A DNA stretch of 64,000 nucleotides from Rhodococcoides kyotonense (GTDB taxonomy: Bacteria; Actinomycetota; Actinomycetes; Mycobacteriales; Mycobacteriaceae): the NCBI RefSeq assembly GCF_900188125.1, contig NZ_FZOW01000005.1, forward strand, positions 124,001 through 188,000, given 5' to 3'. Position 1 is the first letter of the stretch. Each line of letters begins with the position of its first letter. The notes below the pieces were generated by a model. The model did not search any database, was not told the DNA's origin, and saw only the letters and a program-made list of their open reading frames with translations. The position numbers were made by a program, and so were the translations under genes. Shown here piece after piece: positions 1-64,000 of the stretch.

Positions 1-285
1 GCGGCGCTGCCGACCCTCACGATCACGGCGATCATCGTCGGTGACCTGCTCGGCGGCTCGATCATCACCGAGGCGATCTTCGGTCGAACGGGAGTCGGAA
101 CCGTAGTCGAGAAGGCTGTCAGCGAACAGGATGTTCCCGTGTTGCAGGCCGCCGTCGTCCTGGCCGCCGCACTGTTCCTGATCATCAACCTGGTCGTCGA
201 CTTGGTGTACCCGGTGATGGATCCGAGGCTGCGCGGTGGTCGGGCGGTTACCTCGGTTCAGTACACGAAACAACGAGAGGCGTAG
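1..285 (+). CDS. Dpp/Opp-type ABC transporter permease, 3' end only
   Basis: This is the C-terminal 94 codons of a membrane permease whose start lies before the window. The visible part carries the end of the inner-membrane permease domain. It includes the stretch EAIFGRTGVG, which matches the conserved E-IF-RPGLG segment of DppB/OppB/NikB proteins, followed by a final hydrophobic helix (about residues 48-68 of the fragment) and a DPR-containing tail typical of this subfamily. The partner DppC-like permease starts 2 nt downstream, so the two are certainly co-transcribed. The substrate of this ABC importer cannot be told from sequence. The downstream dioxygenase and flavin monooxygenase suggest a sulfur- or nitrogen-containing organic compound rather than peptides. 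Confidence 0.9.
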   Translation, partial: AALPTLTITAIIVGDLLGGSIITEAIFGRTGVGTVVEKAVSEQDVPVLQAAVVLAAALFLIINLVVDLVYPVMDPRLRGGRAVTSVQYTKQREA

Positions 286-287
286 CA

Positions 288-1130
288 ATGGTCGCTGTCC
301 ATGCGACGCCGCTGGCACGACTGAGGCCTGCGGCAACGAACATCGGGAACGTCTACACACTGCTCGCGATCGTGGTGGTCGCCGTCATCGCGGCCTGGGC
401 GCTGACTCCCGGTCTGTTCACCGATCAGGACCCGTACATGGGTGTCACGGCGAACAAATTCCAGTCGCCCTCTGCTGCACACCTTTTCGGTACCGACCAG
501 CTCGGCCGCGACATCCTGGCACGGGTCGTTCACGGCACACGGTCTGCAGTGCTCACCGCGTTGGTTGCCGTCGTCATCGGACTCGTTGCGGGAAGCCTGG
601 TCGGACTGGTGGCCGGCTTCTTCGGACGGGCTGCCGACGCCGTCCTGGGGCGTCTGATCGATGCACTGCTCGCGATCCCCGGATTCCTGCTCGCGGTCAT
701 CGTCGTGGTGTCCCTCGGTTTCGCGAGTGTCAATGCGGCTATCGCAGTCGGTATCTCGTCGATCGCGGTGTTCGCTCGGTTGATCAGATCCGAGACATTG
801 AGGGTGAAGAATCGCGCGTTCGTCGAATCCTCACGTCTGATCGGTGGTGGCCGATTCGTCGTTCTGTTCGAACACGTTCTTCCGAACGTCTACCGCTCTG
901 TGTTGGCCCTCGCGGTGTTGCAGTTCGGTCTCGCCATCATCAACATCTCGGCTCTCGCCTTTCTCGGGTACGGAAATCCGCCGCCGAGTCCGGATTGGGG
1001 ACTGCTGGTCGCCGAGGGCAAGGACTTCTTCTATCGCTATCCGTGGCTGGTGTACGGACCGGGTGCGGTGATGGTTCTGTCCGTCCTCGCGCTGAATCAA
1101 CTGAGCAAGTCGATCGGTAGGGACAAGTGA
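288..1130 (+). CDS. Dpp/Opp-type ABC transporter permease (DppC-like)
   Basis: A 280-residue inner-membrane permease, the second transmembrane half of a peptide/nickel-type ABC importer. About six hydrophobic helices are visible. The N-terminal helix is at residues 25-45, followed by the HLFGTDQLGRD segment (about 65-75) that is diagnostic of the DppC/OppC subfamily. The cytoplasmic EAA-like loop (ESSRLIGGGRFVVLFEHVLPN) contacts the ATPase. The FLGYGNPPPSPDWG segment near the C-terminus is also characteristic. The ATG follows a GAGAGG ribosome-binding site and lies 2 nt after the preceding permease; the ATPase gene starts 1 nt after its stop. The whole unit reads as one operon. Confidence 0.92.
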   Translation: MVAVHATPLARLRPAATNIGNVYTLLAIVVVAVIAAWALTPGLFTDQDPYMGVTANKFQSPSAAHLFGTDQLGRDILARVVHGTRSAVLTALVAVVIGLVAGSLVGLVAGFFGRAADAVLGRLIDALLAIPGFLLAVIVVVSLGFASVNAAIAVGISSIAVFARLIRSETLRVKNRAFVESSRLIGGGRFVVLFEHVLPNVYRSVLALAVLQFGLAIINISALAFLGYGNPPPSPDWGLLVAEGKDFFYRYPWLVYGPGAVMVLSVLALNQLSKSIGRDK

Positions 1131-1131
1131 T

Positions 1132-2823
1132 ATGACTGCTGTTTCCGAAATTACCCGAGCACCGGGCAGCGACGAAGCCACTCCGCTTCTGTCCGTGCGT
1201 GATCTGTCGGTGTCCTACAGCGGAGACCTGGCTTCGCCCACGGTGTCCGACGTGTCGTTCGACGTACATGCCGGCACCACCGTTGCTATCGTCGGTGAGT
1301 CGGGTTCGGGCAAGTCGACGGTCGTGAACGCGGTTCTCAACCTGCTCGACGATCGCGTGGCCGTGGGTGGTAGCGCACATTTCGGCGGTCGCGACGTACT
1401 GCGTGTGCGCGAGCGAGAGTTTCGACGCATCCGCGGCCGCCGGATCGGGTTCGTACCACAGGATCCGACGGCGTCGCTCGATCCGGTTCGCAGAATCGAT
1501 CGACAGATATTCGAAGCATTTCGAACATCGAGACTGCCGGAGTACTCCAAGTCCGGCGACCATCATGCCCAGGCCGTCGAACTTCTCGATGCGGTCGGGA
1601 TCGTCGACCCCGAACGTGCGCTGCACTCGTACCCACATCAGCTGTCCGGTGGGCAGCTGCAGCGAGTACTGATCGGAATTGCCATCTCACAGCGGCCCGA
1701 TCTGATCATCGCCGACGAACCGACGTCGGCACTCGATGTCACGATCCAGAAGACCATTCTCGACCTGATCGATCGCCTGAAGGCGGAACACGGGTTGTCG
1801 GTTCTACTGATCACACACGACCTTTCGTTGGCGGCCGAGCGTTCGGATACGGTCGTCGTTCTCAACGGAGGGCGCGTCGAGGAGTCCGGAGTTTCGGTCG
1901 AGGTGCTGCGTGATCCGCACTCGGAGTACGCCCGTGCATTGATCGCAGACATTCCGAGCATCGAACCCGATCGGTTCGCCGAAGCGAAGTCGCGACGACC
2001 GCAATCGGCCGCGAGTCCTGCCCTCGTGGTCGCCGACGTGCACAAGACCTTCTCGAACGGGCGACATCGGACGGAGGCGCTGAAAGGCGTGTCGTTCGAG
2101 ATTCCAGAGGGACGGACCCACGCCCTCGTCGGTGAATCCGGATCGGGAAAATCGACGCTCGCACGGATCGTGCTGAGGCTGGAGGAGCCTGATACCGGCC
2201 ACGTTCTGGTTGCCGGACAGGATATTTCGCATCTCGGTCAGCGTGAGATCCGGGCGGCTCGACGCAATCTCCAACTGGTGTACCAGAATCCGTTCCACTC
2301 GCTCGACCCCACGTACTCGGTGGGTCGTTTGGTGTCCGAGCCTCTGGTGCGCTACAAGGTCGGTACCCGAGCGGAGCGACGCCAACGAGTAATCCGAGTA
2401 CTCGACCTCGTCGGTCTCGACCAGAGCTACCTATCCCGCGGAATAGCCGAACTGTCCGGCGGCCAACGCCAACGCGTCGCCATTGCACGAGCATTGAGTC
2501 TGAGCCCGAAGGTACTGGTGCTGGACGAGCCGACCTCCGCGCTCGACGTCACCGTGCAGGCGCAGATTCTCGAAGTCTTGGTGGACCTCCAGGTGAAGCT
2601 CGGAGTCAGCTACCTGTTCATCTCGCACGACCTGAGCGTCGTCCGGCAATTGGCCGACACGGTTACTGTACTGCGTCACGGTGTCGTACAGGAGCAGGGC
2701 GAGACTGCGACCGTGTTCACCGATCCGCAGACCGACTACACGGCACGGCTGGTCGAGTCCATTCCGAATCCAGCCGTACACAGAACTTTTCACTCCAGCC
2801 TGAGTGAAAAAGACAGCGCGTGA
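1132..2823 (+). CDS. Double-domain ABC transporter ATPase (DppD-DppF fusion type)
   Basis: A 563-residue cytoplasmic ATPase that fuses the two nucleotide-binding subunits usually encoded separately as DppD and DppF. Domain 1 has Walker A GESGSGKS at 55-62, signature LSGGQLQR at 171-178 and Walker B IIADEP near 192-197. Domain 2 has Walker A GESGSGKS at 334-341, signature LSGGQRQR at 441-448 and Walker B VLDEP shortly after. Both domains look catalytically intact. Single-chain double ATPases are common for peptide/nickel-type importers in actinobacteria. It energises the two upstream permeases. No substrate-binding protein is visible in the window, so that gene is probably further upstream. 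Confidence 0.93.
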   Translation: MTAVSEITRAPGSDEATPLLSVRDLSVSYSGDLASPTVSDVSFDVHAGTTVAIVGESGSGKSTVVNAVLNLLDDRVAVGGSAHFGGRDVLRVREREFRRIRGRRIGFVPQDPTASLDPVRRIDRQIFEAFRTSRLPEYSKSGDHHAQAVELLDAVGIVDPERALHSYPHQLSGGQLQRVLIGIAISQRPDLIIADEPTSALDVTIQKTILDLIDRLKAEHGLSVLLITHDLSLAAERSDTVVVLNGGRVEESGVSVEVLRDPHSEYARALIADIPSIEPDRFAEAKSRRPQSAASPALVVADVHKTFSNGRHRTEALKGVSFEIPEGRTHALVGESGSGKSTLARIVLRLEEPDTGHVLVAGQDISHLGQREIRAARRNLQLVYQNPFHSLDPTYSVGRLVSEPLVRYKVGTRAERRQRVIRVLDLVGLDQSYLSRGIAELSGGQRQRVAIARALSLSPKVLVLDEPTSALDVTVQAQILEVLVDLQVKLGVSYLFISHDLSVVRQLADTVTVLRHGVVQEQGETATVFTDPQTDYTARLVESIPNPAVHRTFHSSLSEKDSA

Positions 2824-2865
2824 CCTTTCCGGCCCGCGCCGCCTATCGCGAGAAGGAGCCAACTC

Positions 2866-3795
2866 ATGACCGCAACACCCGACACCGCAGTCGGCTTGGA
2901 CGTCATTCCGGTCGCGGGATACATCGGTGCGCAGATCACCGGAGTCGATCTGCGTGAAGATCTGGACGATGGAACTGTCGCCCAGATTCAGAGCGCTCTG
3001 AACGAGTACAAGGTCGTGTTCTTCCGCGACCAACAGATCGGGCACGCCGAACAGGTTGCCTTCGCACGGAGATTCGGCAAGGTGACGCCGGCCCACCCGC
3101 ACGAGGAGAACCCGCCGGAGGGATTCCCTGAGATTCTGCCGATCGACAGCCGACGGTACGACAAGAATCTGGGTCGCAAGCGGACGTCGTACGACCACAG
3201 CTGGCACACCGACGTCACAGCGCTGATCAATCCACCCGCCGCATCGATCCTGCGCGCCGACATCCTCCCGCCGTACGGAGGTGACACTGCGTGGACCAAT
3301 CTCGTGGCCGCATACGAGAACCTGCCGAAGGAGCTGCGCGCGTTCGTCGACACACTCGACATCAAGCATCGGTTCCAGGCACGCGCCGCCGAAGGAAGCC
3401 AACGGGATCGGAAGATCAAGGAAGCCAATCTGGTGTCCTACCACCCGGCTGTTCGGGTGCATCCGTTGACGGGTGAACGTGCGTTGTTCGTCAGCCCAGG
3501 ATTCACCCGCGGCGCTCGCGAGATCCGAGGATTCACTCCGGATCAAAGTGAGCGACTTCTGAAGCTGCTGTGGGCGGAGGCGACGAAGACCGAGTACACC
3601 GTGCGCTTCCAGTGGCAGCCGGGCAGCGTCGCCTTCTGGGACAACCGTGCGACCGCGCATCTCGCGATCGCCGACGCCGGGCACCTGGGCCATGATCGAG
3701 TTCTCTACCGCGTCACGTTGGAAGGTGACGTACCCAAGGGCGTCGACGGGCGTGAATCCGAGTCGGTGTCGGGTGAGGCGTTCCTCGGCGCATGA
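2866..3795 (+). CDS. TauD/TfdA-family Fe(II)/2-oxoglutarate dioxygenase
   Basis: A 309-residue member of the TauD/TfdA family. These enzymes use Fe(II), O2 and 2-oxoglutarate to hydroxylate a carbon next to a heteroatom, for example releasing sulfite from taurine or other alkanesulfonates. The iron ligands are visible: H114-x-D116 in the SWHTDVT motif and distal H265 in RATAHLAI. R282 and R278 are placed to bind the 2-oxoglutarate carboxylate. An AGAAGGAG ribosome-binding site precedes the ATG, and the stop overlaps the next gene by 4 nt (ATGA). Its position between an importer and a flavin monooxygenase supports a role in organosulfur scavenging. Taurine itself, alkyl sulfates or a herbicide-like ether remain possible substrates. 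Confidence 0.9.
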   Translation: MTATPDTAVGLDVIPVAGYIGAQITGVDLREDLDDGTVAQIQSALNEYKVVFFRDQQIGHAEQVAFARRFGKVTPAHPHEENPPEGFPEILPIDSRRYDKNLGRKRTSYDHSWHTDVTALINPPAASILRADILPPYGGDTAWTNLVAAYENLPKELRAFVDTLDIKHRFQARAAEGSQRDRKIKEANLVSYHPAVRVHPLTGERALFVSPGFTRGAREIRGFTPDQSERLLKLLWAEATKTEYTVRFQWQPGSVAFWDNRATAHLAIADAGHLGHDRVLYRVTLEGDVPKGVDGRESESVSGEAFLGA

Positions 3796-5036
3796 GTCGG
3801 TATCTCCGCTTCACCGTGAACCTGATCCCGGGCGCGCTACAGGCCGAGGACGGTTCGCATCCGTTCGTCGATATCGACGACTTCGTCCGCTCGGCGCAAC
3901 TCGCCGAGCGGGCGAAGCTCGATGCGGTGTTCTTCGCCGATTCGCAGGGCATCCCTCCCGGTGGTAGGGGATTCTCGTACCTCGACCCTCTCGTCGTGTT
4001 GCCCGCGCTCGCCAGGGAAACCGAACACGTCGGGCTCGTGGCCACGGCGTCGACGACGTACGGAACCCCGTACGCGCTGGCGCGTGCCATCCTGTCGATC
4101 GACCACGTGTCGCACGGACGCGCGGGGTGGAACATCATCACCACGATGGAGCCGACCGTCGCGCGCAATTTCGGTCTGGCCGCCCCACCGGATCGGGACG
4201 AGCGCTACCGTCGCGCACACGAATTCGCCGACGTCGTCGTGCAGCTGTGGGATTCGTGGAAGGACGACGTCACGCAGAGATGGGACCTGGATGCCCTCGA
4301 CCGCGCGCCTATCGACCATCAGGGCGAATTCTATTCGGTCGCAGGGCCGTTGCAGCTGCCGCGCTCACGGCAGGGGAGACCAATTCTCTTCCAAGCGGGC
4401 GGATCCCCTCGAGGAATCGACACGGCCGCCGAATTCGCCGACGCAGTCTTCTCGGTCGGCTTGGGCGAGGAATCCTCTCGTGACTATCGCGAACGCCTGA
4501 ACAAAGAAGCGCGGAACAAGCGAGGTGACTCGGCGTCGGTGCTGGTGCTACCGGGGATCTTCTTCACGATCGGCAGTACCGAACACGAGGTTCGACGCCT
4601 GCTCGACGACGCCGAGCATGCACTCGACGGCACGGATGCCTTACACCGATTCGCCGGTCGATTCGGATTGGACCCGCAGACACTCGACCTCGACGGTCCT
4701 GTACCCGACGAGGTCGCCGTCACGGACGAGACGACGTCCATCGGATTCGCCCAGGGCGGAATCGATCTGGCACGCAGCAACCCGGAACTGACGTTGCGAC
4801 GCTTCATCGTTCTGGGCGGGGGAGGACATCGTCGTGTCTTCGGAACGCCGGAGGCAATTGCCGACGACTTGATCGGCTGGGCGGATCGCGGCGCGGTGGA
4901 CGGCTACACCGTGTTCGTGGAGTCGTTGCCGCAGTCCGCGGAACACATCGTTCCGTTGCTGCAGGCTCGCGGCGTGCATCGCCGTGACTACACGGGAACG
5001 ACGCTTCGTGACAATTTCGCACAACACACAGGCTGA
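3792..5036 (+). CDS. LLM-class flavin-dependent monooxygenase, NtaA/SnaA/DszA type
   Basis: A 414-residue bacterial luciferase-like monooxygenase that uses reduced FMN from a separate reductase. Segments typical of the NtaA/SnaA/DszA group are present: ERAKLDAVFFAD (about 37-48), HGRAGWNIITT (about 108-118), an ARNFG motif, LWDSW, and QGRPILFQAGGSPRG around residues 195-209. Members of this group oxidise nitrilotriacetate, dibenzothiophene sulfone or related compounds. The gene overlaps the dioxygenase by 4 nt, so translation is coupled. No flavin reductase gene lies nearby, so reduced FMN must come from elsewhere. A hairpin that probably acts as the terminator lies just after the stop. Confidence 0.9.
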   Translation: MSRYLRFTVNLIPGALQAEDGSHPFVDIDDFVRSAQLAERAKLDAVFFADSQGIPPGGRGFSYLDPLVVLPALARETEHVGLVATASTTYGTPYALARAILSIDHVSHGRAGWNIITTMEPTVARNFGLAAPPDRDERYRRAHEFADVVVQLWDSWKDDVTQRWDLDALDRAPIDHQGEFYSVAGPLQLPRSRQGRPILFQAGGSPRGIDTAAEFADAVFSVGLGEESSRDYRERLNKEARNKRGDSASVLVLPGIFFTIGSTEHEVRRLLDDAEHALDGTDALHRFAGRFGLDPQTLDLDGPVPDEVAVTDETTSIGFAQGGIDLARSNPELTLRRFIVLGGGGHRRVFGTPEAIADDLIGWADRGAVDGYTVFVESLPQSAEHIVPLLQARGVHRRDYTGTTLRDNFAQHTG

Positions 5037-5071
5037 CGGTATTGGAGTCTGCTGGGCGGGCGCCTTCGGCT

Positions 5072-5127
5072 CACGTGCACGGAAATACATAGCCCGCTAT
5101 GTATTTTCGTGCACGTGCGCGAAGCGC
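5072..5127. terminator. Long hairpin element, copy 1 (bidirectional terminator/repeat)
   Basis: This is an inverted repeat with 21-nt arms (5072-5092 and 5097-5117), one mismatch and a CCCG loop. The inner part of the stem reads AAATACATAG / CTATGTATTT. A second small hairpin, GCGC-GAA-GCGC (5117-5127), follows immediately and abuts the TAG stop of the convergent gene. The same two-hairpin arrangement recurs at 26069-26128, also between convergent genes, with compensatory changes in the stem. It most likely terminates transcription from both sides, but it is longer and more conserved than a usual terminator. Confidence 0.75.
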
Positions 5128-5517
5128 CTACCGCACGTATCGCTCGAAATGCGCTTGCCGAACGACAGGGGCGAGGCCCCGGACCTGCAGGAACTGCGCG
5201 GCCCGTGCGCGTACCGACGTGATCTCGTCGTCGAGCAGACCGACGCCACCTCGCGCGACGACACCGGCGGTGGTGGCGAGGACTGCGATCTCGTTGAGAG
5301 TGACTCGCCAGTGTGGATCGGGTAGGGGTGTCCTTACGGCAGATTCCAGTTCGTCACCGAGTCTGACCAGTGACGGCTCTCCCGGATATAGCGTCAGTGC
5401 GTCGTCGATAGCCGCGCGAGCGATGCCGTAGGCACCGACGGGAGCCAACTGTGGAAGATCGTCGGGGTTCAACGTGGGATCGATCGAGACCCCGGCCGTG
5501 GGTGCAATGGTCGTCAT
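5128..5517 (-). CDS. Hypothetical protein of 129 residues
   Basis: A small soluble protein that I do not recognise. It starts at an ATG behind a strong GAGGAGATCC ribosome-binding site. It is acidic in its first half (DPTLNPDDLPQLAPVG), mostly helical in appearance, and has no transmembrane segment, signal peptide or cysteines. It is convergent with the flavin monooxygenase gene and divergent from the ABC-transporter operon to its right, so it may share a regulatory region with that operon. A role as a small accessory protein of organosulfur metabolism is only a guess from position. Confidence 0.7.
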   Translation of the reverse strand: MTTIAPTAGVSIDPTLNPDDLPQLAPVGAYGIARAAIDDALTLYPGEPSLVRLGDELESAVRTPLPDPHWRVTLNEIAVLATTAGVVARGGVGLLDDEITSVRARAAQFLQVRGLAPVVRQAHFERYVR

Positions 5518-5879
5518 GGATCTCCTCGATTCGATCGTTCACACACGCTACGAACCGTATTTCACGGTCGCGCGCGAACTGACAATAAGAATCTTCGCGA
5601 TTTCATCGGACCGTGCAGAAATACTTCAACGACGTCGAATCACCCGGCGAAACGTCGGGTAACACAGAATTATTCGCAGAAGCAACGATTTATCGGCGCG
5701 TTCGTCCGACCTGCGATCACGATGAATCTATTTATGGAGAAGTGGAACCGAGATGTTTATGGTTCCAGGAATGCCCTTCGGGCGGCCCGATGGCCTATCG
5801 AAGGATTTGCATCCATTTCAACCCAATGCCAGAGAGGAAATGCCGTGATCGGCACTAGAACACATCGGCAGGCGCGAGC
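5518..5879. other. Gene-poor, AT-richer intergenic region with hairpins
   Basis: This stretch separates the divergent hypothetical gene and the Ssu-type transporter operon, and it is visibly richer in A/T than its surroundings. Two inverted repeats stand out. One is ACCCGGCG-AAA-CGTCGGGT (5642-5660, one G-T type mismatch); the other is TGGAACC...GGTTCCA with an 11-nt spacer (5743-5767). The latter could be an operator for a dimeric regulator. A 12-codon reading frame with a strong ribosome-binding site ends on the start codon of the next gene. I see no tRNA, and I cannot match the sequence to a known SAM or other riboswitch. Confidence 0.6.
5743..5767. promoter_or_regulatory. Inverted repeat TGGAACC-N11-GGTTCCA, candidate operator
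   Basis: Perfect 7-nt arms separated by 11 nt, about 115 nt before the binding-protein gene of the Ssu-type operon. The size and spacing fit a dimeric regulator binding site or a small RNA hairpin. No regulator gene in the window is an obvious partner. There is no direct evidence for either function. Confidence 0.35.
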
Positions 5880-5883
5880 ATGA
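5845..5883 (+). CDS. Possible 12-codon leader peptide coupled to the next gene
   Basis: A short reading frame starts at GTG, 5 nt after a strong AGAGAGGAA ribosome-binding site. It encodes MIGTRTHRQARA and stops at a TGA that overlaps the ATG of the ABC binding-protein gene (ATGA). The large gene has only a poor ribosome-binding site of its own, so translation of the leader could feed it. Translationally coupled leader peptides upstream of sulfur genes are known in mycobacteria, but those carry cysteine codons and this one does not. It may be fortuitous. Confidence 0.35.
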   Translation: MIGTRTHRQARA

Positions 5884-6992
5884 GCATCTTCACGAACACG
5901 CGCCTGACGAAGAAGCTGACCCTTGCAGCGACGGCACTCGTGGCAGCTCCGCTGGTATTGGCCGGCTGCAGCAGTGGTGGCGACGACGGTGTGGTGACCT
6001 TCCGCTTCGCGAACTCGCCTACTGCGCTCTCGCTGGTGCGCATCGCAGACGAACTCGGCTACTGGGACGACGCGGGCGTGAAACCTGAGTACGTCGGTCC
6101 CGCCACCGCGGTCCCCGCAGTCCAGTTGCTCGACCAGGGCGCGATCGACATCGCCACCGGAATGTTCAACAACGACATCGACGGCAAGGTGAAGGGCTTC
6201 GAATTCACCGCCATCGCGTCGAGCATGCTCGATCTGCCCGAAGAACCGCACATGTCGTACTTCACGCAGGCTGGATCGGACATCACCCGCGAGAACTTGA
6301 AGGCGATCGAGGGAAAGACCGTCGGGCTGTCCGGTTTCAACAGTTGCACCGACTTGGTGCTCAAGCGTTACCTGCTCAAGAACGGCGTCGATTTGGACAA
6401 GGTCAACTTCCTCGAACTGAAGAACGAGTTGATCGCGCCGGCAATCGAGCGCGGTGAAGTGGACCTGGGAGTCTTCCATCCGCCTCTGATCGGCGTTCTG
6501 CTGAGTCAGCCGGACAAGTTCACGCAAGCGTTCACCTCCTACGAGGACTGGGGACCGTTGGGCGGCCAGGCACCGTACGTCGCGAGTAACAAGTGGTTGA
6601 AGGAGAATCCCGAAGCTGCCCGTGAGTTCGTCGGCGTGATCGCTCGAACTGCCAACTGGGCCAACGCGCATCCGAAGGAATCCGCCGAAATCGCCGGCAA
6701 GACAACCGGTTACCCCGTCGAGCAGACCACCAACTGGCACTACGCGCCGAATGCCTTGCTCGACAAAGCAAGCCTTCAGCTGTGGTGGGATCTGGTCGAG
6801 GAGGTCGGAAATCCGCTCCCCGGCTCCGAGAACTTGAAGCCGGAGGATATCGCGACCAACGCATTCAACCCCTACGCAACCTCCGCTGACCTCATCGAAT
6901 CCCAGGAGTTCAACACCTCGATCGTCACCGAGGAGCAGAACGACGGGATCTTAAAGACCCATCTCGTCGACATCGAGGGACTCGAAGAGTGA
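5880..6992 (+). CDS. ABC transporter substrate-binding lipoprotein, SsuA/TauA/NMT1 type
   Basis: A 370-residue secreted lipoprotein. A basic N-terminus and hydrophobic stretch lead to lipobox LAGC with the acylated cysteine at residue 30. The mature part has the SsuA/NrtA/TauA layout: FRFANSPTALSLVRIADELGYWDDAGV near the start and GKTVGLSGFNSCTDLVLKRYL in the middle (about 145-165). Such proteins capture sulfonates, taurine, nitrate or pyrimidine precursors outside the membrane. The ATPase and permease genes follow directly. With the sulfur-type oxygenases next door, a sulfonate is the best guess. The start is at an ATG overlapped by a possible leader peptide and has a weak Shine-Dalgarno sequence of its own. 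Confidence 0.9.
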   Translation: MSIFTNTRLTKKLTLAATALVAAPLVLAGCSSGGDDGVVTFRFANSPTALSLVRIADELGYWDDAGVKPEYVGPATAVPAVQLLDQGAIDIATGMFNNDIDGKVKGFEFTAIASSMLDLPEEPHMSYFTQAGSDITRENLKAIEGKTVGLSGFNSCTDLVLKRYLLKNGVDLDKVNFLELKNELIAPAIERGEVDLGVFHPPLIGVLLSQPDKFTQAFTSYEDWGPLGGQAPYVASNKWLKENPEAAREFVGVIARTANWANAHPKESAEIAGKTTGYPVEQTTNWHYAPNALLDKASLQLWWDLVEEVGNPLPGSENLKPEDIATNAFNPYATSADLIESQEFNTSIVTEEQNDGILKTHLVDIEGLEE

Positions 6993-7020
6993 CCACCACC
7001 GCCAACGAAGGTGAACCGAC

Positions 7021-7863
7021 ATGAGCCAACAACTGCTCGAAGAACAGAGCGTCACGAGTGTTCGAACGCACGCCAAGATCGAGGCCAAGCGCGTCGTCAA
7101 GCTGTATCCGACACCGGGATCGAGGCGCGAGACCACCGCGGTACTCGATGACTTCGACCTGCGTATCGAGAGCGGCGAATTTCTGTCGCTGCTCGGTCCG
7201 AGTGGCTGCGGGAAATCGACATTCCTGAATATCCTTGCGGGCCTCGAAACCTACAACGGCGGAGCGGTTCTCGTCGACGGCAAACGCGTCGACGGTGTGA
7301 ACAAGAACGTCGGAGTCGTGTTTCAGGGTTACGCATTGTTCCCGTGGCTCACGGCGCAGAAGAACGTCGAGGTCGGGCTGAAGGTGCGCGGTGTGCCGAA
7401 GGCCGAACGTCGCGCCAAAGCAGCCGAAGTGCTCAAGACCGTCGGATTGGAGGCAGCAGCCGATCGACTGCCGCACCAGCTGTCCGGGGGTATGCGTCAG
7501 CGCGTGGCGATTGCCCGTGTACTCGCCTACGAACCCGAGATCCTCGTGTTCGACGAGCCGTTCGCGGCTCTCGACGCGCAGACTCGTGAGTTCCTGCAGG
7601 GCGAACTGGTCCGGATCTGGGAGTCGGGGGAGACGAAGAAAACAGTCCTCTTCGTCACCCATTCGATCGATGAGGCGGTGTTCCTCTCGGACCGAATTGC
7701 AGTGATGACCCGGTCGCCCGGCAAGGTCAAGTCCATCATCGACGTCGATCTGCCTCGCCACCGTGACAATGCGATTCGCAGTTCGGAAGATTTCGTGCAC
7801 GTGCGGTCACGGGTTGCCCGTGTCCTGGAAGAGGAGGTGGATCTTGGTCACGACGCTCGATGA
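7021..7863 (+). CDS. ABC transporter ATPase, SsuB/TauB type
   Basis: A 280-residue cytoplasmic ATPase of the nitrate/sulfonate/taurine importer family. Walker A GPSGCGKS is at 59-66, the Q-loop VFQGYALFPWLT near 100-111, signature LSGGM at 154-158, Walker B ILVFDEP at 174-180 and the H-loop VTHSIDEA further on. All catalytic elements are intact. The FPWLT segment after the Q-loop is typical of SsuB/TauB rather than of amino-acid transporters. It lies 28 nt after the binding-protein gene, and its end overlaps the permease gene by about 20 nt. Confidence 0.92.
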   Translation: MSQQLLEEQSVTSVRTHAKIEAKRVVKLYPTPGSRRETTAVLDDFDLRIESGEFLSLLGPSGCGKSTFLNILAGLETYNGGAVLVDGKRVDGVNKNVGVVFQGYALFPWLTAQKNVEVGLKVRGVPKAERRAKAAEVLKTVGLEAAADRLPHQLSGGMRQRVAIARVLAYEPEILVFDEPFAALDAQTREFLQGELVRIWESGETKKTVLFVTHSIDEAVFLSDRIAVMTRSPGKVKSIIDVDLPRHRDNAIRSSEDFVHVRSRVARVLEEEVDLGHDAR

Positions 7864-8680
7864 CTCCCGCGGCGAGGAGATCATCACCCCTCCGAAGGGG
7901 CCGAACCCTTTCCTCGCGAAGTACGACCGATACATCTACGGAGCAGTCGGTCTCGTCGGATTTCTGGTTCTGTGGTGGGCGATAGTCGATTTCGGCTACG
8001 TGTCCGACCTCTACCTGTCCAAGCCCCTCGACGTCTTCACTGCCTTCGTCGACGGCTTGGTCGACGGCACGCTCGCCACGGAGATCTGGCCCAGCGTGCA
8101 GCGAGCCTTGATCGGGTTCGTGCTCGCGCTGGTGTCCGGGATCGCGCTCGGAATCCTCGTCGGATCGGTGAAGATATTCCAGAAACTGACCGAGCCGGTG
8201 TTGCTGTTCTTCCGCAACCTGTCGCTGCTGGCGCTGCTTCCCGTCTTCGTGGTCTTCCTCGGTATCGGTGAGGAGTCCAAGGTCGCGATCGTCTGGTGGG
8301 CGTGCTTCTGGCCGATATTCATCACCGCCGTCGGCGCAGTCTCCAGCGTCGAGCGAATTCTGCTGAACGCCGCACGCACACTGGGTGCGGGCCGTCTCTA
8401 CATCTTCACCCGCGTCGTGCTTCCTGCCGCGATCCCCGGGATCTTTCCCGGTATCAGATTGGCGGCGTCGAACGCATTCACTGCGCTTGTCGCAGCTGAA
8501 CTCGTCGGTGGCGCACAAGGAATAGGTATCTACATCAACAACGCAGCATTGCGTTACCAGACGCCGCAGATGTACGCGGGAATTCTCGCACTGGGTCTGA
8601 TCGGCATTCTGGTGAACGCAGTGATGACCGGCATCGAATGGCGCGTGACCGGATGGCAACGAGGACTCACCAGCAAATGA
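7844..8680 (+). CDS. ABC transporter permease, SsuC/TauC type
   Basis: A 278-residue inner-membrane permease with about six helices. The EAA-type loop ARTLGAGRLYIFTRVVLPAA lies in the cytoplasmic contact region, as in SsuC/TauC/NrtB. I place the start at a TTG (LVTTLDD...) because GGAGGTGG lies 4-5 nt upstream; the frame is open further back to an ATG at 7763, but that extension is arginine-rich and overlaps the ATPase gene by 101 nt. The chosen start overlaps the ATPase by 20 nt. It completes the importer with the two preceding genes. Its stop overlaps the next lipoprotein start (ATGA). Confidence 0.88.
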   Translation: MVTTLDDSRGEEIITPPKGPNPFLAKYDRYIYGAVGLVGFLVLWWAIVDFGYVSDLYLSKPLDVFTAFVDGLVDGTLATEIWPSVQRALIGFVLALVSGIALGILVGSVKIFQKLTEPVLLFFRNLSLLALLPVFVVFLGIGEESKVAIVWWACFWPIFITAVGAVSSVERILLNAARTLGAGRLYIFTRVVLPAAIPGIFPGIRLAASNAFTALVAAELVGGAQGIGIYINNAALRYQTPQMYAGILALGLIGILVNAVMTGIEWRVTGWQRGLTSK

Positions 8681-9582
8681 GATTCAAAGTCCTCGTGGCT
8701 CTCGCTGCACTGCTGGTTCCGGGGTTGGTGGCGTGTGGATCGAACGTGCGCGCCGACGAGGGGTCGTCCGGCGCCGATGTACTGAAGGTGTACGTCGGTG
8801 TCGGCGACGACCGGGAGGTCTTGCAGTTCGCCGTCGACAATCTTCTTCCCGACACCGTGGGCGTCGAATTGATCGACGCGGACGACGAATCGAACGGGAA
8901 GGTGGCTGCAGGTGACGGCGATCTGTCGTACTACCAACACATCCCGGCGTTCGAGGCCGACCAGGAAGAACACGGCTACGACAACCTCAGCATCGTATCG
9001 AAGGTCAATGTCGTTCCCTACGGTCTGTATTCGTCGAAATGGAAGGATCTGGCAGACACAGCCGACTGGCTCAACGTCGATCTCATCGACGACCAAGTCA
9101 CCGGCAGTAGCCTGCCGCACGGGTCCAAGGTGGTTCTGCCCAACACGCCGACCGGCTTCGCGCGCGGACTGTACCTTTTGCAGAGCTCGGGACTGACCCA
9201 ACTCGATCGGCCTTTCGGCGGTACCGAAGTGCAGGACCTGACGGTGACCGAAGCAAACGTCGTCGATTCGCTGCGTCACCTGTCGTTGCTGCCGCTGGAA
9301 TACGGCGAATTCATCGACGGGCTGTACGAGAACTACGATGCCGTCGTACTCACTCCCAAGCAAGCGGAGTCCATCGGACTCGAGCCCGACAAGGACGCGC
9401 TTGCCGTGGAACCGGGCCCGCAGAACCCGTACGCGCACGTGCTCGTCGCGCCATCACGGCTGGCGGGTGACGAGAGAGTCCTCGAACTCACCCACGCGTT
9501 GGAAAGTCCGGACGTGGCCGAATTCCTGAAACAGAACTTCCACGGCGCGAACATTCCCGCCGCCGTGACCGACACCAATTGA
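8677..9582 (+). CDS. NlpA/MetQ-family substrate-binding lipoprotein (orphan)
   Basis: A 301-residue lipoprotein with signal peptide and lipobox LVAC (Cys20). The mature part matches the NlpA (lipoprotein-9) family: YYQHIPAFEADQEEHGY, SKVNVVPYGLYS, and a GSKVVLPNTPTGFARGLYLLQ segment where the family normally reads IAIPNDPTN-GRAL. Members bind D/L-methionine or small peptides for MetNI importers. Here it is encoded at the end of an SsuABC-type operon and no MetN/MetI-like genes follow. It could serve as an alternative binding protein for the transporter just upstream, or for MetNI encoded elsewhere. I chose the ATG that overlaps the permease stop; the frame extends 13 codons upstream without a better signal. 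Confidence 0.87.
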   Translation: MRFKVLVALAALLVPGLVACGSNVRADEGSSGADVLKVYVGVGDDREVLQFAVDNLLPDTVGVELIDADDESNGKVAAGDGDLSYYQHIPAFEADQEEHGYDNLSIVSKVNVVPYGLYSSKWKDLADTADWLNVDLIDDQVTGSSLPHGSKVVLPNTPTGFARGLYLLQSSGLTQLDRPFGGTEVQDLTVTEANVVDSLRHLSLLPLEYGEFIDGLYENYDAVVLTPKQAESIGLEPDKDALAVEPGPQNPYAHVLVAPSRLAGDERVLELTHALESPDVAEFLKQNFHGANIPAAVTDTN

Positions 9583-9602
9583 ACGAAACGAGAGCACGAA
9601 AG

Positions 9603-10310
9603 ATGAAGCATCGTATGTTCCGAGCTGGGGCGGTCGTACTGGCGGCTGCTGTCGGTGGGCTCGCGCTCGCCACCCCGGCATCCGCGCACGTTCGGTCCGG
9701 TGGGTCACCGCTGCCGCAAGGTGGCTACGGCATCGTCGAACTCGTCGTACCCGGTGAGACGGACGGTGCGTCGACGGTCGGGTTGACGGTAACCATTCCC
9801 GACGACGTGAATCTGACTTCTGCCCGGACACAGCCGATCCCGGGCTGGACTGCGAACGCGGAGCGTGAGCAGTCCGGCGGCACCGACCGGGTATCCCGAA
9901 TCGTCTGGACCGCAACAGATCCCGCGTCCGGATATGGCGTCGGCGAATATCAGGTGTTCTCGTTCTCCGCGGGGCCGTGGCCGGAGGGAGTCGATTCCGT
10001 TGCGCTGCCGTCCGATCAGTCGTACACCGACGGTTCGGTCGTCTCCTGGAACGAAGTCGCCGTCGACGAGTCGAGCGAGCCGGAACACCCCGCTCCCGAG
10101 GTGGCTCTTGTGGAAGCCGACGCTGGTCACGGTGACGGACACGGGGCTGCGTCGTCGGACAGCGGTTCGGAGCACCACGACGTGGTGGCGACGTCCGACG
10201 GCTCGGATCGGGTGTGGCAGACCATTTCCGTGGTGAGCCTGGTACTCGCCGTTGCGGCCGTGGCCGGGCTCGGCTTCGTGTTGCGGCGTGGTCGTGGTGC
10301 GGGTTCGTAG
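9603..10310 (+). CDS. YcnI-like copper-binding protein (DUF1775)
   Basis: A 235-residue exported, membrane-anchored protein. The signal peptide ends ...TPASA and cleavage would leave histidine as the first mature residue, as needed for the mono-histidine copper site described for YcnI. The DUF1775 beta-sandwich follows (PGETDGASTVGLTVTIPDDV, IPGWTA). The tail has a His/Asp-rich stretch (HGDGHG...EHHDV) likely to bind metal, then a single C-terminal helix and a basic end. It probably passes copper to the CopC-CopD fusion encoded directly downstream. I start at the ATG giving a clean signal peptide; a TTG 24 nt upstream is in frame. Confidence 0.88.
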   Translation: MKHRMFRAGAVVLAAAVGGLALATPASAHVRSGGSPLPQGGYGIVELVVPGETDGASTVGLTVTIPDDVNLTSARTQPIPGWTANAEREQSGGTDRVSRIVWTATDPASGYGVGEYQVFSFSAGPWPEGVDSVALPSDQSYTDGSVVSWNEVAVDESSEPEHPAPEVALVEADAGHGDGHGAASSDSGSEHHDVVATSDGSDRVWQTISVVSLVLAVAAVAGLGFVLRRGRGAGS

Positions 10311-11835
10311 TTTCTCGGTCCTGCTGTTCGGAGTTGTCACAGCACTGCTCCTCGGATCGGGATTGGCATCGGCGCATGCGAGTCTGATCTCGACGTCACC
10401 GACCACCGGCACACACGTCGACAAAGCACCGAGCGAACTGGTGCTACAGCTGAACGAGCCGGTGACGCTCATCGAGGGATCGGCGCAACTGATCGACGGC
10501 GACGGTGGGGTGGCCGAGCTGGCCGAGGTGAGGGTCGACGACGGTCAGCGGCGCATCGTGCTGCTTCCCGCCGAGGAGATTGCGGACGGGGCCTACCTGG
10601 CGACCGCGCGGGTGGTGTCGGCGGACACGCATGTGGTGTCGCTGTCGATCCAGTTCACCGTGGGTTCGGTCACCGCGCAAGGATCGTTCGCGACGGACTC
10701 GGGCCGAGGTGTCGAGCAGTACTTGAACTATCCCAGTAAGACCCTGGCGTACCTGGGGCTCGTGTTCTCGTCGGGCCTCCTGCTGGCGTCGCTGTGGGTG
10801 TGGAGGTCCGCTCCTGGGCTCGTCCGATTTCGGTGGGTGTACCGCATCGGGGCCGGAGCTCTCGCGGCAGGTCTGGCGGGGCGGCTGTTCGTGCTCGTCG
10901 CGCAGCAGTCGGGTGGGGTGGATCGCATCTCGTTCGGCAGCGTGCGGACCGTGTCGACGGCTCCCAATGGGGTCGCCATCGCGGTTGCCGTCGTGGTGTC
11001 GGTCGTCGCGATCGTCGTTCCTCCTGGCCGAGGGCGTGGTTCGGGTGCGCTGGGAGTTGTCCAGGCTGCTGTCGCGGTAGTGGCGGTGACGCTCGGTGGG
11101 CATGGTGGATCGGCGGGTGGGTGGCCGTGGTCGTTCCTCGCGACGGTCCTTCACGTCTACGGGATCACGGTGTGGCTCGGTGGTCTCGCGGTGATGTTGC
11201 TCGTGCTGCGCGCAGCACCCCAACTACGTCGGTGGCACGTTGTGGCCGTGGTACACGTCGGGTTGGCGGTCGTCGCGGGTCTAGTGTTGTCCCTCTTGCA
11301 GATTCGTCCCATCGGAGCATTGTGGGGGACGGCATACGGGCTCGTGCTGCTGGCCAAAGTGTTCGTCGTGGTGGTCGTCGTAGGACTCGGATATCTGGCC
11401 TTCCGGCATTTTCGTCGTCGAACACTGCTTGTGGAAAGTGTTGCAGCGGTGTCTGTTCTGGCGTTGACGTCGGTGTTGTCCACATTGGCGCCCGCGAAGG
11501 ATGTGTACACCACCGATATCGCGACCACGCTCGACTTCGGCTCGTCCGAGGTGCTGGATATCGGGATCGACTCGATACGGCGTGGACCTCAGCAGCTCAC
11601 CATCTCCTATCCCTCGACCGATGGATCGGTCTCGGTCAGTGTGGATCTGTCGTCCTCGGCGGCCAACGTCGCTCGGTTGCCCGTCGCGCTCACCGGGGCG
11701 ACCGACGAGGGCGGCGACCTCGTGTGGCGCAGCGACGGTCTCATCGTCCCTGCGCCCGGGGAGTGGAAGGTGACCGTACGGTTCGACGGCTCCCATGGGC
11801 CGAAGGTGGCGTCGTTCTACTACGACGCCCTGTGA
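10294..11835 (+). CDS. CopC-CopD fusion copper transport protein (YcnJ-like)
   Basis: About 513 residues. A signal peptide ending LASA is followed by His as the mature N-terminus, then a CopC domain with the Cu(II) site visible as N-terminal His and the DTH motif in SADTHVVS. Next come about eight membrane helices of the CopD domain, with conserved His in GGHGGS and HVYGITVWLGG. A final extracytoplasmic beta domain of about 110 residues resembles the C-terminal domain found in other actinobacterial CopC-CopD proteins. It probably takes up copper with the YcnI protein encoded upstream. The start is uncertain: GTG codons at 10288, 10294 and 10297 are all in frame and overlap the ycnI-like stop. 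Confidence 0.87.
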   Translation: MVRVRSFSVLLFGVVTALLLGSGLASAHASLISTSPTTGTHVDKAPSELVLQLNEPVTLIEGSAQLIDGDGGVAELAEVRVDDGQRRIVLLPAEEIADGAYLATARVVSADTHVVSLSIQFTVGSVTAQGSFATDSGRGVEQYLNYPSKTLAYLGLVFSSGLLLASLWVWRSAPGLVRFRWVYRIGAGALAAGLAGRLFVLVAQQSGGVDRISFGSVRTVSTAPNGVAIAVAVVVSVVAIVVPPGRGRGSGALGVVQAAVAVVAVTLGGHGGSAGGWPWSFLATVLHVYGITVWLGGLAVMLLVLRAAPQLRRWHVVAVVHVGLAVVAGLVLSLLQIRPIGALWGTAYGLVLLAKVFVVVVVVGLGYLAFRHFRRRTLLVESVAAVSVLALTSVLSTLAPAKDVYTTDIATTLDFGSSEVLDIGIDSIRRGPQQLTISYPSTDGSVSVSVDLSSSAANVARLPVALTGATDEGGDLVWRSDGLIVPAPGEWKVTVRFDGSHGPKVASFYYDAL

Positions 11836-12004
11836 TGCTGCACAGCCGCACTTTCCTTCTCGATGATCGGAATGGTTTCGCACCGGCCGAGATTGGGCGA
11901 GACTCGTCGAGGTGACAGTGGTGATCATCTCGATGCGCCACTGATGACGTCGTCGATCCGGGCGGGGTGAGACACCATCGGATACACGAAGGAATGGACA
12001 ACAG

Positions 12005-13075
12005 ATGAGTTACCGCACGCTGGGCAAGACCGGAGTCAAAGTCAGTCAGCTGACGCTCGGCGCGATGAACTTCGGTTCACGATCCGGAGCCCTGAGTGAC
12101 CACGACGAAGCAATTTCGATCATCCACCACGCGTTCGATTCCGGTATCAACATCGTCGATACTGCGGACTCGTACTCGCAGGGGGAGAGCGAGGAGATCG
12201 TCGGCAAGGCGATCAAGGGACGTCGTGACGACGTCATTCTCGCCACCAAGTTCCACAGCCAGTGGAGCGACGGCATCAACACTCGCGGCAGCTCGCGCCG
12301 CTGGATCTTCCAGGAGGTCGAGAATTCGCTACGTCGCCTGGACACCGACTACATCGATCTGTACCAGCAGCACAAGCCCGACCCCGAGGTCGACATCAGC
12401 GAAACCGTTTGCGCACTCGATGATTTGGTGCGTCAGGGCAAGATCCGCTACTACGGAACGACGACGAACGAACCGCACCTTCTCGTCGAGGCGCAGTGGG
12501 CCGCGGCACGTGACGGTCGCAGCAAGCCGGCCACCGAGCAGGCGCCGTACTCGATTCTCGCTCGCGGAGCCGAGCGCGCAGTGTTCCCTGTCGCCCAGAA
12601 GTACGACCTCGGTGTGCTCACCTGGAGTCCGCTTGCGGGCGGATGGCTTTCGGGTCGGCACGTCGAGGGAAGCGAAGCTCCGGCTTCGGCTCGCGCCGCA
12701 CGTATTCCGGCCCGCCACGACCCCGCGCTGCCGATCAACCGCACCAAGCGCGAACTGGCGATCAAGCTCGGCGACATCGCACGTGATGCCGGACTGGCGC
12801 TGCCCGAGTTGGCGGTCGCGTTCGTGCTGAACCACCCGGCCGTGTCCAGCGTCCTCGTCGGCCCTCGGACTCGCCAGCACCTCGACAGTCTCCTCGCCGT
12901 CCCGGAGATCGTGCTCGACGAGTCGATCCTCGATGCCGTCGACGAGGTCGTGCCTCCAGGTATCACCGTCAACCGCGCCGACGAGGGATGGATCCCGCCC
13001 TGGCTGACGAGCGATAAAGAAGGACGTCGACGCGTCCGTCCTTACCGCCCGACTGCGGTTCTCGCCGGCGCCTGA
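12005..13075 (+). CDS. Aldo/keto reductase
   Basis: A 356-residue NADPH-dependent aldo/keto reductase. The TIM-barrel catalytic tetrad is visible: Asp in VDTAD, Tyr in SYSQGE, Lys in LATKFHSQ and His in LYQQHKPD. The family signature MSYRTLGKTGVKVSQLTLGAMNFG opens the protein, and the cofactor-binding end includes SSVLVGPRTRQHLD. It reduces aldehydes or ketones; the substrate is unknown. An AAGGA element precedes the ATG, and a DszC-like monooxygenase follows 44 nt downstream. It might reduce an aldehyde released by desulfonation, which is inference from position only. Confidence 0.92.
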   Translation: MSYRTLGKTGVKVSQLTLGAMNFGSRSGALSDHDEAISIIHHAFDSGINIVDTADSYSQGESEEIVGKAIKGRRDDVILATKFHSQWSDGINTRGSSRRWIFQEVENSLRRLDTDYIDLYQQHKPDPEVDISETVCALDDLVRQGKIRYYGTTTNEPHLLVEAQWAAARDGRSKPATEQAPYSILARGAERAVFPVAQKYDLGVLTWSPLAGGWLSGRHVEGSEAPASARAARIPARHDPALPINRTKRELAIKLGDIARDAGLALPELAVAFVLNHPAVSSVLVGPRTRQHLDSLLAVPEIVLDESILDAVDEVVPPGITVNRADEGWIPPWLTSDKEGRRRVRPYRPTAVLAGA

Positions 13076-13119
13076 CTCGCGCCTTCCATCGAATTCACCG
13101 ACCACTCCAGGAGTTTCGA

Positions 13120-14406
13120 ATGTCCACGTCTCTCATCGCGGATGCGCCACTGACCGACGACGAACTGCTCGATCGGTTTCGGCCGATCTTCGAGCGCATC
13201 GCCGAGGGCGCGCTGGAACGAGAAAAAGTTCGACGCGTCCCGATCGAGGAAGCGACGTGGTTGCGCGACAGTGGTTTCGGCGCGATCCGTGTGCCACGCG
13301 AATTCGGCGGGCTCGGCGCGACTCAGCGACAGTTGTTCACGCTTCTCATCGAACTCGGTGCGGCCGAATCGAATTTGGTGCAGGCGCTACGTGTCCACTT
13401 CCGATTCACCGAAGACCGACTCCGAGAACGGGACACCGAGCGTGGACAGTTCTGGCTTCGGAGAATCGCCGACGGCGCGATCGTCGGTAATGCAAGCAGC
13501 GAGCGCGAGGGCAACGTCCGCGGACGGACGAATACGACGTTGCGTGCGAATGGCGATACCTTCCTGCTCAACGGCACCAAGTACTACAGCACGGGAAGCC
13601 TGTACGCGGACTACATTTCGGTTGCCGTCACCGACGACGACGGTCAGCGCGTCACCGCGTTGGTCCGCAGTGACGCGCCAGGGCTCCGCTTGATCGACGA
13701 CTACTCCGGCTTCGGCCAGCGCACGAGCGGAAGTGGTACGACGATCTTGACCGACGTCGTCGTACAACCCCAGGACATCATCGGTCGACAGGAAGTTCAG
13801 GGCGGTCAACTCGCCGGCTTGCAGTTGACCCACCTGGCCGCTCTGTCGGGGATCGTGCGTGCTGCGGTCGACGAGACGGCGGAGTTCGTTCGGCGCAGGC
13901 GTCGCTCGTACAGTCAGGGCAATGCGGATCTGCCGCGCGAAGACCCCCAGGTACAACAAGTCATCGGCCGGGTCGATGCCGTCGCGTATGCCACCAAGCA
14001 GATCGTGCTGGGTGCTGTCGGCGAACTCGATGCGGCGACCGACGCACGATTCGCGCTGCGCGTCACGGCACCGGAGGACAGGACTCCCGAAGCCGAAGCA
14101 GCAGTGAAGAAACTGGAGTTGGCCGCCGAACTCGGGGCCTACCGAGCACAGACGACAGTGATCGACCTTGCGCTCCGAGCCACCGCGGAGGTCTTCGAGG
14201 TCGGCGGATCCTCGGCGCTGGACGAGAGCCTCCACCTCGATCGGCACTGGCGAAACGCCCGCACCTTGTCGTCGCATAATCCGGCTATCTACCGTGAGAG
14301 AGGGATCGGCGACTTCGTGTTGAACGGCACCGAACCAGTGCATGTCCCGTCCGTCGGCATCGCTCCAGCCTTGGCCGAACCGGGCGCGGCGCTCGCTACA
14401 CCGTGA
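13120..14406 (+). CDS. DszC/SfnB-like flavin monooxygenase (acyl-CoA dehydrogenase fold)
   Basis: A 428-residue protein with the acyl-CoA dehydrogenase fold but the sequence style of the DszC/SfnB group, which are FMNH2-dependent monooxygenases acting on organosulfur compounds. Supporting segments are WLRDSGFGAIRVPREFGGLGA, LNGTKYYSTGSLYADYISV and GFGQRTSGSGTTILTDVVV; the last matches DszC-type enzymes well. The catalytic Glu of true acyl-CoA dehydrogenases is not apparent at the C-terminus. A GGAG sequence precedes the ATG. It fits the sulfur theme of the region, either with a dimethylsulfone or alkanesulfonate-type substrate. Its end overlaps the convergent SDR gene by 11 nt. Confidence 0.86.
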   Translation: MSTSLIADAPLTDDELLDRFRPIFERIAEGALEREKVRRVPIEEATWLRDSGFGAIRVPREFGGLGATQRQLFTLLIELGAAESNLVQALRVHFRFTEDRLRERDTERGQFWLRRIADGAIVGNASSEREGNVRGRTNTTLRANGDTFLLNGTKYYSTGSLYADYISVAVTDDDGQRVTALVRSDAPGLRLIDDYSGFGQRTSGSGTTILTDVVVQPQDIIGRQEVQGGQLAGLQLTHLAALSGIVRAAVDETAEFVRRRRRSYSQGNADLPREDPQVQQVIGRVDAVAYATKQIVLGAVGELDAATDARFALRVTAPEDRTPEAEAAVKKLELAAELGAYRAQTTVIDLALRATAEVFEVGGSSALDESLHLDRHWRNARTLSSHNPAIYRERGIGDFVLNGTEPVHVPSVGIAPALAEPGAALATP

Positions 14407-15190
14407 ATCTTCCGCCATTGCTCAGCAGAACCGCGCCGATCACGTTCGCGGCACCGTCCGACGCGAGATAGGCGATGTTGTCGGCCAGCTCCTCGGCGGT
14501 GGCGTAACCCCGAAAACCGTTCTGCGTCATTGCCGCTCGCAGACGCTCCGGGGTCCGTTGTGCCATTCCGGTGTCGACGGGCCCCGGCGCGACGGTGTTC
14601 ACGCGAATGCCGAAGGGGGCCACTTCCTTGGCCACCGCTTGGCTGAGAGCGTGAACACCGGCTTTCGACGCGGCGTAGTGGGGATAGCCGGTGAGTGTGT
14701 CGAACGCGGAGGATGAACCGACCGTCACGATCACACCGGCTCGGTTCGGTTTCATCACCCGGACCGCTTCCCGAAGCACGTGGAATGTGCCGTCGAGATT
14801 GACGTTCATGATGCGGCGCCAATCCTCGTCGTCCAGATGCGTCAACACGTCGACGGGTTCGCCTCGGTCGGCGGCGTCGTAGGTTCGTTGCTTGCTCTTG
14901 GGATCGTCGATCCCGGCGGCATGAACGACGACATCCAGTGTGCCGTGCGCGGCGAGAACATCGGTGAACATATCCCTGACGCCCGTAGAATCGCCGACGT
15001 CGAGGGCTACTGCATGTCCGACGCGAAGGGAGTCGGCTGCTCGTGTCGCAGCGCCGAAATCGATGTCGCACAGAAACACTGACGCAGCGCCGCGTTCGGC
15101 GAACAGCCGGGCAGTGGCAGCGCCGATTCCGGAACCTGCGCCGGTAACGACGACGACTTTTCCGTCGAACTGCATGTCCGGGCCGGTCAC
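14396..15190 (-). CDS. Short-chain dehydrogenase/reductase
   Basis: A 264-residue SDR with NAD(P) motif TGAGSGIG (16-23), HAAG in place of NNAG (90-93), catalytic Ser 159-161 and Y172-x3-K176. An acidic residue after the second strand (CDID) favours NAD(H). There is an insertion of about 20 residues around 97-117 (DPKSKQRTYDAADRG) compared with the classical SDR length. It starts at a GTG overlapping the stop of the upstream binding-protein gene (GTGA), so the two are co-translated. It is the last gene of a three-gene unit with that lipoprotein and an ene-reductase. Confidence 0.9.
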   Translation of the reverse strand: MTGPDMQFDGKVVVVTGAGSGIGAATARLFAERGAASVFLCDIDFGAATRAADSLRVGHAVALDVGDSTGVRDMFTDVLAAHGTLDVVVHAAGIDDPKSKQRTYDAADRGEPVDVLTHLDDEDWRRIMNVNLDGTFHVLREAVRVMKPNRAGVIVTVGSSSAFDTLTGYPHYAASKAGVHALSQAVAKEVAPFGIRVNTVAPGPVDTGMAQRTPERLRAAMTQNGFRGYATAEELADNIAYLASDGAANVIGAVLLSNGGRFTV

Positions 15191-16242
15191 TGGAACACCG
15201 CTTCCAGCTCGTCGCGGTACTTCGCTGCACCGTCGCCGGTGGTGACATCGGGATTCTGATCAGCGACGTCTTGGGCGACCGCGATGGACCCGTCGATTCC
15301 GGGGAGCGCTGCTCCGTACCCGACCGACGTCGCTTCTTGTCCTTCGCGCGTGACCATGAAATCCGCCAGCACTTGTGCGGCATTCGGGTGCGGGGCCGAA
15401 CCGAGCGCGAGGCCGTACCACCGGGCTCCCCAGATGTGCTCGCCGGCAAACCATTCCACGGGAGCACCGGATTCCTTGGCCGGCAGCATCGGATCGGACA
15501 TCAAGCCGACGCTGATCTCACCCGACGTGAGAGCTTGCCCGAGAGGCTGATTGCTCGGATAGATGCGGGGATCCAACGCGGCGATCGATTCGAGGAACTG
15601 TCTGCCGCCGTAGTGGTCCTCCAGATGCGCGTAATAGTCGAGATAGGTCGGCGACGTGCTCGGGCTGACGATGCCGATCTTGCCCGCGAGCGCCGGATTC
15701 AGAAAGTCGTCGGCGGACTGTATTCCGCCGGGCACAAGGTCTGTGTTCCAACCGAAACCGAGAACGACGGCTCCCTCGAGGAAGAAACGGTCGGCGACGA
15801 CGCTGGTCTCCCGGTCGTAGTCCGAATTGTCGAAACTGGGTCCGATGATATCGACTGCTGCGTCCGAATCTTCGTTGGCGTCCATCCACGTCACGTCGGT
15901 GATGACTGCTACGTCGCCGATTCCGCGGCCGGAACGTCCTTCGGCGTCCATCTTCGACAACAGATCGGCGTCGACGCCGCGTACGACTTCGAGGTCGATT
16001 GCCGGGTAGCGCGATTCGAATGCAGCTTCGAGCGCCGCGAGCCGCGGTGCGGCCTGCGTCGAATACAACGTGACGGCGCCCTCGGCGTTGGCGGCGGCAA
16101 CGACGTCGTCCCACGAGCCGTCGACCGGCTGCGCAGGTCCGGCTGAGCTACTGCTACAGGCAGTCAGAGCAAGCGCAGCAGATGCGACGAATAGTGTCGC
16201 GCGGGTCATGAATTGGTTCGGCATGGAGGGTGTTCCGTTCAT
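15187..16242 (-). CDS. Fe(III)/polyamine-type ABC substrate-binding lipoprotein, paralog 1
   Basis: A 351-residue lipoprotein with lipobox LTAC (Cys29). It belongs to the periplasmic-binding group of AfuA/FbpA/PotD and shares the N-terminal block GSWDDVVAAANAEG followed by TLYSTQ with two other lipoproteins in this window, at 20.6 and 45.7 kb. It is the most divergent of the three. No permease or ATPase is adjacent on this strand. It probably feeds the importer encoded at 22.4-25.3 kb. The start is chosen at the ATG overlapping the stop of the upstream gene (ATGA). The true ligand is unknown; the catabolic setting argues for a carboxylic acid rather than iron. Confidence 0.88.
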   Translation of the reverse strand: MNGTPSMPNQFMTRATLFVASAALALTACSSSSAGPAQPVDGSWDDVVAAANAEGAVTLYSTQAAPRLAALEAAFESRYPAIDLEVVRGVDADLLSKMDAEGRSGRGIGDVAVITDVTWMDANEDSDAAVDIIGPSFDNSDYDRETSVVADRFFLEGAVVLGFGWNTDLVPGGIQSADDFLNPALAGKIGIVSPSTSPTYLDYYAHLEDHYGGRQFLESIAALDPRIYPSNQPLGQALTSGEISVGLMSDPMLPAKESGAPVEWFAGEHIWGARWYGLALGSAPHPNAAQVLADFMVTREGQEATSVGYGAALPGIDGSIAVAQDVADQNPDVTTGDGAAKYRDELEAVFQ

Positions 16243-17258
16243 AGTCGGCACAGTGTCTTTCCTGTGGTGTCCCCGTCGAGCATCGAGATGAGTGCGACCG
16301 GGGCTTGCTCGAGTCCGTCGAACACGGATTCCTCGTAGATCAGCCTGCCGTCCTGTAGATACCCGCCGACGAGCGTGCGCATGTCGTCGTACAGGTGGTC
16401 GTAGGAGCCGGCCCGAAAGCCTTCCAGTCGCAGGCTCTTTGCAGTGATCTGGAACAGATTCGACGGCATCGCCGTACTGGATCCGTACGTCGAGACAGCG
16501 CCGCACATCGCGACGCGGCCGCCTGGGCGCAGGTGGTCGAGGGCCGCGGCGAAATGAGAACCACCGACGTTGTCGAAATACGCGTCGATTCCATCCGGCG
16601 CCGCATCGGCGAGAAGTGCTCCGATGTCGCCGTCGTGATAGTCGAAAGCGGCTGTCGCGCCGAGTGAATCACGCAGAAACTGCACCTTGTCTGCATTGCC
16701 CGCCGAGGCGACCACCGTGCAGCCGTGCAATCCGGCGAGTTGTGTAGCAATGCTGCCCACTGCGCCTGCTGCTGCCGAAACCCACACGGTATCCGATGGT
16801 TTCAGGTCGAGGATCTCGAACAGGCCGACGTAGGCCGTCAGCCCGGAGCTCCCGAGTGGCCCGAGGAACCACTGCGGTGGGAACGATCCGGCATCGATCT
16901 TCGTGAGCGTTCCCGCGCCGCCGAGGCCGCCTGCAGCACTGTTCACTACTGCGTAGTCGCGATATCCGCTCATGTGAGACACAGTGTCGCCGAACTCGAA
17001 ACCGGCGTCCCTGGAATCCATGACAACGCCGAGAGCAAGTCCTGCCAAGGGTTCGCCGGGCTGGATCGGTGGTAGGTAGCCTGCCGGTGCGTTCGAGCCC
17101 AGCCGGAGCCGGATGGACGGGTCGATGGACAGCCATGTGTTGCGAACAAGTACCTCACCGTCCTGCAGTGGGCCGAGTTCGTCGTTGCGGACGGTGAAGT
17201 GGTGCGTCTCCATGGTGTCGGGCGGCGAGGACACGAGGCAGATCGTTCTGGATTTCAC
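16239..17258 (-). CDS. NADP-dependent ene-reductase (MDR family, LTB4DH/CurA type)
   Basis: A 339-residue zinc-independent medium-chain reductase. The leukotriene B4 dehydrogenase/CurA subfamily is shown by RNTWLSIDPSIRLRL near residues 38-52, the nucleotide loop AAAGAVGSIATQLA and the FDNVGG motif (about 231). Members reduce the C=C bond of enones with NADPH. I start at a GTG 11 nt after GGAGG; the open frame runs 61 codons further upstream but has no family similarity there. The gene is divergent from an MFS transporter, with two copies of the 13-bp palindrome between them. It is first in an operon with a binding lipoprotein and an SDR. Confidence 0.87.
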   Translation of the reverse strand: MKSRTICLVSSPPDTMETHHFTVRNDELGPLQDGEVLVRNTWLSIDPSIRLRLGSNAPAGYLPPIQPGEPLAGLALGVVMDSRDAGFEFGDTVSHMSGYRDYAVVNSAAGGLGGAGTLTKIDAGSFPPQWFLGPLGSSGLTAYVGLFEILDLKPSDTVWVSAAAGAVGSIATQLAGLHGCTVVASAGNADKVQFLRDSLGATAAFDYHDGDIGALLADAAPDGIDAYFDNVGGSHFAAALDHLRPGGRVAMCGAVSTYGSSTAMPSNLFQITAKSLRLEGFRAGSYDHLYDDMRTLVGGYLQDGRLIYEESVFDGLEQAPVALISMLDGDTTGKTLCRL

Positions 17259-17303
17259 AGCGTGTGGAACCTCCAAGGCGAGGCACTGAGTAGTGATTCG
17301 ATA

Positions 17304-17316
17304 CGAGTTCAGTTCG
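17304..17316. promoter_or_regulatory. 13-bp palindromic operator, copy 1 (CGAGTTCAGTTCG)
   Basis: This matches the island consensus YGAACT-N-AGTTCR on reading the opposite strand (CGAACTGAACTCG). It lies about 45 nt upstream of the ene-reductase start, on that gene's side of the divergent region. It is one of the weaker matches. The probable binder is the TetR protein encoded at 27.5 kb. Confidence 0.5.
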
Positions 17317-17352
17317 ACGATCGACCCGAAACTAACACACGGAGGCAGTTCC

Positions 17353-17365
17353 TGAACTAAATTCA
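17353..17365. promoter_or_regulatory. 13-bp palindromic operator, copy 2 (TGAACTAAATTCA)
   Basis: A near-perfect dyad with one mismatch, 28 nt before the MFS transporter start. With copy 1 it flanks the divergent promoter region, the same two-site arrangement as at 39.4 kb. The site would block or modulate the MFS promoter. Confidence 0.6.
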
Positions 17366-17392
17366 TGTTGAGCCGCATGAAGGAGGATCGTG

Positions 17393-18970
17393 ATGCAACC
17401 GCAGACTGTCGGACTACTCTCGCCGTTCCGCGTCCGAACACTGCGAATGATGCTGGGCTTCGAACTGAGTGCCAGTGTCGGAGTGTGGATTCTGGTTCTC
17501 GCCGTGCAGTGGACGCTGACCGAATCGGGTGAGTCGGCGTTCACCGTCTCGTCTGTTCAGTTCGCTGCCAGCCTGCCGTTCTTTCTGCTGTCCCTGCCGA
17601 TCGGCGCCTGGGCAGGGTACGTCGGACACCGGAGGCTGCTGGTCGCGACATCGGTCGCTCTACTCGTAGCGTCGATGTTGCTGACAGTGCTGCAGTACAT
17701 GGGGCTCGCAATTACTCCGATCCTGATGACGGCGGTATTCGTGTCCGGGTGCGGACTGGCATCCGTTGCGATCGTGTGGCAGGCGCTCCTTCCGACTCTT
17801 GCGACTCGGGAGATGATGACGGTCGTGCCGGCGATCGACGGCGCCATCTTCAACGGAGCGCGTGCGATCGGTCCTGTTCTCGGAGGCGCACTACTCGCTG
17901 CGTGGGGAGCCACGTCGACGTTCGCTCTCGTCACCGTGCTCGTCCTGCTGTGTACTGTGCTTGCGGCAACACAGATTCCGGCCCAGTCGGGGCGCGCCGA
18001 CAAGACCGGGTCCGTTCGTGAATCGGTCGAGACCAGCCTGCGATTCATCCGGCACTCACGGTGGACGCGTCGACTTCTGTTCCGCGTCATCATGTTCGGG
18101 CTGCCTGCCAGTTGCCTGTGGGCGCTGTTGCCCGTCGTTGCCTACGACATGCTCGGCGTGACGACATTCGAGTTCGGTGTTCTGTCCGGCGCCATCGGAA
18201 TCGGTGCTGTGGCCGGCACCGTCGCTCTGATGCCCCTGCGGGCTCGGCTCAGCTGGAATACCTTTGCCGCGATCGGATCGGCGGCGTACGCCGTGGTGTT
18301 GCTGGGGCTCGTCATCGTTCCGTGGACTGCGGTCGTGTTCGTGCTTCTGGTGATCGTCGGTGCTGCGTGGGTCGGGGTTCAGAGCACCTGGATGATCGCG
18401 ACGCACGCAGTCATGCCGCCGTGGATCAAATCCCGAGTGATTGCCTTCATCATGTTGACGTTCCAAGGAAGCCAGGCCGTCGGAGCCTTGGCCTGGGGGC
18501 TTCTCTCGGACAGCGTCGGACTTACTTTGTCCATCGGGGCGGCGGCAGTCGCGATGGCGTTCTCGGCAATCGGATTGCTGCGCAGGGGGATTCTTCCCAG
18601 CGAGTCGATCTCGCCGGAACCGTCCGGTGTGCGCGGGCCGCCGACGCCCATGTCCGATCACGATGGTCGGAGAATCGTCGTCGAGACCACGTACGTCGTC
18701 CATCCGGACCGAGCGAGCCACTTCGTCGGTGACATCGATCGGCTGAGGTCGTCGCGCCTTCGGCTGGGGGCGCTGCGCTGGTCGATTGCTCAGCCGACCG
18801 ACTCGACGGACACGTACGTCGAGTTCTGCACCTTCAAGAACTGGTCCGAATACAGCGCCCAGGAGACGATTCGGCTCACCGTCCCGGAACGGCTCATCCG
18901 TACGACGCTTGCCGCCGATTTGACCCAGGATCCGCGTGTCCGGATCCTCATCCATCCATCCACCGTCTGA
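17393..18970 (+). CDS. MFS transporter (MFS_3 type) with C-terminal alpha/beta domain
   Basis: A 525-residue protein. Residues about 10-400 form a major-facilitator domain with 11-12 helices. It includes the loop YVGHRRLLVATSVALLVASM (about 75-94) and a second-half copy, and resembles the MFS_3/enterobactin-exporter-like group. After a proline/arginine linker, residues about 415-525 form a soluble domain resembling the antibiotic-biosynthesis-monooxygenase/NIPSNAP ferredoxin-like fold (ETTYVVHPDRASHFVGDIDRL), as seen in other MFS_3 proteins. AGGAGG lies 6 nt before the chosen ATG; a GTG one codon earlier is also possible. It may import or export a substrate or intermediate of the pathway. Confidence 0.85.
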   Translation: MQPQTVGLLSPFRVRTLRMMLGFELSASVGVWILVLAVQWTLTESGESAFTVSSVQFAASLPFFLLSLPIGAWAGYVGHRRLLVATSVALLVASMLLTVLQYMGLAITPILMTAVFVSGCGLASVAIVWQALLPTLATREMMTVVPAIDGAIFNGARAIGPVLGGALLAAWGATSTFALVTVLVLLCTVLAATQIPAQSGRADKTGSVRESVETSLRFIRHSRWTRRLLFRVIMFGLPASCLWALLPVVAYDMLGVTTFEFGVLSGAIGIGAVAGTVALMPLRARLSWNTFAAIGSAAYAVVLLGLVIVPWTAVVFVLLVIVGAAWVGVQSTWMIATHAVMPPWIKSRVIAFIMLTFQGSQAVGALAWGLLSDSVGLTLSIGAAAVAMAFSAIGLLRRGILPSESISPEPSGVRGPPTPMSDHDGRRIVVETTYVVHPDRASHFVGDIDRLRSSRLRLGALRWSIAQPTDSTDTYVEFCTFKNWSEYSAQETIRLTVPERLIRTTLAADLTQDPRVRILIHPSTV

Positions 18971-18999
18971 ACGAAACGAGAAAGAAGGAGAAGGGGCAA

Positions 19000-20349
19000 G
19001 TGAACGACACCGAATACGACCTGCTGGTGATCGGGGCAGGTATGGCGGGGCTGACCGCCGCGGCCAGTGCGGCACGAGCGGGACGGTCGGTCTGCGTCGT
19101 CGAGATCGGACCAGACGTCGGTGGGAACGCGCGATTCGCTGGATACGTCTGGACCGCACCGACTTACGACGTGCTCGACGAGCAGAACCCGAACGGCGAC
19201 CCGTCGTTGAAGCGCCGGTTGATCGACGGGTTCGACGACGGCGTCGACTGGATCCGATCCGTGGGTGTCGACGTCGGTGAGGCGCAGAGGATTCTGAGCT
19301 TCGGCCGCGGACACAAGTTCGACACCAACCACTACGTCGACATCTGCAAGCGCATCGTGGTGGACGCGGGCGGGGTCGTCGTACTGAACACGACGACAGA
19401 GAGCCTGCTGCTGGACGGCGGGAAGGTCCACGGCGCGCGCGCTCGCACAGGCACCGAACCCGCTCGGGACCTACGTGCCACCCATACTCTTCTGGCGACC
19501 GGAGGGTTCCAAGGCGACAAGGACTTGATCGCGCAGCATGTTCATCCCGCGGCAGCCGAGATGGAACTTCGATCGAACCCACTCAGCCGCGGTGACGGCT
19601 ACCGACTGGCATCCGAGGTCCGTGCTGGGACGCGTGGCGACATGGCGGGTTTCTACGGACACCTGATTCCGAGCGGGGTCGCGCTGTCCGATCCGGCCGA
19701 CTTCGTCGACATGTCCCTCTACTACAGCGAACATGCGCTGCTGTTCGACACGAACAACGAGCGATTCGTCGACGAAACACTCGGTGACCACCTGACGACG
19801 ATGGCACTGCTCGCTCGACCTGAAGCGCGCGGACTACTGATCGCCGACGCGCGTGTGCACCGGGACTGGATGCTTGCCTCGTACGTGGAGGGCGCGGTCG
19901 CGGTCGACAAATTCGAACTTGCGGGCAAGCGCGGCGGCCGCGTCGGGCGAGCTGATTCCCTCGACGAGCTCGAGTATCTGCCGGAGGAGTGGGGATACGA
20001 CGGGGCGGCGATCGCGTCGGCGATCATGCGGTTCAATGCTGCAGCCGAGAGGGGCGACGCGCTGGCTCCCGGCCGTGCGCTCGATCCCGAACCACTCGTA
20101 GAGCCGCCGTACTACGTGATCGAGACCGTTCCGGCGATCACGTTCCCCTTCCACGGAGTGTCGATCGACGACCGAGCGCGTGTACTGACGGTCGACGGAA
20201 CTCCCGTTCCGGGCCTGCTCGCTGCGGGATCGGACACCGGTGGGCTGTGGAATCGGGCCTACGCGGGTGGATTGGCCAGTGCTCTCGTCTTCGGCCGGAC
20301 CGCCGCGGCCACTGTCATCGGTCGATCGGCGGATGCCGTTCACCACTAG
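19000..20349 (+). CDS. FAD-dependent dehydrogenase (FAD_binding_2; KstD/fumarate-reductase-like)
   Basis: A 449-residue flavoprotein. The FAD-binding GxGxxG is in VIGAGMAGLTAAASAARAG (about 8-26), a second glycine motif is ATGGFQGD (about 166-173), and the C-terminal FAD segment is GLLAAGSDTGGLWNRAYAGG. The fold is that of 3-ketosteroid delta-1-dehydrogenase, fumarate reductase and tricarballylate dehydrogenase, all of which move electrons at a C-C bond next to a carbonyl or carboxylate. The GTG start follows an AGAAGGAGAAGGGG sequence, 29 nt after the MFS gene. A desaturase role early in the pathway is likely, but the substrate cannot be named. Confidence 0.88.
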   Translation: MNDTEYDLLVIGAGMAGLTAAASAARAGRSVCVVEIGPDVGGNARFAGYVWTAPTYDVLDEQNPNGDPSLKRRLIDGFDDGVDWIRSVGVDVGEAQRILSFGRGHKFDTNHYVDICKRIVVDAGGVVVLNTTTESLLLDGGKVHGARARTGTEPARDLRATHTLLATGGFQGDKDLIAQHVHPAAAEMELRSNPLSRGDGYRLASEVRAGTRGDMAGFYGHLIPSGVALSDPADFVDMSLYYSEHALLFDTNNERFVDETLGDHLTTMALLARPEARGLLIADARVHRDWMLASYVEGAVAVDKFELAGKRGGRVGRADSLDELEYLPEEWGYDGAAIASAIMRFNAAAERGDALAPGRALDPEPLVEPPYYVIETVPAITFPFHGVSIDDRARVLTVDGTPVPGLLAAGSDTGGLWNRAYAGGLASALVFGRTAAATVIGRSADAVHH

Positions 20350-20384
20350 CGCGTAGTGCAGATGACGTCAAGCGAATCTGGTGA

Positions 20385-20413
20385 TTGACATCACAAGTAC
20401 CTGGCACTATCTT
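20385..20413 (+). promoter_or_regulatory. Sigma-70-type promoter for the importer operon
   Basis: A perfect -35 box TTGACA (20385-20390), a 17-nt spacer and a -10-like TATCTT (20408-20413) lie about 140 nt before the binding-protein gene. The expected transcription start falls at about 20420, exactly where the 13-bp palindrome begins. This is a classic position for repression. Confidence 0.7.
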
Positions 20414-20419
20414 TCAAAC

Positions 20420-20432
20420 TGACATCAGTTCA
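20420..20432. promoter_or_regulatory. 13-bp palindromic operator, copy 3 (TGACATCAGTTCA)
   Basis: One half-site is perfect (AGTTCA) and the other degenerate. It starts 6 nt after the -10 box of the importer promoter, so a bound repressor would cover the transcription start. The spacing relative to the -10 box resembles that at 38.14 kb. Confidence 0.6.
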
Positions 20433-20559
20433 GTTTAGGGCCTGACAGCTGCGAGAGTTGGGCGCCGAAACCGATCTGCTCTTCGAACGCAAGACCTTTC
20501 CCGACATTCGACGAGGACGTGCGAGTCGGCTCACTGACGTGCCCGAAAGGAACGCAGAC

Positions 20560-21597
20560 ATGAAGACATTCAAGAAGGCGACGATCGCCCTGGCCGCTAC
20601 GGCGGTGCTCGTCGGCATCACGGCGTGTGGTGGTTCCTCCAGCGCGTCCGGTCCTGTCGAGGGCAGCTGGGACGACGTGGTCGCCGCGGCTAACAGTGAG
20701 GGCAGCGTCATGCTGTACTCGAGCCAGAAGCCGGCCAACCTCGATGCCTTGGTTGCCGCATTCCAGGCCAAGTATCCGGAGATCAAGATGGAGTACGTCC
20801 GCGGGACGGACTCCGAGATCAACCCGCGAGTCGAGACCGAGAACCGCACGGGCACAGGCATTGCCGACGTCCACATGCTCACCGACGCGTCGTGGATCCA
20901 GAACGCCGCGGAATCCGGGAACTACTCGACCGATCTGATCGGGCCGGATCTCGATGCGCCTGCCTTCGATCCCGCTACCAGCGTGATCGACGACAAGTTC
21001 TTCCTCGCGAGTGCGGCGGTGTTCGGACTCGGATGGAACACCGACGCGGTACCCGGGGGTCTGACGACGCCCGAGGATCTTCTCGATCCCCAGTACCAGG
21101 GCAAGATCGGCATCGTGAATCCGACCGGGATCGCGTCGTACGTCGATCTCTATCGGTACTACAGCGAGCAGTACGGCGAGGACTACTGGAATCGGCTCGC
21201 AGCACTGCAGCCGCGCGTCTACCCCAGTGCCCTCGGTGTGGCGCAGGCGCTCACGTCCGGCGAGGTCGTCGTGAGCCCCTCGGTGCAGCCGCTGGTGACC
21301 GAAGTCGCGGCCGGTGCGCCGGTCGACTGGGCGCTCCCTGCTGAGCCGTGGGGAACCCCCTGGTACACAGAGGTTCTCAGTGCGTCGCAGCATCCGAACG
21401 CCGCGCAAGTGTTGGCCAACTTCATGGTGACGGTGGAAGGGCAGACGGCGCTCAACGGCGGATATGCCGCGGCGCTGCCCGACATCGACGGTGCTGTTGC
21501 CCGGGCTCAGGACATCGCATCTCCGGATGTCGCAGATCTGACCCCGGAAAAGGTCGAGCAGTACTCCCAGGAATGGCAGTCGCTGTTCCAGAGCTGA
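20560..21597 (+). CDS. Fe(III)/polyamine-type ABC substrate-binding lipoprotein, paralog 2
   Basis: A 345-residue lipoprotein with a short basic signal peptide and lipobox ITAC (Cys23). It shares GSWDDVVAAANSEG and the NPRVETENRTG block with the lipoprotein at 45.7 kb, and more loosely with that at 15.2 kb. The fold is that of AfuA/FbpA/PotD family-1 binding proteins. The ATPase and permease of the matching importer are encoded just downstream, separated by one SDR gene, so this is the principal binding protein of the system. A GAAAGGAA site precedes the ATG. The frame extends 34 codons upstream, but that would remove the signal peptide from the N-terminus. Confidence 0.9.
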   Translation: MKTFKKATIALAATAVLVGITACGGSSSASGPVEGSWDDVVAAANSEGSVMLYSSQKPANLDALVAAFQAKYPEIKMEYVRGTDSEINPRVETENRTGTGIADVHMLTDASWIQNAAESGNYSTDLIGPDLDAPAFDPATSVIDDKFFLASAAVFGLGWNTDAVPGGLTTPEDLLDPQYQGKIGIVNPTGIASYVDLYRYYSEQYGEDYWNRLAALQPRVYPSALGVAQALTSGEVVVSPSVQPLVTEVAAGAPVDWALPAEPWGTPWYTEVLSASQHPNAAQVLANFMVTVEGQTALNGGYAAALPDIDGAVARAQDIASPDVADLTPEKVEQYSQEWQSLFQS

Positions 21598-21626
21598 CGA
21601 GCATCCGAGAGGTAAGGACACGGCAC

Positions 21627-22409
21627 ATGACAGGAACCGGTGCGGAGATGTCGGGACGGGGCGTTCTCGTCACGGGTGGATCCGGCGGAATCGGTGGCGC
21701 GTGCGCGGAATTGTTCGTGGCGCAGGGGGCAACGGTCTACCTCACCGATGTGGACGACACGGCGGGCCGTGCGCTTGCAGATCGGTTGGGACCGAATGCG
21801 CACTACCGGCAACTCGACGTCACCAGTGAACGAGACTGGGACGCAGTTACATCCGATATGGCTCGGAATGGGCACGGACTCGATGTGCTCGTCAACAGCG
21901 CGGGTGCGGCCATGAAGGCGACTCTCCAGCAGACCACGTTGGCACAGTTTCGAAAGATGTTGGATCTCAACCTCGTCGGTACGTTTCTCGGACTGAAGGT
22001 CGCTGCCGACGTCATGCGCTCCGGCGGATCGGTTGTCAACATCTCGTCGCTCCGGGGAGTGCTCGCCACTGCCGAGCTGGGCGCATACGGTGCGTCGAAG
22101 TTCGGAGTACGCGCTCTGACCAAGGTCGCGGCTCTGGAGTTGGCGGACAAAGGTATTCGCGTCAACGCGGTGTGCCCGGGAAGCATCGATACGGCGATCA
22201 CCGCGACACCCGACTTCGCGTCGGACGACATGGAGTCCTACGTTCGCAGCATTCCGATGCAGCGTCGTGGAGAGCCCGCGGAGGTAGCCACCGTCGTCCG
22301 CTTCCTCGCGGGTCCCGAAAGTAGTTACGTGACAGGGTCGGACATCCTGGTCGACGGCGGCACAGGAGCCGGCGTACGCACACCCAAGGTTTCGAAAGTG
22401 AGTGTTTAG
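21627..22409 (+). CDS. Short-chain dehydrogenase/reductase
   Basis: A 260-residue classical SDR: cofactor motif TGGSGGIG, LTDVD after the second strand (NAD preference), NSAG, catalytic Ser in NISSLRG, Y-x3-K in YGASK, and the C-terminal GSDILVDGG. It lies between the binding-protein and ATPase genes of an ABC importer, and its stop touches the ATPase start. Gene order therefore ties an oxidoreductase step to uptake. An AGAGGTAAGGA site precedes the ATG. The likely reaction is oxidation of a secondary alcohol in the imported compound or an intermediate. Confidence 0.9.
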   Translation: MTGTGAEMSGRGVLVTGGSGGIGGACAELFVAQGATVYLTDVDDTAGRALADRLGPNAHYRQLDVTSERDWDAVTSDMARNGHGLDVLVNSAGAAMKATLQQTTLAQFRKMLDLNLVGTFLGLKVAADVMRSGGSVVNISSLRGVLATAELGAYGASKFGVRALTKVAALELADKGIRVNAVCPGSIDTAITATPDFASDDMESYVRSIPMQRRGEPAEVATVVRFLAGPESSYVTGSDILVDGGTGAGVRTPKVSKVSV

Positions 22410-23567
22410 ATGACGTCGCAATTCGTTGTTTCTTCTCTCGAGAAGACCTACGGCTCCAACGTGGTCGTCGATCATCTCGATCTGGAGATCGAGCACGGTG
22501 AATTCCTCGTACTCCTGGGGCCGAGCGGATGCGGAAAGACGACGACCCTCCGATGTCTCGCGGGGCTCGAAACCCCTCAGGGCGGGTCCATTTCGTTCCG
22601 AGGCAAGCCGGTGTTCGACGCCGCGTCGAAGGTGCACGTGCCCGCGCACAAACGCAACATCGGCATGGTCTTTCAGTCGTACGCGCTGTGGCCCCACATG
22701 ACGGTCGCCGAGAACATCCGATATCCGTTGAAGGTCAGGGGGCTCAAGAAGGCGATCGCCGACGGGGCCGTCGAGGCGGCAGCGAACATGGTGGATTGCG
22801 GCGGCTTGCTCGACCGCTATCCCTCACAGTTGAGCGGTGGACAGCAGCAGCGCGTGGCAGTGGCCCGAGGCCTCGTCGCAGAACCGGATCTCGTCCTGTT
22901 CGACGAGCCCCTGAGCAACCTCGACGCACGCCTGAGAGACCAGGTTCGTTCTCAGATCCATCAGCTTCACCAGACTCTCGGATTCACAGCGGTATTCGTG
23001 ACCCACGACCAGTCCGAGGCCTTCGCACTCGGTGACCGGCTCGCGATCATGAAGTCGGGCAGGATCGAACAGTACGACGCACCCGAGGACGTCTTCGAGA
23101 ACCCGGTGTCGGAATACGTGGCGGCATTCATCGGAATGGGAAATCGCCTCGAACTGCACAACGGGCACACCGGATGGATCACGAGCGCAGGAGACGACAT
23201 CGACCTGTCGAACGCCGTCGTACGTGATCGCGCCGACGAAGGGTCCGTCGCCGTCGCGCGTTTCCGGCCCGACGACGTGTCGCTGCACGCGTCGACGAGC
23301 GAGGTTCCCGCCGGCAACGTGGCACTGCATGCGCAGTTGGTCGCGCACGAGTACGGCGGCCGCTACTTCGACGTCACGGTGAAGACGGGTACCGAACAGT
23401 TGATGCTCCGCGCGTCGGCCGCCGAACACGGTCCGTCGCTCCGTCGCAGCAGTCCAGGGGACGATGTCGTCGTCAGCTTCTCGCCGTCGTGCCTGCGGGT
23501 ATACGCGGGTGAAGCTGTCGAAGCAGCCTCCACGCAAGATCTCGTCGCAACAGGAGACCGTTCCTGA
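22410..23567 (+). CDS. ABC transporter ATPase, FbpC/PotA type
   Basis: A 385-residue ATPase of the Fe(III)/spermidine/putrescine importer class. Walker A GPSGCGKT, Q-loop VFQSYALWPHMT, signature LSGGQQQR, Walker B LVLFDEPLSNLDA and H-loop VTHDQSEA are intact in the first 210 residues. The C-terminal third is a TOBE-type regulatory domain (RFRPDDVSLHAS...). It abuts the SDR gene upstream and overlaps the permease gene by 1 nt. With the adjacent fused permease it forms a complete importer core, probably used by all three paralogous binding proteins of the island. Confidence 0.92.
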   Translation: MTSQFVVSSLEKTYGSNVVVDHLDLEIEHGEFLVLLGPSGCGKTTTLRCLAGLETPQGGSISFRGKPVFDAASKVHVPAHKRNIGMVFQSYALWPHMTVAENIRYPLKVRGLKKAIADGAVEAAANMVDCGGLLDRYPSQLSGGQQQRVAVARGLVAEPDLVLFDEPLSNLDARLRDQVRSQIHQLHQTLGFTAVFVTHDQSEAFALGDRLAIMKSGRIEQYDAPEDVFENPVSEYVAAFIGMGNRLELHNGHTGWITSAGDDIDLSNAVVRDRADEGSVAVARFRPDDVSLHASTSEVPAGNVALHAQLVAHEYGGRYFDVTVKTGTEQLMLRASAAEHGPSLRRSSPGDDVVVSFSPSCLRVYAGEAVEAASTQDLVATGDRS

Positions 23568-25291
23568 TGGCCACGCTCACAGCGCCGGACACCATCCACG
23601 ACGCACCGGAGGCGCCGAAGAAGTCCTTCGCGATCTCTCCGCATTGGCGCGCCCGACTCGGCTACGCGGCTCTGCTGGCGATCCTCGGCTACCTCGTCGT
23701 GCTCCCGATGATCCGACTGCAGATGCTCGCGCTCGAGGACGGCGCGGCGGGATACTCGAGTCAGTACGGCCGCTTCGACGTCGGCGTCACGCTACGCACC
23801 ACGATCGCACTTGCACTCGGATCCCTCGTGATCGCGATGATCCTCGGCACGCTGCTGGCATTCGCAGCCAGCAGGCTGCCCGCGAAACTGGGTTGGCTGC
23901 GCATCATTCCCATTCTGCCGATCGTCATGCCTGCCGTAGCGAGCATCGTCGGCTGGGCGTTCCTGCTGTCGCCGGGACCCGGCTACCTCAACGTGTTGCT
24001 GCGGAAGCTGCCGTGGTGGAGCGGGTCCGACACCGGTCCCATCGACGTGTACACGGTTCCGTGGATCATCCTGCTCACGGGATTCGGACTCACCTCCTTC
24101 GTCTACCTGTTCGTCAGTTCGGGCATGCAGAACATCAGTTCCGAGCACCTCGAAGCAGCGCAGGTCAGCGGATCCTCGACGGTCGGAATCTTTTTCAAGA
24201 TCGTGCTGCCGCTGCTGCGCCCTTCCCTCATCTACGGCGGCGGTATCGCGCTGCTGTTAGGTCTCGGTCAGTTCACCGGCCCGTTGTTGCTCGGACAGAA
24301 CAGCGGCGTGAAGGTCCTCACGACGGAGATGTATCGCCGTGTGTCGGAGTCACCGTCGGACTTCGCAGCGGCCGCTGCGGCGGGATCGCCCCTCGTGATA
24401 TTCGGAATCGTCCTGGTGCTCACGCAGAAAGTGTTGCTCGGCAACCAGACTCGATTCGTAACGCACGGTGGCAAGGCCTTTTCCCCACCGAGTGGGAAAG
24501 GCACGTGGGCGGTCGTGACGATCGGGCTCTTCGCTCTACTGGCCCTGGTGATTCCGTTGCTCGGCCTTGTCATCGTCTCGCTGACGCCGTACTGGTCCGG
24601 ATCGTTGTCCTGGAGTCTGTTGACACTGGACAACTTTCGCGAGTTGCTCGGCAACAATGCTGTCGTGCAATCCGTTCTCACCAGCGTGTCGACATCGTTG
24701 GGAGCAGTGGCGATCTGCATTCCGCTCGGGTATCTGATGGCCAATCTTCTCGTTCGTGGACGCCGGTTCAAGATCCTCGCGCTGATCGCCGACCTCATTA
24801 CCGCACTGCCACTCGGTATTCCGGCCGTCATCTTCGGCGTCGGTTTTCTGCTCACGTACACGGAACCGCCTCTGATCCTCTACGGGACCAGGACGGTCAT
24901 CATCTTGGTGTACGTGGTGTTGATGCTGCCGTTCGCTACCAGGATGCAGATGACCGCAATGCTGGCGCTGGGCAACACGTACACCGAGGCGTCGGCGACG
25001 AGTGGTGCATCGCCTGTCGTGACGACGATGCGCATCATGTTGCCGCTCATGCGCCCCACCATTCTGAGCGCCGTGGCCTTGATGTTCATTCTCCTCACCC
25101 ATGAGTTCGCGGCATCGCTCCTGGTTCGAGCGTCGACGACGCAGGTCATGGGCACGCTTCTGTTCGACATGTGGCAGAACGGGTCCTACCCCCTCGTCGC
25201 CGCGATGGCGTTGTTGATGACAGCAGTGACGACGATCGGTGTCGCGTTCGCGATGCTCGTCGGTGGCCGGAACGTGTTGAGCAAGCTGTGA
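23567..25291 (+). CDS. Fused-domain ABC permease, FbpB/AfuB type
   Basis: A 574-residue inner-membrane protein with two permease domains in one chain, about 12 helices in all. Domain 1 covers about residues 30-300 with EAA loop EAAQVSGSSTVGIFFKIVLP; domain 2 covers about 310-570 with EASATSGASPVVTTMRIMLP. This two-in-one architecture is typical of FbpB/AfuB Fe(III) permeases and of some 2-aminoethylphosphonate and carboxylate importers. The ATG overlaps the ATPase stop. It completes the import system. Actual iron uptake is possible but unlikely given the catabolic neighbours. Confidence 0.92.
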   Translation: MATLTAPDTIHDAPEAPKKSFAISPHWRARLGYAALLAILGYLVVLPMIRLQMLALEDGAAGYSSQYGRFDVGVTLRTTIALALGSLVIAMILGTLLAFAASRLPAKLGWLRIIPILPIVMPAVASIVGWAFLLSPGPGYLNVLLRKLPWWSGSDTGPIDVYTVPWIILLTGFGLTSFVYLFVSSGMQNISSEHLEAAQVSGSSTVGIFFKIVLPLLRPSLIYGGGIALLLGLGQFTGPLLLGQNSGVKVLTTEMYRRVSESPSDFAAAAAAGSPLVIFGIVLVLTQKVLLGNQTRFVTHGGKAFSPPSGKGTWAVVTIGLFALLALVIPLLGLVIVSLTPYWSGSLSWSLLTLDNFRELLGNNAVVQSVLTSVSTSLGAVAICIPLGYLMANLLVRGRRFKILALIADLITALPLGIPAVIFGVGFLLTYTEPPLILYGTRTVIILVYVVLMLPFATRMQMTAMLALGNTYTEASATSGASPVVTTMRIMLPLMRPTILSAVALMFILLTHEFAASLLVRASTTQVMGTLLFDMWQNGSYPLVAAMALLMTAVTTIGVAFAMLVGGRNVLSKL

Positions 25292-25307
25292 CGAGGACAG
25301 GACGAAC

Positions 25308-26063
25308 ATGAATACTCGCTTGCAGGACAAGGTCGTTCTGGTTACCGGTGCGACTGGGGGACTGGGCACATCGATTGTGGGCCGACTCGCCGACGAGGGT
25401 GCGTCGATCGTTGTCACCGACGTGGATCAGGCGTCGTGCGAGAAGCTCGTCGCCGCCCAGGAGAACCCGGAGGCGCACCTGGCATTCGCGCTGGACATCA
25501 CGCAGGAACATGCGTGGCGCGATGCGGTAGCCGCGGTATCCCAACGCTATTCGAGACTCGATGCGCTCGTGAACAACGGCGCCATCGGCAGTCTCGGAAC
25601 CGTCGTCGACGAGAATCTGGACACCTACAATCGCGTGGTCGAGATCGGCCAGACCGGCACGTGGCTCGGCATGAAGCACGCGGGTGCCTTCATCGAGGAA
25701 TCCGGAGGTGGGTCGATCGTCAACATCTGCTCGATCCTGGGCAGCGTTGGGGGACTGGGAAACAGCGTGGCCTACGCCGCTGCGAAAGGCGCTGTGCGGA
25801 CGATGACGAAGAATGCCGCACTGCATTGGGCGACGAAGGGCGTTCGGGTCAACTCACTGCACCCGGGCTTCATCGGAACGGAACAGTTGCTCGAACGGTA
25901 CGAAGGGTCCGAACGACACCGCGCCATGCTGGCCCACACGCCCATGGGGCGGCTGGGGACTGCGTCGGAAGTTGCTGCAGCAGTCGCTTTTCTGGCCGGC
26001 GACGACTCGACGTTCGTGACCGGATCGGAACTGTACGTCGACGGTGGGTGGACCTGCGCCTGA
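25308..26063 (+). CDS. Short-chain dehydrogenase/reductase
   Basis: A 251-residue SDR with TGATGGLG, VTDVDQAS (NAD preference), NNGA in place of NNAG, Ser in NICSILGS, Y-x3-K in YAAAK and the ending GSELYVDGGW. It begins 16 nt after the permease gene and closes the importer operon. A long hairpin starts 5 nt after its stop. Three SDRs linked to this transport system (14.4, 21.6 and 25.3 kb) suggest successive or stereospecific alcohol oxidations. Confidence 0.91.
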   Translation: MNTRLQDKVVLVTGATGGLGTSIVGRLADEGASIVVTDVDQASCEKLVAAQENPEAHLAFALDITQEHAWRDAVAAVSQRYSRLDALVNNGAIGSLGTVVDENLDTYNRVVEIGQTGTWLGMKHAGAFIEESGGGSIVNICSILGSVGGLGNSVAYAAAKGAVRTMTKNAALHWATKGVRVNSLHPGFIGTEQLLERYEGSERHRAMLAHTPMGRLGTASEVAAAVAFLAGDDSTFVTGSELYVDGGWTCA

Positions 26064-26068
26064 CCCCC

Positions 26069-26128
26069 CATGTGCATGGAAATACATAGCCCACTATGTA
26101 TTTCCATGCACATGGCGGCGAAGCCGCC
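26069..26128. terminator. Long hairpin element, copy 2 (bidirectional terminator/repeat)
   Basis: Perfect 21-nt inverted repeat arms (26069-26089 and 26094-26114) around a CCCA loop, with the same inner stem AAATACATAG / CTATGTATTT as the copy at 5.1 kb. A second hairpin GGCGGC-GAA-GCCGCC follows and abuts the TAG stop of the convergent hydrolase gene, exactly as in copy 1. Relative to copy 1 the stem differs at two base pairs, both changed on both sides. It likely terminates transcripts from both directions. Confidence 0.8.
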
Positions 26129-27139
26129 CTACGTGAAGAAATCCACGCCATCGTCGGTTCGGACACGAAGCTGTCCGCGTTCGACGAGAACGTCCAGGTG
26201 CGCGAGGGTCTCGCACGTGGCGACCATCTTGTTGAAATCGTCCAACTCGGCGAACGACCGATCATGTCTGGTCCAGGTGAGAACAGCGGCAACCGCAGAC
26301 CCCGAAGCGGTCCCGAGTGTGCGGACGACGGTCGATGTGTCCGACAGCCTGCGTTCGTGGTGCGCGAGAAGCTGGCGGCAACGTTCGTGCACTCCCATTC
26401 CCGGAAAGCCGTGCGAGGGCAGCATCGTTCGGTCGTTGCCGTCGAGCATCATCTCGAGAGACGCCATGTACTTCGCCAGCGGCAGATCCCAGTCACCGAG
26501 TTCGAAGCCGATGGACGGCGTGATGGTCGGCAGAACGTGGTCGCCGGTGAAGCTGACGGATCGCTCGACGTCGTGGAACACCAGGTGTCCCTTGGTATGA
26601 CCGGGTGTGTGCACGGCCTCGATACGGTGACCCGGAATGTCCAGTGGGCCTGCCGACAACCATTCGTCGGGCTTCTCCCAGTCCGAGACGTTGAAGGGTA
26701 CCGCAAGGGCGCTCGTCCGGGCTCGGCGCGCGGTCTCGTAGGCGCCGGCACGATGGAGCTCGCGAATGGAGCTTTCGGGTACGTTGCTCTGCAGGGAATT
26801 GATCGCCGAAATGCCCGGGGCCTCAGCCGAACCCAGGTGCACGCGTGAGCCGTAGCGTCGGCGCAGCTCCACTGCGAACGTGTAGTGGTCGCGGTGGACA
26901 TGGGTGACGTAGATGTCGTGAATGTCCGACGGTCCACGGCCTATGCGGGACAGCGCCGACATCAGTTCGTCGTGGGCGGTGTCGGTGTGCCAACCGCCGT
27001 CGATCAGAGCGAGACCGCGATCTGTCTCCAACGCGTAGACATTGATCGCTCGCAAGCCGTCCTGAGGCATCTGCAATGGAATTCGGTGGATACCGTCGGA
27101 CACGGGGAAGCAGCCGGCGTCGGTCCACGAGGACGTCAT
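26129..27139 (-). CDS. Metallo-beta-lactamase-fold hydrolase
   Basis: A 336-residue MBL-fold enzyme. The di-metal motif HxHxDH is H80-V-H82-R-D84-H85, with further ligands in HTPGHTKGH and the Asp of FTGDH. The overall form resembles glyoxalase II, lactonase and thioesterase relatives with a C-terminal helical domain of about 100 residues. It could open a lactone or hydrolyse a CoA thioester in the pathway; sequence alone does not decide. The ATG overlaps the stop of the EthD-like gene (ATGA) and has a GGAG site. The frame is open 32 codons further upstream, but without family similarity there. Confidence 0.88.
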   Translation of the reverse strand: MTSSWTDAGCFPVSDGIHRIPLQMPQDGLRAINVYALETDRGLALIDGGWHTDTAHDELMSALSRIGRGPSDIHDIYVTHVHRDHYTFAVELRRRYGSRVHLGSAEAPGISAINSLQSNVPESSIRELHRAGAYETARRARTSALAVPFNVSDWEKPDEWLSAGPLDIPGHRIEAVHTPGHTKGHLVFHDVERSVSFTGDHVLPTITPSIGFELGDWDLPLAKYMASLEMMLDGNDRTMLPSHGFPGMGVHERCRQLLAHHERRLSDTSTVVRTLGTASGSAVAAVLTWTRHDRSFAELDDFNKMVATCETLAHLDVLVERGQLRVRTDDGVDFFT

Positions 27140-27468
27140 CAGGACTCCGCGAGGGGAACCATCGTCTTCTCGTCGCCGTACCACATCATTCGACGCCCAC
27201 CCATGTCGCCGACGTGTTCGACGGCGGCTTTCCATTCGGGGCTGGCGAGCGCGGTATCCAATGCCTCACGGGACTCGAAGCTGAGTACCGACAAACCGTC
27301 CCAGCCCTCGGACTTGCTTCCGAACGATTCGAGTAGTTCGGTGTGCTGCCAACGAAGGAGTCCCGGCAGGGGATACGTGACGTCGGCGTGTTCGCCTCGC
27401 CACCACGTGATGAACTGATCGTGGGTCCAGTCGGTCGGCCGAGCAGCGACCAGTACCAGGTTGTACAT
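27139..27468 (-). CDS. EthD-family protein
   Basis: A 109-residue protein with the EthD/ferredoxin-like alpha-beta layout: YNLVLVAARPTDWTHDQFITWW followed by a GEH motif and LPGLLRWQH. EthD proteins accompany ring- or ether-oxidising enzymes and include small lyases/isomerases that act on polycyclic intermediates. An AGGAGA site precedes the ATG. A palindromic operator lies 13-25 nt upstream, so it starts its own transcript with the hydrolase gene, although read-through from the TetR gene is possible. The exact role is unknown. Confidence 0.85.
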   Translation of the reverse strand: MYNLVLVAARPTDWTHDQFITWWRGEHADVTYPLPGLLRWQHTELLESFGSKSEGWDGLSVLSFESREALDTALASPEWKAAVEHVGDMGGRRMMWYGDEKTMVPLAES

Positions 27469-27480
27469 GCTTCTCCTAAG

Positions 27481-27493
27481 TGAATTCTGTTCG
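27481..27493. promoter_or_regulatory. 13-bp palindromic operator, copy 4 (TGAATTCTGTTCG)
   Basis: On the coding strand it reads CGAACAGAATTCA followed by CTTA, matching the CTT tail seen at other copies. It lies between the TetR gene and the EthD-like gene, immediately before the latter's ribosome-binding site. It would allow separate control of the EthD-hydrolase pair. Confidence 0.6.
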
Positions 27494-27534
27494 GTTTGAA
27501 TGATCATGCGGAAACCCACCCGGGTCCGCGCGTG

Positions 27535-28158
27535 CTACTTGCGAACCACGCGCATCGCCGCGTCCGTCACGAACTCGGCAATCTCGTCGATGGAGAGCTT
27601 TCCGTCAGGTCGGTACCATCGCCAGACGCTGATGACCAGAGCGAGCACCAGCCGTGCTTGCATCGTCGGATCCGATTCCGTGAATTCGCGCGAGTCGATA
27701 CCGCGGGCGATCAGCGACGTCCAGTTGGTCTCGATCTGCTGGACCAGATCACGGCATTGCAACCGCTCCGCTTCTTCCTTGGCCGACTGACGCTCGGTGG
27801 CAAGCAGATCCATGTGATTCTGCAGAATCCGACGTTGGAGGGCGTCGGTCGGAGTTGCCGCGAGGGAGGCGAGAATACCTGCTCGCAATGCTTGTTCCGG
27901 ATCGGAGACGTCGTCGGTTGCTGCGGTGAATCGTTCGACGGAGTCGGCCAATTCGAGCCGCATGATGGTCAGGAGGCAGTGGCCCTTGGACTCGAAGTAG
28001 TGATACAGAGCGGTTTGACCGATACCGACCTCGTCGGCGATGGACGCCCATTTGGTGTGCTCGTATCCCACCTTGCCGAAGTGGTCGATAGCGGCGGACA
28101 GTATGCGCGTTCGCTTCGATCGCGGACTCTCGCGTCGAACTCCGGTTCCTACCGTCAT
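27535..28158 (-). CDS. TetR-family transcriptional regulator
   Basis: A 207-residue TetR regulator (start at the ATG giving MTVGTG; a GTG four codons upstream is also in frame). The N-terminal helix-turn-helix is clear: RTRILSAAIDHFGKVGYEHT, then SIADEVGIGQTALYHYFESKG with the usual YHYF recognition end. The C-terminal ligand domain (about 60-205) resembles KstR2-like regulators of CoA-dependent catabolism, whose ligands are acyl-CoA intermediates. As the only TetR in the island, it is the best candidate to bind the seven 13-bp palindromes. It is encoded 42 nt after the acyl-CoA ligase gene on the same strand and may be in that operon. Confidence 0.9.
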   Translation of the reverse strand: MTVGTGVRRESPRSKRTRILSAAIDHFGKVGYEHTKWASIADEVGIGQTALYHYFESKGHCLLTIMRLELADSVERFTAATDDVSDPEQALRAGILASLAATPTDALQRRILQNHMDLLATERQSAKEEAERLQCRDLVQQIETNWTSLIARGIDSREFTESDPTMQARLVLALVISVWRWYRPDGKLSIDEIAEFVTDAAMRVVRK

Positions 28159-28200
28159 GTATGTCCCCACTGTCGAGCGTCGTATCGGATTCCGTCGATT

Positions 28201-29718
28201 CTACATTTTCCGAGATGAATTCGAATCGGTTAGCGTGGCCAACTTCCGTGCCATTTCGATTGCGTCGGGACGTGACAGCTTGCCGACGCGGTTCTGCGGC
28301 AGGTCGTCGACGGTGAAGACGTACTCGGGCCATTTGAACTTCGGAAAATCGGTGTCGGCAAGCCGAGATGTGACGTCGTCCAAGCTCATGGGCTCACCGC
28401 CCGTGACGATCAACGCTGCAGCGCGCTCACCGAGAAGGTCGTCGGGTACCGGGACGACACAGACCTGTACGACGGAATCGAGCGCAGCGAGAGCTGATTC
28501 CATCTCGTTGATGTCGATGTTGCGTCCACCGCGGATGATGATCTGCTTCTGTCGACCCATGACTCGAATCGAGCCGTCGTCGAACACTTCCACGAGATCA
28601 CCCGTCGGAAGGAAGCCGTCGTCGGTCAGTTCCGGCGGGACCGGTGTGCCGTTGCGGGCATACCCGACATACAGCGAAGGGCCTTTGACCTGCGCTTCGC
28701 CGATCTCACCCGGGGAGAGGGGAATTCCCGACGGGTCGACGGCACGAACGACGGTGCCAGGGAACGGTCGCCCGTCGCGTCCGAGCCTGATCGACGGTGG
28801 ATCATCGAGTGCGGGGGTGGTGTGGCCCAGACATTCCGACATTCCGAATACGCGAAGGAAAGTCGTGTTCAACCACTGTTCTGCCTCGCCCAAGGCCCGT
28901 TCGTTCATCGGCCCGCCGCCGACGGTCATGGCGCGCATGGGCGTCAGTGCGTCCTTGGATTCGTCGGCGACCGAGAGTTGCAATGCCATCGTCGGCACCA
29001 ACATCGTCCACGCCACCTGGTGGTCGCGGACTGCATGGAGTGCGCCGACGGGGGACCACCGACCGATCGACACCATACGTCCGCCCAGCAGCGCTGGAAG
29101 GTACATTCCGAAACAGAACGCGGCGACCGACGACAACGGAACGAATGCTCCGATCGCTTCCCCTGGCCTCAGGCCTACCGCCTCGATGGTGCTGGTGCAG
29201 GCGTACCGAATCGCTTCCTCGGACTGAACGACGCATTTGGGGCGCCCGGTGGACCCCGACGTCATTGCGATCGCAGCGCCTCCGTTCCATCGGTCGACCG
29301 ACGAGAATTTCCGACCGGTGGACTGGACGAGATGCGCCCCGAAGGCCGTGTTCGACACCGGGAAGTTCTCGTTCGAGACTCCCCAGTGGGACAGGGACTT
29401 CGGGTCTCCGATGACGAGATCGGGAGCGATGTCCTCGAGCGCCAGTTGGAATTCGGACTCGGTGGCATGCGGGCTGAACACTGCCACGACTCCGCCGCGT
29501 AGTCCGATGGCCAAGGCCGCTGCGACGGTCGTCCACGTGTTGTCCGCCTGGACGAGTGCGGTCGGTGCGCCGGAATCGAGTTCGGCGATGGTGTCGGCCA
29601 GGGAGAGTGCGGCCGCGACGATCGACCCGATGGTGTGTCTGCCCGACTCGTCGACCACCGCGACGGCATCGGGTGTGCGCTCGGCCCGGGACACCATCTG
29701 TTCTGCAAGCCATTTCAC
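28201..29718 (-). CDS. AMP-forming acyl-CoA synthetase
   Basis: A 505-residue member of the ANL superfamily. The P-loop-like motif is AMTSGSTGRPKC (about 172-182), the adenylate-binding segment includes FGMSECLG, and TGDLVEVFDDGSIRVMGRQKQIIIRGG carries the hinge Asp/Gly region. The C-terminal catalytic Lys is in PQNRVGKLSRP. It activates a carboxylic acid to its CoA ester, and so is probably an entry step of this pathway. The GTG start overlaps the stop of the alcohol dehydrogenase gene (GTGA) and follows an AAGAGG site. Confidence 0.9.
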   Translation of the reverse strand: MKWLAEQMVSRAERTPDAVAVVDESGRHTIGSIVAAALSLADTIAELDSGAPTALVQADNTWTTVAAALAIGLRGGVVAVFSPHATESEFQLALEDIAPDLVIGDPKSLSHWGVSNENFPVSNTAFGAHLVQSTGRKFSSVDRWNGGAAIAMTSGSTGRPKCVVQSEEAIRYACTSTIEAVGLRPGEAIGAFVPLSSVAAFCFGMYLPALLGGRMVSIGRWSPVGALHAVRDHQVAWTMLVPTMALQLSVADESKDALTPMRAMTVGGGPMNERALGEAEQWLNTTFLRVFGMSECLGHTTPALDDPPSIRLGRDGRPFPGTVVRAVDPSGIPLSPGEIGEAQVKGPSLYVGYARNGTPVPPELTDDGFLPTGDLVEVFDDGSIRVMGRQKQIIIRGGRNIDINEMESALAALDSVVQVCVVPVPDDLLGERAAALIVTGGEPMSLDDVTSRLADTDFPKFKWPEYVFTVDDLPQNRVGKLSRPDAIEMARKLATLTDSNSSRKM

Positions 29719-30791
29719 GGTCGTGCCTCTTTCGTCTGTCGCGATAGGGTCATGTCGATCACTGCTCGGCCCGTGATGGAACCCGCCCGCAGTTGTCGGT
29801 AGGCCTCAAGGGTGTCGGAGAACGGGAACGTGGTGACTTCGGCGTGCAACACCCCGTCTCGGGCGAGTTCGACGACGGCTCGCAGGTCGTCTCTGGTTCC
29901 CCAGAACGGCGCGCTCACATGCCATCCGGTGGCCAAGCCCACGTCCTTGCCGACGGTCAGCCGGCCACCCCCGCTTCCGACCACCACCGATCTGCCGCCG
30001 GGTGCGAGCAGGGCGGCGCTGTCGGCGACGGTGCCCGGGGCGCCGACGAAATCGAGTACCAGATCGGCACCACCGAGGGCCGAGATGCTGCGACGCGCGT
30101 CGGCAAGGCTCTCGTGACATTCGTGAGCGCCGGATTCCAGTGCCAGACGGTGCATTTCGACGCGTGTCTCGATCGCCACGATGGTGCTGGCGCCCAACGA
30201 TCGAAGAATCTGCACGGCAAGGTGTCCGAGGCCGCCGACTCCGACGACCACCAAGACACTCAGGTCGTCGATCATCTCGGAGTTGGTACGGATCGCGTGA
30301 TACGCGGTGAGGGCCGCGTCGGCGAGAGGTGCCGCTGTCCGAGGAGCCAGTGTGCCGAGGGGGACGAGCACGTCGGACGACGGCACGACCATCAGTTCCG
30401 CCAACCCGCCGCCGTGGCCGAGACCGTTACCGATGGGCCTCAGGCGCCCGTCCGACGACGGGGTCAGTGCGAGGCAGTAATTCTGCCTGCCGCGCAGACA
30501 GTTTCGGCATGTGCCGCAGCCCCAGATTCCGTGGACGACGACGGAGTGCCCGATCCACGAGCTGTCGGCGGTCGGACCTGCCGCGACGACGGTTCCTGCC
30601 ACCTCGTGTCCGAGGGTCAGGGGAAGCGGGTAGGCGAATCGGTCGGCGGACGAGTCCATGACGTGCAGGTCTGACCTACACAGCCCGGCAGCGTCCACAC
30701 GGAGAACGAGTTGATCTCCGGTGGGTTCGGGTTCGGGGATCTCCTGGAATTCAGGTGCGGCACCCCATTCGGTGAGCTGCACGGCCAACAT
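29715..30791 (-). CDS. Zinc-dependent alcohol dehydrogenase
   Basis: A 358-residue medium-chain alcohol dehydrogenase. Catalytic zinc ligands are in AGLCRSD and LGHEVAG, the four-cysteine structural zinc site is in CGTCRNCLRGRQNYC, and the nucleotide loop is GVGGLGHLAVQ. The acidic residue after the second strand (VAIETRVEMH) favours NAD. It oxidises an alcohol of unknown identity in the pathway. The ATG overlaps the stop of the SDR gene (ATGA). The frame is open upstream for about 280 codons, but that is antisense-like sequence within the SDR gene. Confidence 0.9.
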   Translation of the reverse strand: MLAVQLTEWGAAPEFQEIPEPEPTGDQLVLRVDAAGLCRSDLHVMDSSADRFAYPLPLTLGHEVAGTVVAAGPTADSSWIGHSVVVHGIWGCGTCRNCLRGRQNYCLALTPSSDGRLRPIGNGLGHGGGLAELMVVPSSDVLVPLGTLAPRTAAPLADAALTAYHAIRTNSEMIDDLSVLVVVGVGGLGHLAVQILRSLGASTIVAIETRVEMHRLALESGAHECHESLADARRSISALGGADLVLDFVGAPGTVADSAALLAPGGRSVVVGSGGGRLTVGKDVGLATGWHVSAPFWGTRDDLRAVVELARDGVLHAEVTTFPFSDTLEAYRQLRAGSITGRAVIDMTLSRQTKEARP

Positions 30792-31579
30792 CAGCGAGCC
30801 GTCCAACCGCCGTCGACGATCAGTGTCTGTCCGGTCATGTACGACGATGCGTCCGAGGCCAGGAACAACACCGCGCCGTCGATCTCCCCGTCGACGCCGC
30901 CGCGCCCGAGCATCGTGTTCCGTCGCACCCACCCTGCGGACTTGTCGTTGGTGAACAAGCCATCGGTCATCTCCGTATCGAACCACCCGGGAACCACGGC
31001 GTTCACGCGGATACCCCGTCGGCCCCACTGCCCGGCGAGTTCGCGGGTCAGACCCAGTGTTCCCGCCTTGGACGCCGCGTAACTCGCCCCGCCGATCGGC
31101 GCGGTCGACACCAGCCCGATGACCGACGAGATGTTGATGAACGACGCATTCGAATCCTGTGGAATTCTCCCGGCCGCATAGGTGGCGAGATGGAAACCGG
31201 CGATCAGGTTGATCTCCATGATCGAGTGGAACCCCTCCCGCGTCTCGTCCTCGGCGTTGGGCGGTCCTGGCTTGCCGGCATTGTTCACCAGGACGTCCAG
31301 ACGTCCCGACAGCTCGAAACATCGGTCGACGAGCGCCCGACGATCTGCGTCCTCGGTGACGTCGCACCGAACGGGCACGATGCCAGGTACGTCGTCGGCC
31401 AGGGCTTCGAGTCGGTCGAGACGTCGAGCCGCCGCAAACACCGTCGCGCCGGCACCGGCCAGGGTTCGGGCGAATCCGAGGCCCAATCCTGACGATGCCC
31501 CCGTGACGATCGCAGCGCGACCGGTCAGGCCGAACATGTCCGTCAGCACGCGTCCACCTTCTATGTCGTTGTCCGTCAT
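30791..31579 (-). CDS. Short-chain dehydrogenase/reductase
   Basis: A 262-residue SDR: TGASSGLGLG, NNAG in VLVNNAGKPG, NISSVIG, Y-x3-K in YAASKAG and ending GQTLIVDGGW. Arg residues after strand 2 (AARRLDR) suggest NADP(H), unlike the NAD-type SDRs near the importer. It starts 11 nt after the preceding SDR gene and overlaps the alcohol dehydrogenase gene by 1 nt. By position in the ligase/kinase operon it could be the LvaD-like ketone reductase that forms a hydroxyacyl-CoA. Confidence 0.91.
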   Translation of the reverse strand: MTDNDIEGGRVLTDMFGLTGRAAIVTGASSGLGLGFARTLAGAGATVFAAARRLDRLEALADDVPGIVPVRCDVTEDADRRALVDRCFELSGRLDVLVNNAGKPGPPNAEDETREGFHSIMEINLIAGFHLATYAAGRIPQDSNASFINISSVIGLVSTAPIGGASYAASKAGTLGLTRELAGQWGRRGIRVNAVVPGWFDTEMTDGLFTNDKSAGWVRRNTMLGRGGVDGEIDGAVLFLASDASSYMTGQTLIVDGGWTAR

Positions 31580-31590
31580 GGTTTCTCTCG

Positions 31591-32349
31591 TCAGTAGACG
31601 GCCGTACGGCCGCCGTCCACGGGAATGAGTGCACCGGTGGTGTATCCGGCGTCGTCGGACGCGAGATGGGTCACGAGCCCGGCGATCTCCTCGGGTCGTC
31701 CCAGTCTGGCGGCCGGGAGACGGTCGACGATCTTGCCGATGAACTCGTCGTCCCAGTTCTCGGACATGTCGGTGGCGAAACCGCCCGGCATCACACAGTT
31801 CACTCGGACCCTAGGAGCGTATTCCTGGGCGAAGGCCCTTGTCAGGGCGTTGAGGCCGTTCTTCGCTGCCGCGTACATCGCCTCGGGCGGACTGGGGCGC
31901 TCGGCGCCGATGCTCGAGATGTTGACGATGGATCCGCCTCCAGCCGCCGCCATGCGTTGCCCGGCAACGGCCATCAACCGGAACGGGCCCTTGAGATTCA
32001 CTTCGATGGTCTTGTCCCACAGGCCTTCTGTGACTGCGGCAAGGTTGTCGGCCAGCGGAGCGATACCCGCGTTGTTGACGACGATGTCGAGGCTGCCGAA
32101 CCGCTCGATGATCTCGTCGACTGCGGGTTCGATGGTGTCCCATTGTCCGACATGAAGGGCGAACGGGTGTGCTGTGCCCGGCCCTGTGTCGCCGAGCGAC
32201 GCCACTGCCGACTCGCAAGCATCCAGCTTTCGACTCGATACGACGACCGTCGCACCCGCGTCGCGTAACCCACGCGCTATCGCCAGTCCGAGCCCGCGAC
32301 TTGCGCCCGTGACCAGAGCGACCTTGCCTGCCAATTTCGGTGTACTCAT
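31591..32349 (-). CDS. Short-chain dehydrogenase/reductase
   Basis: A 252-residue SDR: TGASRGLGLAIARG, VVSSRKLDA (NADP preference), VNNAG, NISSIGAE, Y-x3-K in YAAAKNG and ending GALIPVDGG. Its start overlaps the end of the ACAD10/11-type gene by 4 nt, so the two are translationally coupled. Direct coupling to the dehydrogenase that would remove an activated hydroxyl makes a role on the same hydroxyacyl/ketoacyl intermediate plausible. Confidence 0.91.
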   Translation of the reverse strand: MSTPKLAGKVALVTGASRGLGLAIARGLRDAGATVVVSSRKLDACESAVASLGDTGPGTAHPFALHVGQWDTIEPAVDEIIERFGSLDIVVNNAGIAPLADNLAAVTEGLWDKTIEVNLKGPFRLMAVAGQRMAAAGGGSIVNISSIGAERPSPPEAMYAAAKNGLNALTRAFAQEYAPRVRVNCVMPGGFATDMSENWDDEFIGKIVDRLPAARLGRPEEIAGLVTHLASDDAGYTTGALIPVDGGRTAVY

Positions 32350-33548
32350 GTGTACTTCTTCACCTCGAGTCGTGCGATGGTTCGCAGGTGGACCTCGTTG
32401 GGTCCGTCGGCGATCTGCAGGGCGCGCGTGATGGCGTAGAGCCGCGCGAGGATCGTGTCGTTACTGACGCCTGCGGCGCCGTGTACCTGGACGGCTCGAT
32501 CGACGACGTTGTGTGCGACCTCCATGGCCGCCACCTTGATCGCAGCGACTTCCGAACGGGCAGAAGCATTTCCGCGCGTGTCCATGAGCCATGCGGATTT
32601 GAGGACCAACAGCCGGATCTGGTCGATCTCGACTCGACTGCGTGCGATCCACTCGCGTACGACGCCGCGGTTCGACAGTGGTCCCCCGAACGCGTGGCGC
32701 TCGGTGGACCTGCGGCACATCATCTCCAGGGCGCGTTCGGCCATGCCGATCGCACGCATCGCGTAGTGCATGCGACCCGGTCCCAGGCGGCCCTGCGCGA
32801 TCGCGAAACCGTCACCCTCGGCACCGAGCATGTTCGACGCGGGCACACGGACATCGGTGAATTGGACTTCACCGTGTCCGAGCCGGTCCTGGAAGCCGAA
32901 CATCGGCAGATCACGCAGGACCTCGATGCCCGGCGCGTCCGTCGGAACCAGGATCATGCTCTGCTGCCGGTACGTCGGTCCGTCCGGATCCGACTTTCCC
33001 ATGAAGATCATCAGCTTGCAGTCGGGGTCGAGTACGCCCGAGGTGTACCACTTACGGCCGTTGATCACGTACTCGTCGCCGTCGCGGCGAATCGTCGAGG
33101 TGATGTTGGTGGCATCGGAGCTGGCGACGTCGGGTTCCGTCATCGCGAACGCAGAACGAATACTGCAGTCCAGCAGCGGTTTCAGCCACTGATTCTTCTG
33201 TTCTTCGGTCCCGTACATGGCCAGAATCTCCATGTTGCCGGTGTCCGGCGCCGAGCAGTTGACGGCCTCGTTGCCGATGATGGATCGGCCGACGATCTCG
33301 GCGAGTGGAGCGTATTCGAGGTTGGTGAGCCCTGCGCCGAGGCCGTCGTGGGTCATGAACAGATTCCACAATCCGAGTTCGCGGGCGCGGGCCTGCAGAT
33401 CGCGCATGATCTGCGGCTGCTCGTGTGGATTGTCGTTCGCGGCGATCTGCTCGTCGTAGACCTTCTCGGCCGGATAAACGTGATCGTTCATGAAGGCTTC
33501 GAGCGTGCCGGTCAGTTCTTCGGTGCGTGGGGAGTAGGAGAAGTCCAC
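32346..33548 (-). CDS. Acyl-CoA dehydrogenase, ACAD10/11 (LvaC-like) type
   Basis: A 400-residue acyl-CoA dehydrogenase. FAD-binding stretches include FAMTEPDVASSDATNI and INGRKWYTSGVLDPDCKL. The C-terminal ADGPNEVHLRTIARLE is typical of the ACAD10/ACAD11 subgroup rather than of ordinary fatty-acid enzymes. In ACAD11 and bacterial LvaC this domain works on 4-phosphooxyacyl-CoA made by an APH-type kinase, eliminating phosphate. The kinase-like gene here lies 29 nt upstream in the same operon. I start at a GTG with AGGAG 7 nt upstream (VDFSYSP...); the frame continues further up without similarity. Confidence 0.9.
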   Translation of the reverse strand: MDFSYSPRTEELTGTLEAFMNDHVYPAEKVYDEQIAANDNPHEQPQIMRDLQARARELGLWNLFMTHDGLGAGLTNLEYAPLAEIVGRSIIGNEAVNCSAPDTGNMEILAMYGTEEQKNQWLKPLLDCSIRSAFAMTEPDVASSDATNITSTIRRDGDEYVINGRKWYTSGVLDPDCKLMIFMGKSDPDGPTYRQQSMILVPTDAPGIEVLRDLPMFGFQDRLGHGEVQFTDVRVPASNMLGAEGDGFAIAQGRLGPGRMHYAMRAIGMAERALEMMCRRSTERHAFGGPLSNRGVVREWIARSRVEIDQIRLLVLKSAWLMDTRGNASARSEVAAIKVAAMEVAHNVVDRAVQVHGAAGVSNDTILARLYAITRALQIADGPNEVHLRTIARLEVKKYT

Positions 33549-33577
33549 GTGTTCGCTCCTGAAAGTTGGTGGTGGCG

Positions 33578-34528
33578 TCAGTGCCGAAGCAAGGCGGTAC
33601 CGGTGTGGATCAATCTGTCGATGGTCGCCGGGAGTTTCTCCTGGTCCGGGTCGATATGGCGTCCTTCGCGGTGGCGTCGCAGATTGTGTCCCATGATCGC
33701 GGCCATCTTCAGACGCCCCAGGGCGTCGAACCATGTCATGTCCGGAATCTCCGGGCCGGTTTTCGTGTACGCGGAGATCAGTTGGGCGGTGGTAGGTAGA
33801 CCTGGCACCTCGCGGCCGACGCCGGGGAAGTTGGTGCCGTCGGCGAAGACGAGAAACCATCCGAGTTCCACCCGTGGGTCGCCGGCACTCCAGATCTCCC
33901 AGTCGATCAACGCTGCCGGTTCGTCGCCGGTGGAGATGATGTTGCCGAGTCGGTAATCGCCGTGCACGAGAACAGGTTCGACGGGCTCGGGCACATCCGA
34001 ACGAAGGAGCCTCAGGAGTTCGTCGCCCCCGACGACCAATTCGGGCGGCACCGCACCCAACGTGCGAGCCCATCGCTCGAGTTCGTCGGCGGGCGACAGC
34101 GGCGCGCCCGCACCGGGAACGGAGTCGAGGTCGACGGCGTGCAGCCGGGGGAGGACCTCGGCTGCACGAAGCATCCGTCGAGCCGCGACGTCGGCATCGA
34201 CTGCGGGGTCGTCGAGGACCGGCTCCAGAGATTCACCCTCGACCAATTCCATGGCGAACCATGCCGGTTCGGTGTCGTCGACGGCGACGATGCGCGGGAC
34301 CGGGACATCGGTGTCGGCCAAGGACTGCAGAATGGATGCCTGACGGAGCATGTCGTGGCGTCCGATCGAACGTTGGCCTTCCGGAACAGCTTTGACGACG
34401 ATGGCACCGTCGGATGTGCTTGCGCGGTAGGTCAGACCCGAGTGTCCGCCAGGCAGGATGTCGAAGTCCGTGACTTCTCGTCCGGCCAGTGCGGTGACTA
34501 CGCGAGATTCGAGCGTCGAGTGCGTCAT
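33578..34528 (-). CDS. APH-family kinase (ACAD10/11 N-domain or LvaA-like)
   Basis: A 316-residue aminoglycoside-phosphotransferase-fold protein. The glycine-rich start LPGGHSGLTYRA, catalytic loop HGDYRLGN and metal-binding IDWE are all present, so it should be an active kinase. Homologs beside or fused to acyl-CoA dehydrogenases (human ACAD10/11, Pseudomonas LvaA) phosphorylate the 4-hydroxyl of 4-hydroxyacyl-CoAs. Antibiotic resistance is unlikely in this setting. The ATG overlaps the stop of the upstream dehydrogenase gene (ATGA) and has a GGGAG site. Confidence 0.89.
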   Translation of the reverse strand: MTHSTLESRVVTALAGREVTDFDILPGGHSGLTYRASTSDGAIVVKAVPEGQRSIGRHDMLRQASILQSLADTDVPVPRIVAVDDTEPAWFAMELVEGESLEPVLDDPAVDADVAARRMLRAAEVLPRLHAVDLDSVPGAGAPLSPADELERWARTLGAVPPELVVGGDELLRLLRSDVPEPVEPVLVHGDYRLGNIISTGDEPAALIDWEIWSAGDPRVELGWFLVFADGTNFPGVGREVPGLPTTAQLISAYTKTGPEIPDMTWFDALGRLKMAAIMGHNLRRHREGRHIDPDQEKLPATIDRLIHTGTALLRH

Positions 34529-35733
34529 GGTTTCGGCTCCCGGGGAAGGCCGAGTACTCGCTCGGCGATGATGTTGTGCTGGATCTCGTCCGTTCCGCCG
34601 GCGATGCGGTATCCGGGTGCACCGAGGAGGTGTTCGGACCACGCGAACGTCCCCCACCGCCCGGAATCGGATGTCGCCTCACGCCCGAGCAGCAGTCGGA
34701 CGACGTCCGACGTCGTAGCCATCGTGTCGGTGGCGAGCAATTTGCCCAACGACGCCTCGGGCCCTGGATCGTTGCCTGCGACGATCGCGCCTGCCACGCG
34801 CATGGTGCCGATTCGTTGCACGTAACTGCGGGTCACGAGGTCGGCGACTGCGTCGCGCTCGATTTCGGTCAACTCACGGCCGAGGTTGCGAGCCAGCTCC
34901 ACTGCCTGATCGGCGTTGGCGAGCCCGAGAGTGCCGCCGTCGAGACGCTCGGCCGCCAGTACCGTGAGCGCTACCTGCCATCCTCGTCCGACCGGACCGA
35001 GGCGGTGCGTATCGTCGAGTTCGACGCCCTCCAGATAGACCTCGTTGAAGGAGCTGCCGCCGGTCATCTGACGAATAGGCCTGACGGTGACGCCCGGGGC
35101 GTTGATGGGGACCAGGAGCATCGTCAGTCCCGCGTATTTGGAGACGCTGGTGTCGGTGCGGCACAACGCGACTCCGTAGTCCGCGACGAGTGCGCCGGAC
35201 GTCCACACCTTGTGGCCGTCGATGATCCACGAACCATCCGGTGTCCGGTCGGCTCTGGTACGTACCGCGGCGAGATCGGAGCCCGCTTCCGTTTCGGAGA
35301 ACAGCTGGCAGGCAATGAGATCGGTGCGCAGCATCGCGCGCACGAACTTGGCCTTCTGTTCGTCGGTGCCCCACTGCTGGATGGTCGGTGCCACCAATTG
35401 CTGAGTCACCGAGAACATCTCGGTGCGGCGAGGTACGTCGAATGCTTCCTCGGCGCGCCGGAAAGCCAGCACGTACGACATGGGTAGATCGTGTCCACCG
35501 AACTCGACAGGAGAGTTCAGTGCACCCCAACCCGCGTCGAACTTGGCTTTCTCGTAGCGAGAAATAGTGTCCGTGTGCTCGCGCTCCTGCTCGGCGGTCC
35601 AGTTCTCGAATACGGCCACCGAGTCGGGACCCTCGCCCCACACTGCTTCGGTGCGCGGCTGTGCGACGGAGGCAAGCCATGCGTGTGCGTTCTCGGTGAA
35701 CTCGGCGAGGTCGGGAATCGTTGTCTGTGTCAC
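34525..35733 (-). CDS. Acyl-CoA dehydrogenase family protein
   Basis: A 402-residue acyl-CoA dehydrogenase. Characteristic stretches are CQLFSETEAGSDLAAVRT, IDGHKVWTSGALVADYG and the C-terminal GGTDEIQHNIIAERVLGLPRE. The position that holds the catalytic Glu in MCAD-type enzymes (YEGT) reads AGGT, as in many actinobacterial subunits that work as alpha2-beta2 heterotetramers or use a Glu elsewhere. The 379-residue dehydrogenase at 38.2 kb is a possible partner. It lies 27 nt after the thiolase-like gene and overlaps the kinase gene. Confidence 0.9.
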   Translation of the reverse strand: MTQTTIPDLAEFTENAHAWLASVAQPRTEAVWGEGPDSVAVFENWTAEQEREHTDTISRYEKAKFDAGWGALNSPVEFGGHDLPMSYVLAFRRAEEAFDVPRRTEMFSVTQQLVAPTIQQWGTDEQKAKFVRAMLRTDLIACQLFSETEAGSDLAAVRTRADRTPDGSWIIDGHKVWTSGALVADYGVALCRTDTSVSKYAGLTMLLVPINAPGVTVRPIRQMTGGSSFNEVYLEGVELDDTHRLGPVGRGWQVALTVLAAERLDGGTLGLANADQAVELARNLGRELTEIERDAVADLVTRSYVQRIGTMRVAGAIVAGNDPGPEASLGKLLATDTMATTSDVVRLLLGREATSDSGRWGTFAWSEHLLGAPGYRIAGGTDEIQHNIIAERVLGLPREPKP

Positions 35734-35760
35734 TTGATCAGCCTCTTGGTCGACGACGGC

Positions 35761-36912
35761 TCACACCGTCAGCACGGTGCAGGCACTGATGCCCGGTGCC
35801 CCGTAGACGTGGGTGAATCCGACACGTGGATCGTTCGGAACCTGGCGCTCACCCGCCTCGCCGCGGAGTTGGGTGACTATCTCGTGGACTTGGCGCAGTC
35901 CCGACGCGCCGATCGGTTCGCCGTTGGCGATGCACCCACCGTCGGTGTTGATCGGGAGCCTGCCGCCGATCTCGGTGTCGCCGGCGGCGATCATGGCTTC
36001 CTGTTCGCCGGGCTTGCAGAACCCGCATTCGGCCATGTGCATGATCTCGGCGCCGCTCTCGGTGTCCTGCAACTGTGCGACGTCGACGTCCTCGGGGCCG
36101 AGGCCCGCGAGTTCGAAGGCGGCGGCCGCCGCGTCGGCGCTCACGCTGGTGGGTTCACCGGTGCCTTGAACGGACGGGCTGAACACCTCGAAGGACCCGA
36201 ACTGCCGTGTGCGGTGCGCGATTGCGCGGAGGTGGACAGGACGCCCACCGAGCCTGGCGACAGCGTTCGCGCCGGCAACGACGATGGCCGCGGCGCCCTC
36301 GCCGGGGGAGCAGAACATGTACCGGGTAAGTGGATCGTTGACCATGTCGGCGCTCGCGATGGTATCGACGTCGATGGCGTCGCGACGCCAGGCATTGGGG
36401 TTCAGGGAACCGTTTCGGTACGCCTTCGCAGCAACCCGAGCGAGTGTGTCGCGAGAGATGTCGTGCCGACGCATGTAGCGCGAGATCTTCGCGCCGAAGA
36501 ATTGAGTCGTGACCATCAGACCGGCTTCACCGTAGCCTTCGGGAAGTCCCCAGTCGGCGGGCCTCGGGTCGAACGCACCGCGCGGATGTTTGTCGAAACC
36601 CACTGCAAGCGCGATCTCGGCAGCCCCGGACCGAACTGCGTTGACCGCCGAGAAGAGCGCACTGCCGCCCGTCGCGCACCCGTTCTTGACGTTCGTGAAC
36701 GGGATCCCGGTCAAACCGAGTTCTGCGACGAGTGTGTCGGCGAGTCCCGATCCGTCGCTGCCACCGAACGCCACCTGGACGTCCGGCCACGCAATCCCCG
36801 CATCCCGCACGGCGGATTCGATTGCGCTGACGGCCATCTGGCGGCCGCTGACACCGGGCTGCCTGCCGAACTTGGACAGCCCGGCGCCGATGATCGAAAC
36901 ATTTTGTATCAC
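35761..36912 (-). CDS. Thiolase-fold protein (SCP-x/Ltp type, DUF35 partner)
   Basis: A 383-residue thiolase-fold protein. The nucleophile Cys79 is kept in NVKNGCATGG. The usual GHP motif of thiolases is changed to G331-E332-P333 (ANGEPIGASG), and the last active-site motif reads H368-V-Y370-G in place of the CxG of ordinary thiolases. This pattern fits the lipid-transfer-protein/retro-aldolase branch, whose members need a DUF35 partner, such as Ltp2 in steroid side-chain removal. The DUF35 gene is directly upstream, overlapping by 4 nt. It may cleave a C-C bond by retro-Claisen or retro-aldol chemistry. The GTG start has AGGAG 7 nt away. Confidence 0.88.
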   Translation of the reverse strand: MIQNVSIIGAGLSKFGRQPGVSGRQMAVSAIESAVRDAGIAWPDVQVAFGGSDGSGLADTLVAELGLTGIPFTNVKNGCATGGSALFSAVNAVRSGAAEIALAVGFDKHPRGAFDPRPADWGLPEGYGEAGLMVTTQFFGAKISRYMRRHDISRDTLARVAAKAYRNGSLNPNAWRRDAIDVDTIASADMVNDPLTRYMFCSPGEGAAAIVVAGANAVARLGGRPVHLRAIAHRTRQFGSFEVFSPSVQGTGEPTSVSADAAAAAFELAGLGPEDVDVAQLQDTESGAEIMHMAECGFCKPGEQEAMIAAGDTEIGGRLPINTDGGCIANGEPIGASGLRQVHEIVTQLRGEAGERQVPNDPRVGFTHVYGAPGISACTVLTV

Positions 36913-37349
36913 TGCGAAACTCCTGCCGTCGAGTGAGCTACCACGCTGAACCGGGGCACCGGCGAGGTGGACACCAATCTCACCGGTGCCTGGTCCAGTT
37001 CGTCGAAGCGCTCGCAGTCGATGATCGCTTCGACCTTGATGCCGTCTGGTAGTTCGACGTATCCGACGGCGAACGGCCGAAATCCTCCTGGGGGAGGGAC
37101 ATACGGCGGCGACTTCGGTGCGAAACGCTGCACGGTGTACGCCCACACGGTTCCGGTGGTGCTCAGCGTCGCCGGAACGGCTGTCGGCGTCGCACACCTG
37201 CTGCACATCGAGCTGGCAGGAAAGGCGACTGTGCCGCACTTCGTGCACTTGCTACCTTCGAGCGCAAGGCCCGCCGTCGTGTCCATCTCCATCCCTTCGG
37301 GTAGTCGTCCGGCTGCGGAAACGTCAGCGACCGACCCACTTGGGTTCAC
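36909..37349 (-). CDS. DUF35 OB-fold/rubredoxin-like zinc-ribbon protein
   Basis: A protein of up to 146 residues. The zinc ribbon CTKCG-x9-CSRC (about residues 35-53) is complete, followed by an OB-fold domain with the typical GTVWAYTVQRF and RPFAVGYVELPDG segments. Proteins of this kind bind the acyl-CoA and stabilise thiolase-like partners. Its stop overlaps the thiolase-fold gene (GTGA). The start is uncertain: the GTG used here overlaps the enoyl-CoA hydratase gene by 26 nt, whereas ATGs at 37292 and 37286 would give 127- or 125-residue proteins with the ribbon still intact. Confidence 0.87.
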   Translation of the reverse strand: MNPSGSVADVSAAGRLPEGMEMDTTAGLALEGSKCTKCGTVAFPASSMCSRCATPTAVPATLSTTGTVWAYTVQRFAPKSPPYVPPPGGFRPFAVGYVELPDGIKVEAIIDCERFDELDQAPVRLVSTSPVPRFSVVAHSTAGVSQ

Positions 37350-38112
37350 GCTTCTCGAGGAATGCGGTGACGCCCTCCTTGCCGTCCTCGGACTGCAGTG
37401 CGTTGCCGACCGCGAGGTGTTCCATGACCATGAGGGACTGGATGTCCGCGTCGAGGCCGCGGTCGATGCACATCTTGGTCAGCTTCATCATGAACGGACT
37501 CTTGTCCACCAGGGGTGCGATGAAGTCCGCAACCAGCTGGTCGAGCTCGGCTGCCGGTGCCGACGCATTGATGAGGTCGAAGTCGACCGCTTCCTGGCCG
37601 CTGAGCAGCTTGCCGGTCAGCATCAGTTCCTTGGTCTTGCGGATGCCGATCATGCGTGGCAATCGGTAGATGGGCCCGGCGCCACCGAACAGTGCCCGGC
37701 GGATGTGGAAGTCGCCGATCTTCGCGTCGTCCGAGGCGACGGCGAAGTCGCAGGAGATCATCAGTTCGAATCCACCTGCGGTGACGTAGCCTTCGAGCAC
37801 TGCGACCGATGGGGTGTTCATCGAGTAGAGCCGATCGCAGACCTTTGCGGACAGCACCGCGACGTCCATGGCGTTGGTGGTTCCGACGAAGTCCGACAGC
37901 AATTCGTCGAGGTCGAATCCAGAGCAGAATTGGTTCTGGACACCGCGCAGGACAAGGACTTTCAGGTTCGGGTCGTTGTCGACCTCGACGATGATCTCGT
38001 CGAGGCGGTGCAGCAGTTCGACCGTCACTGCGTTCTTCTTGTGGGGGCGGTTCAGCCAGACACGAGCAACCTCGCCGTCCTTCTCCAACAAGATGTGGTC
38101 GGTCTCAACCAT
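37324..38112 (-). CDS. Enoyl-CoA hydratase/isomerase family protein
   Basis: A 262-residue crotonase-fold protein. The oxyanion-hole segments are FCSGFDL (about 62-68) and EGYVTAGGFELMI (about 108-120). At the first typical catalytic Glu position the sequence has RRALFGGAGPIYRL, without the usual acid pair of hydratases, so an isomerase, hydrolase or lyase activity is possible. It is the first gene of a minus-strand operon of about 12 kb running to the acyl-CoA ligase and TetR genes. It is preceded by a sigma-70-like promoter with a palindromic operator just after the -10 box. Confidence 0.88.
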   Translation of the reverse strand: MVETDHILLEKDGEVARVWLNRPHKKNAVTVELLHRLDEIIVEVDNDPNLKVLVLRGVQNQFCSGFDLDELLSDFVGTTNAMDVAVLSAKVCDRLYSMNTPSVAVLEGYVTAGGFELMISCDFAVASDDAKIGDFHIRRALFGGAGPIYRLPRMIGIRKTKELMLTGKLLSGQEAVDFDLINASAPAAELDQLVADFIAPLVDKSPFMMKLTKMCIDRGLDADIQSLMVMEHLAVGNALQSEDGKEGVTAFLEKREPKWVGR

Positions 38113-38137
38113 GGTGGTGCCTTTCGTTCGTCAAACT

Positions 38138-38150
38138 TGAACTGGATTCA
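38138..38150. promoter_or_regulatory. 13-bp palindromic operator, copy 5 (TGAACTGGATTCA)
   Basis: Eleven of 13 positions match YGAACT-N-AGTTCR, and a CTTCA tail follows. It lies 26 nt before the enoyl-CoA hydratase-like gene and 5 nt past the -10 box of that gene's promoter, so a bound repressor would block the start of the large operon. Confidence 0.65.
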
Positions 38151-38155
38151 CTTCA

Positions 38156-38184
38156 GTATTAGCTACCAGGTCTGTCGACGTCAA
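38156..38184 (-). promoter_or_regulatory. Sigma-70-type promoter of the large minus-strand operon
   Basis: On the minus strand, TTGACG (38184-38179) and TAATAC (38161-38156) are separated by 17 nt. The transcription start would fall in or next to the palindromic operator at 38138-38150. The arrangement mirrors the promoter at 20.4 kb. Confidence 0.5.
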
Positions 38185-38215
38185 TAGCTGAACCGAAGGT
38201 GGTTCGAAAAGGGCT

Positions 38216-39355
38216 CTAGAGTGCGACCAGATCGGCGATCCGTGCGCGGTGTGTGCGCGAATCACCCTGTATCGCTTCGTTTCCCAGCGCGCGTCTCAAG
38301 TAGGAATGCGCAGGATGCTCCCACGTGAACCCGACGCCACCGTGTAGCTGCACTGCCTCGTGCACGGCGTGGAGGGCGGCATCGATGCATACCGCACCCG
38401 CCACCGCGATGGCCAAATGGGCATCGTCGGGGCGTCCGTCGTAGACGGCTGCTGCATATCTCGCCGCGGACCGTGCGCGTTCGAGCTCGATCAACACATC
38501 GGCGAGACGGTGCTTGACGGCCTGAAAGGACCCGATCGGCCGGCCGAATTGGCTGCGCGTCTTCACGTACTCCACCGTCATGTCGAGTACTGCATCCGCG
38601 ATGCCGGTGTTCTCGCTGGCCAACGCCAATGTCGACAAGTCTCGCAGGTGCGCGATGTACGTCGCACTGTGCTCGGCGGACGCCAGCAGAATTGCCGGGG
38701 ACTGTGTGACAGTGAGGTCGGCCTGACGTCGGGTCGGGTCGAGTACGGTCCTCGGGCGCGCATCGACGTGACGTTCTGTCTCGAGCGCGAAGACGCCGAC
38801 GCCGTCCTCGTACTGGGCCGACACGACGACGACGTCGGCCCCGCTGCCGCCGACAACGTTGTGCGACTCCCCGTCGAGAATCCATCCCGATTCGGTCTTG
38901 CGGGCGAGGATTCGGTCCCCTTCGGTGGTCAGCGTGCTGACGGCGGCCACCGCGGAGCCGTCGAGAAGCTTCTTGCGCGCCTCGTCGGTGTGCGTGGGGG
39001 CGTGGAGAAAGGCCTGGACTCCGAGAACGGCCGAGGAATAGACCGGCTCGGGGGACAGGCTGCGCCCGCATTCTTCGAGGATGATGCCCAGTTCGACCAT
39101 GCCGTAGCCGAGACCACCCTGGTCCTCGGGCGCAGCGAGCGTGGTGACGGACATGTCGTCGACGAGTCGCGTCCATTGTTCGGACGAGTATCCGAGCGGC
39201 GTCTGCGAGACCGTCCTTATCTGTTCTACCGTCGCGTATTTGGCGAAAATGCCACGAACGGCGTCCCGGATGCCTGCTTGTTCGTCGCCGGGCGTCAGTG
39301 CTGCTGGTTCGAACCTGGGCCGCGGGGCTTCGATGGTGATCGTCGACGGTGCCAT
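38216..39355 (-). CDS. Acyl-CoA dehydrogenase family protein
   Basis: A 379-residue acyl-CoA dehydrogenase of the FadE type. Typical elements are APEDQGGLGYGMVELGIILEECG in the N-terminal helical domain and VKTRSQFGRPIGSFQAVKHRLAD in the C-terminal one, then HGGVGFTWEHPAHSYLRRAL. The end lacks the GGT-EIQ motif, as in the second subunits of heterotetrameric steroid-type dehydrogenases. It may pair with the 402-residue dehydrogenase or act alone. It is divergent from the SnoaL-like pair, with two operator copies in between, and is separated from the downstream operon by 103 nt holding a promoter. Confidence 0.9.
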   Translation of the reverse strand: MAPSTITIEAPRPRFEPAALTPGDEQAGIRDAVRGIFAKYATVEQIRTVSQTPLGYSSEQWTRLVDDMSVTTLAAPEDQGGLGYGMVELGIILEECGRSLSPEPVYSSAVLGVQAFLHAPTHTDEARKKLLDGSAVAAVSTLTTEGDRILARKTESGWILDGESHNVVGGSGADVVVVSAQYEDGVGVFALETERHVDARPRTVLDPTRRQADLTVTQSPAILLASAEHSATYIAHLRDLSTLALASENTGIADAVLDMTVEYVKTRSQFGRPIGSFQAVKHRLADVLIELERARSAARYAAAVYDGRPDDAHLAIAVAGAVCIDAALHAVHEAVQLHGGVGFTWEHPAHSYLRRALGNEAIQGDSRTHRARIADLVAL

Positions 39356-39366
39356 GTCACTCCACT

Positions 39367-39379
39367 CGAGTTGAGTTCA
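39367..39379. promoter_or_regulatory. 13-bp palindromic operator, copy 6 (CGAGTTGAGTTCA)
   Basis: Lies 12 nt before the dehydrogenase start on the minus-strand side of the divergent region. One half-site is exact (AGTTCA), the other weaker, and a CTTTAC tail follows. It is paired with copy 7 on the other side. Confidence 0.55.
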
Positions 39380-39429
39380 CTTTACTTTTGCACGATAGCG
39401 CGGAAGACTCTCGACAAACAGAGTCAATT

Positions 39430-39442
39430 CGAACTAAGTTCA
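39430..39442. promoter_or_regulatory. 13-bp palindromic operator, copy 7 (CGAACTAAGTTCA)
   Basis: The best dyad in the window (GAACT-A-AGTTC), followed by CTTC. It ends only 4 nt before the ATG of the first SnoaL-like gene, where a ribosome-binding site would normally be. Either the transcript is leaderless or a bound repressor directly covers the translation start region. Confidence 0.65.
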
Positions 39443-39446
39443 CTTC

Positions 39447-39824
39447 ATGAAGCTGAAGATTCTGGACTACTATGCGACCTTGGACGAGGGGCACCTGGAC
39501 GCCGCAGTCGCCATGCTTGCCGAGAACGTCGAGTTCGCGATGGTGCTGCCGACAGGTGCCAACAGGAAGTCGGGTCGAGCGGCGATGCTCGAGTATCTGA
39601 AGGGGCGCCCGCCCGTCGATCGCAAGCACAGACTTTTTCGCTCGGCGGCCGACGGAGATCTTCAATTCGCCCATGGGGCGGTAACCGAGGGTGACCGCAC
39701 GACCGGCTATTTCGTCGGCGTCATGCATTTGGGCGCCGACGGCCTGATCGATCGGTATCAGGTGTCGTTCGACGCCGAATTCGGCCTCTTGCCAGACGAT
39801 TCCACTCAGGAAGGTGTGCAGTGA
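39447..39824 (+). CDS. SnoaL-like (NTF2-fold) protein
   Basis: A 125-residue protein of the SnoaL/NTF2 fold: KILDYYATLDEGHLDAAVAMLAENVEF is the typical helix-turn opening of ketosteroid-isomerase-like proteins, followed by the curved sheet. Members include isomerases, cyclases, limonene-epoxide hydrolases and non-catalytic binding proteins. It is translationally coupled to a second SnoaL-like gene of the same length but different sequence. No Shine-Dalgarno sequence is present, and the operator occupies its place, which suggests leaderless translation. The precise reaction is unknown. Confidence 0.82.
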   Translation: MKLKILDYYATLDEGHLDAAVAMLAENVEFAMVLPTGANRKSGRAAMLEYLKGRPPVDRKHRLFRSAADGDLQFAHGAVTEGDRTTGYFVGVMHLGADGLIDRYQVSFDAEFGLLPDDSTQEGVQ

Positions 39825-40198
39825 CAACCGCGAACATCGAGACGCCGACGCTTGCGCAGTGGTTCGAATACATGGACTCGGACGATCCGGATCGAGTGCT
39901 GAACATGATCACAGCCGACTTCGTGATGTCGGTTCAGTTCTCCAAAGGTCAAGGCGCATCGGCCGAATTCGTCGGCGACCGCGAGGGATTGATCGCTTAC
40001 CTCGCGCAGCGCGAGAAGAGCACATTGGTACACCATATCGACGCGGGCGTGACCGTCGACGGGCTGGAGCTCGTCCTCGGGCGCACCACGCGCGACGGCG
40101 AGTTCGAAGCGTCGTTCAATGCCACCGCGCAGATCGGCGACGACGGCAACGTCCGGCGTCTGCTGATCGCGAGAACTCCGGAAATCTCGTTCGATTGA
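39821..40198 (+). CDS. SnoaL-like (NTF2-fold) protein
   Basis: A second 125-residue NTF2-fold protein (LAQWFEYMDSDDPDRVLNMITADFVMSVQF). Its GTG overlaps the stop of the first such gene (GTGA), so the pair may form a heterodimer, as NTF2-fold proteins often dimerise. Sequence similarity to its neighbour is low. It precedes the FadA-like thiolase by 27 nt in the same operon. A hydratase, isomerase or ligand-binding role are all open. Confidence 0.82.
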   Translation: MTTANIETPTLAQWFEYMDSDDPDRVLNMITADFVMSVQFSKGQGASAEFVGDREGLIAYLAQREKSTLVHHIDAGVTVDGLELVLGRTTRDGEFEASFNATAQIGDDGNVRRLLIARTPEISFD

Positions 40199-40225
40199 TT
40201 TCCCCCACGCCTGAAAGGACATTCG

Positions 40226-41437
40226 GTGAGTGAACAACCCCTGATCTTCGAGGCGATACGTACTCCTCGAGGCAAGCAGCGCCGGGGAGCCCTGCACGGC
40301 GTCAAGCCGGTGGATCTCGTTGCTGGATTGATCCGAGAGTTGCGAACTCGTTTCCCGGACATGGACCCCGCCGACATCGACGACGTCGTCCTCGGTGTCG
40401 TTTCACCGGTCGGGGAGCAGGGGGCAGTGATCTCGCGAGCGGCGGCATTGGTTGCAGGCCTGCCGGATTCCGTGCCCGGGACGCAGATCAACAGATTCTG
40501 TGCATCGGGTCTGGAGGCAGTCAACCTCGCGGCGCAGAAGGTGGCGTCGGGCTGGGACAGCCTGGTAGTCGCCGGTGGCGTCGAATCGATGTCGCGAGTA
40601 CCGATGGGAAGCGACGGCGGCGCGCTGTTCACCGACCCGACTACGACATACGATCTGCACATCGTCCCGCAGGGGATCGGTGCCGATCTCATTGCCACCG
40701 TCGAGGGATTCACCCGAGACGACGTCGACGGATACGCCGCCGAGTCTCAACGACGCGCGGAATCGGCATGGGCCAAGGGATATTTCGCGAAGTCGGTAGT
40801 GCCGGTGAGGGACATCAACGGTGTCACCCTGCTCGATCACGACGAGCACCGTCGTCCGGGTACCACCGCACAGAGCTTGGGGCAGTTGAAGCCGGCGTTC
40901 GCGGCGATGGCAGCCGCGACCGGATTCGACGACGTGGCACTGCAGAAGTACACCGACATCGAGCGAATCGACCACGTTCACACGGGCGGAAACTCGTCGG
41001 GCATCGTGGATGGAGCGTCGTTGGTGTTGGTGGGCAGCGCCGCGGCCGGGGACAGGGCGGGACTGGTGGCTCGTGGACGCATCGTCGCGACGGCGCAGGT
41101 CGGCAGCGAACCGACCATCATGCTGACCGGACCCACACCAGCGACCGAAAAGGTGTTGCGGAGAGCAGGTTTGACGGTCGAGGACATCGACGTCTTCGAG
41201 CTGAACGAAGCCTTTGCGTCGGTAGTTCTGAAATGGATGAAGGATCTGGACATCCCCCACGAGAAGACGAACGTCAACGGCGGCGCCATCGCGATGGGAC
41301 ATCCGCTCGGCGCCACCGGGGCGATGCTCGTCGGAACCGTTCTCGACGAGCTCGAACGTATCCAGGGGCGCTACGGGCTGATCACATTGTGCATCGGCGG
41401 CGGCATGGGCGTCGCCACCATCATCGAACGCATCTGA
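40226..41437 (+). CDS. Acetyl-CoA C-acyltransferase (FadA-type thiolase)
   Basis: A 403-residue thiolase with the full catalytic set: nucleophile Cys92 in [10 protein letters not shown], His in [11 protein letters not shown] and the second Cys in TLCIGGGMG. It performs the thiolytic cleavage ending each beta-oxidation round. It starts at a GTG after GAAAGGA and is followed 34 nt later by the FadB-like gene, so the two probably form a trifunctional-like complex. The contrast with the unusual thiolase-fold protein at 35.8 kb argues that the two perform different C-C cleavages. Confidence 0.93.
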
Positions 41438-41471
41438 CGCTGCACTCGAATACGAAAGACATCGGAAAACT

Positions 41472-43664
41472 ATGACCGACAACATGATCGGATGGGACCG
41501 CGACGCCGACGGCATCGTCGTTCTCACGATGGACGACCCGCACAAGGGCGCCAACACGATGAACGATCTGTACATCGAGTCGATGGCGGCCACCGTCGAC
41601 CGGCTGGAGGCGGAGAAGGACTCCATCACCGGAGTCGTCGTGACCTCTGCCAAGAAGTCGTTCTTCGCGGGCGGTGATCTCGGGGATATGACTGCCGATC
41701 CCGCTGGGTCGGACAGGAACGAGATCGCGACGGCATTGACACACCGAATCGACGGAATCAAAACCGTTCTACGACGGCTGGAAACCCTGGGCAGGCCCGT
41801 GGTGTCCGCGATCAACGGCGCCGCGCTCGGCGGCGGGTTCGAGATTGCGCTGCACTCGCACTACCGTGTCGCAGCGAATATCAGGGGAGTGCAGATCGGT
41901 CTGCCCGAAGTGACGCTGGGGCTGCTACCCGGGGGCGGCGGCATCACGCGCGTCGTTCGTCTGATGGGCCTGCAGGCGGCCCTTCCTGACGTCCTGTTGA
42001 AGGGGAAGCGTAGCTCGCCCGCAGAAGCGCTGGAACTGGGATTGATCGATGAGATCGTCGAGTCCGTCGCAGAGTTGATTCCGGCCGCCAAGGCATGGGT
42101 CTTGAACAATCCGACTGCCACGCAGCCCTGGGACGGCAAGGGGTTCACGATTCCCGGCGGATCTCCCGCCGATCCTGCCGTCGCGCAGAACTTGTTGGTG
42201 TCGACCAGCATGCTGCGGAAGCGCACCAAAGGTGCTCCGGCTCCTGCGCCTCGTGCAATCGTGGCTGCCGCGGTCGAAGGTGCATACGTCGATGTCGATA
42301 CGGCCGACCGAATCGAAACGCGCTACTTCGTGTCGCTGGTGACCGACCGCGTGGCCCAGAACATGATCAACGCATTCTTCTTCGACAAGGAGACGATCGA
42401 CCGCGGAAAGTCCAGGCCGGAGGGATACGACTCCTTCGTGCCGGCGAAGGTCGGAATCATCGGCGCGGGAATGATGGGTTCGGCGATCGCCTACGTGTGC
42501 GCACGGGCCGGCGTCGACGTCGTACTGAAGGACGTCGACATCGCGTCGGCCGAACGGGGCAAGGACTACGCGCGGAAGCTCGAAGATACGGCTCTTGCGC
42601 GAGGAACGACGACGGCTGCGAAGTCCGAAGCTACGCTCGCGCGTATCACGCCCACCGCCGACGCTGCTCAATTCGCCGGTGTCGACCTCGTCGTCGAAGC
42701 GGCGTTCGAGTCGGTCGATGTGAAGCACAGCGTCTTTCGGGAGATCGAGAACATCGTCGAGCCCGACGCCGTGCTCGGCACCAACACCTCGCAGCTGCCG
42801 ATCGCCGTCCTTGCCGAAGGTGTTCAGCGCGCCGAGGACTTCATCGGGATCCATTTCTTCTCGCCTGTCGACAAGATGCCGCTCGTCGAGATCGTTCGAG
42901 GTGAGAAGACGTCGGACGCCGCGCTCGCGAAGGTCGTCGACTTCGTGCATCTGATTCGCAAGACCCCGATCGTCGTCAACGACAGTCGCGGCTTCTTCAC
43001 CTCGCGTGTGATCGGCACGTTTCTCGACGAGGCGATGGCCGCGGTCGGGGAGGGCGTCGACCCGACGTTCATCGAGCAGGCTGGGGCGCAAGCGGGCTAC
43101 CCGGCGCCACCACTGCAGTTGATGGACGAAGTGACTTTGACTCTGTCGCAGAAGATTCGACACGAGAACGCACGGGTGCGTGCAGAGGCCGGACACCCGC
43201 CCCGGCAGCACGGCTCCGACGACGTGATGAACACGATGGTGGAAGGCCTGTCCAGGGCCGGTCGATCGGGTGGGGGAGGGTTCTATTCCTACGACGATTC
43301 AGGAAAGCGCACCGGAATCTGGACCGGGGTACGCGAGGCGTTCTCCTCCGGCACGACACGAATTCCCATGGTGGACATGCAAGAGCGCATGCTGTTCGCG
43401 GAGTCGATCGAAGCAGTGAAATGCTTCGACGAGGGCGTCTTGACGTCGGTCGAAGAGGCGAACATCGGATCGCTACTCGGAATCGGCTTTCCGTCGTGGA
43501 CCGGTGGCGTCATTCGATACATCGAGCAGTACGACGGTGGCATAGCAGGTTTCGTCGAGCGGGCACGGGAACTGGCTGCGCGATACGGAGATCGTTTCGA
43601 ACCGCCGAAGTCGTTGGTGGCCATGGCCGTATCAGGTGAACGAAAGTTCGTCCTGCCTCTCTGA
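41472..43664 (+). CDS. FadB-like enoyl-CoA hydratase/3-hydroxyacyl-CoA dehydrogenase
   Basis: A 730-residue bifunctional beta-oxidation protein. The N-terminal crotonase domain (about 1-200) has FFAGGDLGDM and NGAALGGGFEIAL, with an acidic catalytic pair in GLPEVTLGLLPGGGG. The NAD-binding domain starts about residue 320 with VGIIGAGMMGSAIAY, has TNTSQLPI and the HxFSP-type segment GIHFFSPVDKMPLVE, and is followed by two C-terminal helical domains. It hydrates enoyl-CoA and oxidises the 3-hydroxyacyl-CoA. It has the size of mycobacterial FadB and is in operon with FadA. Confidence 0.93.
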   Translation: MTDNMIGWDRDADGIVVLTMDDPHKGANTMNDLYIESMAATVDRLEAEKDSITGVVVTSAKKSFFAGGDLGDMTADPAGSDRNEIATALTHRIDGIKTVLRRLETLGRPVVSAINGAALGGGFEIALHSHYRVAANIRGVQIGLPEVTLGLLPGGGGITRVVRLMGLQAALPDVLLKGKRSSPAEALELGLIDEIVESVAELIPAAKAWVLNNPTATQPWDGKGFTIPGGSPADPAVAQNLLVSTSMLRKRTKGAPAPAPRAIVAAAVEGAYVDVDTADRIETRYFVSLVTDRVAQNMINAFFFDKETIDRGKSRPEGYDSFVPAKVGIIGAGMMGSAIAYVCARAGVDVVLKDVDIASAERGKDYARKLEDTALARGTTTAAKSEATLARITPTADAAQFAGVDLVVEAAFESVDVKHSVFREIENIVEPDAVLGTNTSQLPIAVLAEGVQRAEDFIGIHFFSPVDKMPLVEIVRGEKTSDAALAKVVDFVHLIRKTPIVVNDSRGFFTSRVIGTFLDEAMAAVGEGVDPTFIEQAGAQAGYPAPPLQLMDEVTLTLSQKIRHENARVRAEAGHPPRQHGSDDVMNTMVEGLSRAGRSGGGGFYSYDDSGKRTGIWTGVREAFSSGTTRIPMVDMQERMLFAESIEAVKCFDEGVLTSVEEANIGSLLGIGFPSWTGGVIRYIEQYDGGIAGFVERARELAARYGDRFEPPKSLVAMAVSGERKFVLPL

Positions 43665-43695
43665 TTCATTGTCTCGATTCCGGAATGAGATGATC

Positions 43696-45630
43696 ATGAG
43701 CGTCGAGTATCCACACCTGTTCTCGCCGATCCAGATCGGTGGAATCTCACTGAAGAATCGCTTGGTGGCGTTACCGGCAGGTACCTCCATGGCGGTCGAC
43801 GGAGTGCCGACGCACGGGGACACCGAGCATTTCGAGCGCTTGGCGGCCGGGGGTGTCGGTATGATCATCGGCGGCGCAACCGTCGTACATCCCACGACGA
43901 CGCTGCGGTCGAGGAAGCTGGTCGAGGCGTACCGCGACGAATTCGTGCCTGCCGCGGCGGCGAAAGTCGCAGCAGTTCACCGTCACGGCGCTCGATTCGT
44001 CGGCCAATTGTGCCATCTGGGACGGGAATTCATCGGGGGAGAATCGGACGCGCCGCCGTCTGCGCCGTCGTCGATCAAGACGGTGCGCGACGCGTACCCA
44101 CCCCACGAGTTGTCGGTGACGGAGATCGACGACATCGTCGAAGGCTGGCGAATCTCGACCCGAAACTTGGTCGCGGCCGGTGCCGACGGCGCGGAACTGC
44201 ATGCGGCACACGGTTATCTGCCTGCGCAATTCATGTCTCCACTGACGAACCAGCGCTCCGACAGCTTCGGCGGCTCGTTCGACAATCGGATGCGGTTCCC
44301 GCGATTGGTCATCGATGCGATGCGGTCGGTGATGCCCCCGGGGTTCGTGCTCGGCGTGAGGCTCAGTGGTGAGGAGGAAATCCCGGGTGGCATGGGAATC
44401 GAGGACTGCGTAGCCGTCGCGGAGAATCTGTCCGATCTCGGGATCGACTATTTCAGCATCACTCACGGTACACGTGGGAAGTACGTGAAGGATTCGACGG
44501 GCGAAGACGGCGTGGCGATCCCGTCCGCCGCACGGGTCAAGAAGGCGACCGGCGTACCCACCCTTGTCGGTCAACGAATTCGCGATGCCGGAACTGCCGA
44601 TCACGCGATCAAATCCGGGCATACCGACATGGTCGGCATGGCGCGCGCGTTGATCGCGGATCCGGACCTGCCGGTGAAGAGCGAGAGCGGACGTGCGGCC
44701 GAGGTTCGAGGATGCCTCGGCGTCAATCAGGACTGCCGGGCGTTCGACCCACACCTCCACTGCGCGGTCAACGCGGAAATCGGTCGGGGGCGACATCCAG
44801 GTGTCGGTGAGCGTGCACGAAAAGTCAAGGATGTCTTCGTGATCGGCGGCGGTCCAGCAGGATTGGAAGCTGCAAGGGTCGCCGCCGGACGAGGGCACCG
44901 GGTGACGGTGTTCGAGAAGGAGTCGGTTCTGGGCGGCTCGGTTCGGGTCGCGGCCGCGGCGCCTCACCGTGCGACGCTCATCGATGTCGTCGACTATCTC
45001 CAGCGCGAACTGAAGCGTCTGAAGGTCGAGGTCAATCTGTCTGCAGGTGTCGACGTGGAGGACATAGGTGACATCCGTGCTGCGGCAGATCATGTCATCG
45101 TCGCGACGGGCTCTCGTGTCGCCGAACCGTCTGCAGCGCTACTGCAACGGCCGGTCTATACGGTCGACGACGTCCTGCTCGGGATCGTCCCCGATGGCGC
45201 GGGCCGCCGGGCAGTCGTGTTCGACGACGGTGATGGCTTCTGGCCTGCGTACAGTGCGGCCGAGGCTCTGGCGCAGCGAGGTTGGGCCGTCACGTTCGCA
45301 ACTGCTCTGACGGCCTTGGCTTCTCGTGTTCCCGCTGAAAGCGCGGGTCCGTTGCTTACTCGGTTGGGCTGCGCAGGAGTCGACTTCAAGGTGGCGTATT
45401 CGTTGGTCGTTCCCGAGGATCCGACGTGTCCAGTCGTGTTGCGGCCGCACTTCGGTAGCGGGGATCTGACCTACGAGGATGCAGCCCTCGTCTGGCACCG
45501 ACCGCGAATTGCGGTCTCGGCGTTCGGCATGGAGCCCGGCGACACTGTCAGCATCATCGGCGACTGCGTGACTCCGCGACGAATCGGGCACGCCGTCGCC
45601 GAGGGTTACCGAGCGGGTGCCGAGTTGTGA
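43696..45630 (+). CDS. Old-yellow-enzyme/2,4-dienoyl-CoA reductase-like flavoprotein
   Basis: A 644-residue protein with an N-terminal FMN barrel (about 1-350) and C-terminal FAD/NAD(P) domains, as in FadH and trimethylamine dehydrogenase. FMN-barrel motifs include HGARFVGQLCHLGRE, GAELHAAHGYLPAQFMSP and VGMARALIADPDLPVK; GGGPAGLEAARVAAGRGH is the nucleotide site. The [4Fe-4S] ligand set is C340-L-G-V343-N-Q-D-C347-x8-C356, so the second of the four usual cysteines is valine. It should reduce a C=C bond of an enoyl or dienoyl intermediate, if electrons can still pass. The start is the ATG giving MSVEYPHL; a second ATG lies two codons upstream. Confidence 0.88.
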   Translation: MSVEYPHLFSPIQIGGISLKNRLVALPAGTSMAVDGVPTHGDTEHFERLAAGGVGMIIGGATVVHPTTTLRSRKLVEAYRDEFVPAAAAKVAAVHRHGARFVGQLCHLGREFIGGESDAPPSAPSSIKTVRDAYPPHELSVTEIDDIVEGWRISTRNLVAAGADGAELHAAHGYLPAQFMSPLTNQRSDSFGGSFDNRMRFPRLVIDAMRSVMPPGFVLGVRLSGEEEIPGGMGIEDCVAVAENLSDLGIDYFSITHGTRGKYVKDSTGEDGVAIPSAARVKKATGVPTLVGQRIRDAGTADHAIKSGHTDMVGMARALIADPDLPVKSESGRAAEVRGCLGVNQDCRAFDPHLHCAVNAEIGRGRHPGVGERARKVKDVFVIGGGPAGLEAARVAAGRGHRVTVFEKESVLGGSVRVAAAAPHRATLIDVVDYLQRELKRLKVEVNLSAGVDVEDIGDIRAAADHVIVATGSRVAEPSAALLQRPVYTVDDVLLGIVPDGAGRRAVVFDDGDGFWPAYSAAEALAQRGWAVTFATALTALASRVPAESAGPLLTRLGCAGVDFKVAYSLVVPEDPTCPVVLRPHFGSGDLTYEDAALVWHRPRIAVSAFGMEPGDTVSIIGDCVTPRRIGHAVAEGYRAGAEL

Positions 45631-45708
45631 ACGACCGACCGCGACCGGACTGGAAGGCCTCACGCGTCACAAGGCAAGATTTTCTCACATCAGTGAAGGG
45701 ATCCATCG

Positions 45709-46746
45709 ATGAAATACGTTGCACGAGTGCTGGCGTCGGCGTCCGTTGCGTGTTTGACGCTCATGGCGACATCCTGCGGACAGTCGCAGGCATCCGGTCC
45801 GGTACAGGGGAGTTGGGACGACATCGTCGCCGCGGCGAACGACGAGGGCAGCGTGCATCTGTATTCGACCCAGCATCCTGACAATCTCGCTGCACTGAAG
45901 GTGGCTTTCGAGTCCAGCTACCCCGAGATTCAACTCGACTTCACCCGTGGTTCCGACGTCGAACTCAATCCGCGCGTCGAGACCGAGAACCGAACCGGCC
46001 GTGGGACTGCGGACGTGCACATGTCGTCCGACCCGGCGTGGATCGCTTCGGCCGCAGCGTCGGGTGACTATTCGACGGCAGTCGTAGGGCCTGGTTTCGA
46101 CGACCCGGCGTACGAGCGTGATCGCAGCGTCATCGACGACGCGATGTTCTTGACCAGCGCGGCGGTATTCGCCCTCGGCTGGAACTCCGACGCTCTGCCC
46201 GAGGGGTTGCAATCCCAGGACGACATTCTCGATCCTGCGTTGACGGGGCGAATCGGTGTGACGAATCCTGCAGGGTTCGCCGCGGTGGTCGATCAGTACC
46301 AATTCTTCGACGAGAATTGGGGCGACGGAGACTTCGACGCACGACTGGCTGCGCTTCAACCCCGAATCTATCCGGGAGCGTTGGCAATTGCGCAGGCGTT
46401 GACGGCCGGAGAGATCGTCGCGTCGCCGATGGTGCAGCCGCTCGTGCGCGAAGAGGAGTCGGGTGCACCGGTCGGGTGGACCTTGCCCGACCCGGCATGG
46501 GGAACACCGTGGTACTCCCACGTTCTGTCCGCGGCCACGCACCCCAACGCGGCTCAGGTCCTGGCGAACTTCATGGTGTCGCAAGAAGGTCAGGTGGCCT
46601 TGTCCAAGGGATACGCCAGCGCGCTTCCCGATATCCCCGGTGCTGTCGCCCGGGCTCAGGACATCCCGATGCCCGACACCGCCGCGCTGACTCCCGACGC
46701 CATCGCCGAGTTCCAGCAGCAGTGGGAGCAGCAGTTCGTGAAGTGA
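45709..46746 (+). CDS. Fe(III)/polyamine-type ABC substrate-binding lipoprotein, paralog 3
   Basis: A 345-residue lipoprotein with lipobox MATSC (Cys23). It is closely similar along its whole length to the lipoprotein at 20.6 kb (shared ASGPV-GSWDD, NPRVETENRTG and the HPNAAQVLANFMV block) and more distantly to that at 15.2 kb. No transporter genes are adjacent, so it must use a permease from elsewhere, most simply the importer at 22.4-25.3 kb. It lies at the end of the beta-oxidation operon, 78 nt after the flavoprotein gene, with GAAGGGA ahead of its ATG. It may recognise a different substrate of the same chemical class. Confidence 0.9.
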   Translation: MKYVARVLASASVACLTLMATSCGQSQASGPVQGSWDDIVAAANDEGSVHLYSTQHPDNLAALKVAFESSYPEIQLDFTRGSDVELNPRVETENRTGRGTADVHMSSDPAWIASAAASGDYSTAVVGPGFDDPAYERDRSVIDDAMFLTSAAVFALGWNSDALPEGLQSQDDILDPALTGRIGVTNPAGFAAVVDQYQFFDENWGDGDFDARLAALQPRIYPGALAIAQALTAGEIVASPMVQPLVREEESGAPVGWTLPDPAWGTPWYSHVLSAATHPNAAQVLANFMVSQEGQVALSKGYASALPDIPGAVARAQDIPMPDTAALTPDAIAEFQQQWEQQFVK

Positions 46747-46770
46747 GGTGGCCTCGGATGACAGTGAGCA

Positions 46771-46800
46771 CGCTAACAGTTAGTGCACTAATTGTTAGCG
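46771..46800. promoter_or_regulatory. 30-bp palindromic MarR-type operator
   Basis: Two 15-nt half-sites with a single mismatch: CGCTAACAGTTAGTG and CACTAATTGTTAGCG. It lies 13 nt before the GTG of the OhrR-like regulator, which is the classic place for autoregulation. The TTAGTGCACTAA core suits a MarR dimer. Confidence 0.8.
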
Positions 46801-46813
46801 TAAGCTCGAATAT

Positions 46814-47275
46814 GTGACTTCGACTGCCTCTGATCCGCTGGCCCTCGACCGTCAGGTCTGCTTCGCGCTTGCGGTCACCAATAGGACCGTGTTGGCCGTC
46901 TATCGGCCGCTCCTCGAACCCATGGGGCTGACGCATCCTCAGTACTTGGTCATGCTGGCGCTGTGGGAGCAATCTCCACGGTCGGTCAAGAACATCGGCG
47001 CCGCGCTGCATCTCGATTCGCCGACGCTGTCTCCGCTGCTCAAGCGGCTGGAAGTCAACGGCCTCGTGGAACGGACGAGGAGTCGTTCGGACGAACGACA
47101 GCTCGCGGTTGCACTCACCGACAAAGGCGTCGCCTTGCGCGCTCAGGCGGAGGAGATACCGCCGACGGTCGTCGCAAAGCTCGGCGTCGACATGTCCGAG
47201 TTGGAGGAGCTTCATCGAGTCCTGACTCGAATCAACAACGCAGCGCTCGCCGCCGATCGATCGGAGCAGTCATGA
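46814..47275 (+). CDS. MarR-family regulator, OhrR-like
   Basis: A 153-residue winged-helix regulator of the OhrR type. A single cysteine, Cys16 in RQVCFALAV, aligns with the peroxide-sensing Cys15 of Bacillus OhrR, and Tyr30 with its Tyr29. The residue matching Tyr40 is His (LTHPQYLVM), so sensing may differ. DNA-binding helices run through IGAALHLDSPTLSPLLKRLEVNGLVERTRSRSDERQ. A near-perfect operator sits just upstream. No ohr peroxidase gene is in the window; the coupled downstream gene encodes a DUF5313 protein. The GTG has no clear Shine-Dalgarno site. Confidence 0.87.
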   Translation: MTSTASDPLALDRQVCFALAVTNRTVLAVYRPLLEPMGLTHPQYLVMLALWEQSPRSVKNIGAALHLDSPTLSPLLKRLEVNGLVERTRSRSDERQLAVALTDKGVALRAQAEEIPPTVVAKLGVDMSELEELHRVLTRINNAALAADRSEQS

Positions 47276-47667
47276 CCGAGCAGGCGTCCCGCACCCGACC
47301 CAGCGTTCTTCAGTGGCTGGGGTACGTGATCTTCGGCAAGAAACTGCCGCCCGCGATGCAGGACTGGGTACGCAACGACCTCGTCGGAAAGGGCGCGGTA
47401 CCGCGTCACCTGTTCCGGTCGCTGCTGCCGTTCACTCCGATCTTCATCGGATTCCTCGTGTTGTTCCCTGGGCCGTTGTGGCTGCGCGGAGCGATGGTGC
47501 TGCTGAGCGTTCTGCTTGCACTCTTCTACACGGCGGCGTTCATGGAGCTCAATCGCGCACGTCGACTCGAATTGCACGGTCTACCAAGGGATCTGCAGAG
47601 TGATCGCAGGCGTCGTGACCTCGACTCTCAGCGGGCACGATACGAAGAGCGGTACCCGCATCACTGA
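47272..47667 (+). CDS. DUF5313 membrane protein
   Basis: A 131-residue protein. After a soluble N-terminus (QWLGYVIFGKKLPPAMQDWVRNDL, the hallmark of DUF5313) there are two membrane helices (about residues 50-68 and 73-91) and a basic C-terminal tail. The family is confined to Mycobacteriales and has no known function. It overlaps the regulator gene by 4 nt (ATGA), so the two are co-expressed and under the same operator. A hairpin terminator follows. Confidence 0.85.
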   Translation: MTEQASRTRPSVLQWLGYVIFGKKLPPAMQDWVRNDLVGKGAVPRHLFRSLLPFTPIFIGFLVLFPGPLWLRGAMVLLSVLLALFYTAAFMELNRARRLELHGLPRDLQSDRRRRDLDSQRARYEERYPHH

Positions 47668-47681
47668 AGGACCGCATATGA

Positions 47682-47709
47682 CTCCCGCGCACCGATGGGC
47701 GCGCGGGAG
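47682..47709. terminator. Hairpin terminator between convergent genes
   Basis: Perfect 9-nt arms CTCCCGCGC and GCGCGGGAG around a 10-nt loop. It sits between the stop of the DUF5313 gene and the stop of the convergent luciferase-like monooxygenase gene. There is no T-tract on either side, as is common in high-GC actinobacteria. Confidence 0.65.
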
Positions 47710-47719
47710 GCGGTAGCGA

Positions 47720-48739
47720 CTACCTCCAGCCCAGAGCGGGCGCGACGTCCCGGATCACCGTGTCGAGGACGTGAGCGCAGTATTCGACGCCGAGCTGGTT
47801 GGGCACCGTCAGCAGCAGTGTGTCGGCTGCTGCGATGGCTTCGTCCTCGGCCAATTCGGCGATTAGCTTGTCCGGCTCACCTGCGTACGTCTTGCCGAAG
47901 CGTGCCTTGCCGCCGTCGAGGTAGCCGACCTGGTCACCTCCGCCGCCTTCGCGACCGAAGTAGGCGCGGTCGACGTCGTTCACGATCGGGAAGATGCTCC
48001 GGCTGACCGATACGCGTGGTTCGAACGTGTGCTGTGCGTCGGCCCACCGCTTACGGAAGCGCTCGATCTGTTCTGCCTGCAGTTGGTGGAACGGCACACC
48101 GGTGTCTTCGCTCAGCAGCGTCGAACTCATCAGGTTCATGCCCTGGTCGGCGGCCCATTCCGCAGTCTGCCGCGTACCTGCGCCCCACCAGATGCGTTCA
48201 CGCAGGCCTGGGGAGTGTGGTTCGAGACGTAGCAGGCCAGGCGGGTTGGGAAACATCGGCCGCGGGTTCGGGGTCGCGAAACCTTCCCCGCCCAGTAGAT
48301 CGAGGAACGTGCGTGTGTGCTCACGGGCCATCTCGGCGTGGTCCGAACCCTCGGCCGGGATCTGTCCGAAGTAGCGGTACCCGTCGATGACCTGCTCGGG
48401 CGATCCTCGGCTGATGCCGAGCTGCAGCCTCGAGCCGGAGATGAGGTCCGCGGATCCCGCGTCTTCCACCATGTACTGCGGATTCTCGTAACGCATGTCG
48501 ATGACGCCGGTGCCGATCTCGATGGTGCTCGTCCTGGCCCCGACTGCACCCAGTAGCGGGAACGGCGACGACAGCTGGTTGGCGAAGTGGTGCACCCGGA
48601 AGTAGGCGCCATCGGCTCCGACCTCCTCGGCGGCGACCGCCAGATCGATCGATTGCAGCAGTACGTCCGATGCCGATCGAGTCCGAGACCCCGGGGACGC
48701 CGACCAATGTCCGAACGACAGGAATCCGATGTTCTTCAT
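47720..48739 (-). CDS. LLM-class flavin-dependent oxidoreductase
   Basis: A 339-residue luciferase-like protein: MKNIGFLSFGHW opens the barrel, then AAEEVGADGAYFRVHHFANQLSSPFPLLGAVGARTSTIEIGTGVIDMRYENP and ISRGSPEQVIDG follow, typical of LLM proteins annotated as alkanal-monooxygenase-like. It uses FMN or F420; the present motifs do not decide. It stands alone on its strand between two hairpins. I use the ATG for MKNIG; a TTG four codons upstream is possible. Confidence 0.87.
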   Translation of the reverse strand: MKNIGFLSFGHWSASPGSRTRSASDVLLQSIDLAVAAEEVGADGAYFRVHHFANQLSSPFPLLGAVGARTSTIEIGTGVIDMRYENPQYMVEDAGSADLISGSRLQLGISRGSPEQVIDGYRYFGQIPAEGSDHAEMAREHTRTFLDLLGGEGFATPNPRPMFPNPPGLLRLEPHSPGLRERIWWGAGTRQTAEWAADQGMNLMSSTLLSEDTGVPFHQLQAEQIERFRKRWADAQHTFEPRVSVSRSIFPIVNDVDRAYFGREGGGGDQVGYLDGGKARFGKTYAGEPDKLIAELAEDEAIAAADTLLLTVPNQLGVEYCAHVLDTVIRDVAPALGWR

Positions 48740-48782
48740 GGCACGGTTCAACCTTCAACCGTAGTCGGCTATTCCCCCTTCT

Positions 48783-48812
48783 CCTCCCACGCATATGCAT
48801 GTGCGTGGGAGG
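48783..48812. terminator. Hairpin terminator after small membrane-protein gene
   Basis: Perfect 11-nt arms (CCTCCCACGCA and TGCGTGGGAGG) around an 8-nt loop, 6 nt past the stop of the minus-strand small membrane protein. It separates that gene from the luciferase-like gene further along the same strand. Confidence 0.65.
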
Positions 48813-48818
48813 TGGAGC

Positions 48819-49094
48819 TCAAGTGGGGAGAACGAGCAGGAGGAAGCCTGCACCTGCCACCATGCCTGCCGACCCGATGGCGATCGCGATCGCGACGTCG
48901 GCGCGCTCGGGTGCGTCGTCGGCGCGGGTCGGTGCCCGTGAGGACCAGACCGCTCCGGCGACTGCGGCTGCGCCGAGAACGATCCCGAGCCCGAATGCCC
49001 AGAACGTCACGATCGACATCGCGCCGACCATGACCGACCAGTCGACTGCTTCTCTGCGTGATCTGGATCTGCGATTTCTCCTGTGGCGAAACAT
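48819..49094 (-). CDS. Small two-helix membrane protein, unknown function
   Basis: A 91-residue protein with a very basic N-terminus (FRHRRNRRSRSRRE) and two hydrophobic helices (about 22-45 and 66-89) joined by a short polar loop with RADDAPERAD. I do not recognise the family. A GAGGAA site lies 9 nt before the ATG, and an efficient-looking hairpin follows the stop, both of which support a real gene. It is divergent from the RsbQ-like gene across 263 nt in which I see no further feature. Confidence 0.6.
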   Translation of the reverse strand: MFRHRRNRRSRSRREAVDWSVMVGAMSIVTFWAFGLGIVLGAAAVAGAVWSSRAPTRADDAPERADVAIAIAIGSAGMVAGAGFLLLVLPT

Positions 49095-49357
49095 CTTTCG
49101 TCATTCCTCATGTGAGAACACAGGAACTACTTCTCGCTATCGGATGCTGATCCCCATGGCCACCCCCGTCGCCTCCGCGAGCGTGGTGTGTGGTCGGTCC
49201 TGCCGATACGACGCTCGACTGGTTCCTTCATTGTCGTACTCGGGCCGACACGTGTCAGTGGCTTCGACATACCGACAGGAACTTTTTCGCCTCGGGTGAC
49301 TGCGCGAACGGGCAGGTGATGGTCACCCGGTCTTCTGTGAGGTGAGAGACTTTGCAG

Positions 49358-50158
49358 ATGAACGTGCGAGTCAAGAACAACGTGACGACAGTCGGGGTCG
49401 ACGGTGGCCCGACGGTCATGCTCGCACACGGGTTCGGTTGTGATCAGAATCTGTGGCGTTCGGTCACCGATCTGCTCGCACCCCACTGCAGAGTCGTACT
49501 GTTCGACCACGTCGGAGCTGGAAAGTCGGACTTCTCGCAGTGGACGGAGGAGCGATATTCGTCGCTCGAGTCGTTCGCCGACGACGTGGTGGACATCGTC
49601 CGTGAACTCGATCTGCGCAATGTCGTGTACGTCGGTCACTCGGTCGCGTCGATGATCGGTGTGCTCGCCGCCGTCGGTCGTCCGGATCTGTTCGACAAGC
49701 TTGTCCTCGTGACTCCTTCTCCGCGCTACATCGACGACGGCGACTATCGAGGCGGATTCACCGAAGCCGACATCGATGAGCTGCTCGAATCCATGGACAG
49801 CAACTACCTCGGGTGGTCCCGCGCGATGGCGCCGACGATCATGGGCAACCCCGAGCGTCCTGAACTCGGCGAAGAACTGTCGGACAGCTTCTGTCGTACC
49901 GATCCGGCATGTGCGCGGGCGTTCGCACGGGCGACTTTTCTGTCCGACAACCGGGCCGACCTCGGACGCGTCACCACGCCTACGCTGATCATCGAATGTG
50001 CATACGACTCTCTCGCTCCCCGTGAGGTCGGTCGCTTCGTGAACGACAGCATCCGCGGGAGCGCTCTGGTGACGCTCGATGCCCATGGTCACTGCCCTCA
50101 CGTCAGTGACCCGGAGGCGACGGCAGCGGCCATTCTCTCCTTCGTCGGTGATGCATGA
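49358..50158 (+). CDS. rsbQ: RsbQ-like alpha/beta hydrolase
   Basis: A 266-residue alpha/beta hydrolase closely fitting RsbQ: AHGFGCDQNLWR near the oxyanion hole, nucleophile Ser95 in GHSVAS, Asp217 in CAYDSLAP and His245 in GHCPH. These positions are almost exactly those of Bacillus RsbQ (Ser96, Asp219, His247). RsbQ is required by the PAS-phosphatase RsbP to sense energy stress, probably by making or supplying a small ligand. The RsbP-like gene overlaps its stop by 4 nt, which supports the same partnership here. The start is the ATG with GAGGTGAGAG about 9 nt upstream. Confidence 0.88.
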   Translation: MNVRVKNNVTTVGVDGGPTVMLAHGFGCDQNLWRSVTDLLAPHCRVVLFDHVGAGKSDFSQWTEERYSSLESFADDVVDIVRELDLRNVVYVGHSVASMIGVLAAVGRPDLFDKLVLVTPSPRYIDDGDYRGGFTEADIDELLESMDSNYLGWSRAMAPTIMGNPERPELGEELSDSFCRTDPACARAFARATFLSDNRADLGRVTTPTLIIECAYDSLAPREVGRFVNDSIRGSALVTLDAHGHCPHVSDPEATAAAILSFVGDA

Positions 50159-51342
50159 AGCAACTCGACCCTGCGCTCCAGGACACCGTCGAAGACCTGT
50201 ACGACAACGCTCCGTGTGGGTACCTCGCCACCTGGCCCGACGGAAAGATCGCAGGCGTCAACGCGACACTTCTCGCGTGGCTCGAGTGCACACGGGAACA
50301 GCTGGTCGGCAAGCAGTTCACCGACCTGCTGACCGCAGGCGGGCGGATTCATTACGAAACACACTTCGCGCCCTTGCTGTTCTCCACGGGCGAAATGGAC
50401 AGTGTCGCATTGGACTTCGTCGCTCCGGGCGGCAGCAGGTTGCCCGTGTTCGTCACTGCCAACGTCAGGCGTGATCCCGACGGCACAGCGACACTCGTTC
50501 GAATCACCGCTATCGATGCGCGAGAGCGACGGGCCTACGAGCGTGAACTGGTGGACGAGCGCCGTCGCGCCGAGCGCGAACACACTCGCGCCCAACTGCT
50601 CGTGAGTACGTTGCAACGTTCGTTGCTACCGCCGAAACTGTTGCCGCCGCCCGGTCTCGACGCCGACGCCTACTATCACACGGCATCCTCGGACGACGTC
50701 GGTGGCGACTTCTACGACATGTTTCCGCTGTCGGACGACCGGTGGGGATTCTTCCTCGGCGACGTGTGCGGAAAGGGCTCCGAAGCCGCCGTCGTGACAT
50801 CGTTGACGCGATACACGCTGCGCGCCGCAGCGGTCTACGACCAGAACCCGATTGCAGTGCTGCACAACCTGGATGCCGTTCTCAATCAGGAATTCGATCC
50901 ACAGGACGCCCGGTTCTGCACCGTGGTGTTCGGTATTCTGTCGCGACGCGACGGCGGTTTCGACGTCGAATTGGCCAGCGGTGGGCACCCTCCGGCCCTG
51001 TTGTCGAAAGCGGATGGCACGGCTCGGTACGTGGAGACGCCGGGCGGTCAGCTCGTCGGGATTCTGCCCAACGCCCGGTTCGTGTCCACCGAGCTTCGGC
51101 TCGAACCCGGCGACACGTTCGTGCTCTACACGGACGGACTCACCGAGGCCAGGACCGGACAAGGACGGCAACGGTTCGACGACCACGGGGAGCTGCTCGA
51201 GTTCGCGAGTCGCCGTTCACCGACCACGCCCACCGACATCGTGGGAGCCCTGCGTGAGCTGATGGAGGGTTTCGAGGCCGGACTCGAGGACGACGCAGCG
51301 GTGATGGCGTTCGGCATGCCGGCCGAGTCCTCTACTCCGTAA
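50155..51342 (+). CDS. rsbP: RsbP-like PAS domain/PP2C (SpoIIE-type) phosphatase
   Basis: A 395-residue cytoplasmic protein. A PAS domain covers about residues 10-125 (CGYLATWPDGKIAGVNATLLAW), followed by a charged coiled-coil linker of about 40 residues (RERRAYERELVDERRRAERE). The SpoIIE-type PP2C domain then runs from about 165. Metal-binding Asp are in DVGGDFYD and GDVCGKGSEAA, with further ones in YTDGLTEAR and EDDAAVMAF. It would dephosphorylate an anti-anti-sigma factor to release an alternative sigma factor when triggered by RsbQ. No such sigma or anti-sigma genes are in the window. Its end overlaps the convergent glycosyltransferase gene by 11 nt. Confidence 0.88.
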   Translation: MKQLDPALQDTVEDLYDNAPCGYLATWPDGKIAGVNATLLAWLECTREQLVGKQFTDLLTAGGRIHYETHFAPLLFSTGEMDSVALDFVAPGGSRLPVFVTANVRRDPDGTATLVRITAIDARERRAYERELVDERRRAEREHTRAQLLVSTLQRSLLPPKLLPPPGLDADAYYHTASSDDVGGDFYDMFPLSDDRWGFFLGDVCGKGSEAAVVTSLTRYTLRAAAVYDQNPIAVLHNLDAVLNQEFDPQDARFCTVVFGILSRRDGGFDVELASGGHPPALLSKADGTARYVETPGGQLVGILPNARFVSTELRLEPGDTFVLYTDGLTEARTGQGRQRFDDHGELLEFASRRSPTTPTDIVGALRELMEGFEAGLEDDAAVMAFGMPAESSTP

Positions 51343-52417
51343 GGCGTTTGAGCAACTGCGGCAACGTGACGCCGATGTCGTGTTCGGCTTCGACGCGACG
51401 ACGCGCGGTCTCACCGAGTTGCCGACGCGCATCCGAGTCGGCCAGCACGGCCTCGATCGCCGACGCCAGTGCTGCCGCGTCGCCGGGCTCGACGAGAACG
51501 CCTGCGCCGCCGGTCAGGAACTCGGTGGTGCCGCCGTGATCGGTTCCGATGACCGGCAGACCATGCGACATGGCCTCCAGCACCGACAACGGACCGGCCT
51601 CGGGAGACGTACTCGCCGAGATCGAGACATCCCAACGCCGCAGCGCAGCGTCGATGTCGGTGTGGCCCAAGAAGTCGACACGTCCGGCCAGATCCGGTTG
51701 TGCCGCACGATCTTTCAACTGCTGGACGTAGTCGGCGTCCCCGGGGAAGCTGCCGCCTGCCAGCTCGACTCGAATTCCGGGCAACGACGCGACTGCGTCG
51801 AGCAGCACGGTGTGCCCCTTCCACGGCGTGAGAAGTGCGACCATGCCGAGGACGGGTGGATCGTGGAGTTCGCCGCCGAACTGCTCGACCGGCCATCGAA
51901 CTCCGTTGTGTGACACGACGGTCGGTACTCCGGCGGCTCGCAACGGCACGGCGGTCGCTTCGGACACCGAGACGGCGACGCGAATCGCGGGCCGACTGAG
52001 CGCGACGACCGCCTTCTGTTTCGTGCTCGTCATCGTGTCGTGGACGAGCCATGACACGCCTCGTTCGGGTCGCGCCACCCGTGCAACCGGAAGGGCGAAC
52101 AGCGAATTCACGACGGTCGAAGTTCCGGGCGCGGTCGCGATCGACCGCAGCTTTCGGCCTGTGGAAAGCCATCGCCCGATGAGACGAGCCGCAGCGACCC
52201 CGCGCGAGAGCCCGCGTTCACCGCCGAGACCGAGCTCCGGAATCGGTACGTGTCGAACACTGTCGGGCAGCGACTCGGACAGGCGCCCGCACGGGCAGGC
52301 GACGACCGTTCGATATCCGGCTCGTTCGGCTTCGTCGACGAGGTTCAACAAGACCTTCTCGGCCCCGGAGACCTGGCCGGTGTGTGCGATGAACAGGATC
52401 GTCCCAGCATCGGTCAT
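51332..52417 (-). CDS. Glycosyltransferase family 4
   Basis: A 361-residue GT-B glycosyltransferase: N-terminal acceptor domain opening ILFIAHTGQVSGAEKVLLNLVDEAERAG, and donor domain with VALLTPWKGHTVLLDAVA and the E-x7-E type motif SPEAGPLSVLEAMSHGLPVIGTDHGG. It transfers a sugar from a nucleotide donor to a lipid-linked oligosaccharide. It is the last gene of the minus-strand exopolysaccharide locus, 36 nt after the lipase gene. The sugar is unknown. Confidence 0.9.
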   Translation of the reverse strand: MTDAGTILFIAHTGQVSGAEKVLLNLVDEAERAGYRTVVACPCGRLSESLPDSVRHVPIPELGLGGERGLSRGVAAARLIGRWLSTGRKLRSIATAPGTSTVVNSLFALPVARVARPERGVSWLVHDTMTSTKQKAVVALSRPAIRVAVSVSEATAVPLRAAGVPTVVSHNGVRWPVEQFGGELHDPPVLGMVALLTPWKGHTVLLDAVASLPGIRVELAGGSFPGDADYVQQLKDRAAQPDLAGRVDFLGHTDIDAALRRWDVSISASTSPEAGPLSVLEAMSHGLPVIGTDHGGTTEFLTGGAGVLVEPGDAAALASAIEAVLADSDARRQLGETARRRVEAEHDIGVTLPQLLKRLTE

Positions 52418-52453
52418 GTTCTCAATCCATTTCGTGTCGTAGTGTCCGACTGC

Positions 52454-53674
52454 CTAGGAACCGCACGTGTTCGGTGGGGGAGTACCGGCGAATCGTCCGT
52501 CGACCCAGGACGATGTCGCAGGCCCGATGTTCAGGATTCCGTGACCTTGACCGGGTGCGACGACGAGATCGATGACATCGCCTGCGGCACAGCCCTGTCG
52601 GACGGCGTCCTGAGTCCACGCCGGTGCGATGAGTTCGTCCTGATCTCCGTAGGCAATCAGCATCGGTTGCTGCGCACGGGTTCTCGGAACACTGTAGCCC
52701 GACAACCATTCGCGTAGCTTGTCCGCGGCCTCGGGGCTCGACGGTTCGTAGTCCGACGCCGGCGTGCTCTCGGCTATGTCGGCCTGCAACTGCGCTTTTT
52801 CGCCGATGCACGTCGTGAAGGTATCCACGCGTGCGGCGAGTGTCCCGTGCAAGTAGTCGTCGAGATCGAGTTCGGGGTGCGCGACCTGTACGCCCCGAAG
52901 CAGGGAAGGTAACGCGGTGATCTGCGATGGGGTCAGAGTGCCGCCCACCATGGCATCCACGAACGGCTCCAGATCGGTTGCAGGCGAGACGCTGATGGAA
53001 CCGAGCAGGTTCAGCCCCTGACCGTAGTCTCCGGACAGTTCGTTGGCGGACCAGACCGCTTGGCCTCCCTGAGACACGCCGTATCCGAGCCACGTGTCGG
53101 ACGTGTTCGGTTCTACCTCGCGGGCCGCCCGGACTGCGTCGATCACGTTGAACCCTGCGGTGACGGGTTCCAGATACGGATGAGGCCCTTGTGTTCCCAG
53201 ACCTTGGTAGTCGGTCATCGCCACGACGTAGCCGTTGGCGAGGAACGGAATGACCGTCGGAAGGTTGCCGAGAAGTCCGATGTGTGTGGACGGTGCACAC
53301 CGGCTGGACGACCCGGTCGTGGCATGGCCGATCGACACGATCGGCCAACCACCCGCGGGCGGATCCCCTCGAGGAACGAACACCAGGCCGGTGACCTCGG
53401 TGGCGGAATTGTCGATGCCGGACGTGGACTGATACCGCACAGCGACGGTCCGCTGTGTCACGGACTCCAGTGCCGGATAGCCGTGGAACTCCGTCGGGTC
53501 TGCAAGGAGGGTGCCAGGAGGTTGCGTCGTAACGGGCGTCGTGTCGGCTGAATCTCTATCAGCGCCGGACGAGCACGCCGCCGCGATCAGCAGCAGGACG
53601 AGCACCGGTGCCAGCCGGCGCAGAGGTGCGCGGCTGGTGACCGGGGCCGCAGCCCCGGTCTCAGGCCCGGACAT
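52454..53674 (-). CDS. Secretory lipase/esterase lipoprotein (LIP family)
   Basis: A 406-residue exported hydrolase. A signal peptide ends in AAAC with the lipidated Cys34. The LIP-family catalytic Ser201 is in GYGVSQGG, and the Asp and His are expected in YGDQDELIAP and GQGHGILN. The family includes Candida-type secretory lipases and many actinobacterial esterases. Its start overlaps the acyltransferase-like gene, so it belongs to the exopolysaccharide operon. It may remove acyl groups from the polymer or act on host or environmental lipids. Confidence 0.87.
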   Translation of the reverse strand: MSGPETGAAAPVTSRAPLRRLAPVLVLLLIAAACSSGADRDSADTTPVTTQPPGTLLADPTEFHGYPALESVTQRTVAVRYQSTSGIDNSATEVTGLVFVPRGDPPAGGWPIVSIGHATTGSSSRCAPSTHIGLLGNLPTVIPFLANGYVVAMTDYQGLGTQGPHPYLEPVTAGFNVIDAVRAAREVEPNTSDTWLGYGVSQGGQAVWSANELSGDYGQGLNLLGSISVSPATDLEPFVDAMVGGTLTPSQITALPSLLRGVQVAHPELDLDDYLHGTLAARVDTFTTCIGEKAQLQADIAESTPASDYEPSSPEAADKLREWLSGYSVPRTRAQQPMLIAYGDQDELIAPAWTQDAVRQGCAAGDVIDLVVAPGQGHGILNIGPATSSWVDGRFAGTPPPNTCGS

Positions 53675-54896
53675 CTCGCAGAAGGGACAGAGGGTCCGCG
53701 CACAGGTTCTCGAGCGCGGATTCGACGACCTTCGAATCGATCATCCTGTCGCAGAACGACGCTGTGTAGGTTCGTCCACCCGCGACCTCGGCGATCAACA
53801 TCGTCATTCCGTCGGGGCCGTCCGGCTCGAGCGATGCCGCGATCTGTGGCGGCCTGCCGTCGTCGGCCCACTGCAGGTGATCGAACATCCGTAGCTTCCC
53901 GAGATCGCTCACCGCCAGTCGCACACGGTCGGGAACGTCGATCACGGCGTTGCCGGCGGGCGCGTCGCCACGCGATCGCCAGGACAACAGCTTGTCCTTG
54001 ATCTCGGACATTCCGAGAATGGCTACCGGCCAACCGGAGTCGATCACTTGCTTCATCGTGGCCGCGATGGCGACGGGAGTGGAATTCCTCGGCAGGTGCA
54101 ACGGAATTCCGACGGCGAAATTGCCGTGCGACGCGAGATGTTCCGGACCGAGATAGCGGCGTGAGTTGAACAGAATCATCACCTGCTCGGACAACGGTAC
54201 GTTCTGGGCCTCCAGGGCGGCACGCCACAACGCCACCGAGATCGACGCCGACGTTGCACCGACGGCGTTCGTGGAAGCCCACTCGCGGAGTTCCGATACT
54301 CGGCCCGGATCCATGTATGCGGACCGGCTCACCTTGGCCGATTCCCAGTTCTCGATCGTGCGTGTGGACACCCCGTCGGTGGACGGCGAACTCTTGTGTT
54401 CCTTGCGCAGGCGCCAGAAGTCCCGCAGCGCAGCAGGCTTGGCCGAATAATGACGACGAAGTGCGGTCCACGTCGATCCGTCGGGAAGACCTGTGGCGAG
54501 ACCACGGGCGCGCGCGTCGTCCACGTCGCTCGAGAACGCGGCCATCAACATCAAGCCCATTTGGCCGTCGCCGATGCCGTGCGACAGATCCACCGCGAGA
54601 TAGTCGCCGCAGACGACGACCTCGAGAGCCTTCTTGGGGCCCGGTCGGTTTCTGATGTCGGTGAGCAGCGCGCCCAGGTCGGTGGTGTCGAGGTCGGGGA
54701 GCGCGATGACAGTGCTTTCGTCCTCGCCGGTTCGATAGTCCCAGTCGCGACTGTCTTCGTGGGGTTCGAGCGCCAAACGTGGTGTGTCCGAGGACCTCTC
54801 CGCTGCATTCATCACGTCGCGAGCGATCCGGGGATCGAGTCCGGTGGTCGGCCCGGTCAAAGCGATGATCCGCGCGTCGGCAAAGACACGGTCCAT
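53661..54896 (-). CDS. HxxxDG acyltransferase-like protein (condensation/PapA fold)
   Basis: A 411-residue protein with the motif HGIGDGQ (in VDLSHGIGDGQMG, about residue 115), matching the HxxxDG active site of CoA-dependent acyltransferases of the condensation/PapA/BAHD superfamily. A second-half segment NSRRYLGPEHLASHGNFAVG resembles the structural region of these enzymes. It is cytoplasmic, without signal peptide. Within the exopolysaccharide operon it may acylate a sugar or a lipid-linked precursor; the following secreted lipase could be its counterpart. The start is chosen at the first ATG after the upstream glycosyltransferase gene and has a poor ribosome-binding site. Confidence 0.75.
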   Translation of the reverse strand: MDRVFADARIIALTGPTTGLDPRIARDVMNAAERSSDTPRLALEPHEDSRDWDYRTGEDESTVIALPDLDTTDLGALLTDIRNRPGPKKALEVVVCGDYLAVDLSHGIGDGQMGLMLMAAFSSDVDDARARGLATGLPDGSTWTALRRHYSAKPAALRDFWRLRKEHKSSPSTDGVSTRTIENWESAKVSRSAYMDPGRVSELREWASTNAVGATSASISVALWRAALEAQNVPLSEQVMILFNSRRYLGPEHLASHGNFAVGIPLHLPRNSTPVAIAATMKQVIDSGWPVAILGMSEIKDKLLSWRSRGDAPAGNAVIDVPDRVRLAVSDLGKLRMFDHLQWADDGRPPQIAASLEPDGPDGMTMLIAEVAGGRTYTASFCDRMIDSKVVESALENLCADPLSLLRDVRA

Positions 54897-54936
54897 CGCG
54901 GTGGAACGGTAGCGAGCGCGAGCGCCGCCCGATGCG

Positions 54937-56046
54937 TCAGCGGGCGGCATCGACGACCTCCTGCATCCGGTCGCGGAAATTGGCACGCGAGAAGCCTTCC
55001 GCCCACGTGCGGATCTCGGTTCGGTCGAACTCGCCGGGAGAGAACGAGCGCATCGCCTCGGCGAATCCAGCGACGATGGCGTCGTCGGAGCCGGGCGCCA
55101 CATGGATGCCGGTCTTGCCGGGCAGCACGGTGTCGATGGCGCCGCCCTCACCCAGCGCTATGACCGGCGTGCCGGTAGCCATCGATTCGACGGGGACGAT
55201 GCCGAAGTCCTCGATGCCGGGCATGAGTAGAGCTCGTGTCTTGCGGTGCAACTCCAGAAGTTTCTCGTGCGAGACGCGCCCGAGGAACGTCGTTTTCGGT
55301 CCGGCCAGTTCGCGGCACTGGCTCATGGCCCGGCCGTCACCGGCGACGACGAGGGGCACGTTCGCTTCCGCTGCGGCGCGGACGGCGATGTCGGGCCGCT
55401 TGTACGGAACGAGCCTGCCCGCGAGCAGAAAGAAGTCCTCGCGCTCGACGGAGGTGTCGGGAGTGAATCCCTCGGTGTCGACCGGAGGGTGGACGACCAG
55501 CGCATCGTCTCGGCCCCACCAATTCGAGATACGTTCTGCGACCGCAGTGGAATTCGCGACGACAGTGTTCAGCCGCGGGGCAGCAGACGTCTCGCACTTT
55601 CGGGCGACGGCGGACAGGGCGGTCAGAATCGCAGCGCCTGCCTTGCCTCCGCCCTCACCTGCGCGGAGCTCCGGATCCCATGCCCACCGTGCGGGGCTGT
55701 GGACATATGCCACGACAGGCGCCTGGGTAGCGAACACCGTCTGCGTTGCGAACGCGTGATGGCTGACCACCACGGCGGAATAGTCGTCGAGCTTCAGGCG
55801 CCGAAATGCGACCGGCATGAGCGGCAGCACCGGAGCGTACGAGCGTTGGCCGAGCGCGTTGTAGATGTTGTTGAGAAAGGTGGTGTGCGGGGGAGACGTC
55901 AGGCCCGGGGGAATGCCCTCGGCGCGGGCGATCGGGGCGAACACATCTGCATTCGGCCAGTGGATCGCCATTTGCCCCATGACGTGCTCCGACCCGGCGA
56001 TCTCGGTGAATCGCTCGTGTACGAGTGCGATCTTGTCAGTTGGCAC
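54937..56046 (-). CDS. Glycosyltransferase family 4
   Basis: A 369-residue GT4 enzyme. The N-terminus KIALVHERFTEIAGSEHVMGQMA and the segment VVAYVHSPARWAWDP are typical of mannosyl/fucosyl-transferase-like GT4 proteins. The donor domain has LLAGRLVPYKRPDIAV and the E-x7-E motif GIEDFGIVPVESMATGTPVIA. It adds a sugar during assembly of the exopolysaccharide repeat. Its start overlaps the end of the Wzz-like gene by 11 nt. Confidence 0.91.
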   Translation of the reverse strand: MPTDKIALVHERFTEIAGSEHVMGQMAIHWPNADVFAPIARAEGIPPGLTSPPHTTFLNNIYNALGQRSYAPVLPLMPVAFRRLKLDDYSAVVVSHHAFATQTVFATQAPVVAYVHSPARWAWDPELRAGEGGGKAGAAILTALSAVARKCETSAAPRLNTVVANSTAVAERISNWWGRDDALVVHPPVDTEGFTPDTSVEREDFFLLAGRLVPYKRPDIAVRAAAEANVPLVVAGDGRAMSQCRELAGPKTTFLGRVSHEKLLELHRKTRALLMPGIEDFGIVPVESMATGTPVIALGEGGAIDTVLPGKTGIHVAPGSDDAIVAGFAEAMRSFSPGEFDRTEIRTWAEGFSRANFRDRMQEVVDAAR

Positions 56047-57304
56047 CGGATTCCACCTCCGCGTTCTGTTTCGGTGTCGTCTTGTCGGGCTTGGTCTTTC
56101 GATTCTTGGGCTGAAGCACCAGGAACGACGAGATCCCGAATTCGTGAATCTGTTTCAGCGTGCGGCCCGCCGCCTTACGGTCTCGTCCTGCCTTGGACAG
56201 CAGAACCGCGACCGTATCGATGTCGGCGACGTCCACTGCACGCCACCATTCGTCGGTGAGGCCCATGGTGATCACCACCGGACGCCCCTGGGCGGCCTCG
56301 GCCGCATATCCGTGCGTCGGCCGGTAGACTGCCTCGTCGCCGACCAGGACCACCACCACCGAGTCTCGCTTGCTGGCGGCGTGACGCGCATTACTTGCAG
56401 GCGCGGAACTCTCGCGGTGCAGGGCGTCGATTCTCGCGGCGAGAACGGGCGGTAGATCGCCCGTCACCGCGGCGTCGAAGGCAGCCCCGTTCTTCTTGGC
56501 CACGCGCCGTGCCCACGACCGGTTGGGTGCCGAACCGAATCGGCCACGCAACAGAACGATCAGTTCGGCAGCGATGATCCAGGCGGCCAAAGCGGCGACG
56601 AGAGCCTCGGACATCGGCTTGGGGGACACCGGCGCAGTGTTCTGTTCAGGACTCGACAGTACGACGAGTTGATCGCCGCCACCGCTCTGAAGCTGCGAAA
56701 GCTGTTGCTGCAGTTCGGTCAATTCCGACTGTGCGGTGCTCCGATTCGGGTCGTCGGCTGCGAGGGCGTCGACCCGCGCCTCGGCTGCAGCGATCGATGC
56801 CTGAGCCTGCTCGACACTTCCTTGCGTGTCACGCGCGTAGTTGGCGTTTGCTGCCTGCGCCACCGTCGTCACCATCGATTGGGCGAGGGCCAACGCGGTG
56901 TCCGCGGAATCGGCTGTCACCGTGTACGTCAGCAGCGCAGGTGACGTGCCGGGCACGAGTTCGACGTTCGCGCTCAACTGGGCTGCGTCCATGTCCGTGT
57001 CCACCTCGGACAGAACACGATTCAACACATCGGTGTCGGTCGACAGTTCGGTGAACGGCGCTCGCATCTGCTCGATGAACGCATCACCCGGGATCAGCGT
57101 CTGTGCGGGTTTGATCTCCGTCACGATCGACGCCGAGTATTGCTTCTCGGTCAATTCGCTACGGACATAGAACACTGCCGCCCCGACGATCAACGCGATG
57201 ACGAATGCGGGCAGCAGTGCGCGCCCGAGTTCTCGCATGTGCCCGGCCAAATCGATAGGCGGGGGAACGTCACCGCGATGCACGGCATCGTCTACGGGCG
57301 CCAA
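56036..57304 (-). CDS. Wzz/chain-length determinant-like membrane protein
   Basis: A 422-residue polysaccharide co-polymerase. Two membrane helices, at about 32-50 and 234-252, flank a large extracytoplasmic domain with a coiled coil (VEQAQASIAAAEARVDALAAD...LTELQQQLSQLQ). The cytoplasmic C-terminal domain (about 260-410) sits where a tyrosine autokinase would be but shows no Walker A P-loop, so kinase activity is not expected. It should set polymer chain length together with the Wzy-like protein. It starts at a TTG with AGGAGC 6 nt upstream. The next 260 nt upstream hold no clear gene and probably carry a promoter. Confidence 0.85.
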   Translation of the reverse strand: MAPVDDAVHRGDVPPPIDLAGHMRELGRALLPAFVIALIVGAAVFYVRSELTEKQYSASIVTEIKPAQTLIPGDAFIEQMRAPFTELSTDTDVLNRVLSEVDTDMDAAQLSANVELVPGTSPALLTYTVTADSADTALALAQSMVTTVAQAANANYARDTQGSVEQAQASIAAAEARVDALAADDPNRSTAQSELTELQQQLSQLQSGGGDQLVVLSSPEQNTAPVSPKPMSEALVAALAAWIIAAELIVLLRGRFGSAPNRSWARRVAKKNGAAFDAAVTGDLPPVLAARIDALHRESSAPASNARHAASKRDSVVVVLVGDEAVYRPTHGYAAEAAQGRPVVITMGLTDEWWRAVDVADIDTVAVLLSKAGRDRKAAGRTLKQIHEFGISSFLVLQPKNRKTKPDKTTPKQNAEVESGAN

Positions 57305-57565
57305 GAGAAGCTCCTAAGGTCGCAGATACGAGCGTTGGCGAGCGTTACCCGCTCGGGGACACTGTCAATCCCGATGATAACCGAGGTGCCCGTTCGATCA
57401 CCGATCTCGGCGTCGACCGCACCGTCCTTCGAGTGTCCCCGCGAAACATCAAGCGGTCCAGTAATACTGGTCCGAACATGCCGAGAACTTGTTTCGAGAA
57501 CGGCGACGGTCGATCCGGCCGTTTCGGGCGTCGTGGCGATCATGCCATTTCCCTTTCCGTTGGGC

Positions 57566-59083
57566 TCATCGGCGAGCATGTCGGCCCTTGTTTGCGGAAG
57601 GAAGGGGAGACTCGATCGCGCCGACGGCGACGAGGGCGAACACGATGGCCCCGACAAGGGCAGCGGAGAGGACGGAGATGGGCAACCAGATTGCGGAGAA
57701 TTGCTGGACGGCAACGTAAGCGACACCTGACACCGCCGCACAGGCAATCGCAACCGCGGCGACGGAACGGACCGGCAGCACCGACGACATCGGCATGCTG
57801 CGCTCGATGACGATCCACAGCAACACCAGCGTCACCCCGATCGTGACTACCGTGGAAATAGCTGCCCCGTTGTACGACATTCGCGGAATCAGAACCAGAT
57901 TGAGACCTACGTTGATAGCGAGTCCCAGAAGCGCGACCACCGGATAGTGACGCTGCATTCCCGCCGAAGCAAGCACGAAGATTCCGAGCATCACCAGGGA
58001 CATGAGTGCTGCTCCCAGCACCAGCAACCGTGCCGCATGCGCGCCCTCGACGAATCGGTCACCGTAGAGCAGTTGGATCAACGGCTCGGCCGACGGCCAG
58101 AAGCCCGCAACCGCCATCGCGCCGAACACGATGAACAGCGTTGCCGCCGAGCGAGATCTCTCCCGAAACGTCGTGAGGTCGTCCGGCCACGATGCGATCA
58201 ACAACGTGCTGACGGGTGCGACCGCAGCGAGTGTGAAGGTGTCGATCATGTCCGAGAACTTGTAGCCGATCGAGTAAAGGCCGACCGCGTCGAAGTTGTC
58301 GAGCAAACTCAACATCAAGACGTCGATCTTCAACATCGCGATGGTGAGCGCGAAACCGATGGCGAGTGGCACTGCCTCCTTGAGATACGGTCCCCACCGC
58401 CGTATTTCGATGTGCCTGGACGGTCTGAGTCCGACGGACCGACTCCGGATTCCGAAGCCCTTCGTCACGAGCTTGAAGATCTCGTTGGCGACGGCAGGCA
58501 GCACGAACCACAGCAATGTCGGTGCGAACACGGCTGCCAGCACCGTCAACGCGAGTTGCAGTACCTGGCCCACGCTTTCGGCGACTGCGACGAGCAACAA
58601 TCGGTGTCGTGCTTGGAACAGCACGGACAGCGCGTGACTCGGAGTCGCGAAGACGACGACGAGTCCACCTACGGCAGTGGCGAGTACGACCTCCGACGGA
58701 TAGCCGAGTACCAGCACGTACGCGATCGCGAGTAGGTACCCGACAAGGCCCAACACGAAGCGCAGTGCGAGGAACGACGACGCAGTACGGGCGATCTCCT
58801 CGACGTCGTCGTCGATGAGCCTGGCCAGCACGACGCGCCCGACGCCCAGGTCGGTGACGACCGACATCAGGCCGAGAAGTGCGAAGACGAAGCTGAATTG
58901 GCCCCACTCGTCCGGACTCAGAGTGCGCGCGATGACCACGCTGCCGATCCACCCGAGTGCAGCGACGACGACTCGGCTCATGAGCACAGCAGCAGTGGCG
59001 CGAGCCGCTGCTTTGGGGTCCGCCGCGATCGCGCGGTAGTCCGGCGGCGTCTCCATGCCGTCCGGGGTCGTACTCTCGGTCAT
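57566..59083 (-). CDS. Wzx-like polysaccharide flippase
   Basis: A 505-residue polytopic membrane protein with about 12-14 helices of the MATE/polysaccharide-transport superfamily. The opening RATAAVLMSRVVVAALGWIGSVVIARTLSPDEWGQFSFV is typical of O-antigen flippases, and GLYSIGYKFSDMIDTFTLA marks the second half. It moves lipid-linked repeat units across the membrane. Its ATG overlaps the stop of the glycosyltransferase gene (ATGA). The frame is open for about 185 codons further upstream, but that part is antisense-like sequence within the neighbour. Confidence 0.9.
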   Translation of the reverse strand: MTESTTPDGMETPPDYRAIAADPKAAARATAAVLMSRVVVAALGWIGSVVIARTLSPDEWGQFSFVFALLGLMSVVTDLGVGRVVLARLIDDDVEEIARTASSFLALRFVLGLVGYLLAIAYVLVLGYPSEVVLATAVGGLVVVFATPSHALSVLFQARHRLLLVAVAESVGQVLQLALTVLAAVFAPTLLWFVLPAVANEIFKLVTKGFGIRSRSVGLRPSRHIEIRRWGPYLKEAVPLAIGFALTIAMLKIDVLMLSLLDNFDAVGLYSIGYKFSDMIDTFTLAAVAPVSTLLIASWPDDLTTFRERSRSAATLFIVFGAMAVAGFWPSAEPLIQLLYGDRFVEGAHAARLLVLGAALMSLVMLGIFVLASAGMQRHYPVVALLGLAINVGLNLVLIPRMSYNGAAISTVVTIGVTLVLLWIVIERSMPMSSVLPVRSVAAVAIACAAVSGVAYVAVQQFSAIWLPISVLSAALVGAIVFALVAVGAIESPLPSANKGRHARR

Positions 59084-60135
59084 CAGGTCACCCCGGCGTC
59101 CCGGTACGCCCGAGCGGTCTTCTCGGCGGTCCGCCGCCAGCTCATCTCCTGTGCGGCAGTAGTCGCGGCCGCGGTCAATTCGTCGCGGGCCGCGTCGTCG
59201 AACACCAGAGGTCGAAGTGCGTCGGCCCAGTCGGACTCGTCCTCGGACTTCAGCAGAACAGCACCGTTTCCGACGACGTCGGGCAGCGCACCGACAGCGC
59301 TGGCGACGACGGCGCCACCGCAGGCCATGGCCTCGACGGGCGGCAAGCCGTATCCCTCGTAGCGCGACGCGTACGCGGTGACCGTCGCAGCAGCGTACAG
59401 CCCGGGCAAGTCCTCGGCGTCGACGTACCCGAGACCGATCGCCGACGTCGGCTTGTCGGGGCCGGTGGAGCCCGCGCCCGCGAGAAGGCATGGGACGCCG
59501 ACTTTCTCCGCGGCGTCGGCGACGAGCTGGACATTCTTGCGAGGCTCTACAGTCCCGACCTGCAGGACGAACTTGTCGGGGAGCGAGTACTTCGCTCGCA
59601 CCTTGTCGACCACATCGTCCTGCGGAGGGCGAGCCCACGCTGCAGGTGCCAGTTCGGTCACCACGGCGTCGCGTCCACTGACGGCCTTGATTCGATCTGC
59701 GGTGAACTGGGACACCGCGAGCAGCAGGTCGGCTCGGCGAAGAGTGTGGCGCACGAGCCGTTGCTCACCGAGCGCCCGGAACCGGCTGGACGCGGACGGC
59801 ATGTCGATCACCGAAAGGTCGTGGACCGTTGCAACGGTGAACGCGCGAGTCACCAGGGGCAGATCGACGTCGAGGCCGTGGACGACGTCGGCAGACCCGA
59901 CGGGCAACGCACCGAGAAGCGCGCGGACGGCTCCGTCGGCCACGCGTCGGGGAATGGGTGACACCTCGGAAGGGAGCTCGCCGACGGCGTCCTTCTGCAC
60001 CACGGCGGCCAGATCGCCGCCCGAGAGCTGCGACGGCAGTTCGTTCAGGAGCTCGCGGATGTAGGTCTGTACTCCGCTTCCGCCGGGTCGAAGCGCGAGC
60101 GCCCCGTAGACGTATCGTGTTGCGCGGCTGCGCAT
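59083..60135 (-). CDS. Glycosyltransferase family 4
   Basis: A 350-residue GT4 enzyme: RYVYGALALRPGGSGVQTYIRELL at the N-terminus, AVSQFTADRIK, LQVGTVEPRKNVQLVADAA, and the E-x7-E motif SRYEGYGLPPVEAMACGGAVVAS. It belongs to the mannosyltransferase-like group with a VEPRKN donor loop. An AGGGGTGG site precedes the ATG. The first 91 nt lie inside the end of the Wzy-like gene in another frame, an unusually long overlap that nonetheless encodes conserved family sequence. Confidence 0.9.
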   Translation of the reverse strand: MRSRATRYVYGALALRPGGSGVQTYIRELLNELPSQLSGGDLAAVVQKDAVGELPSEVSPIPRRVADGAVRALLGALPVGSADVVHGLDVDLPLVTRAFTVATVHDLSVIDMPSASSRFRALGEQRLVRHTLRRADLLLAVSQFTADRIKAVSGRDAVVTELAPAAWARPPQDDVVDKVRAKYSLPDKFVLQVGTVEPRKNVQLVADAAEKVGVPCLLAGAGSTGPDKPTSAIGLGYVDAEDLPGLYAAATVTAYASRYEGYGLPPVEAMACGGAVVASAVGALPDVVGNGAVLLKSEDESDWADALRPLVFDDAARDELTAAATTAAQEMSWRRTAEKTARAYRDAGVT

Positions 60136-61421
60136 CCCACCACCCCTAACAGTAGCCAGAAATAAACGTCGATCGGAAAGATCTCGAAATACGTGGAAAC
60201 CAGGCTTGCGAACATCGCGGCGACGACGGAGGCGCCGACGCCCAGTGCGAGCGCGCCGTCGCGTCCCGGCATGGACCGCGACAATCGGGTGCACCACATC
60301 AGGACGGTCACCAGGAGCGCGACGACGATCCACAGTCCGATGGGCCCCAATTCGAGGACGGACTTCACGTAATAGTTGTCGGGCTGATAGTTGGTGGACA
60401 GCCCGTCTTCGGTCGTGAAGGCGGCACCCGAGGCCGTCGAAATGCGGTCCGCGGCAGATCCGCTCGATCCGAGGCCGGTTCCGAGAGGATGGACGAGGAT
60501 GCTCGCGATGATGTTGTTCCACCCGTCGCCGCGTTGTCCGAGACTCCGGGAGGAGAAGAAGACCTCGGTGATCTTCGGGACGAACGGTACGACCGCGGCC
60601 ACGGCGGCCGCGGCGAGAGCGAGAGGCGCTGCGAGGAAACGGAACCGGATGGCGATGAGGTAGATCACGCCGACGACCAGGCCGAGAATGGCGCCGCGGA
60701 CGATCGAGCTCGACATCGCAACGACCATCATCGGAGAGGCGCAGAGGAACAACAGGTTTCGACGTCGTCGGGGCTCGGCCAACGCGACGGCACCGCCGAC
60801 GAGCAGCGCCAGCATGACGTACAGGCCGAACGGGAACGGGAGATTGAACGTGCTGAACGTGCGCAACAGTCCGCCCGACGTACGCACCTGGGTGCCGTAC
60901 TCGTATCCCAGAGAGACGAGAGCGGCCGGGCCTGCGATCAATTGCGCGATACCGACGACCGACGTGAAGATGCCCATGCCCATCAGGACGCTCACGAGAT
61001 TGTCTCGATCCTCGGCGTCGAACGGCGCAAGCCACATGATGCCGATCAGAGTGATGTAGAAGAACGTCACCTTGATCGCGAAGATTCCGACGACACCGAA
61101 GGTCGCGAACGCCGACACCACTCCCATTCCGACGAACAACGCGACTGCGGGCCACCACGGCATGAACAGGGCAGGTCGTCGTGAGATCCGGGAGTCGCCG
61201 CGCCGCAGCCACGCGCAGCCGAGCGTGAACAGGACGAGACCTTCCTTCCAGCCCGACACGAACCCCGAAACAGGAAGCAACACCAGCAGGCCGTTCAGCG
61301 GGACTCCCGCTGCCAGCAGAAGTACTCCTCGCTGGGGCCGGTAGAAGATCGCCCTGGCCACCGCGAAGCCCACCGCCACGACGATCACGGCGGCGAATGC
61401 CACACCGACGAAGGTGATCAC
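60045..61421 (-). CDS. O-antigen ligase/polymerase-like (Wzy) membrane protein
   Basis: A 458-residue membrane protein with about 11-12 helices and a long extracytoplasmic loop (about 290-365: SLGQRGDGWNNIIASILVHPLGTG...), the arrangement of Wzy polymerases and WaaL ligases. The SLGQRGDGWNN and HPLGTGLGS segments resemble the O-antigen ligase (Wzy_C) family signature. It likely polymerises repeat units exported by the flippase. The C-terminal 30 residues are overlapped by the following glycosyltransferase gene. Confidence 0.88.
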   Translation of the reverse strand: MITFVGVAFAAVIVVAVGFAVARAIFYRPQRGVLLLAAGVPLNGLLVLLPVSGFVSGWKEGLVLFTLGCAWLRRGDSRISRRPALFMPWWPAVALFVGMGVVSAFATFGVVGIFAIKVTFFYITLIGIMWLAPFDAEDRDNLVSVLMGMGIFTSVVGIAQLIAGPAALVSLGYEYGTQVRTSGGLLRTFSTFNLPFPFGLYVMLALLVGGAVALAEPRRRRNLLFLCASPMMVVAMSSSIVRGAILGLVVGVIYLIAIRFRFLAAPLALAAAAVAAVVPFVPKITEVFFSSRSLGQRGDGWNNIIASILVHPLGTGLGSSGSAADRISTASGAAFTTEDGLSTNYQPDNYYVKSVLELGPIGLWIVVALLVTVLMWCTRLSRSMPGRDGALALGVGASVVAAMFASLVSTYFEIFPIDVYFWLLLGVVGCAAAQHDTSTGRSRFDPAEAEYRPTSASS

Positions 61422-61453
61422 GAAGTACCCGGTGAATCTGGGCTACCCATGAA

Positions 61454-62935
61454 TCAGTCCTCGGCCCGCTTCAGAACTGCGAGCACGGTGAGGAACAGAA
61501 TCTTGAGATCGAGCCAGACGGACCAGTTCTCGATGTAGTAGTTGTCCCATTCGGCGCGATCGGCGATCGATGTCTGTCCGCGAAGGCCGTGCACCTGCGC
61601 CCACCCGGTGACGCCTGCCTTGACGCGGTGACGCTCGCCGTAGCGGCGAATCTGCATCTCGAACAGGTCCACGTAGACCGGGCGTTCGGGGCGAGGCCCG
61701 ACGAGGCTCATGTCGCCCTTCAGGACGTTCAGCAGCTGTGGCAGCTCGTCGAGAGACGTCTGACGCATGATCTTGCCGATCTTGGTCCGTCGATCCACAC
61801 CCTCCACACCGCCGGGAGCAGCACCCTCGGTGCGGACGAATTCCGCGTCGGACGCCCGGGGAGGACGCATCGAACGAAACTTGAGGCAGTCGAACGGAAT
61901 TCCGTCGCGGCCGATGCGCTCCTGCGCGAAGAAGATCGGACCGGGAGAGCTCAACCGTACGAGCAGCATCAGCAGCAGGAAGACGGGGGAGAGGAGTAGC
62001 AGCCCGAACGCGGTCAGGGTTCGATCCAGTGCGCCTTTGAGAAGGAATTGCCATCCCTTGGGGTCGACGTGCGGCATGACCATCAGCGGAAGGCCGCCGA
62101 TGTGTTCGACGCGTGTCTTGTTGCCGACCGTGTCGAACAGGCGAGGAACGACCCACACCCGCATACCCAACTTGTGGGCGGTCCGCGTGGCTGCCACGAG
62201 CTGTTCGTGTTGCACGGCCGAGAAGGCGATGATGACCTCTTCGGCTCCCGTGCTACGCGCGATCTTCTCGAACTCGCTCGGTGTTCCGAGGTACGGGACG
62301 TCGATGAAATCGGATGCTGTGGGGTCGACAGGAGCCACAGGAGGAACGTCGACCAGGCCGACGGGCTCGAGACCGTATTCGGGGAACTGACGCATCCGTG
62401 CGACCAGCTGATGCCCGATGGGGCCTCCGCCGATGATCAGAGTCGGTGCAGCGGAGTGGTACTTGCTTCTGAGGCGACGCTGGATCAGAACACGGACCAG
62501 ACGGCCCGCCGCGATGAACACGGCCGCGCAGATCCAGATTCGGACCATGACGGGGCTCGGTCGATATTCGGTGCCCGCGACCAACATGATCGTCAGCACG
62601 CCCAGAACGGCGAAGGCCACCGACGTCTCGACCGGCCCGACCTCGTCGAGGAAATTGCGACGGAGGCTTCGGCGGTACAACGACCTCGCGCCCAGGATCG
62701 CTATGACGATCGGGACGAAAAGCCATGGAATCCAACCGAGTTCGGTGAGGCTGCCGGCGCGCCACAGCACCCCGACGCCGACCGCGAGGACTGCCGTCAG
62801 TACGTCGACCGCCACCGTGACGATCGTATGTAGCGGATCGACTCGGAGGCGATCGGCCAGACCACGTTGTTTGATCTGCGGGTCGCGACGAGCGGTTTCG
62901 GAGGTAGGCGCTGGTGATGCAAGCGTATTCGACAC
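61454..62935 (-). CDS. Polyprenyl glycosylphosphotransferase (WbaP/CpsE type)
   Basis: A 493-residue initiating enzyme of exopolysaccharide synthesis. It transfers a sugar-1-phosphate to undecaprenyl phosphate at the inner membrane. The N-terminal half has four helices and a CoA-binding-like Rossmann domain (LIIGGGPIGHQLV, about 162-174). One more helix precedes the catalytic domain, which has FFAQERIGRDG, CLKFRSM, DELPQLLNVLKGDMSLVGPRPE and KAGVTGWAQVHG, all family signatures. The GTG start follows GGGAG. As the first gene of the minus-strand locus it marks its 5' boundary. Confidence 0.94.
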   Translation of the reverse strand: MSNTLASPAPTSETARRDPQIKQRGLADRLRVDPLHTIVTVAVDVLTAVLAVGVGVLWRAGSLTELGWIPWLFVPIVIAILGARSLYRRSLRRNFLDEVGPVETSVAFAVLGVLTIMLVAGTEYRPSPVMVRIWICAAVFIAAGRLVRVLIQRRLRSKYHSAAPTLIIGGGPIGHQLVARMRQFPEYGLEPVGLVDVPPVAPVDPTASDFIDVPYLGTPSEFEKIARSTGAEEVIIAFSAVQHEQLVAATRTAHKLGMRVWVVPRLFDTVGNKTRVEHIGGLPLMVMPHVDPKGWQFLLKGALDRTLTAFGLLLLSPVFLLLMLLVRLSSPGPIFFAQERIGRDGIPFDCLKFRSMRPPRASDAEFVRTEGAAPGGVEGVDRRTKIGKIMRQTSLDELPQLLNVLKGDMSLVGPRPERPVYVDLFEMQIRRYGERHRVKAGVTGWAQVHGLRGQTSIADRAEWDNYYIENWSVWLDLKILFLTVLAVLKRAED

Positions 62936-63036
62936 TGGTCAAACTCCCGTTCGGGACCGAAAGCGAGTTCCAAGCACAGCTGAAGACTATCCCAGCCAGG
63001 CTTTACGAAAACGTCTTTGCCTTATCGATCTTGTTA

Positions 63037-63057
63037 CGGAAAAACGGCTGTTTTCCG
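63037..63057. terminator. Possible hairpin terminator after GAF gene
   Basis: Arms CGGAAAA and TTTTCCG with a 7-nt loop, in an AT-rich patch between the GAF-domain gene and the exopolysaccharide operon. It lies about 45 nt past the GAF gene stop. There is no clear T-tract on the minus strand, so function is uncertain. Confidence 0.4.
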
Positions 63058-63101
63058 GTTTTACCACCGAATTACGGGGCGATAGTTTCAATTGCAAAGG
63101 T

Positions 63102-63809
63102 TCAGCCGAAGATTCGCTCACGAACGATCCAGGCGAGATCCTGAAGTATTTGTTGGTGGCCGACGGTCCATTCCCGGGGTTGCTCGTCCCAGACGCACAA
63201 CGTGCCGACAGCGTGGCCCTGGTCGTCTTTCAGCGGGACGCCCATGTACGAGACGGCGAGCTTGTTCAACACTGCCGGGTGATCTTTCAGCAACTCGTGG
63301 ACTCGTGCGTCCTCGACGACGAGAAGTTGGCCCCCGTCGATCGTGTACTGGCAGATGGAGTCGTTCACCGGGAGTTCGCGCGCTTCTTCGAGTTCGACGG
63401 GAAGGCCGACTGCGCTCTTGTAGAACTGACGCCTGTTGTCGATGAGCGACACTGCAGCAGACGGTACCTGGAGTGCGTCGACCACCATAGCGACGAGCCG
63501 GTCGTAGCTGTCTTCCTTCGGGGAGTCCAACAATCCGGTCCGTTCGACGGCTGCGAGACGGTCGGGGTCGTCCAGTGCCCGCTCGATCGACGACGACTCC
63601 TCGGCCGCGGCAGTCGGTTCGATCTGAGCGGCCTTGAGATGCCGCAGCAACTGCCCGAGTTCCGAGTCGTCCCGGTCCGTCAGCTCTTGCACGAGGCGGG
63701 TGACGACTGCGCGTCGTACATAACCGTCGACGGACTCTCCTGCTTTTTCGGCTTGCTGTCCGAGTATCGCGTCGAGCCGATCGTCGAACTCTGGAACTCC
63801 GATAGTCAT
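63102..63809 (-). CDS. GAF-domain protein
   Basis: A 235-residue cytoplasmic protein. Residues about 1-75 form a helical, charged N-terminal region with RDDSELGQLLRHLKAAQ. Residues about 85-235 form a GAF domain: DRLVAMVVDALQVPSAAVSLIDNRRQFYKSAVGL, then VNDSICQYTI, LLVVEDARVH and YMGVPLKDDQGHAVGTLCVWDEQPREW. Such GAF proteins sense small ligands or redox state (a Cys is in the SICQ motif) and usually act with kinases or cyclases, none of which is adjacent. An in-frame ATG at 63851 would add 14 residues; I prefer the internal one because similarity begins there. Confidence 0.82.
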   Translation of the reverse strand: MTIGVPEFDDRLDAILGQQAEKAGESVDGYVRRAVVTRLVQELTDRDDSELGQLLRHLKAAQIEPTAAAEESSSIERALDDPDRLAAVERTGLLDSPKEDSYDRLVAMVVDALQVPSAAVSLIDNRRQFYKSAVGLPVELEEARELPVNDSICQYTIDGGQLLVVEDARVHELLKDHPAVLNKLAVSYMGVPLKDDQGHAVGTLCVWDEQPREWTVGHQQILQDLAWIVRERIFG

Positions 63810-63909
63810 TTCGCCGATGTTAGTGCAGACCGGTGAATACTCCGCTTTCATTCGACGTGTAAGTTCGAAAGATTGTTTTTTCGCGCGATATTGCTGCTAG
63901 CATCTTCCG

Positions 63910-64000
63910 GTGCTTCAGCGTGTACAGCTGAGCGGAACTCCCAAGCTGTTCACGCTCACCACTCTCGTCCTGTTAATTCTCTCGATGTTCGTGTCGCCGT
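63910..64000 (+). CDS. Start of a gene with a hydrophobic N-terminus (truncated by window end)
   Basis: A frame opens at GTG and runs to the end of the window: 30 codons giving MLQRVQLSGTPKLFTLTTLV and then a hydrophobic stretch LLILSMFVSP. It looks like a signal peptide or first membrane helix. It is divergent from the GAF-domain gene, with an AT-rich promoter-like region between (about 63855-63905). No family can be assigned from so short a piece, and no strong ribosome-binding site is seen. Confidence 0.4.
   Translation, partial: MLQRVQLSGTPKLFTLTTLVLLILSMFVSP

Follow-up and report, generated by a model that had tools for sequence, protein, structure and literature searches.

Sequence evidence makes it very likely that the single TetR-family gene of the soil-bacterial island studied here encodes an autoregulated local repressor, which would act through a set of predicted operators on a catabolic regulon for CoA thioesters. 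By gene order, this putative regulon consists of seven catabolic units and tetR, or 29 genes plus tetR, between 14396 and 46746 of the window (the whole 64-kb stretch of DNA that was analyzed). The sites, their conservation, their position and their co-occurrence with tetR are read directly from the sequence. The predicted operators outline how far the pathway reaches, and this narrows the search for its substrate. The regulon, which is shared by several actinobacterial genera, gains a well-defined predicted operator, and the TetR-operator pair may be regarded as a natural sensor for the pathway substrate.

Predicted operators and transcription units

The predicted operators, listed without strand, are as follows.

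17296-17314: predicted operator on the MDR side of the divergent MDR/MFS gap; 16.4 bits, leave-one-out rank 1; not conserved in relative G006
17350-17368: predicted operator on the MFS side of the same gap (13-mer at 17353); 17.4 bits, leave-one-out rank 1; outside the matrix training set
20417-20435: predicted operator of the SBP1-SDR2-ABC-SDR3 unit (13-mer at 20420); 25.7 bits; in 10/10 genus relatives with the cluster
27478-27496: predicted operator of the EthD-MBL unit (13-mer at 27481); 24.6 bits; in 10/10 genus relatives with the cluster
28208-28231: predicted tetR operator of 24 bp with two registers 5 bp apart; 14.8 and 11.6 bits
38135-38158: predicted operator of the unit from ECH to tetR (13-mer at 38138), 24 bp with two registers; 25.2 and 16.6 bits
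39364-39387: predicted operator of ACAD3 (13-mer at 39367) with a second register 5 bp on; 21.4 and 14.7 bits; in 10/10 genus relatives with the cluster
39427-39445: predicted operator of the SnoaL to SBP3 unit (13-mer at 39430); 23.1 bits; GAACTAAGTTC core invariant in 11 genomes

The preliminary description had reported seven copies of a 13-bp palindrome, and each of them was found at its coordinate (17304, 17353, 20420, 27481, 38138, 39367 and 39430). Relative to YGAACTNAGTTCR, the copy at 39430 has no mismatch, the copy at 17353 has one and the other five have two each. The window contains 13 matches with up to two mismatches, these seven and six others. With up to three mismatches it contains 60, against 65.9 ± 8.2 in shuffled sequences, and the 13-mer, occurring at chance frequency, was dropped as a genome probe in favor of a 19-mer. 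The pattern stands out once the 13-mer is taken as the core, and its CTT tail as a part, of a 19-bp palindrome, AACTGAACTNAGTTCAGTT, which is the consensus of 94 non-redundant sites. At 17304 a better register lies 5 bp to the left (17296-17314, 16.4 bits versus 7.3 at 17301). The predicted tetR operator had been missed. It falls within the 3' end of the CoA-ligase gene, with its center 70 bp ahead of the start of tetR, and the earlier claim of no site inside a gene therefore holds for the seven listed sites and fails for the full set of eight.

With a symmetric matrix of 19 bp, derived from five sites of the genus, the 64 kb contain just 10 positions of at least 14 bits. These correspond to the eight sites, two of them with a second register 5 bp off, whereas windows generated by an order-2 Markov model contain 0.45 such positions on average and 4 at most (300 windows). 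The matrix over-weights the ECH site, because 5 of the 11 SnoaL training rows (G026, G014, G021, G011, G012) fell on that site through nearest-distance matching. A leave-one-out ranking, which draws on the window sites only and is independent of the genus-trained matrix, places each of the eight sites above all other 19-mers of the 64 kb when the matrix is built from the other seven; for tetR and 17296 the register had been picked after the first scan.

An average of 0.45 per 64 kb corresponds to about 45 chance matches of 14 bits in the 6.3-Mb genome, and therefore the three weakest sites (28213, 14.8 bits; 17296, 16.4 bits; 17350, 17.4 bits) need more than their score. Conservation supports the tetR site and, in part, the MDR and MFS sites: the latter are not kept in every relative that has those genes, and the 17350 site is present in G006 and G036 and missing upstream of MFS in G035, G011 and G012. 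The one 19-mer match of the genome that lies off the island (C24:292026, 16.6 bits) is probably a chance match, since a genome of 6.3 Mb should contain about 45 scores of this level at random. It is located at the junction of two ORFs, which we take to be PaaK-like and AraC-like.

The units were set by gene order and gaps, not by transcripts, and together with tetR they are predicted to be as follows.

14396-17258, minus strand: unit of MDR (16239-17258), SBP2 (~16242 down to 15187) and SDR1 (14396-15175); gene calls, NCBIfam for MDR
17393-20349, plus strand: unit of an MFS exporter and an FAD-binding oxidoreductase (19000-20349); Pfam
20560-26063, plus strand: unit of SBP1 lipoprotein, SDR2, ABC ATPase, ABC permease and SDR3; Pfam, with NCBIfam for SBP1, ATPase and SDR3
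26129-27468, minus strand: unit of an EthD-family protein (27139-27468) and an MBL-fold hydrolase (26129-27139); Pfam, NCBIfam
27535-28152, minus strand: tetR, TetR-family repressor of 205 residues and proposed binder; Pfam TetR_N and TetR_C_24
28201-38112, minus strand: unit of ECH, OB-fold protein (from 36909), lipid-transfer-type thiolase, ACAD2, APH kinase, ACAD11-like dehydrogenase, SDR5, SDR4, Zn-ADH and CoA ligase (28201-29718), followed by tetR
38216-39355, minus strand: ACAD3, IpdE2-like acyl-CoA dehydrogenase; 175 bits with the NCBIfam model, whose cut-off is 450
39447-46746, plus strand: unit of SnoaL, NTF2-like protein, thiolase AcAT, FadB, OYE-type reductase and SBP3; Pfam, NCBIfam

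SDR2 and the ABC permease were named from their own sequence and an annotated locus (L180), the OB-fold protein by its position in that locus, and the NTF2-like protein, which has no Pfam match, from its annotated neighbors there.

The proposed regulator, with its probable dimer pairing and probable inducer

The TetR protein matches PF00440 (42 bits) and PF17932 (68 bits), both over their cut-offs, and its AlphaFold2 model is all-helical (pLDDT 92). It thus combines the features of the TetR family: an N-terminal TetR_N helix-turn-helix, an all-helical ligand domain and a palindromic predicted operator in its own promoter. The recognition helix does not vary across 25 orthologues. The protein is distinct from FadR of the Bacillus type (NF053878, 42 bits against an NCBIfam equivalog cut-off of 200 bits). 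Among the titles and abstracts listed in a search of open-access papers on motif, regulator and gene cluster, none describes the regulator, which is apparently an undescribed member of a familiar kind.

The following sequence of events may be proposed. The TetR dimer would bind AACTGAACTNAGTTCAGTT, and at several promoters, most clearly that of tetR itself, two dimers would probably bind to opposite helix faces at an offset of 5 bp. The operators overlap or abut a -10 region, a ribosome-binding site or a start codon, so that bound TetR would block transcription. It would shut off the seven catabolic units and limit its own synthesis. Upon entry, the substrate would be activated as a CoA thioester, and an acyl-CoA intermediate, which is probably the inducer, would then fill the C-terminal pocket, causing TetR to be released and the transport and degradation genes to be switched on jointly. 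In this scheme we infer TetR binding, repression, the paired dimers, the acyl-CoA ligand and the units.

The pairing of dimers is suggested by a second half-site located exactly 5 bp out at many sites, which extends the operator at a fixed small offset. The mean score of this half-site is -0.01, compared with about -3.9 for the 14 more distant positions, and it reaches at least 3 bits in 23% of the 94 sites versus 1-5% at those positions (the offsets scored were outward). Two dimers of CprB are reported to bind at opposite sides of 22 bp (PMC4150764). The 24-bp tetR and ECH sites would resemble the operators of QacR and CprB in accommodating two dimers on one longer operator. They differ in that the pairing here comes from sequence alone and in that QacR binds cationic drugs and CprB belongs to the gamma-butyrolactone class.

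The nearest folds of the TetR model include PfmR, KstR2, DarR and AibR (~20-30% identity), and hint at the ligand at class level only. AibR, which responds to isovaleryl-CoA and has been solved with isovaleryl-CoA and with operator DNA, shares the fold (5k7z, rank 9) but is 21% identical to the window TetR.

A candidate for the intermediate is provided by the following pair of genes.

32346-34522, minus strand: APH kinase (33578-34522) beside ACAD11-like dehydrogenase (32346-33572); split ACAD11-like or LvaA-LvaC-like pair

The dehydrogenase scores 437 bits to 4hr3, a putative acyl-CoA dehydrogenase, and 426 to ACAD11 (next 152), and the kinase scores 63 bits to 3dxp and 58 to ACAD11, so that a homolog of the ACAD11 kinase domain adjoins a homolog of its ACAD domain. 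The lva operon of Pseudomonas putida and mammalian ACAD10/11 are described as combining a kinase with an ACAD-type protein to convert 4-hydroxyacyl-CoA into 2-enoyl-CoA (PMC12440821). The window pair resembles ACAD11 split in two, although it sits in a far larger cluster under predicted TetR control. The match to ACAD11 was made by sequence; the likeness to LvaA and LvaC is a proposed one. The pair suggests that 4-hydroxyacyl-CoA is an intermediate of the predicted pathway.

Tentatively, the regulator and its operator could form an undescribed pair extending from Rhodococcoides to Streptomyces, with two dimers 5 bp apart, and could control a complete route. In it, the split kinase/ACAD11-type pair might turn 4-hydroxyacyl-CoA into a substrate for β-oxidation; the 4-hydroxyacyl-CoA would perhaps derive from a lactone that the MBL-fold hydrolase opens, and an acyl-CoA of this route might be the inducer. 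It is also possible, if somewhat doubtful, that the ligand is the free substrate, a lactone or another small molecule, that each operator binds one dimer, and that the 5-bp half-site arises from the internal AACTG/CAGTT repeat. The acyl-CoA class rests on fold neighbors of ~20-30% identity, one of which, DarR, has been solved with c-di-AMP and cAMP. The cluster, however, is built around CoA thioesters, and the outer half-site was no part of the 19-mer on which the selection was based; its enrichment is seen at the 5-bp register, not at the 14 positions further out.

The preliminary description had called the motif unlike those of KstR and KstR2. This is correct for the box in its full length. 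The core of its half-site, GAAC/GTTC, is nevertheless common to KstR, with a spacing of N3 here versus N2. KstR (Rv3574) binds TnnAACnnGTTnnA (TAGAAC-N2-GTTCTA), which is reported to lie partly over the -10 region of its own promoter (PMC1995591). The flanks of the two boxes differ, and the window TetR scores 34 bits with the NCBIfam KstR model (cut-off 280). For KstR2 (Rv3557c), the reported box is AnCAAGnnCTTGnT, with the kstR2 promoters as training set (PMC3068626). Like the proposed repressor, KstR2 is a TetR repressor with a box in its own promoter and a catabolic regulon, and it is the second-ranked solved fold (4w97). It differs in its box, which is not the AACTGAACTNAGTTCAGTT consensus of the 94 sites, and is 24% identical over the fold match.

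Promoters and the mode of regulation

The promoter scan, which covered 20300-39500 (17296 and 17350 lie outside), found -35/-10 pairs at two operators, 20417 and 38135.

20385-20413, plus strand: candidate promoter of the SBP1 unit, sigma-70-like (TTGACA-17-TATCTT); the 19.2 kb contain two matches, this one included, with 2.4 expected by chance
38155-38184, minus strand: candidate promoter of the ECH unit, sigma-70-like (TTGACG-18-AATACT); the TTGACG does not vary among 11 genomes

The operator at 20417 begins 3 bp past the first of these. The ECH operator, of which ~20 bp are invariant in 11 genomes, overlaps the -10 of the second. The operator at 27478 is directly upstream of the ribosome-binding site of the EthD-MBL unit, and that at 39427 ends 1 bp short of the start codon of the SnoaL unit.

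Some TetR-family proteins activate transcription, and FasR is named an activator in an NCBIfam title. That the window TetR is an activator or a dual regulator instead of a repressor would agree with the lack of a -35/-10 pair at 27478, 28208, 39364 and 39427 in the scanned interval. This is nevertheless unlikely, as the operators at 20417 and 38135 sit just past or on the -10, and their placement, together with that of the operator abutting the SnoaL-unit start codon, fits blocking.

Conservation and recurrence with tetR

In 37 genomes of the genus there are 31 sites with up to two mismatches to the 19-mer. Of these, 29 belong to the 11 cluster genomes and are no more than 21 kb away from a tetR orthologue. 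The other 2 are in the 25 genomes that have no tetR, which still contain 56 sites at up to three mismatches. The sites of aligned relatives match partly by construction, because the 19-mer pattern was drawn up after the alignments had been viewed; the informative part of the scan is the scarcity of matches elsewhere. In the alignments, the sites at SnoaL, ACAD3, ECH, EthD and SBP1 are present in 10/10 cluster relatives while the flanks have diverged. G008, whose TetR is 73% identical, has neither a tetR-promoter site nor any site with up to two mismatches. In the own genome, four of the five sites with up to three mismatches fall in the island. The motif is therefore not equally frequent in unrelated genes, and the earlier proposal of a local regulon with the island's TetR as predicted binder agrees with this tracking of tetR and with the tetR promoters: 33 of the 37 examined in relatives have a site, compared with 2.7% of randomly chosen stretches of 160 bp (the 37 are part of 56 relatives found with tetR).

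The four exceptions (G008, G177, G351, G367) are genomes in which the cluster's kinase gene was not found either; G145, G148 and G198 have the promoter site, and the kinase gene was not found in them. The kinase gene is absent from 9 of 57 genomes with tetR, and tetR is present in 48 of the 49 family genomes with the kinase gene.

It is very improbable that the sites are operators of another regulator, such as a TetR encoded elsewhere or the MarR protein encoded at 46814, although MarR proteins too bind palindromes. The motif occurs in the island tetR's own promoter from this genus to Streptomyces, the recognition helix is invariant, and tetR nearly always accompanies the kinase gene. MarR itself was ruled out by its distribution: its orthologues occur in 37/37 genus genomes regardless of the motif, including the 25 without tetR, and lie away from the cluster in 9 of 10 cluster relatives (all but G006), while the sites follow tetR.

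Several actinobacterial genera carry the cluster, which sits on chromosomes as well as on Rhodococcus megaplasmids. Outside the genus, as far as Streptomyces, the genus-trained matrix detects sites at the heads of operons and in tetR promoters, and seldom in front of interior genes. Among 52 loci a site is present at ECH in 24/24 and at tetR in 46/52, versus 1/338 for ten interior genes (seven own-genus loci, L120-L122, L125-L127 and L129, and promoters with fewer than 60 upstream bases are omitted). The 20 Streptomyces loci have a site of at least 11 bits at 15 tetR promoters and at none of the EthD promoters. In 21 further regions, 20 of them from other genera, 115 matches of at least 12 bits were counted, both registers of double sites included, against a mean of 3.8 and a maximum of 35 for 200 permuted matrices. 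These regions reach ~10 kb from tetR, too short to judge MarR linkage. From a set of 60 loci, L179 (40% over 48 residues) was dropped and 59 were kept. The tetR-motif association outside the genus arises partly by selection, because most such loci were found by a tetR search; the genus-wide pattern scans and the kinase-gene search did not start from tetR. The locus counts are not independent events, since they include close relatives (Nocardia, Streptomyces) and the genome sets partly overlap. The predicted switch looks real, because repressor, operator and genes recur together across several bacterial orders.

That the 13-mer repeats are a functionless chance cluster, as their chance-level frequency at up to three mismatches might suggest, has a negligible probability given their retention amid diverged flanks, the leave-one-out ranking, the genus-wide confinement to the cluster and the recurrence in other orders. 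One further exact 13-mer occurs in the genome (C24:186331), inside an ORF and without a matrix match of at least 9 bits. On an annotated Rhodococcus qingshengii plasmid, 89% of which is annotated as coding, all 17 matches of at least 15 bits are intergenic.

Extension of the 13-bp palindrome

All seven 13-bp palindromes of the preliminary description are present in the window (G000:C45:124001-188000 of the 6.31-Mb genome). The 13-mer is not enriched there: with up to three mismatches it has 60 matches against 65.9 expected, and with up to two it has 13, six of them outside the seven. The 13-mers by themselves are therefore poor evidence. In alignments of upstream regions from ten cluster-bearing relatives in the genus, blocks are kept at SnoaL, ACAD3, ECH, EthD and SBP1 and their flanks have diverged; through these blocks the 13-mer grows to a 19-bp palindrome. 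The MDR and MFS sites are only partly kept in the same alignments: the site at 17353 is found in the relatives G006 and G036 and is missing upstream of MFS in G035, G011 and G012. The consensus, AACTGAACTNAGTTCAGTT, comes from 94 non-redundant sites (324 raw), its strongest columns being AA.TGAA.T and their mirror.

Each of the eight window sites, when left out of its matrix, beats all other 19-mers of the window. Ten window positions reach at least 14 bits, compared with a mean of 0.45 in Markov windows. As the chance rate at 14 bits corresponds to about 45 positions per 6.3-Mb genome, the weaker sites are supported by conservation and not by score.

Features of the window
14396-46746: predicted catabolic units of the cluster (the island)
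27535-28152, minus strand: tetR, encoding a 205-residue TetR-family protein
28208-28231: eighth predicted operator, with its centre 70 bp ahead of the tetR start; it falls within the final codons of the gene for the CoA ligase (28201-29718)
46814-47275: MarR gene, adjoining the cluster

The predicted binder and its specificity

The tetR gene lies inside the cluster and has a site in its own promoter. A match of at least 8.5 bits is found in all 60 tetR promoters compared; in a set of 37 relatives, 33 have such a match at tetR, while among random 160-bp stretches the rate is 2.7%. No kinase gene (E <= 1e-60) is found in the four genomes missing the site (G008, G177, G351 and G367); G145, G148 and G198 also miss the kinase gene at this threshold and have the site. 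The kinase gene is missing in nine of the 57 tetR genomes. Of the 49 family genomes that have the kinase gene, 48 also carry tetR, the exception being G373, whose kinase is only 43% identical. The helix-turn-helix stretch V42-M64 spans 23 columns, and 22 of these do not vary among 25 TetRs that are 53-92% identical to that of the window. One TetR (G008:C54:145630-146244), 73% identical, has neither the cluster nor a site at its own promoter.

The neighboring MarR protein was rejected as the binder on its distribution: its gene is present in all 37 genomes of the genus, and thus cannot account for that of the sites, and it lies near the cluster in one of ten relatives' regions examined. As MarR is a genus-wide gene, the cluster of this genome, like that of G006, looks to have been inserted next to a core gene.

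The motif is not equally frequent in unrelated genes: with up to three mismatches the 19-mer occurs five times in its own genome, four times in the island, and a reversed control pattern once. Across the 37 genus genomes at this threshold, the 12 that have tetR hold 84 sites and the 25 that lack it hold 56; the control has 49 in total. With two mismatches or fewer there are 31 sites. Of these, 29 belong to the 11 genomes that have both tetR and the cluster, and all 29 lie within 21 kb of tetR; none is found in G008, which has tetR without the cluster, and the 25 genomes lacking tetR hold two. The control gives 16 sites, in genomes with and without tetR alike. The concentration in the island, the linkage to tetR in the genus, the tetR-promoter site and the invariant helix all favor the earlier proposal that the palindromes define a local regulon of the island TetR.

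Further 19-mer matches lie 19-23 kb from tetR in four relatives (G011:C1:945377 and 947278; G012:C1:1420573 and 1422474; G014:C1:2264350; G015:C45:41626). As they occupy similar places, the regulon may be larger in these genomes.

The motif had been described as unlike the KstR and KstR2 boxes, and indeed the nearest described boxes, TnnAACnnGTTnnA for KstR and AnCAAGnnCTTGnT for KstR2, both differ from the 19-bp palindrome. Fifteen NCBIfam models match the TetR, none at its cut-off, and among the matches listed, titles and abstracts hold no description of this regulator, motif or cluster. Judged from sequence, this is an apparently new member of a kind already known, TetR proteins that control their own gene together with a catabolic regulon nearby.

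Recurrence in other genera

The tetR gene is present in 57 of 401 sampled family genomes, its own included, and when named genomes were scanned by pattern, relatives turned up in Nocardia, Williamsia, Gordonia, Tomitella, Rhodococcus, Aeromicrobium, Nocardioides and Streptomyces. With a matrix built from five promoters of the genus, 21 regions, all but one from other genera, gave 115 matches at or above 12 bits, versus a mean of 3.8 and a maximum of 35 for 200 permuted matrices. In the annotated R. qingshengii plasmid region L180, where genes cover 89% of the stretch, all 17 matches of at least 15 bits fall outside annotated genes. Three weaker ones (13.7, 11.2 and 10.7 bits) fall within genes, that of 13.7 bits being the tetR-promoter site. 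Megaplasmids of 595 and 704 kb carry tetR and the kinase gene in R. qingshengii J1-2 (L180) and Rhodococcus sp. BH4 (NZ_CP014942.1).

Table. How often a site of 11 bits or more lies no further than 200 bp upstream of each gene (52 named loci, all outside the genus)
ECH: 24/24
tetR: 46/52
EthD: 22/42 (non-Streptomyces 22/22, Streptomyces 0/20)
SBP1: 12/17
ACAD3: 4/5
SnoaL: 3/3
MDR: 3/6
MFS: 0/1
OYE: 1/6
CoAL: 2/44
SDR3: 1/45
Ten interior genes (THIO, ACAD2, APH, ACS, SDR4, SDR5, MBL, ABCp, ABCa, FadB): 1/338

Predicted mechanism and regulon content

Only two sigma-70-like promoters were found in 20300-39500, abutting or overlapping the predicted operators at 20417 and 38135; as 2.4 matches are expected there by chance, it is their places that count and not their number. 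The predicted operator at 39427 stops 1 bp short of the start codon of SnoaL. Such an arrangement agrees with repression in which the predicted repressor would block RNA polymerase at operators touching promoters or the start codon.

The predicted fold of the TetR is closest to PfmR, KstR2, DarR, 3dcf and AibR. Because the AibR structure was solved with isovaleryl-CoA and the effector of KstR2 is a CoA thioester, an acyl-CoA is the likely inducer of the regulon.

When outward offsets were compared over the 94 sites, a second half-site was found exactly 5 bp outward at many of them: its mean score is -0.01, compared with -3.3 to -4.4 for 14 more distant positions, and it reaches at least 3 bits in 23% of the sites versus 1-5%. 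As 5 bp is half a helical turn, a second TetR dimer would bind the other side of the helix, and we infer such paired dimers here. CprB has been described with two dimers on opposite faces (PMC4150764), similar to the arrangement proposed for the window's TetR from its sites.

By gene order, all 29 genes of 14396-46746 and tetR belong to site-headed units; the genes beyond them, AKR and ACAD1 at the left end and MarR at the right, do not. The regulon would comprise a CoA ligase, acyl-CoA dehydrogenases, an enoyl-CoA hydratase, thiolases, FadB, short-chain dehydrogenases, and EthD and MBL-fold proteins, with three solute-binding lipoproteins, one ABC importer and an MFS exporter for transport. 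The three lipoproteins (15187-16242, 20560-21597 and 45709-46746) are related and have one ABC ATPase and one permease between them; all lie in site-headed units.

The dehydrogenase at 32346-33572 belongs to the ACAD11 type: its score is 437 bits against 4hr3, itself a putative acyl-CoA dehydrogenase, and 426 against ACAD11, with the next protein at 152. The adjoining kinase scores 58 bits to the ACAD11 kinase domain, its best match being 3dxp (63 bits). The two adjacent genes (32346-34522) thus look like mammalian ACAD11 split in two. Kinase/ACAD pairs of mammals and of the lva operon convert 4-hydroxyacyl-CoA to 2-enoyl-CoA (PMC12440821), so that 4-hydroxyacyl-CoA is a plausible intermediate of the pathway. 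Directly outside the regulon, 13120-14406 encodes an SfnB-like flavin-dependent oxidoreductase (274 bits against a cut-off of 431).
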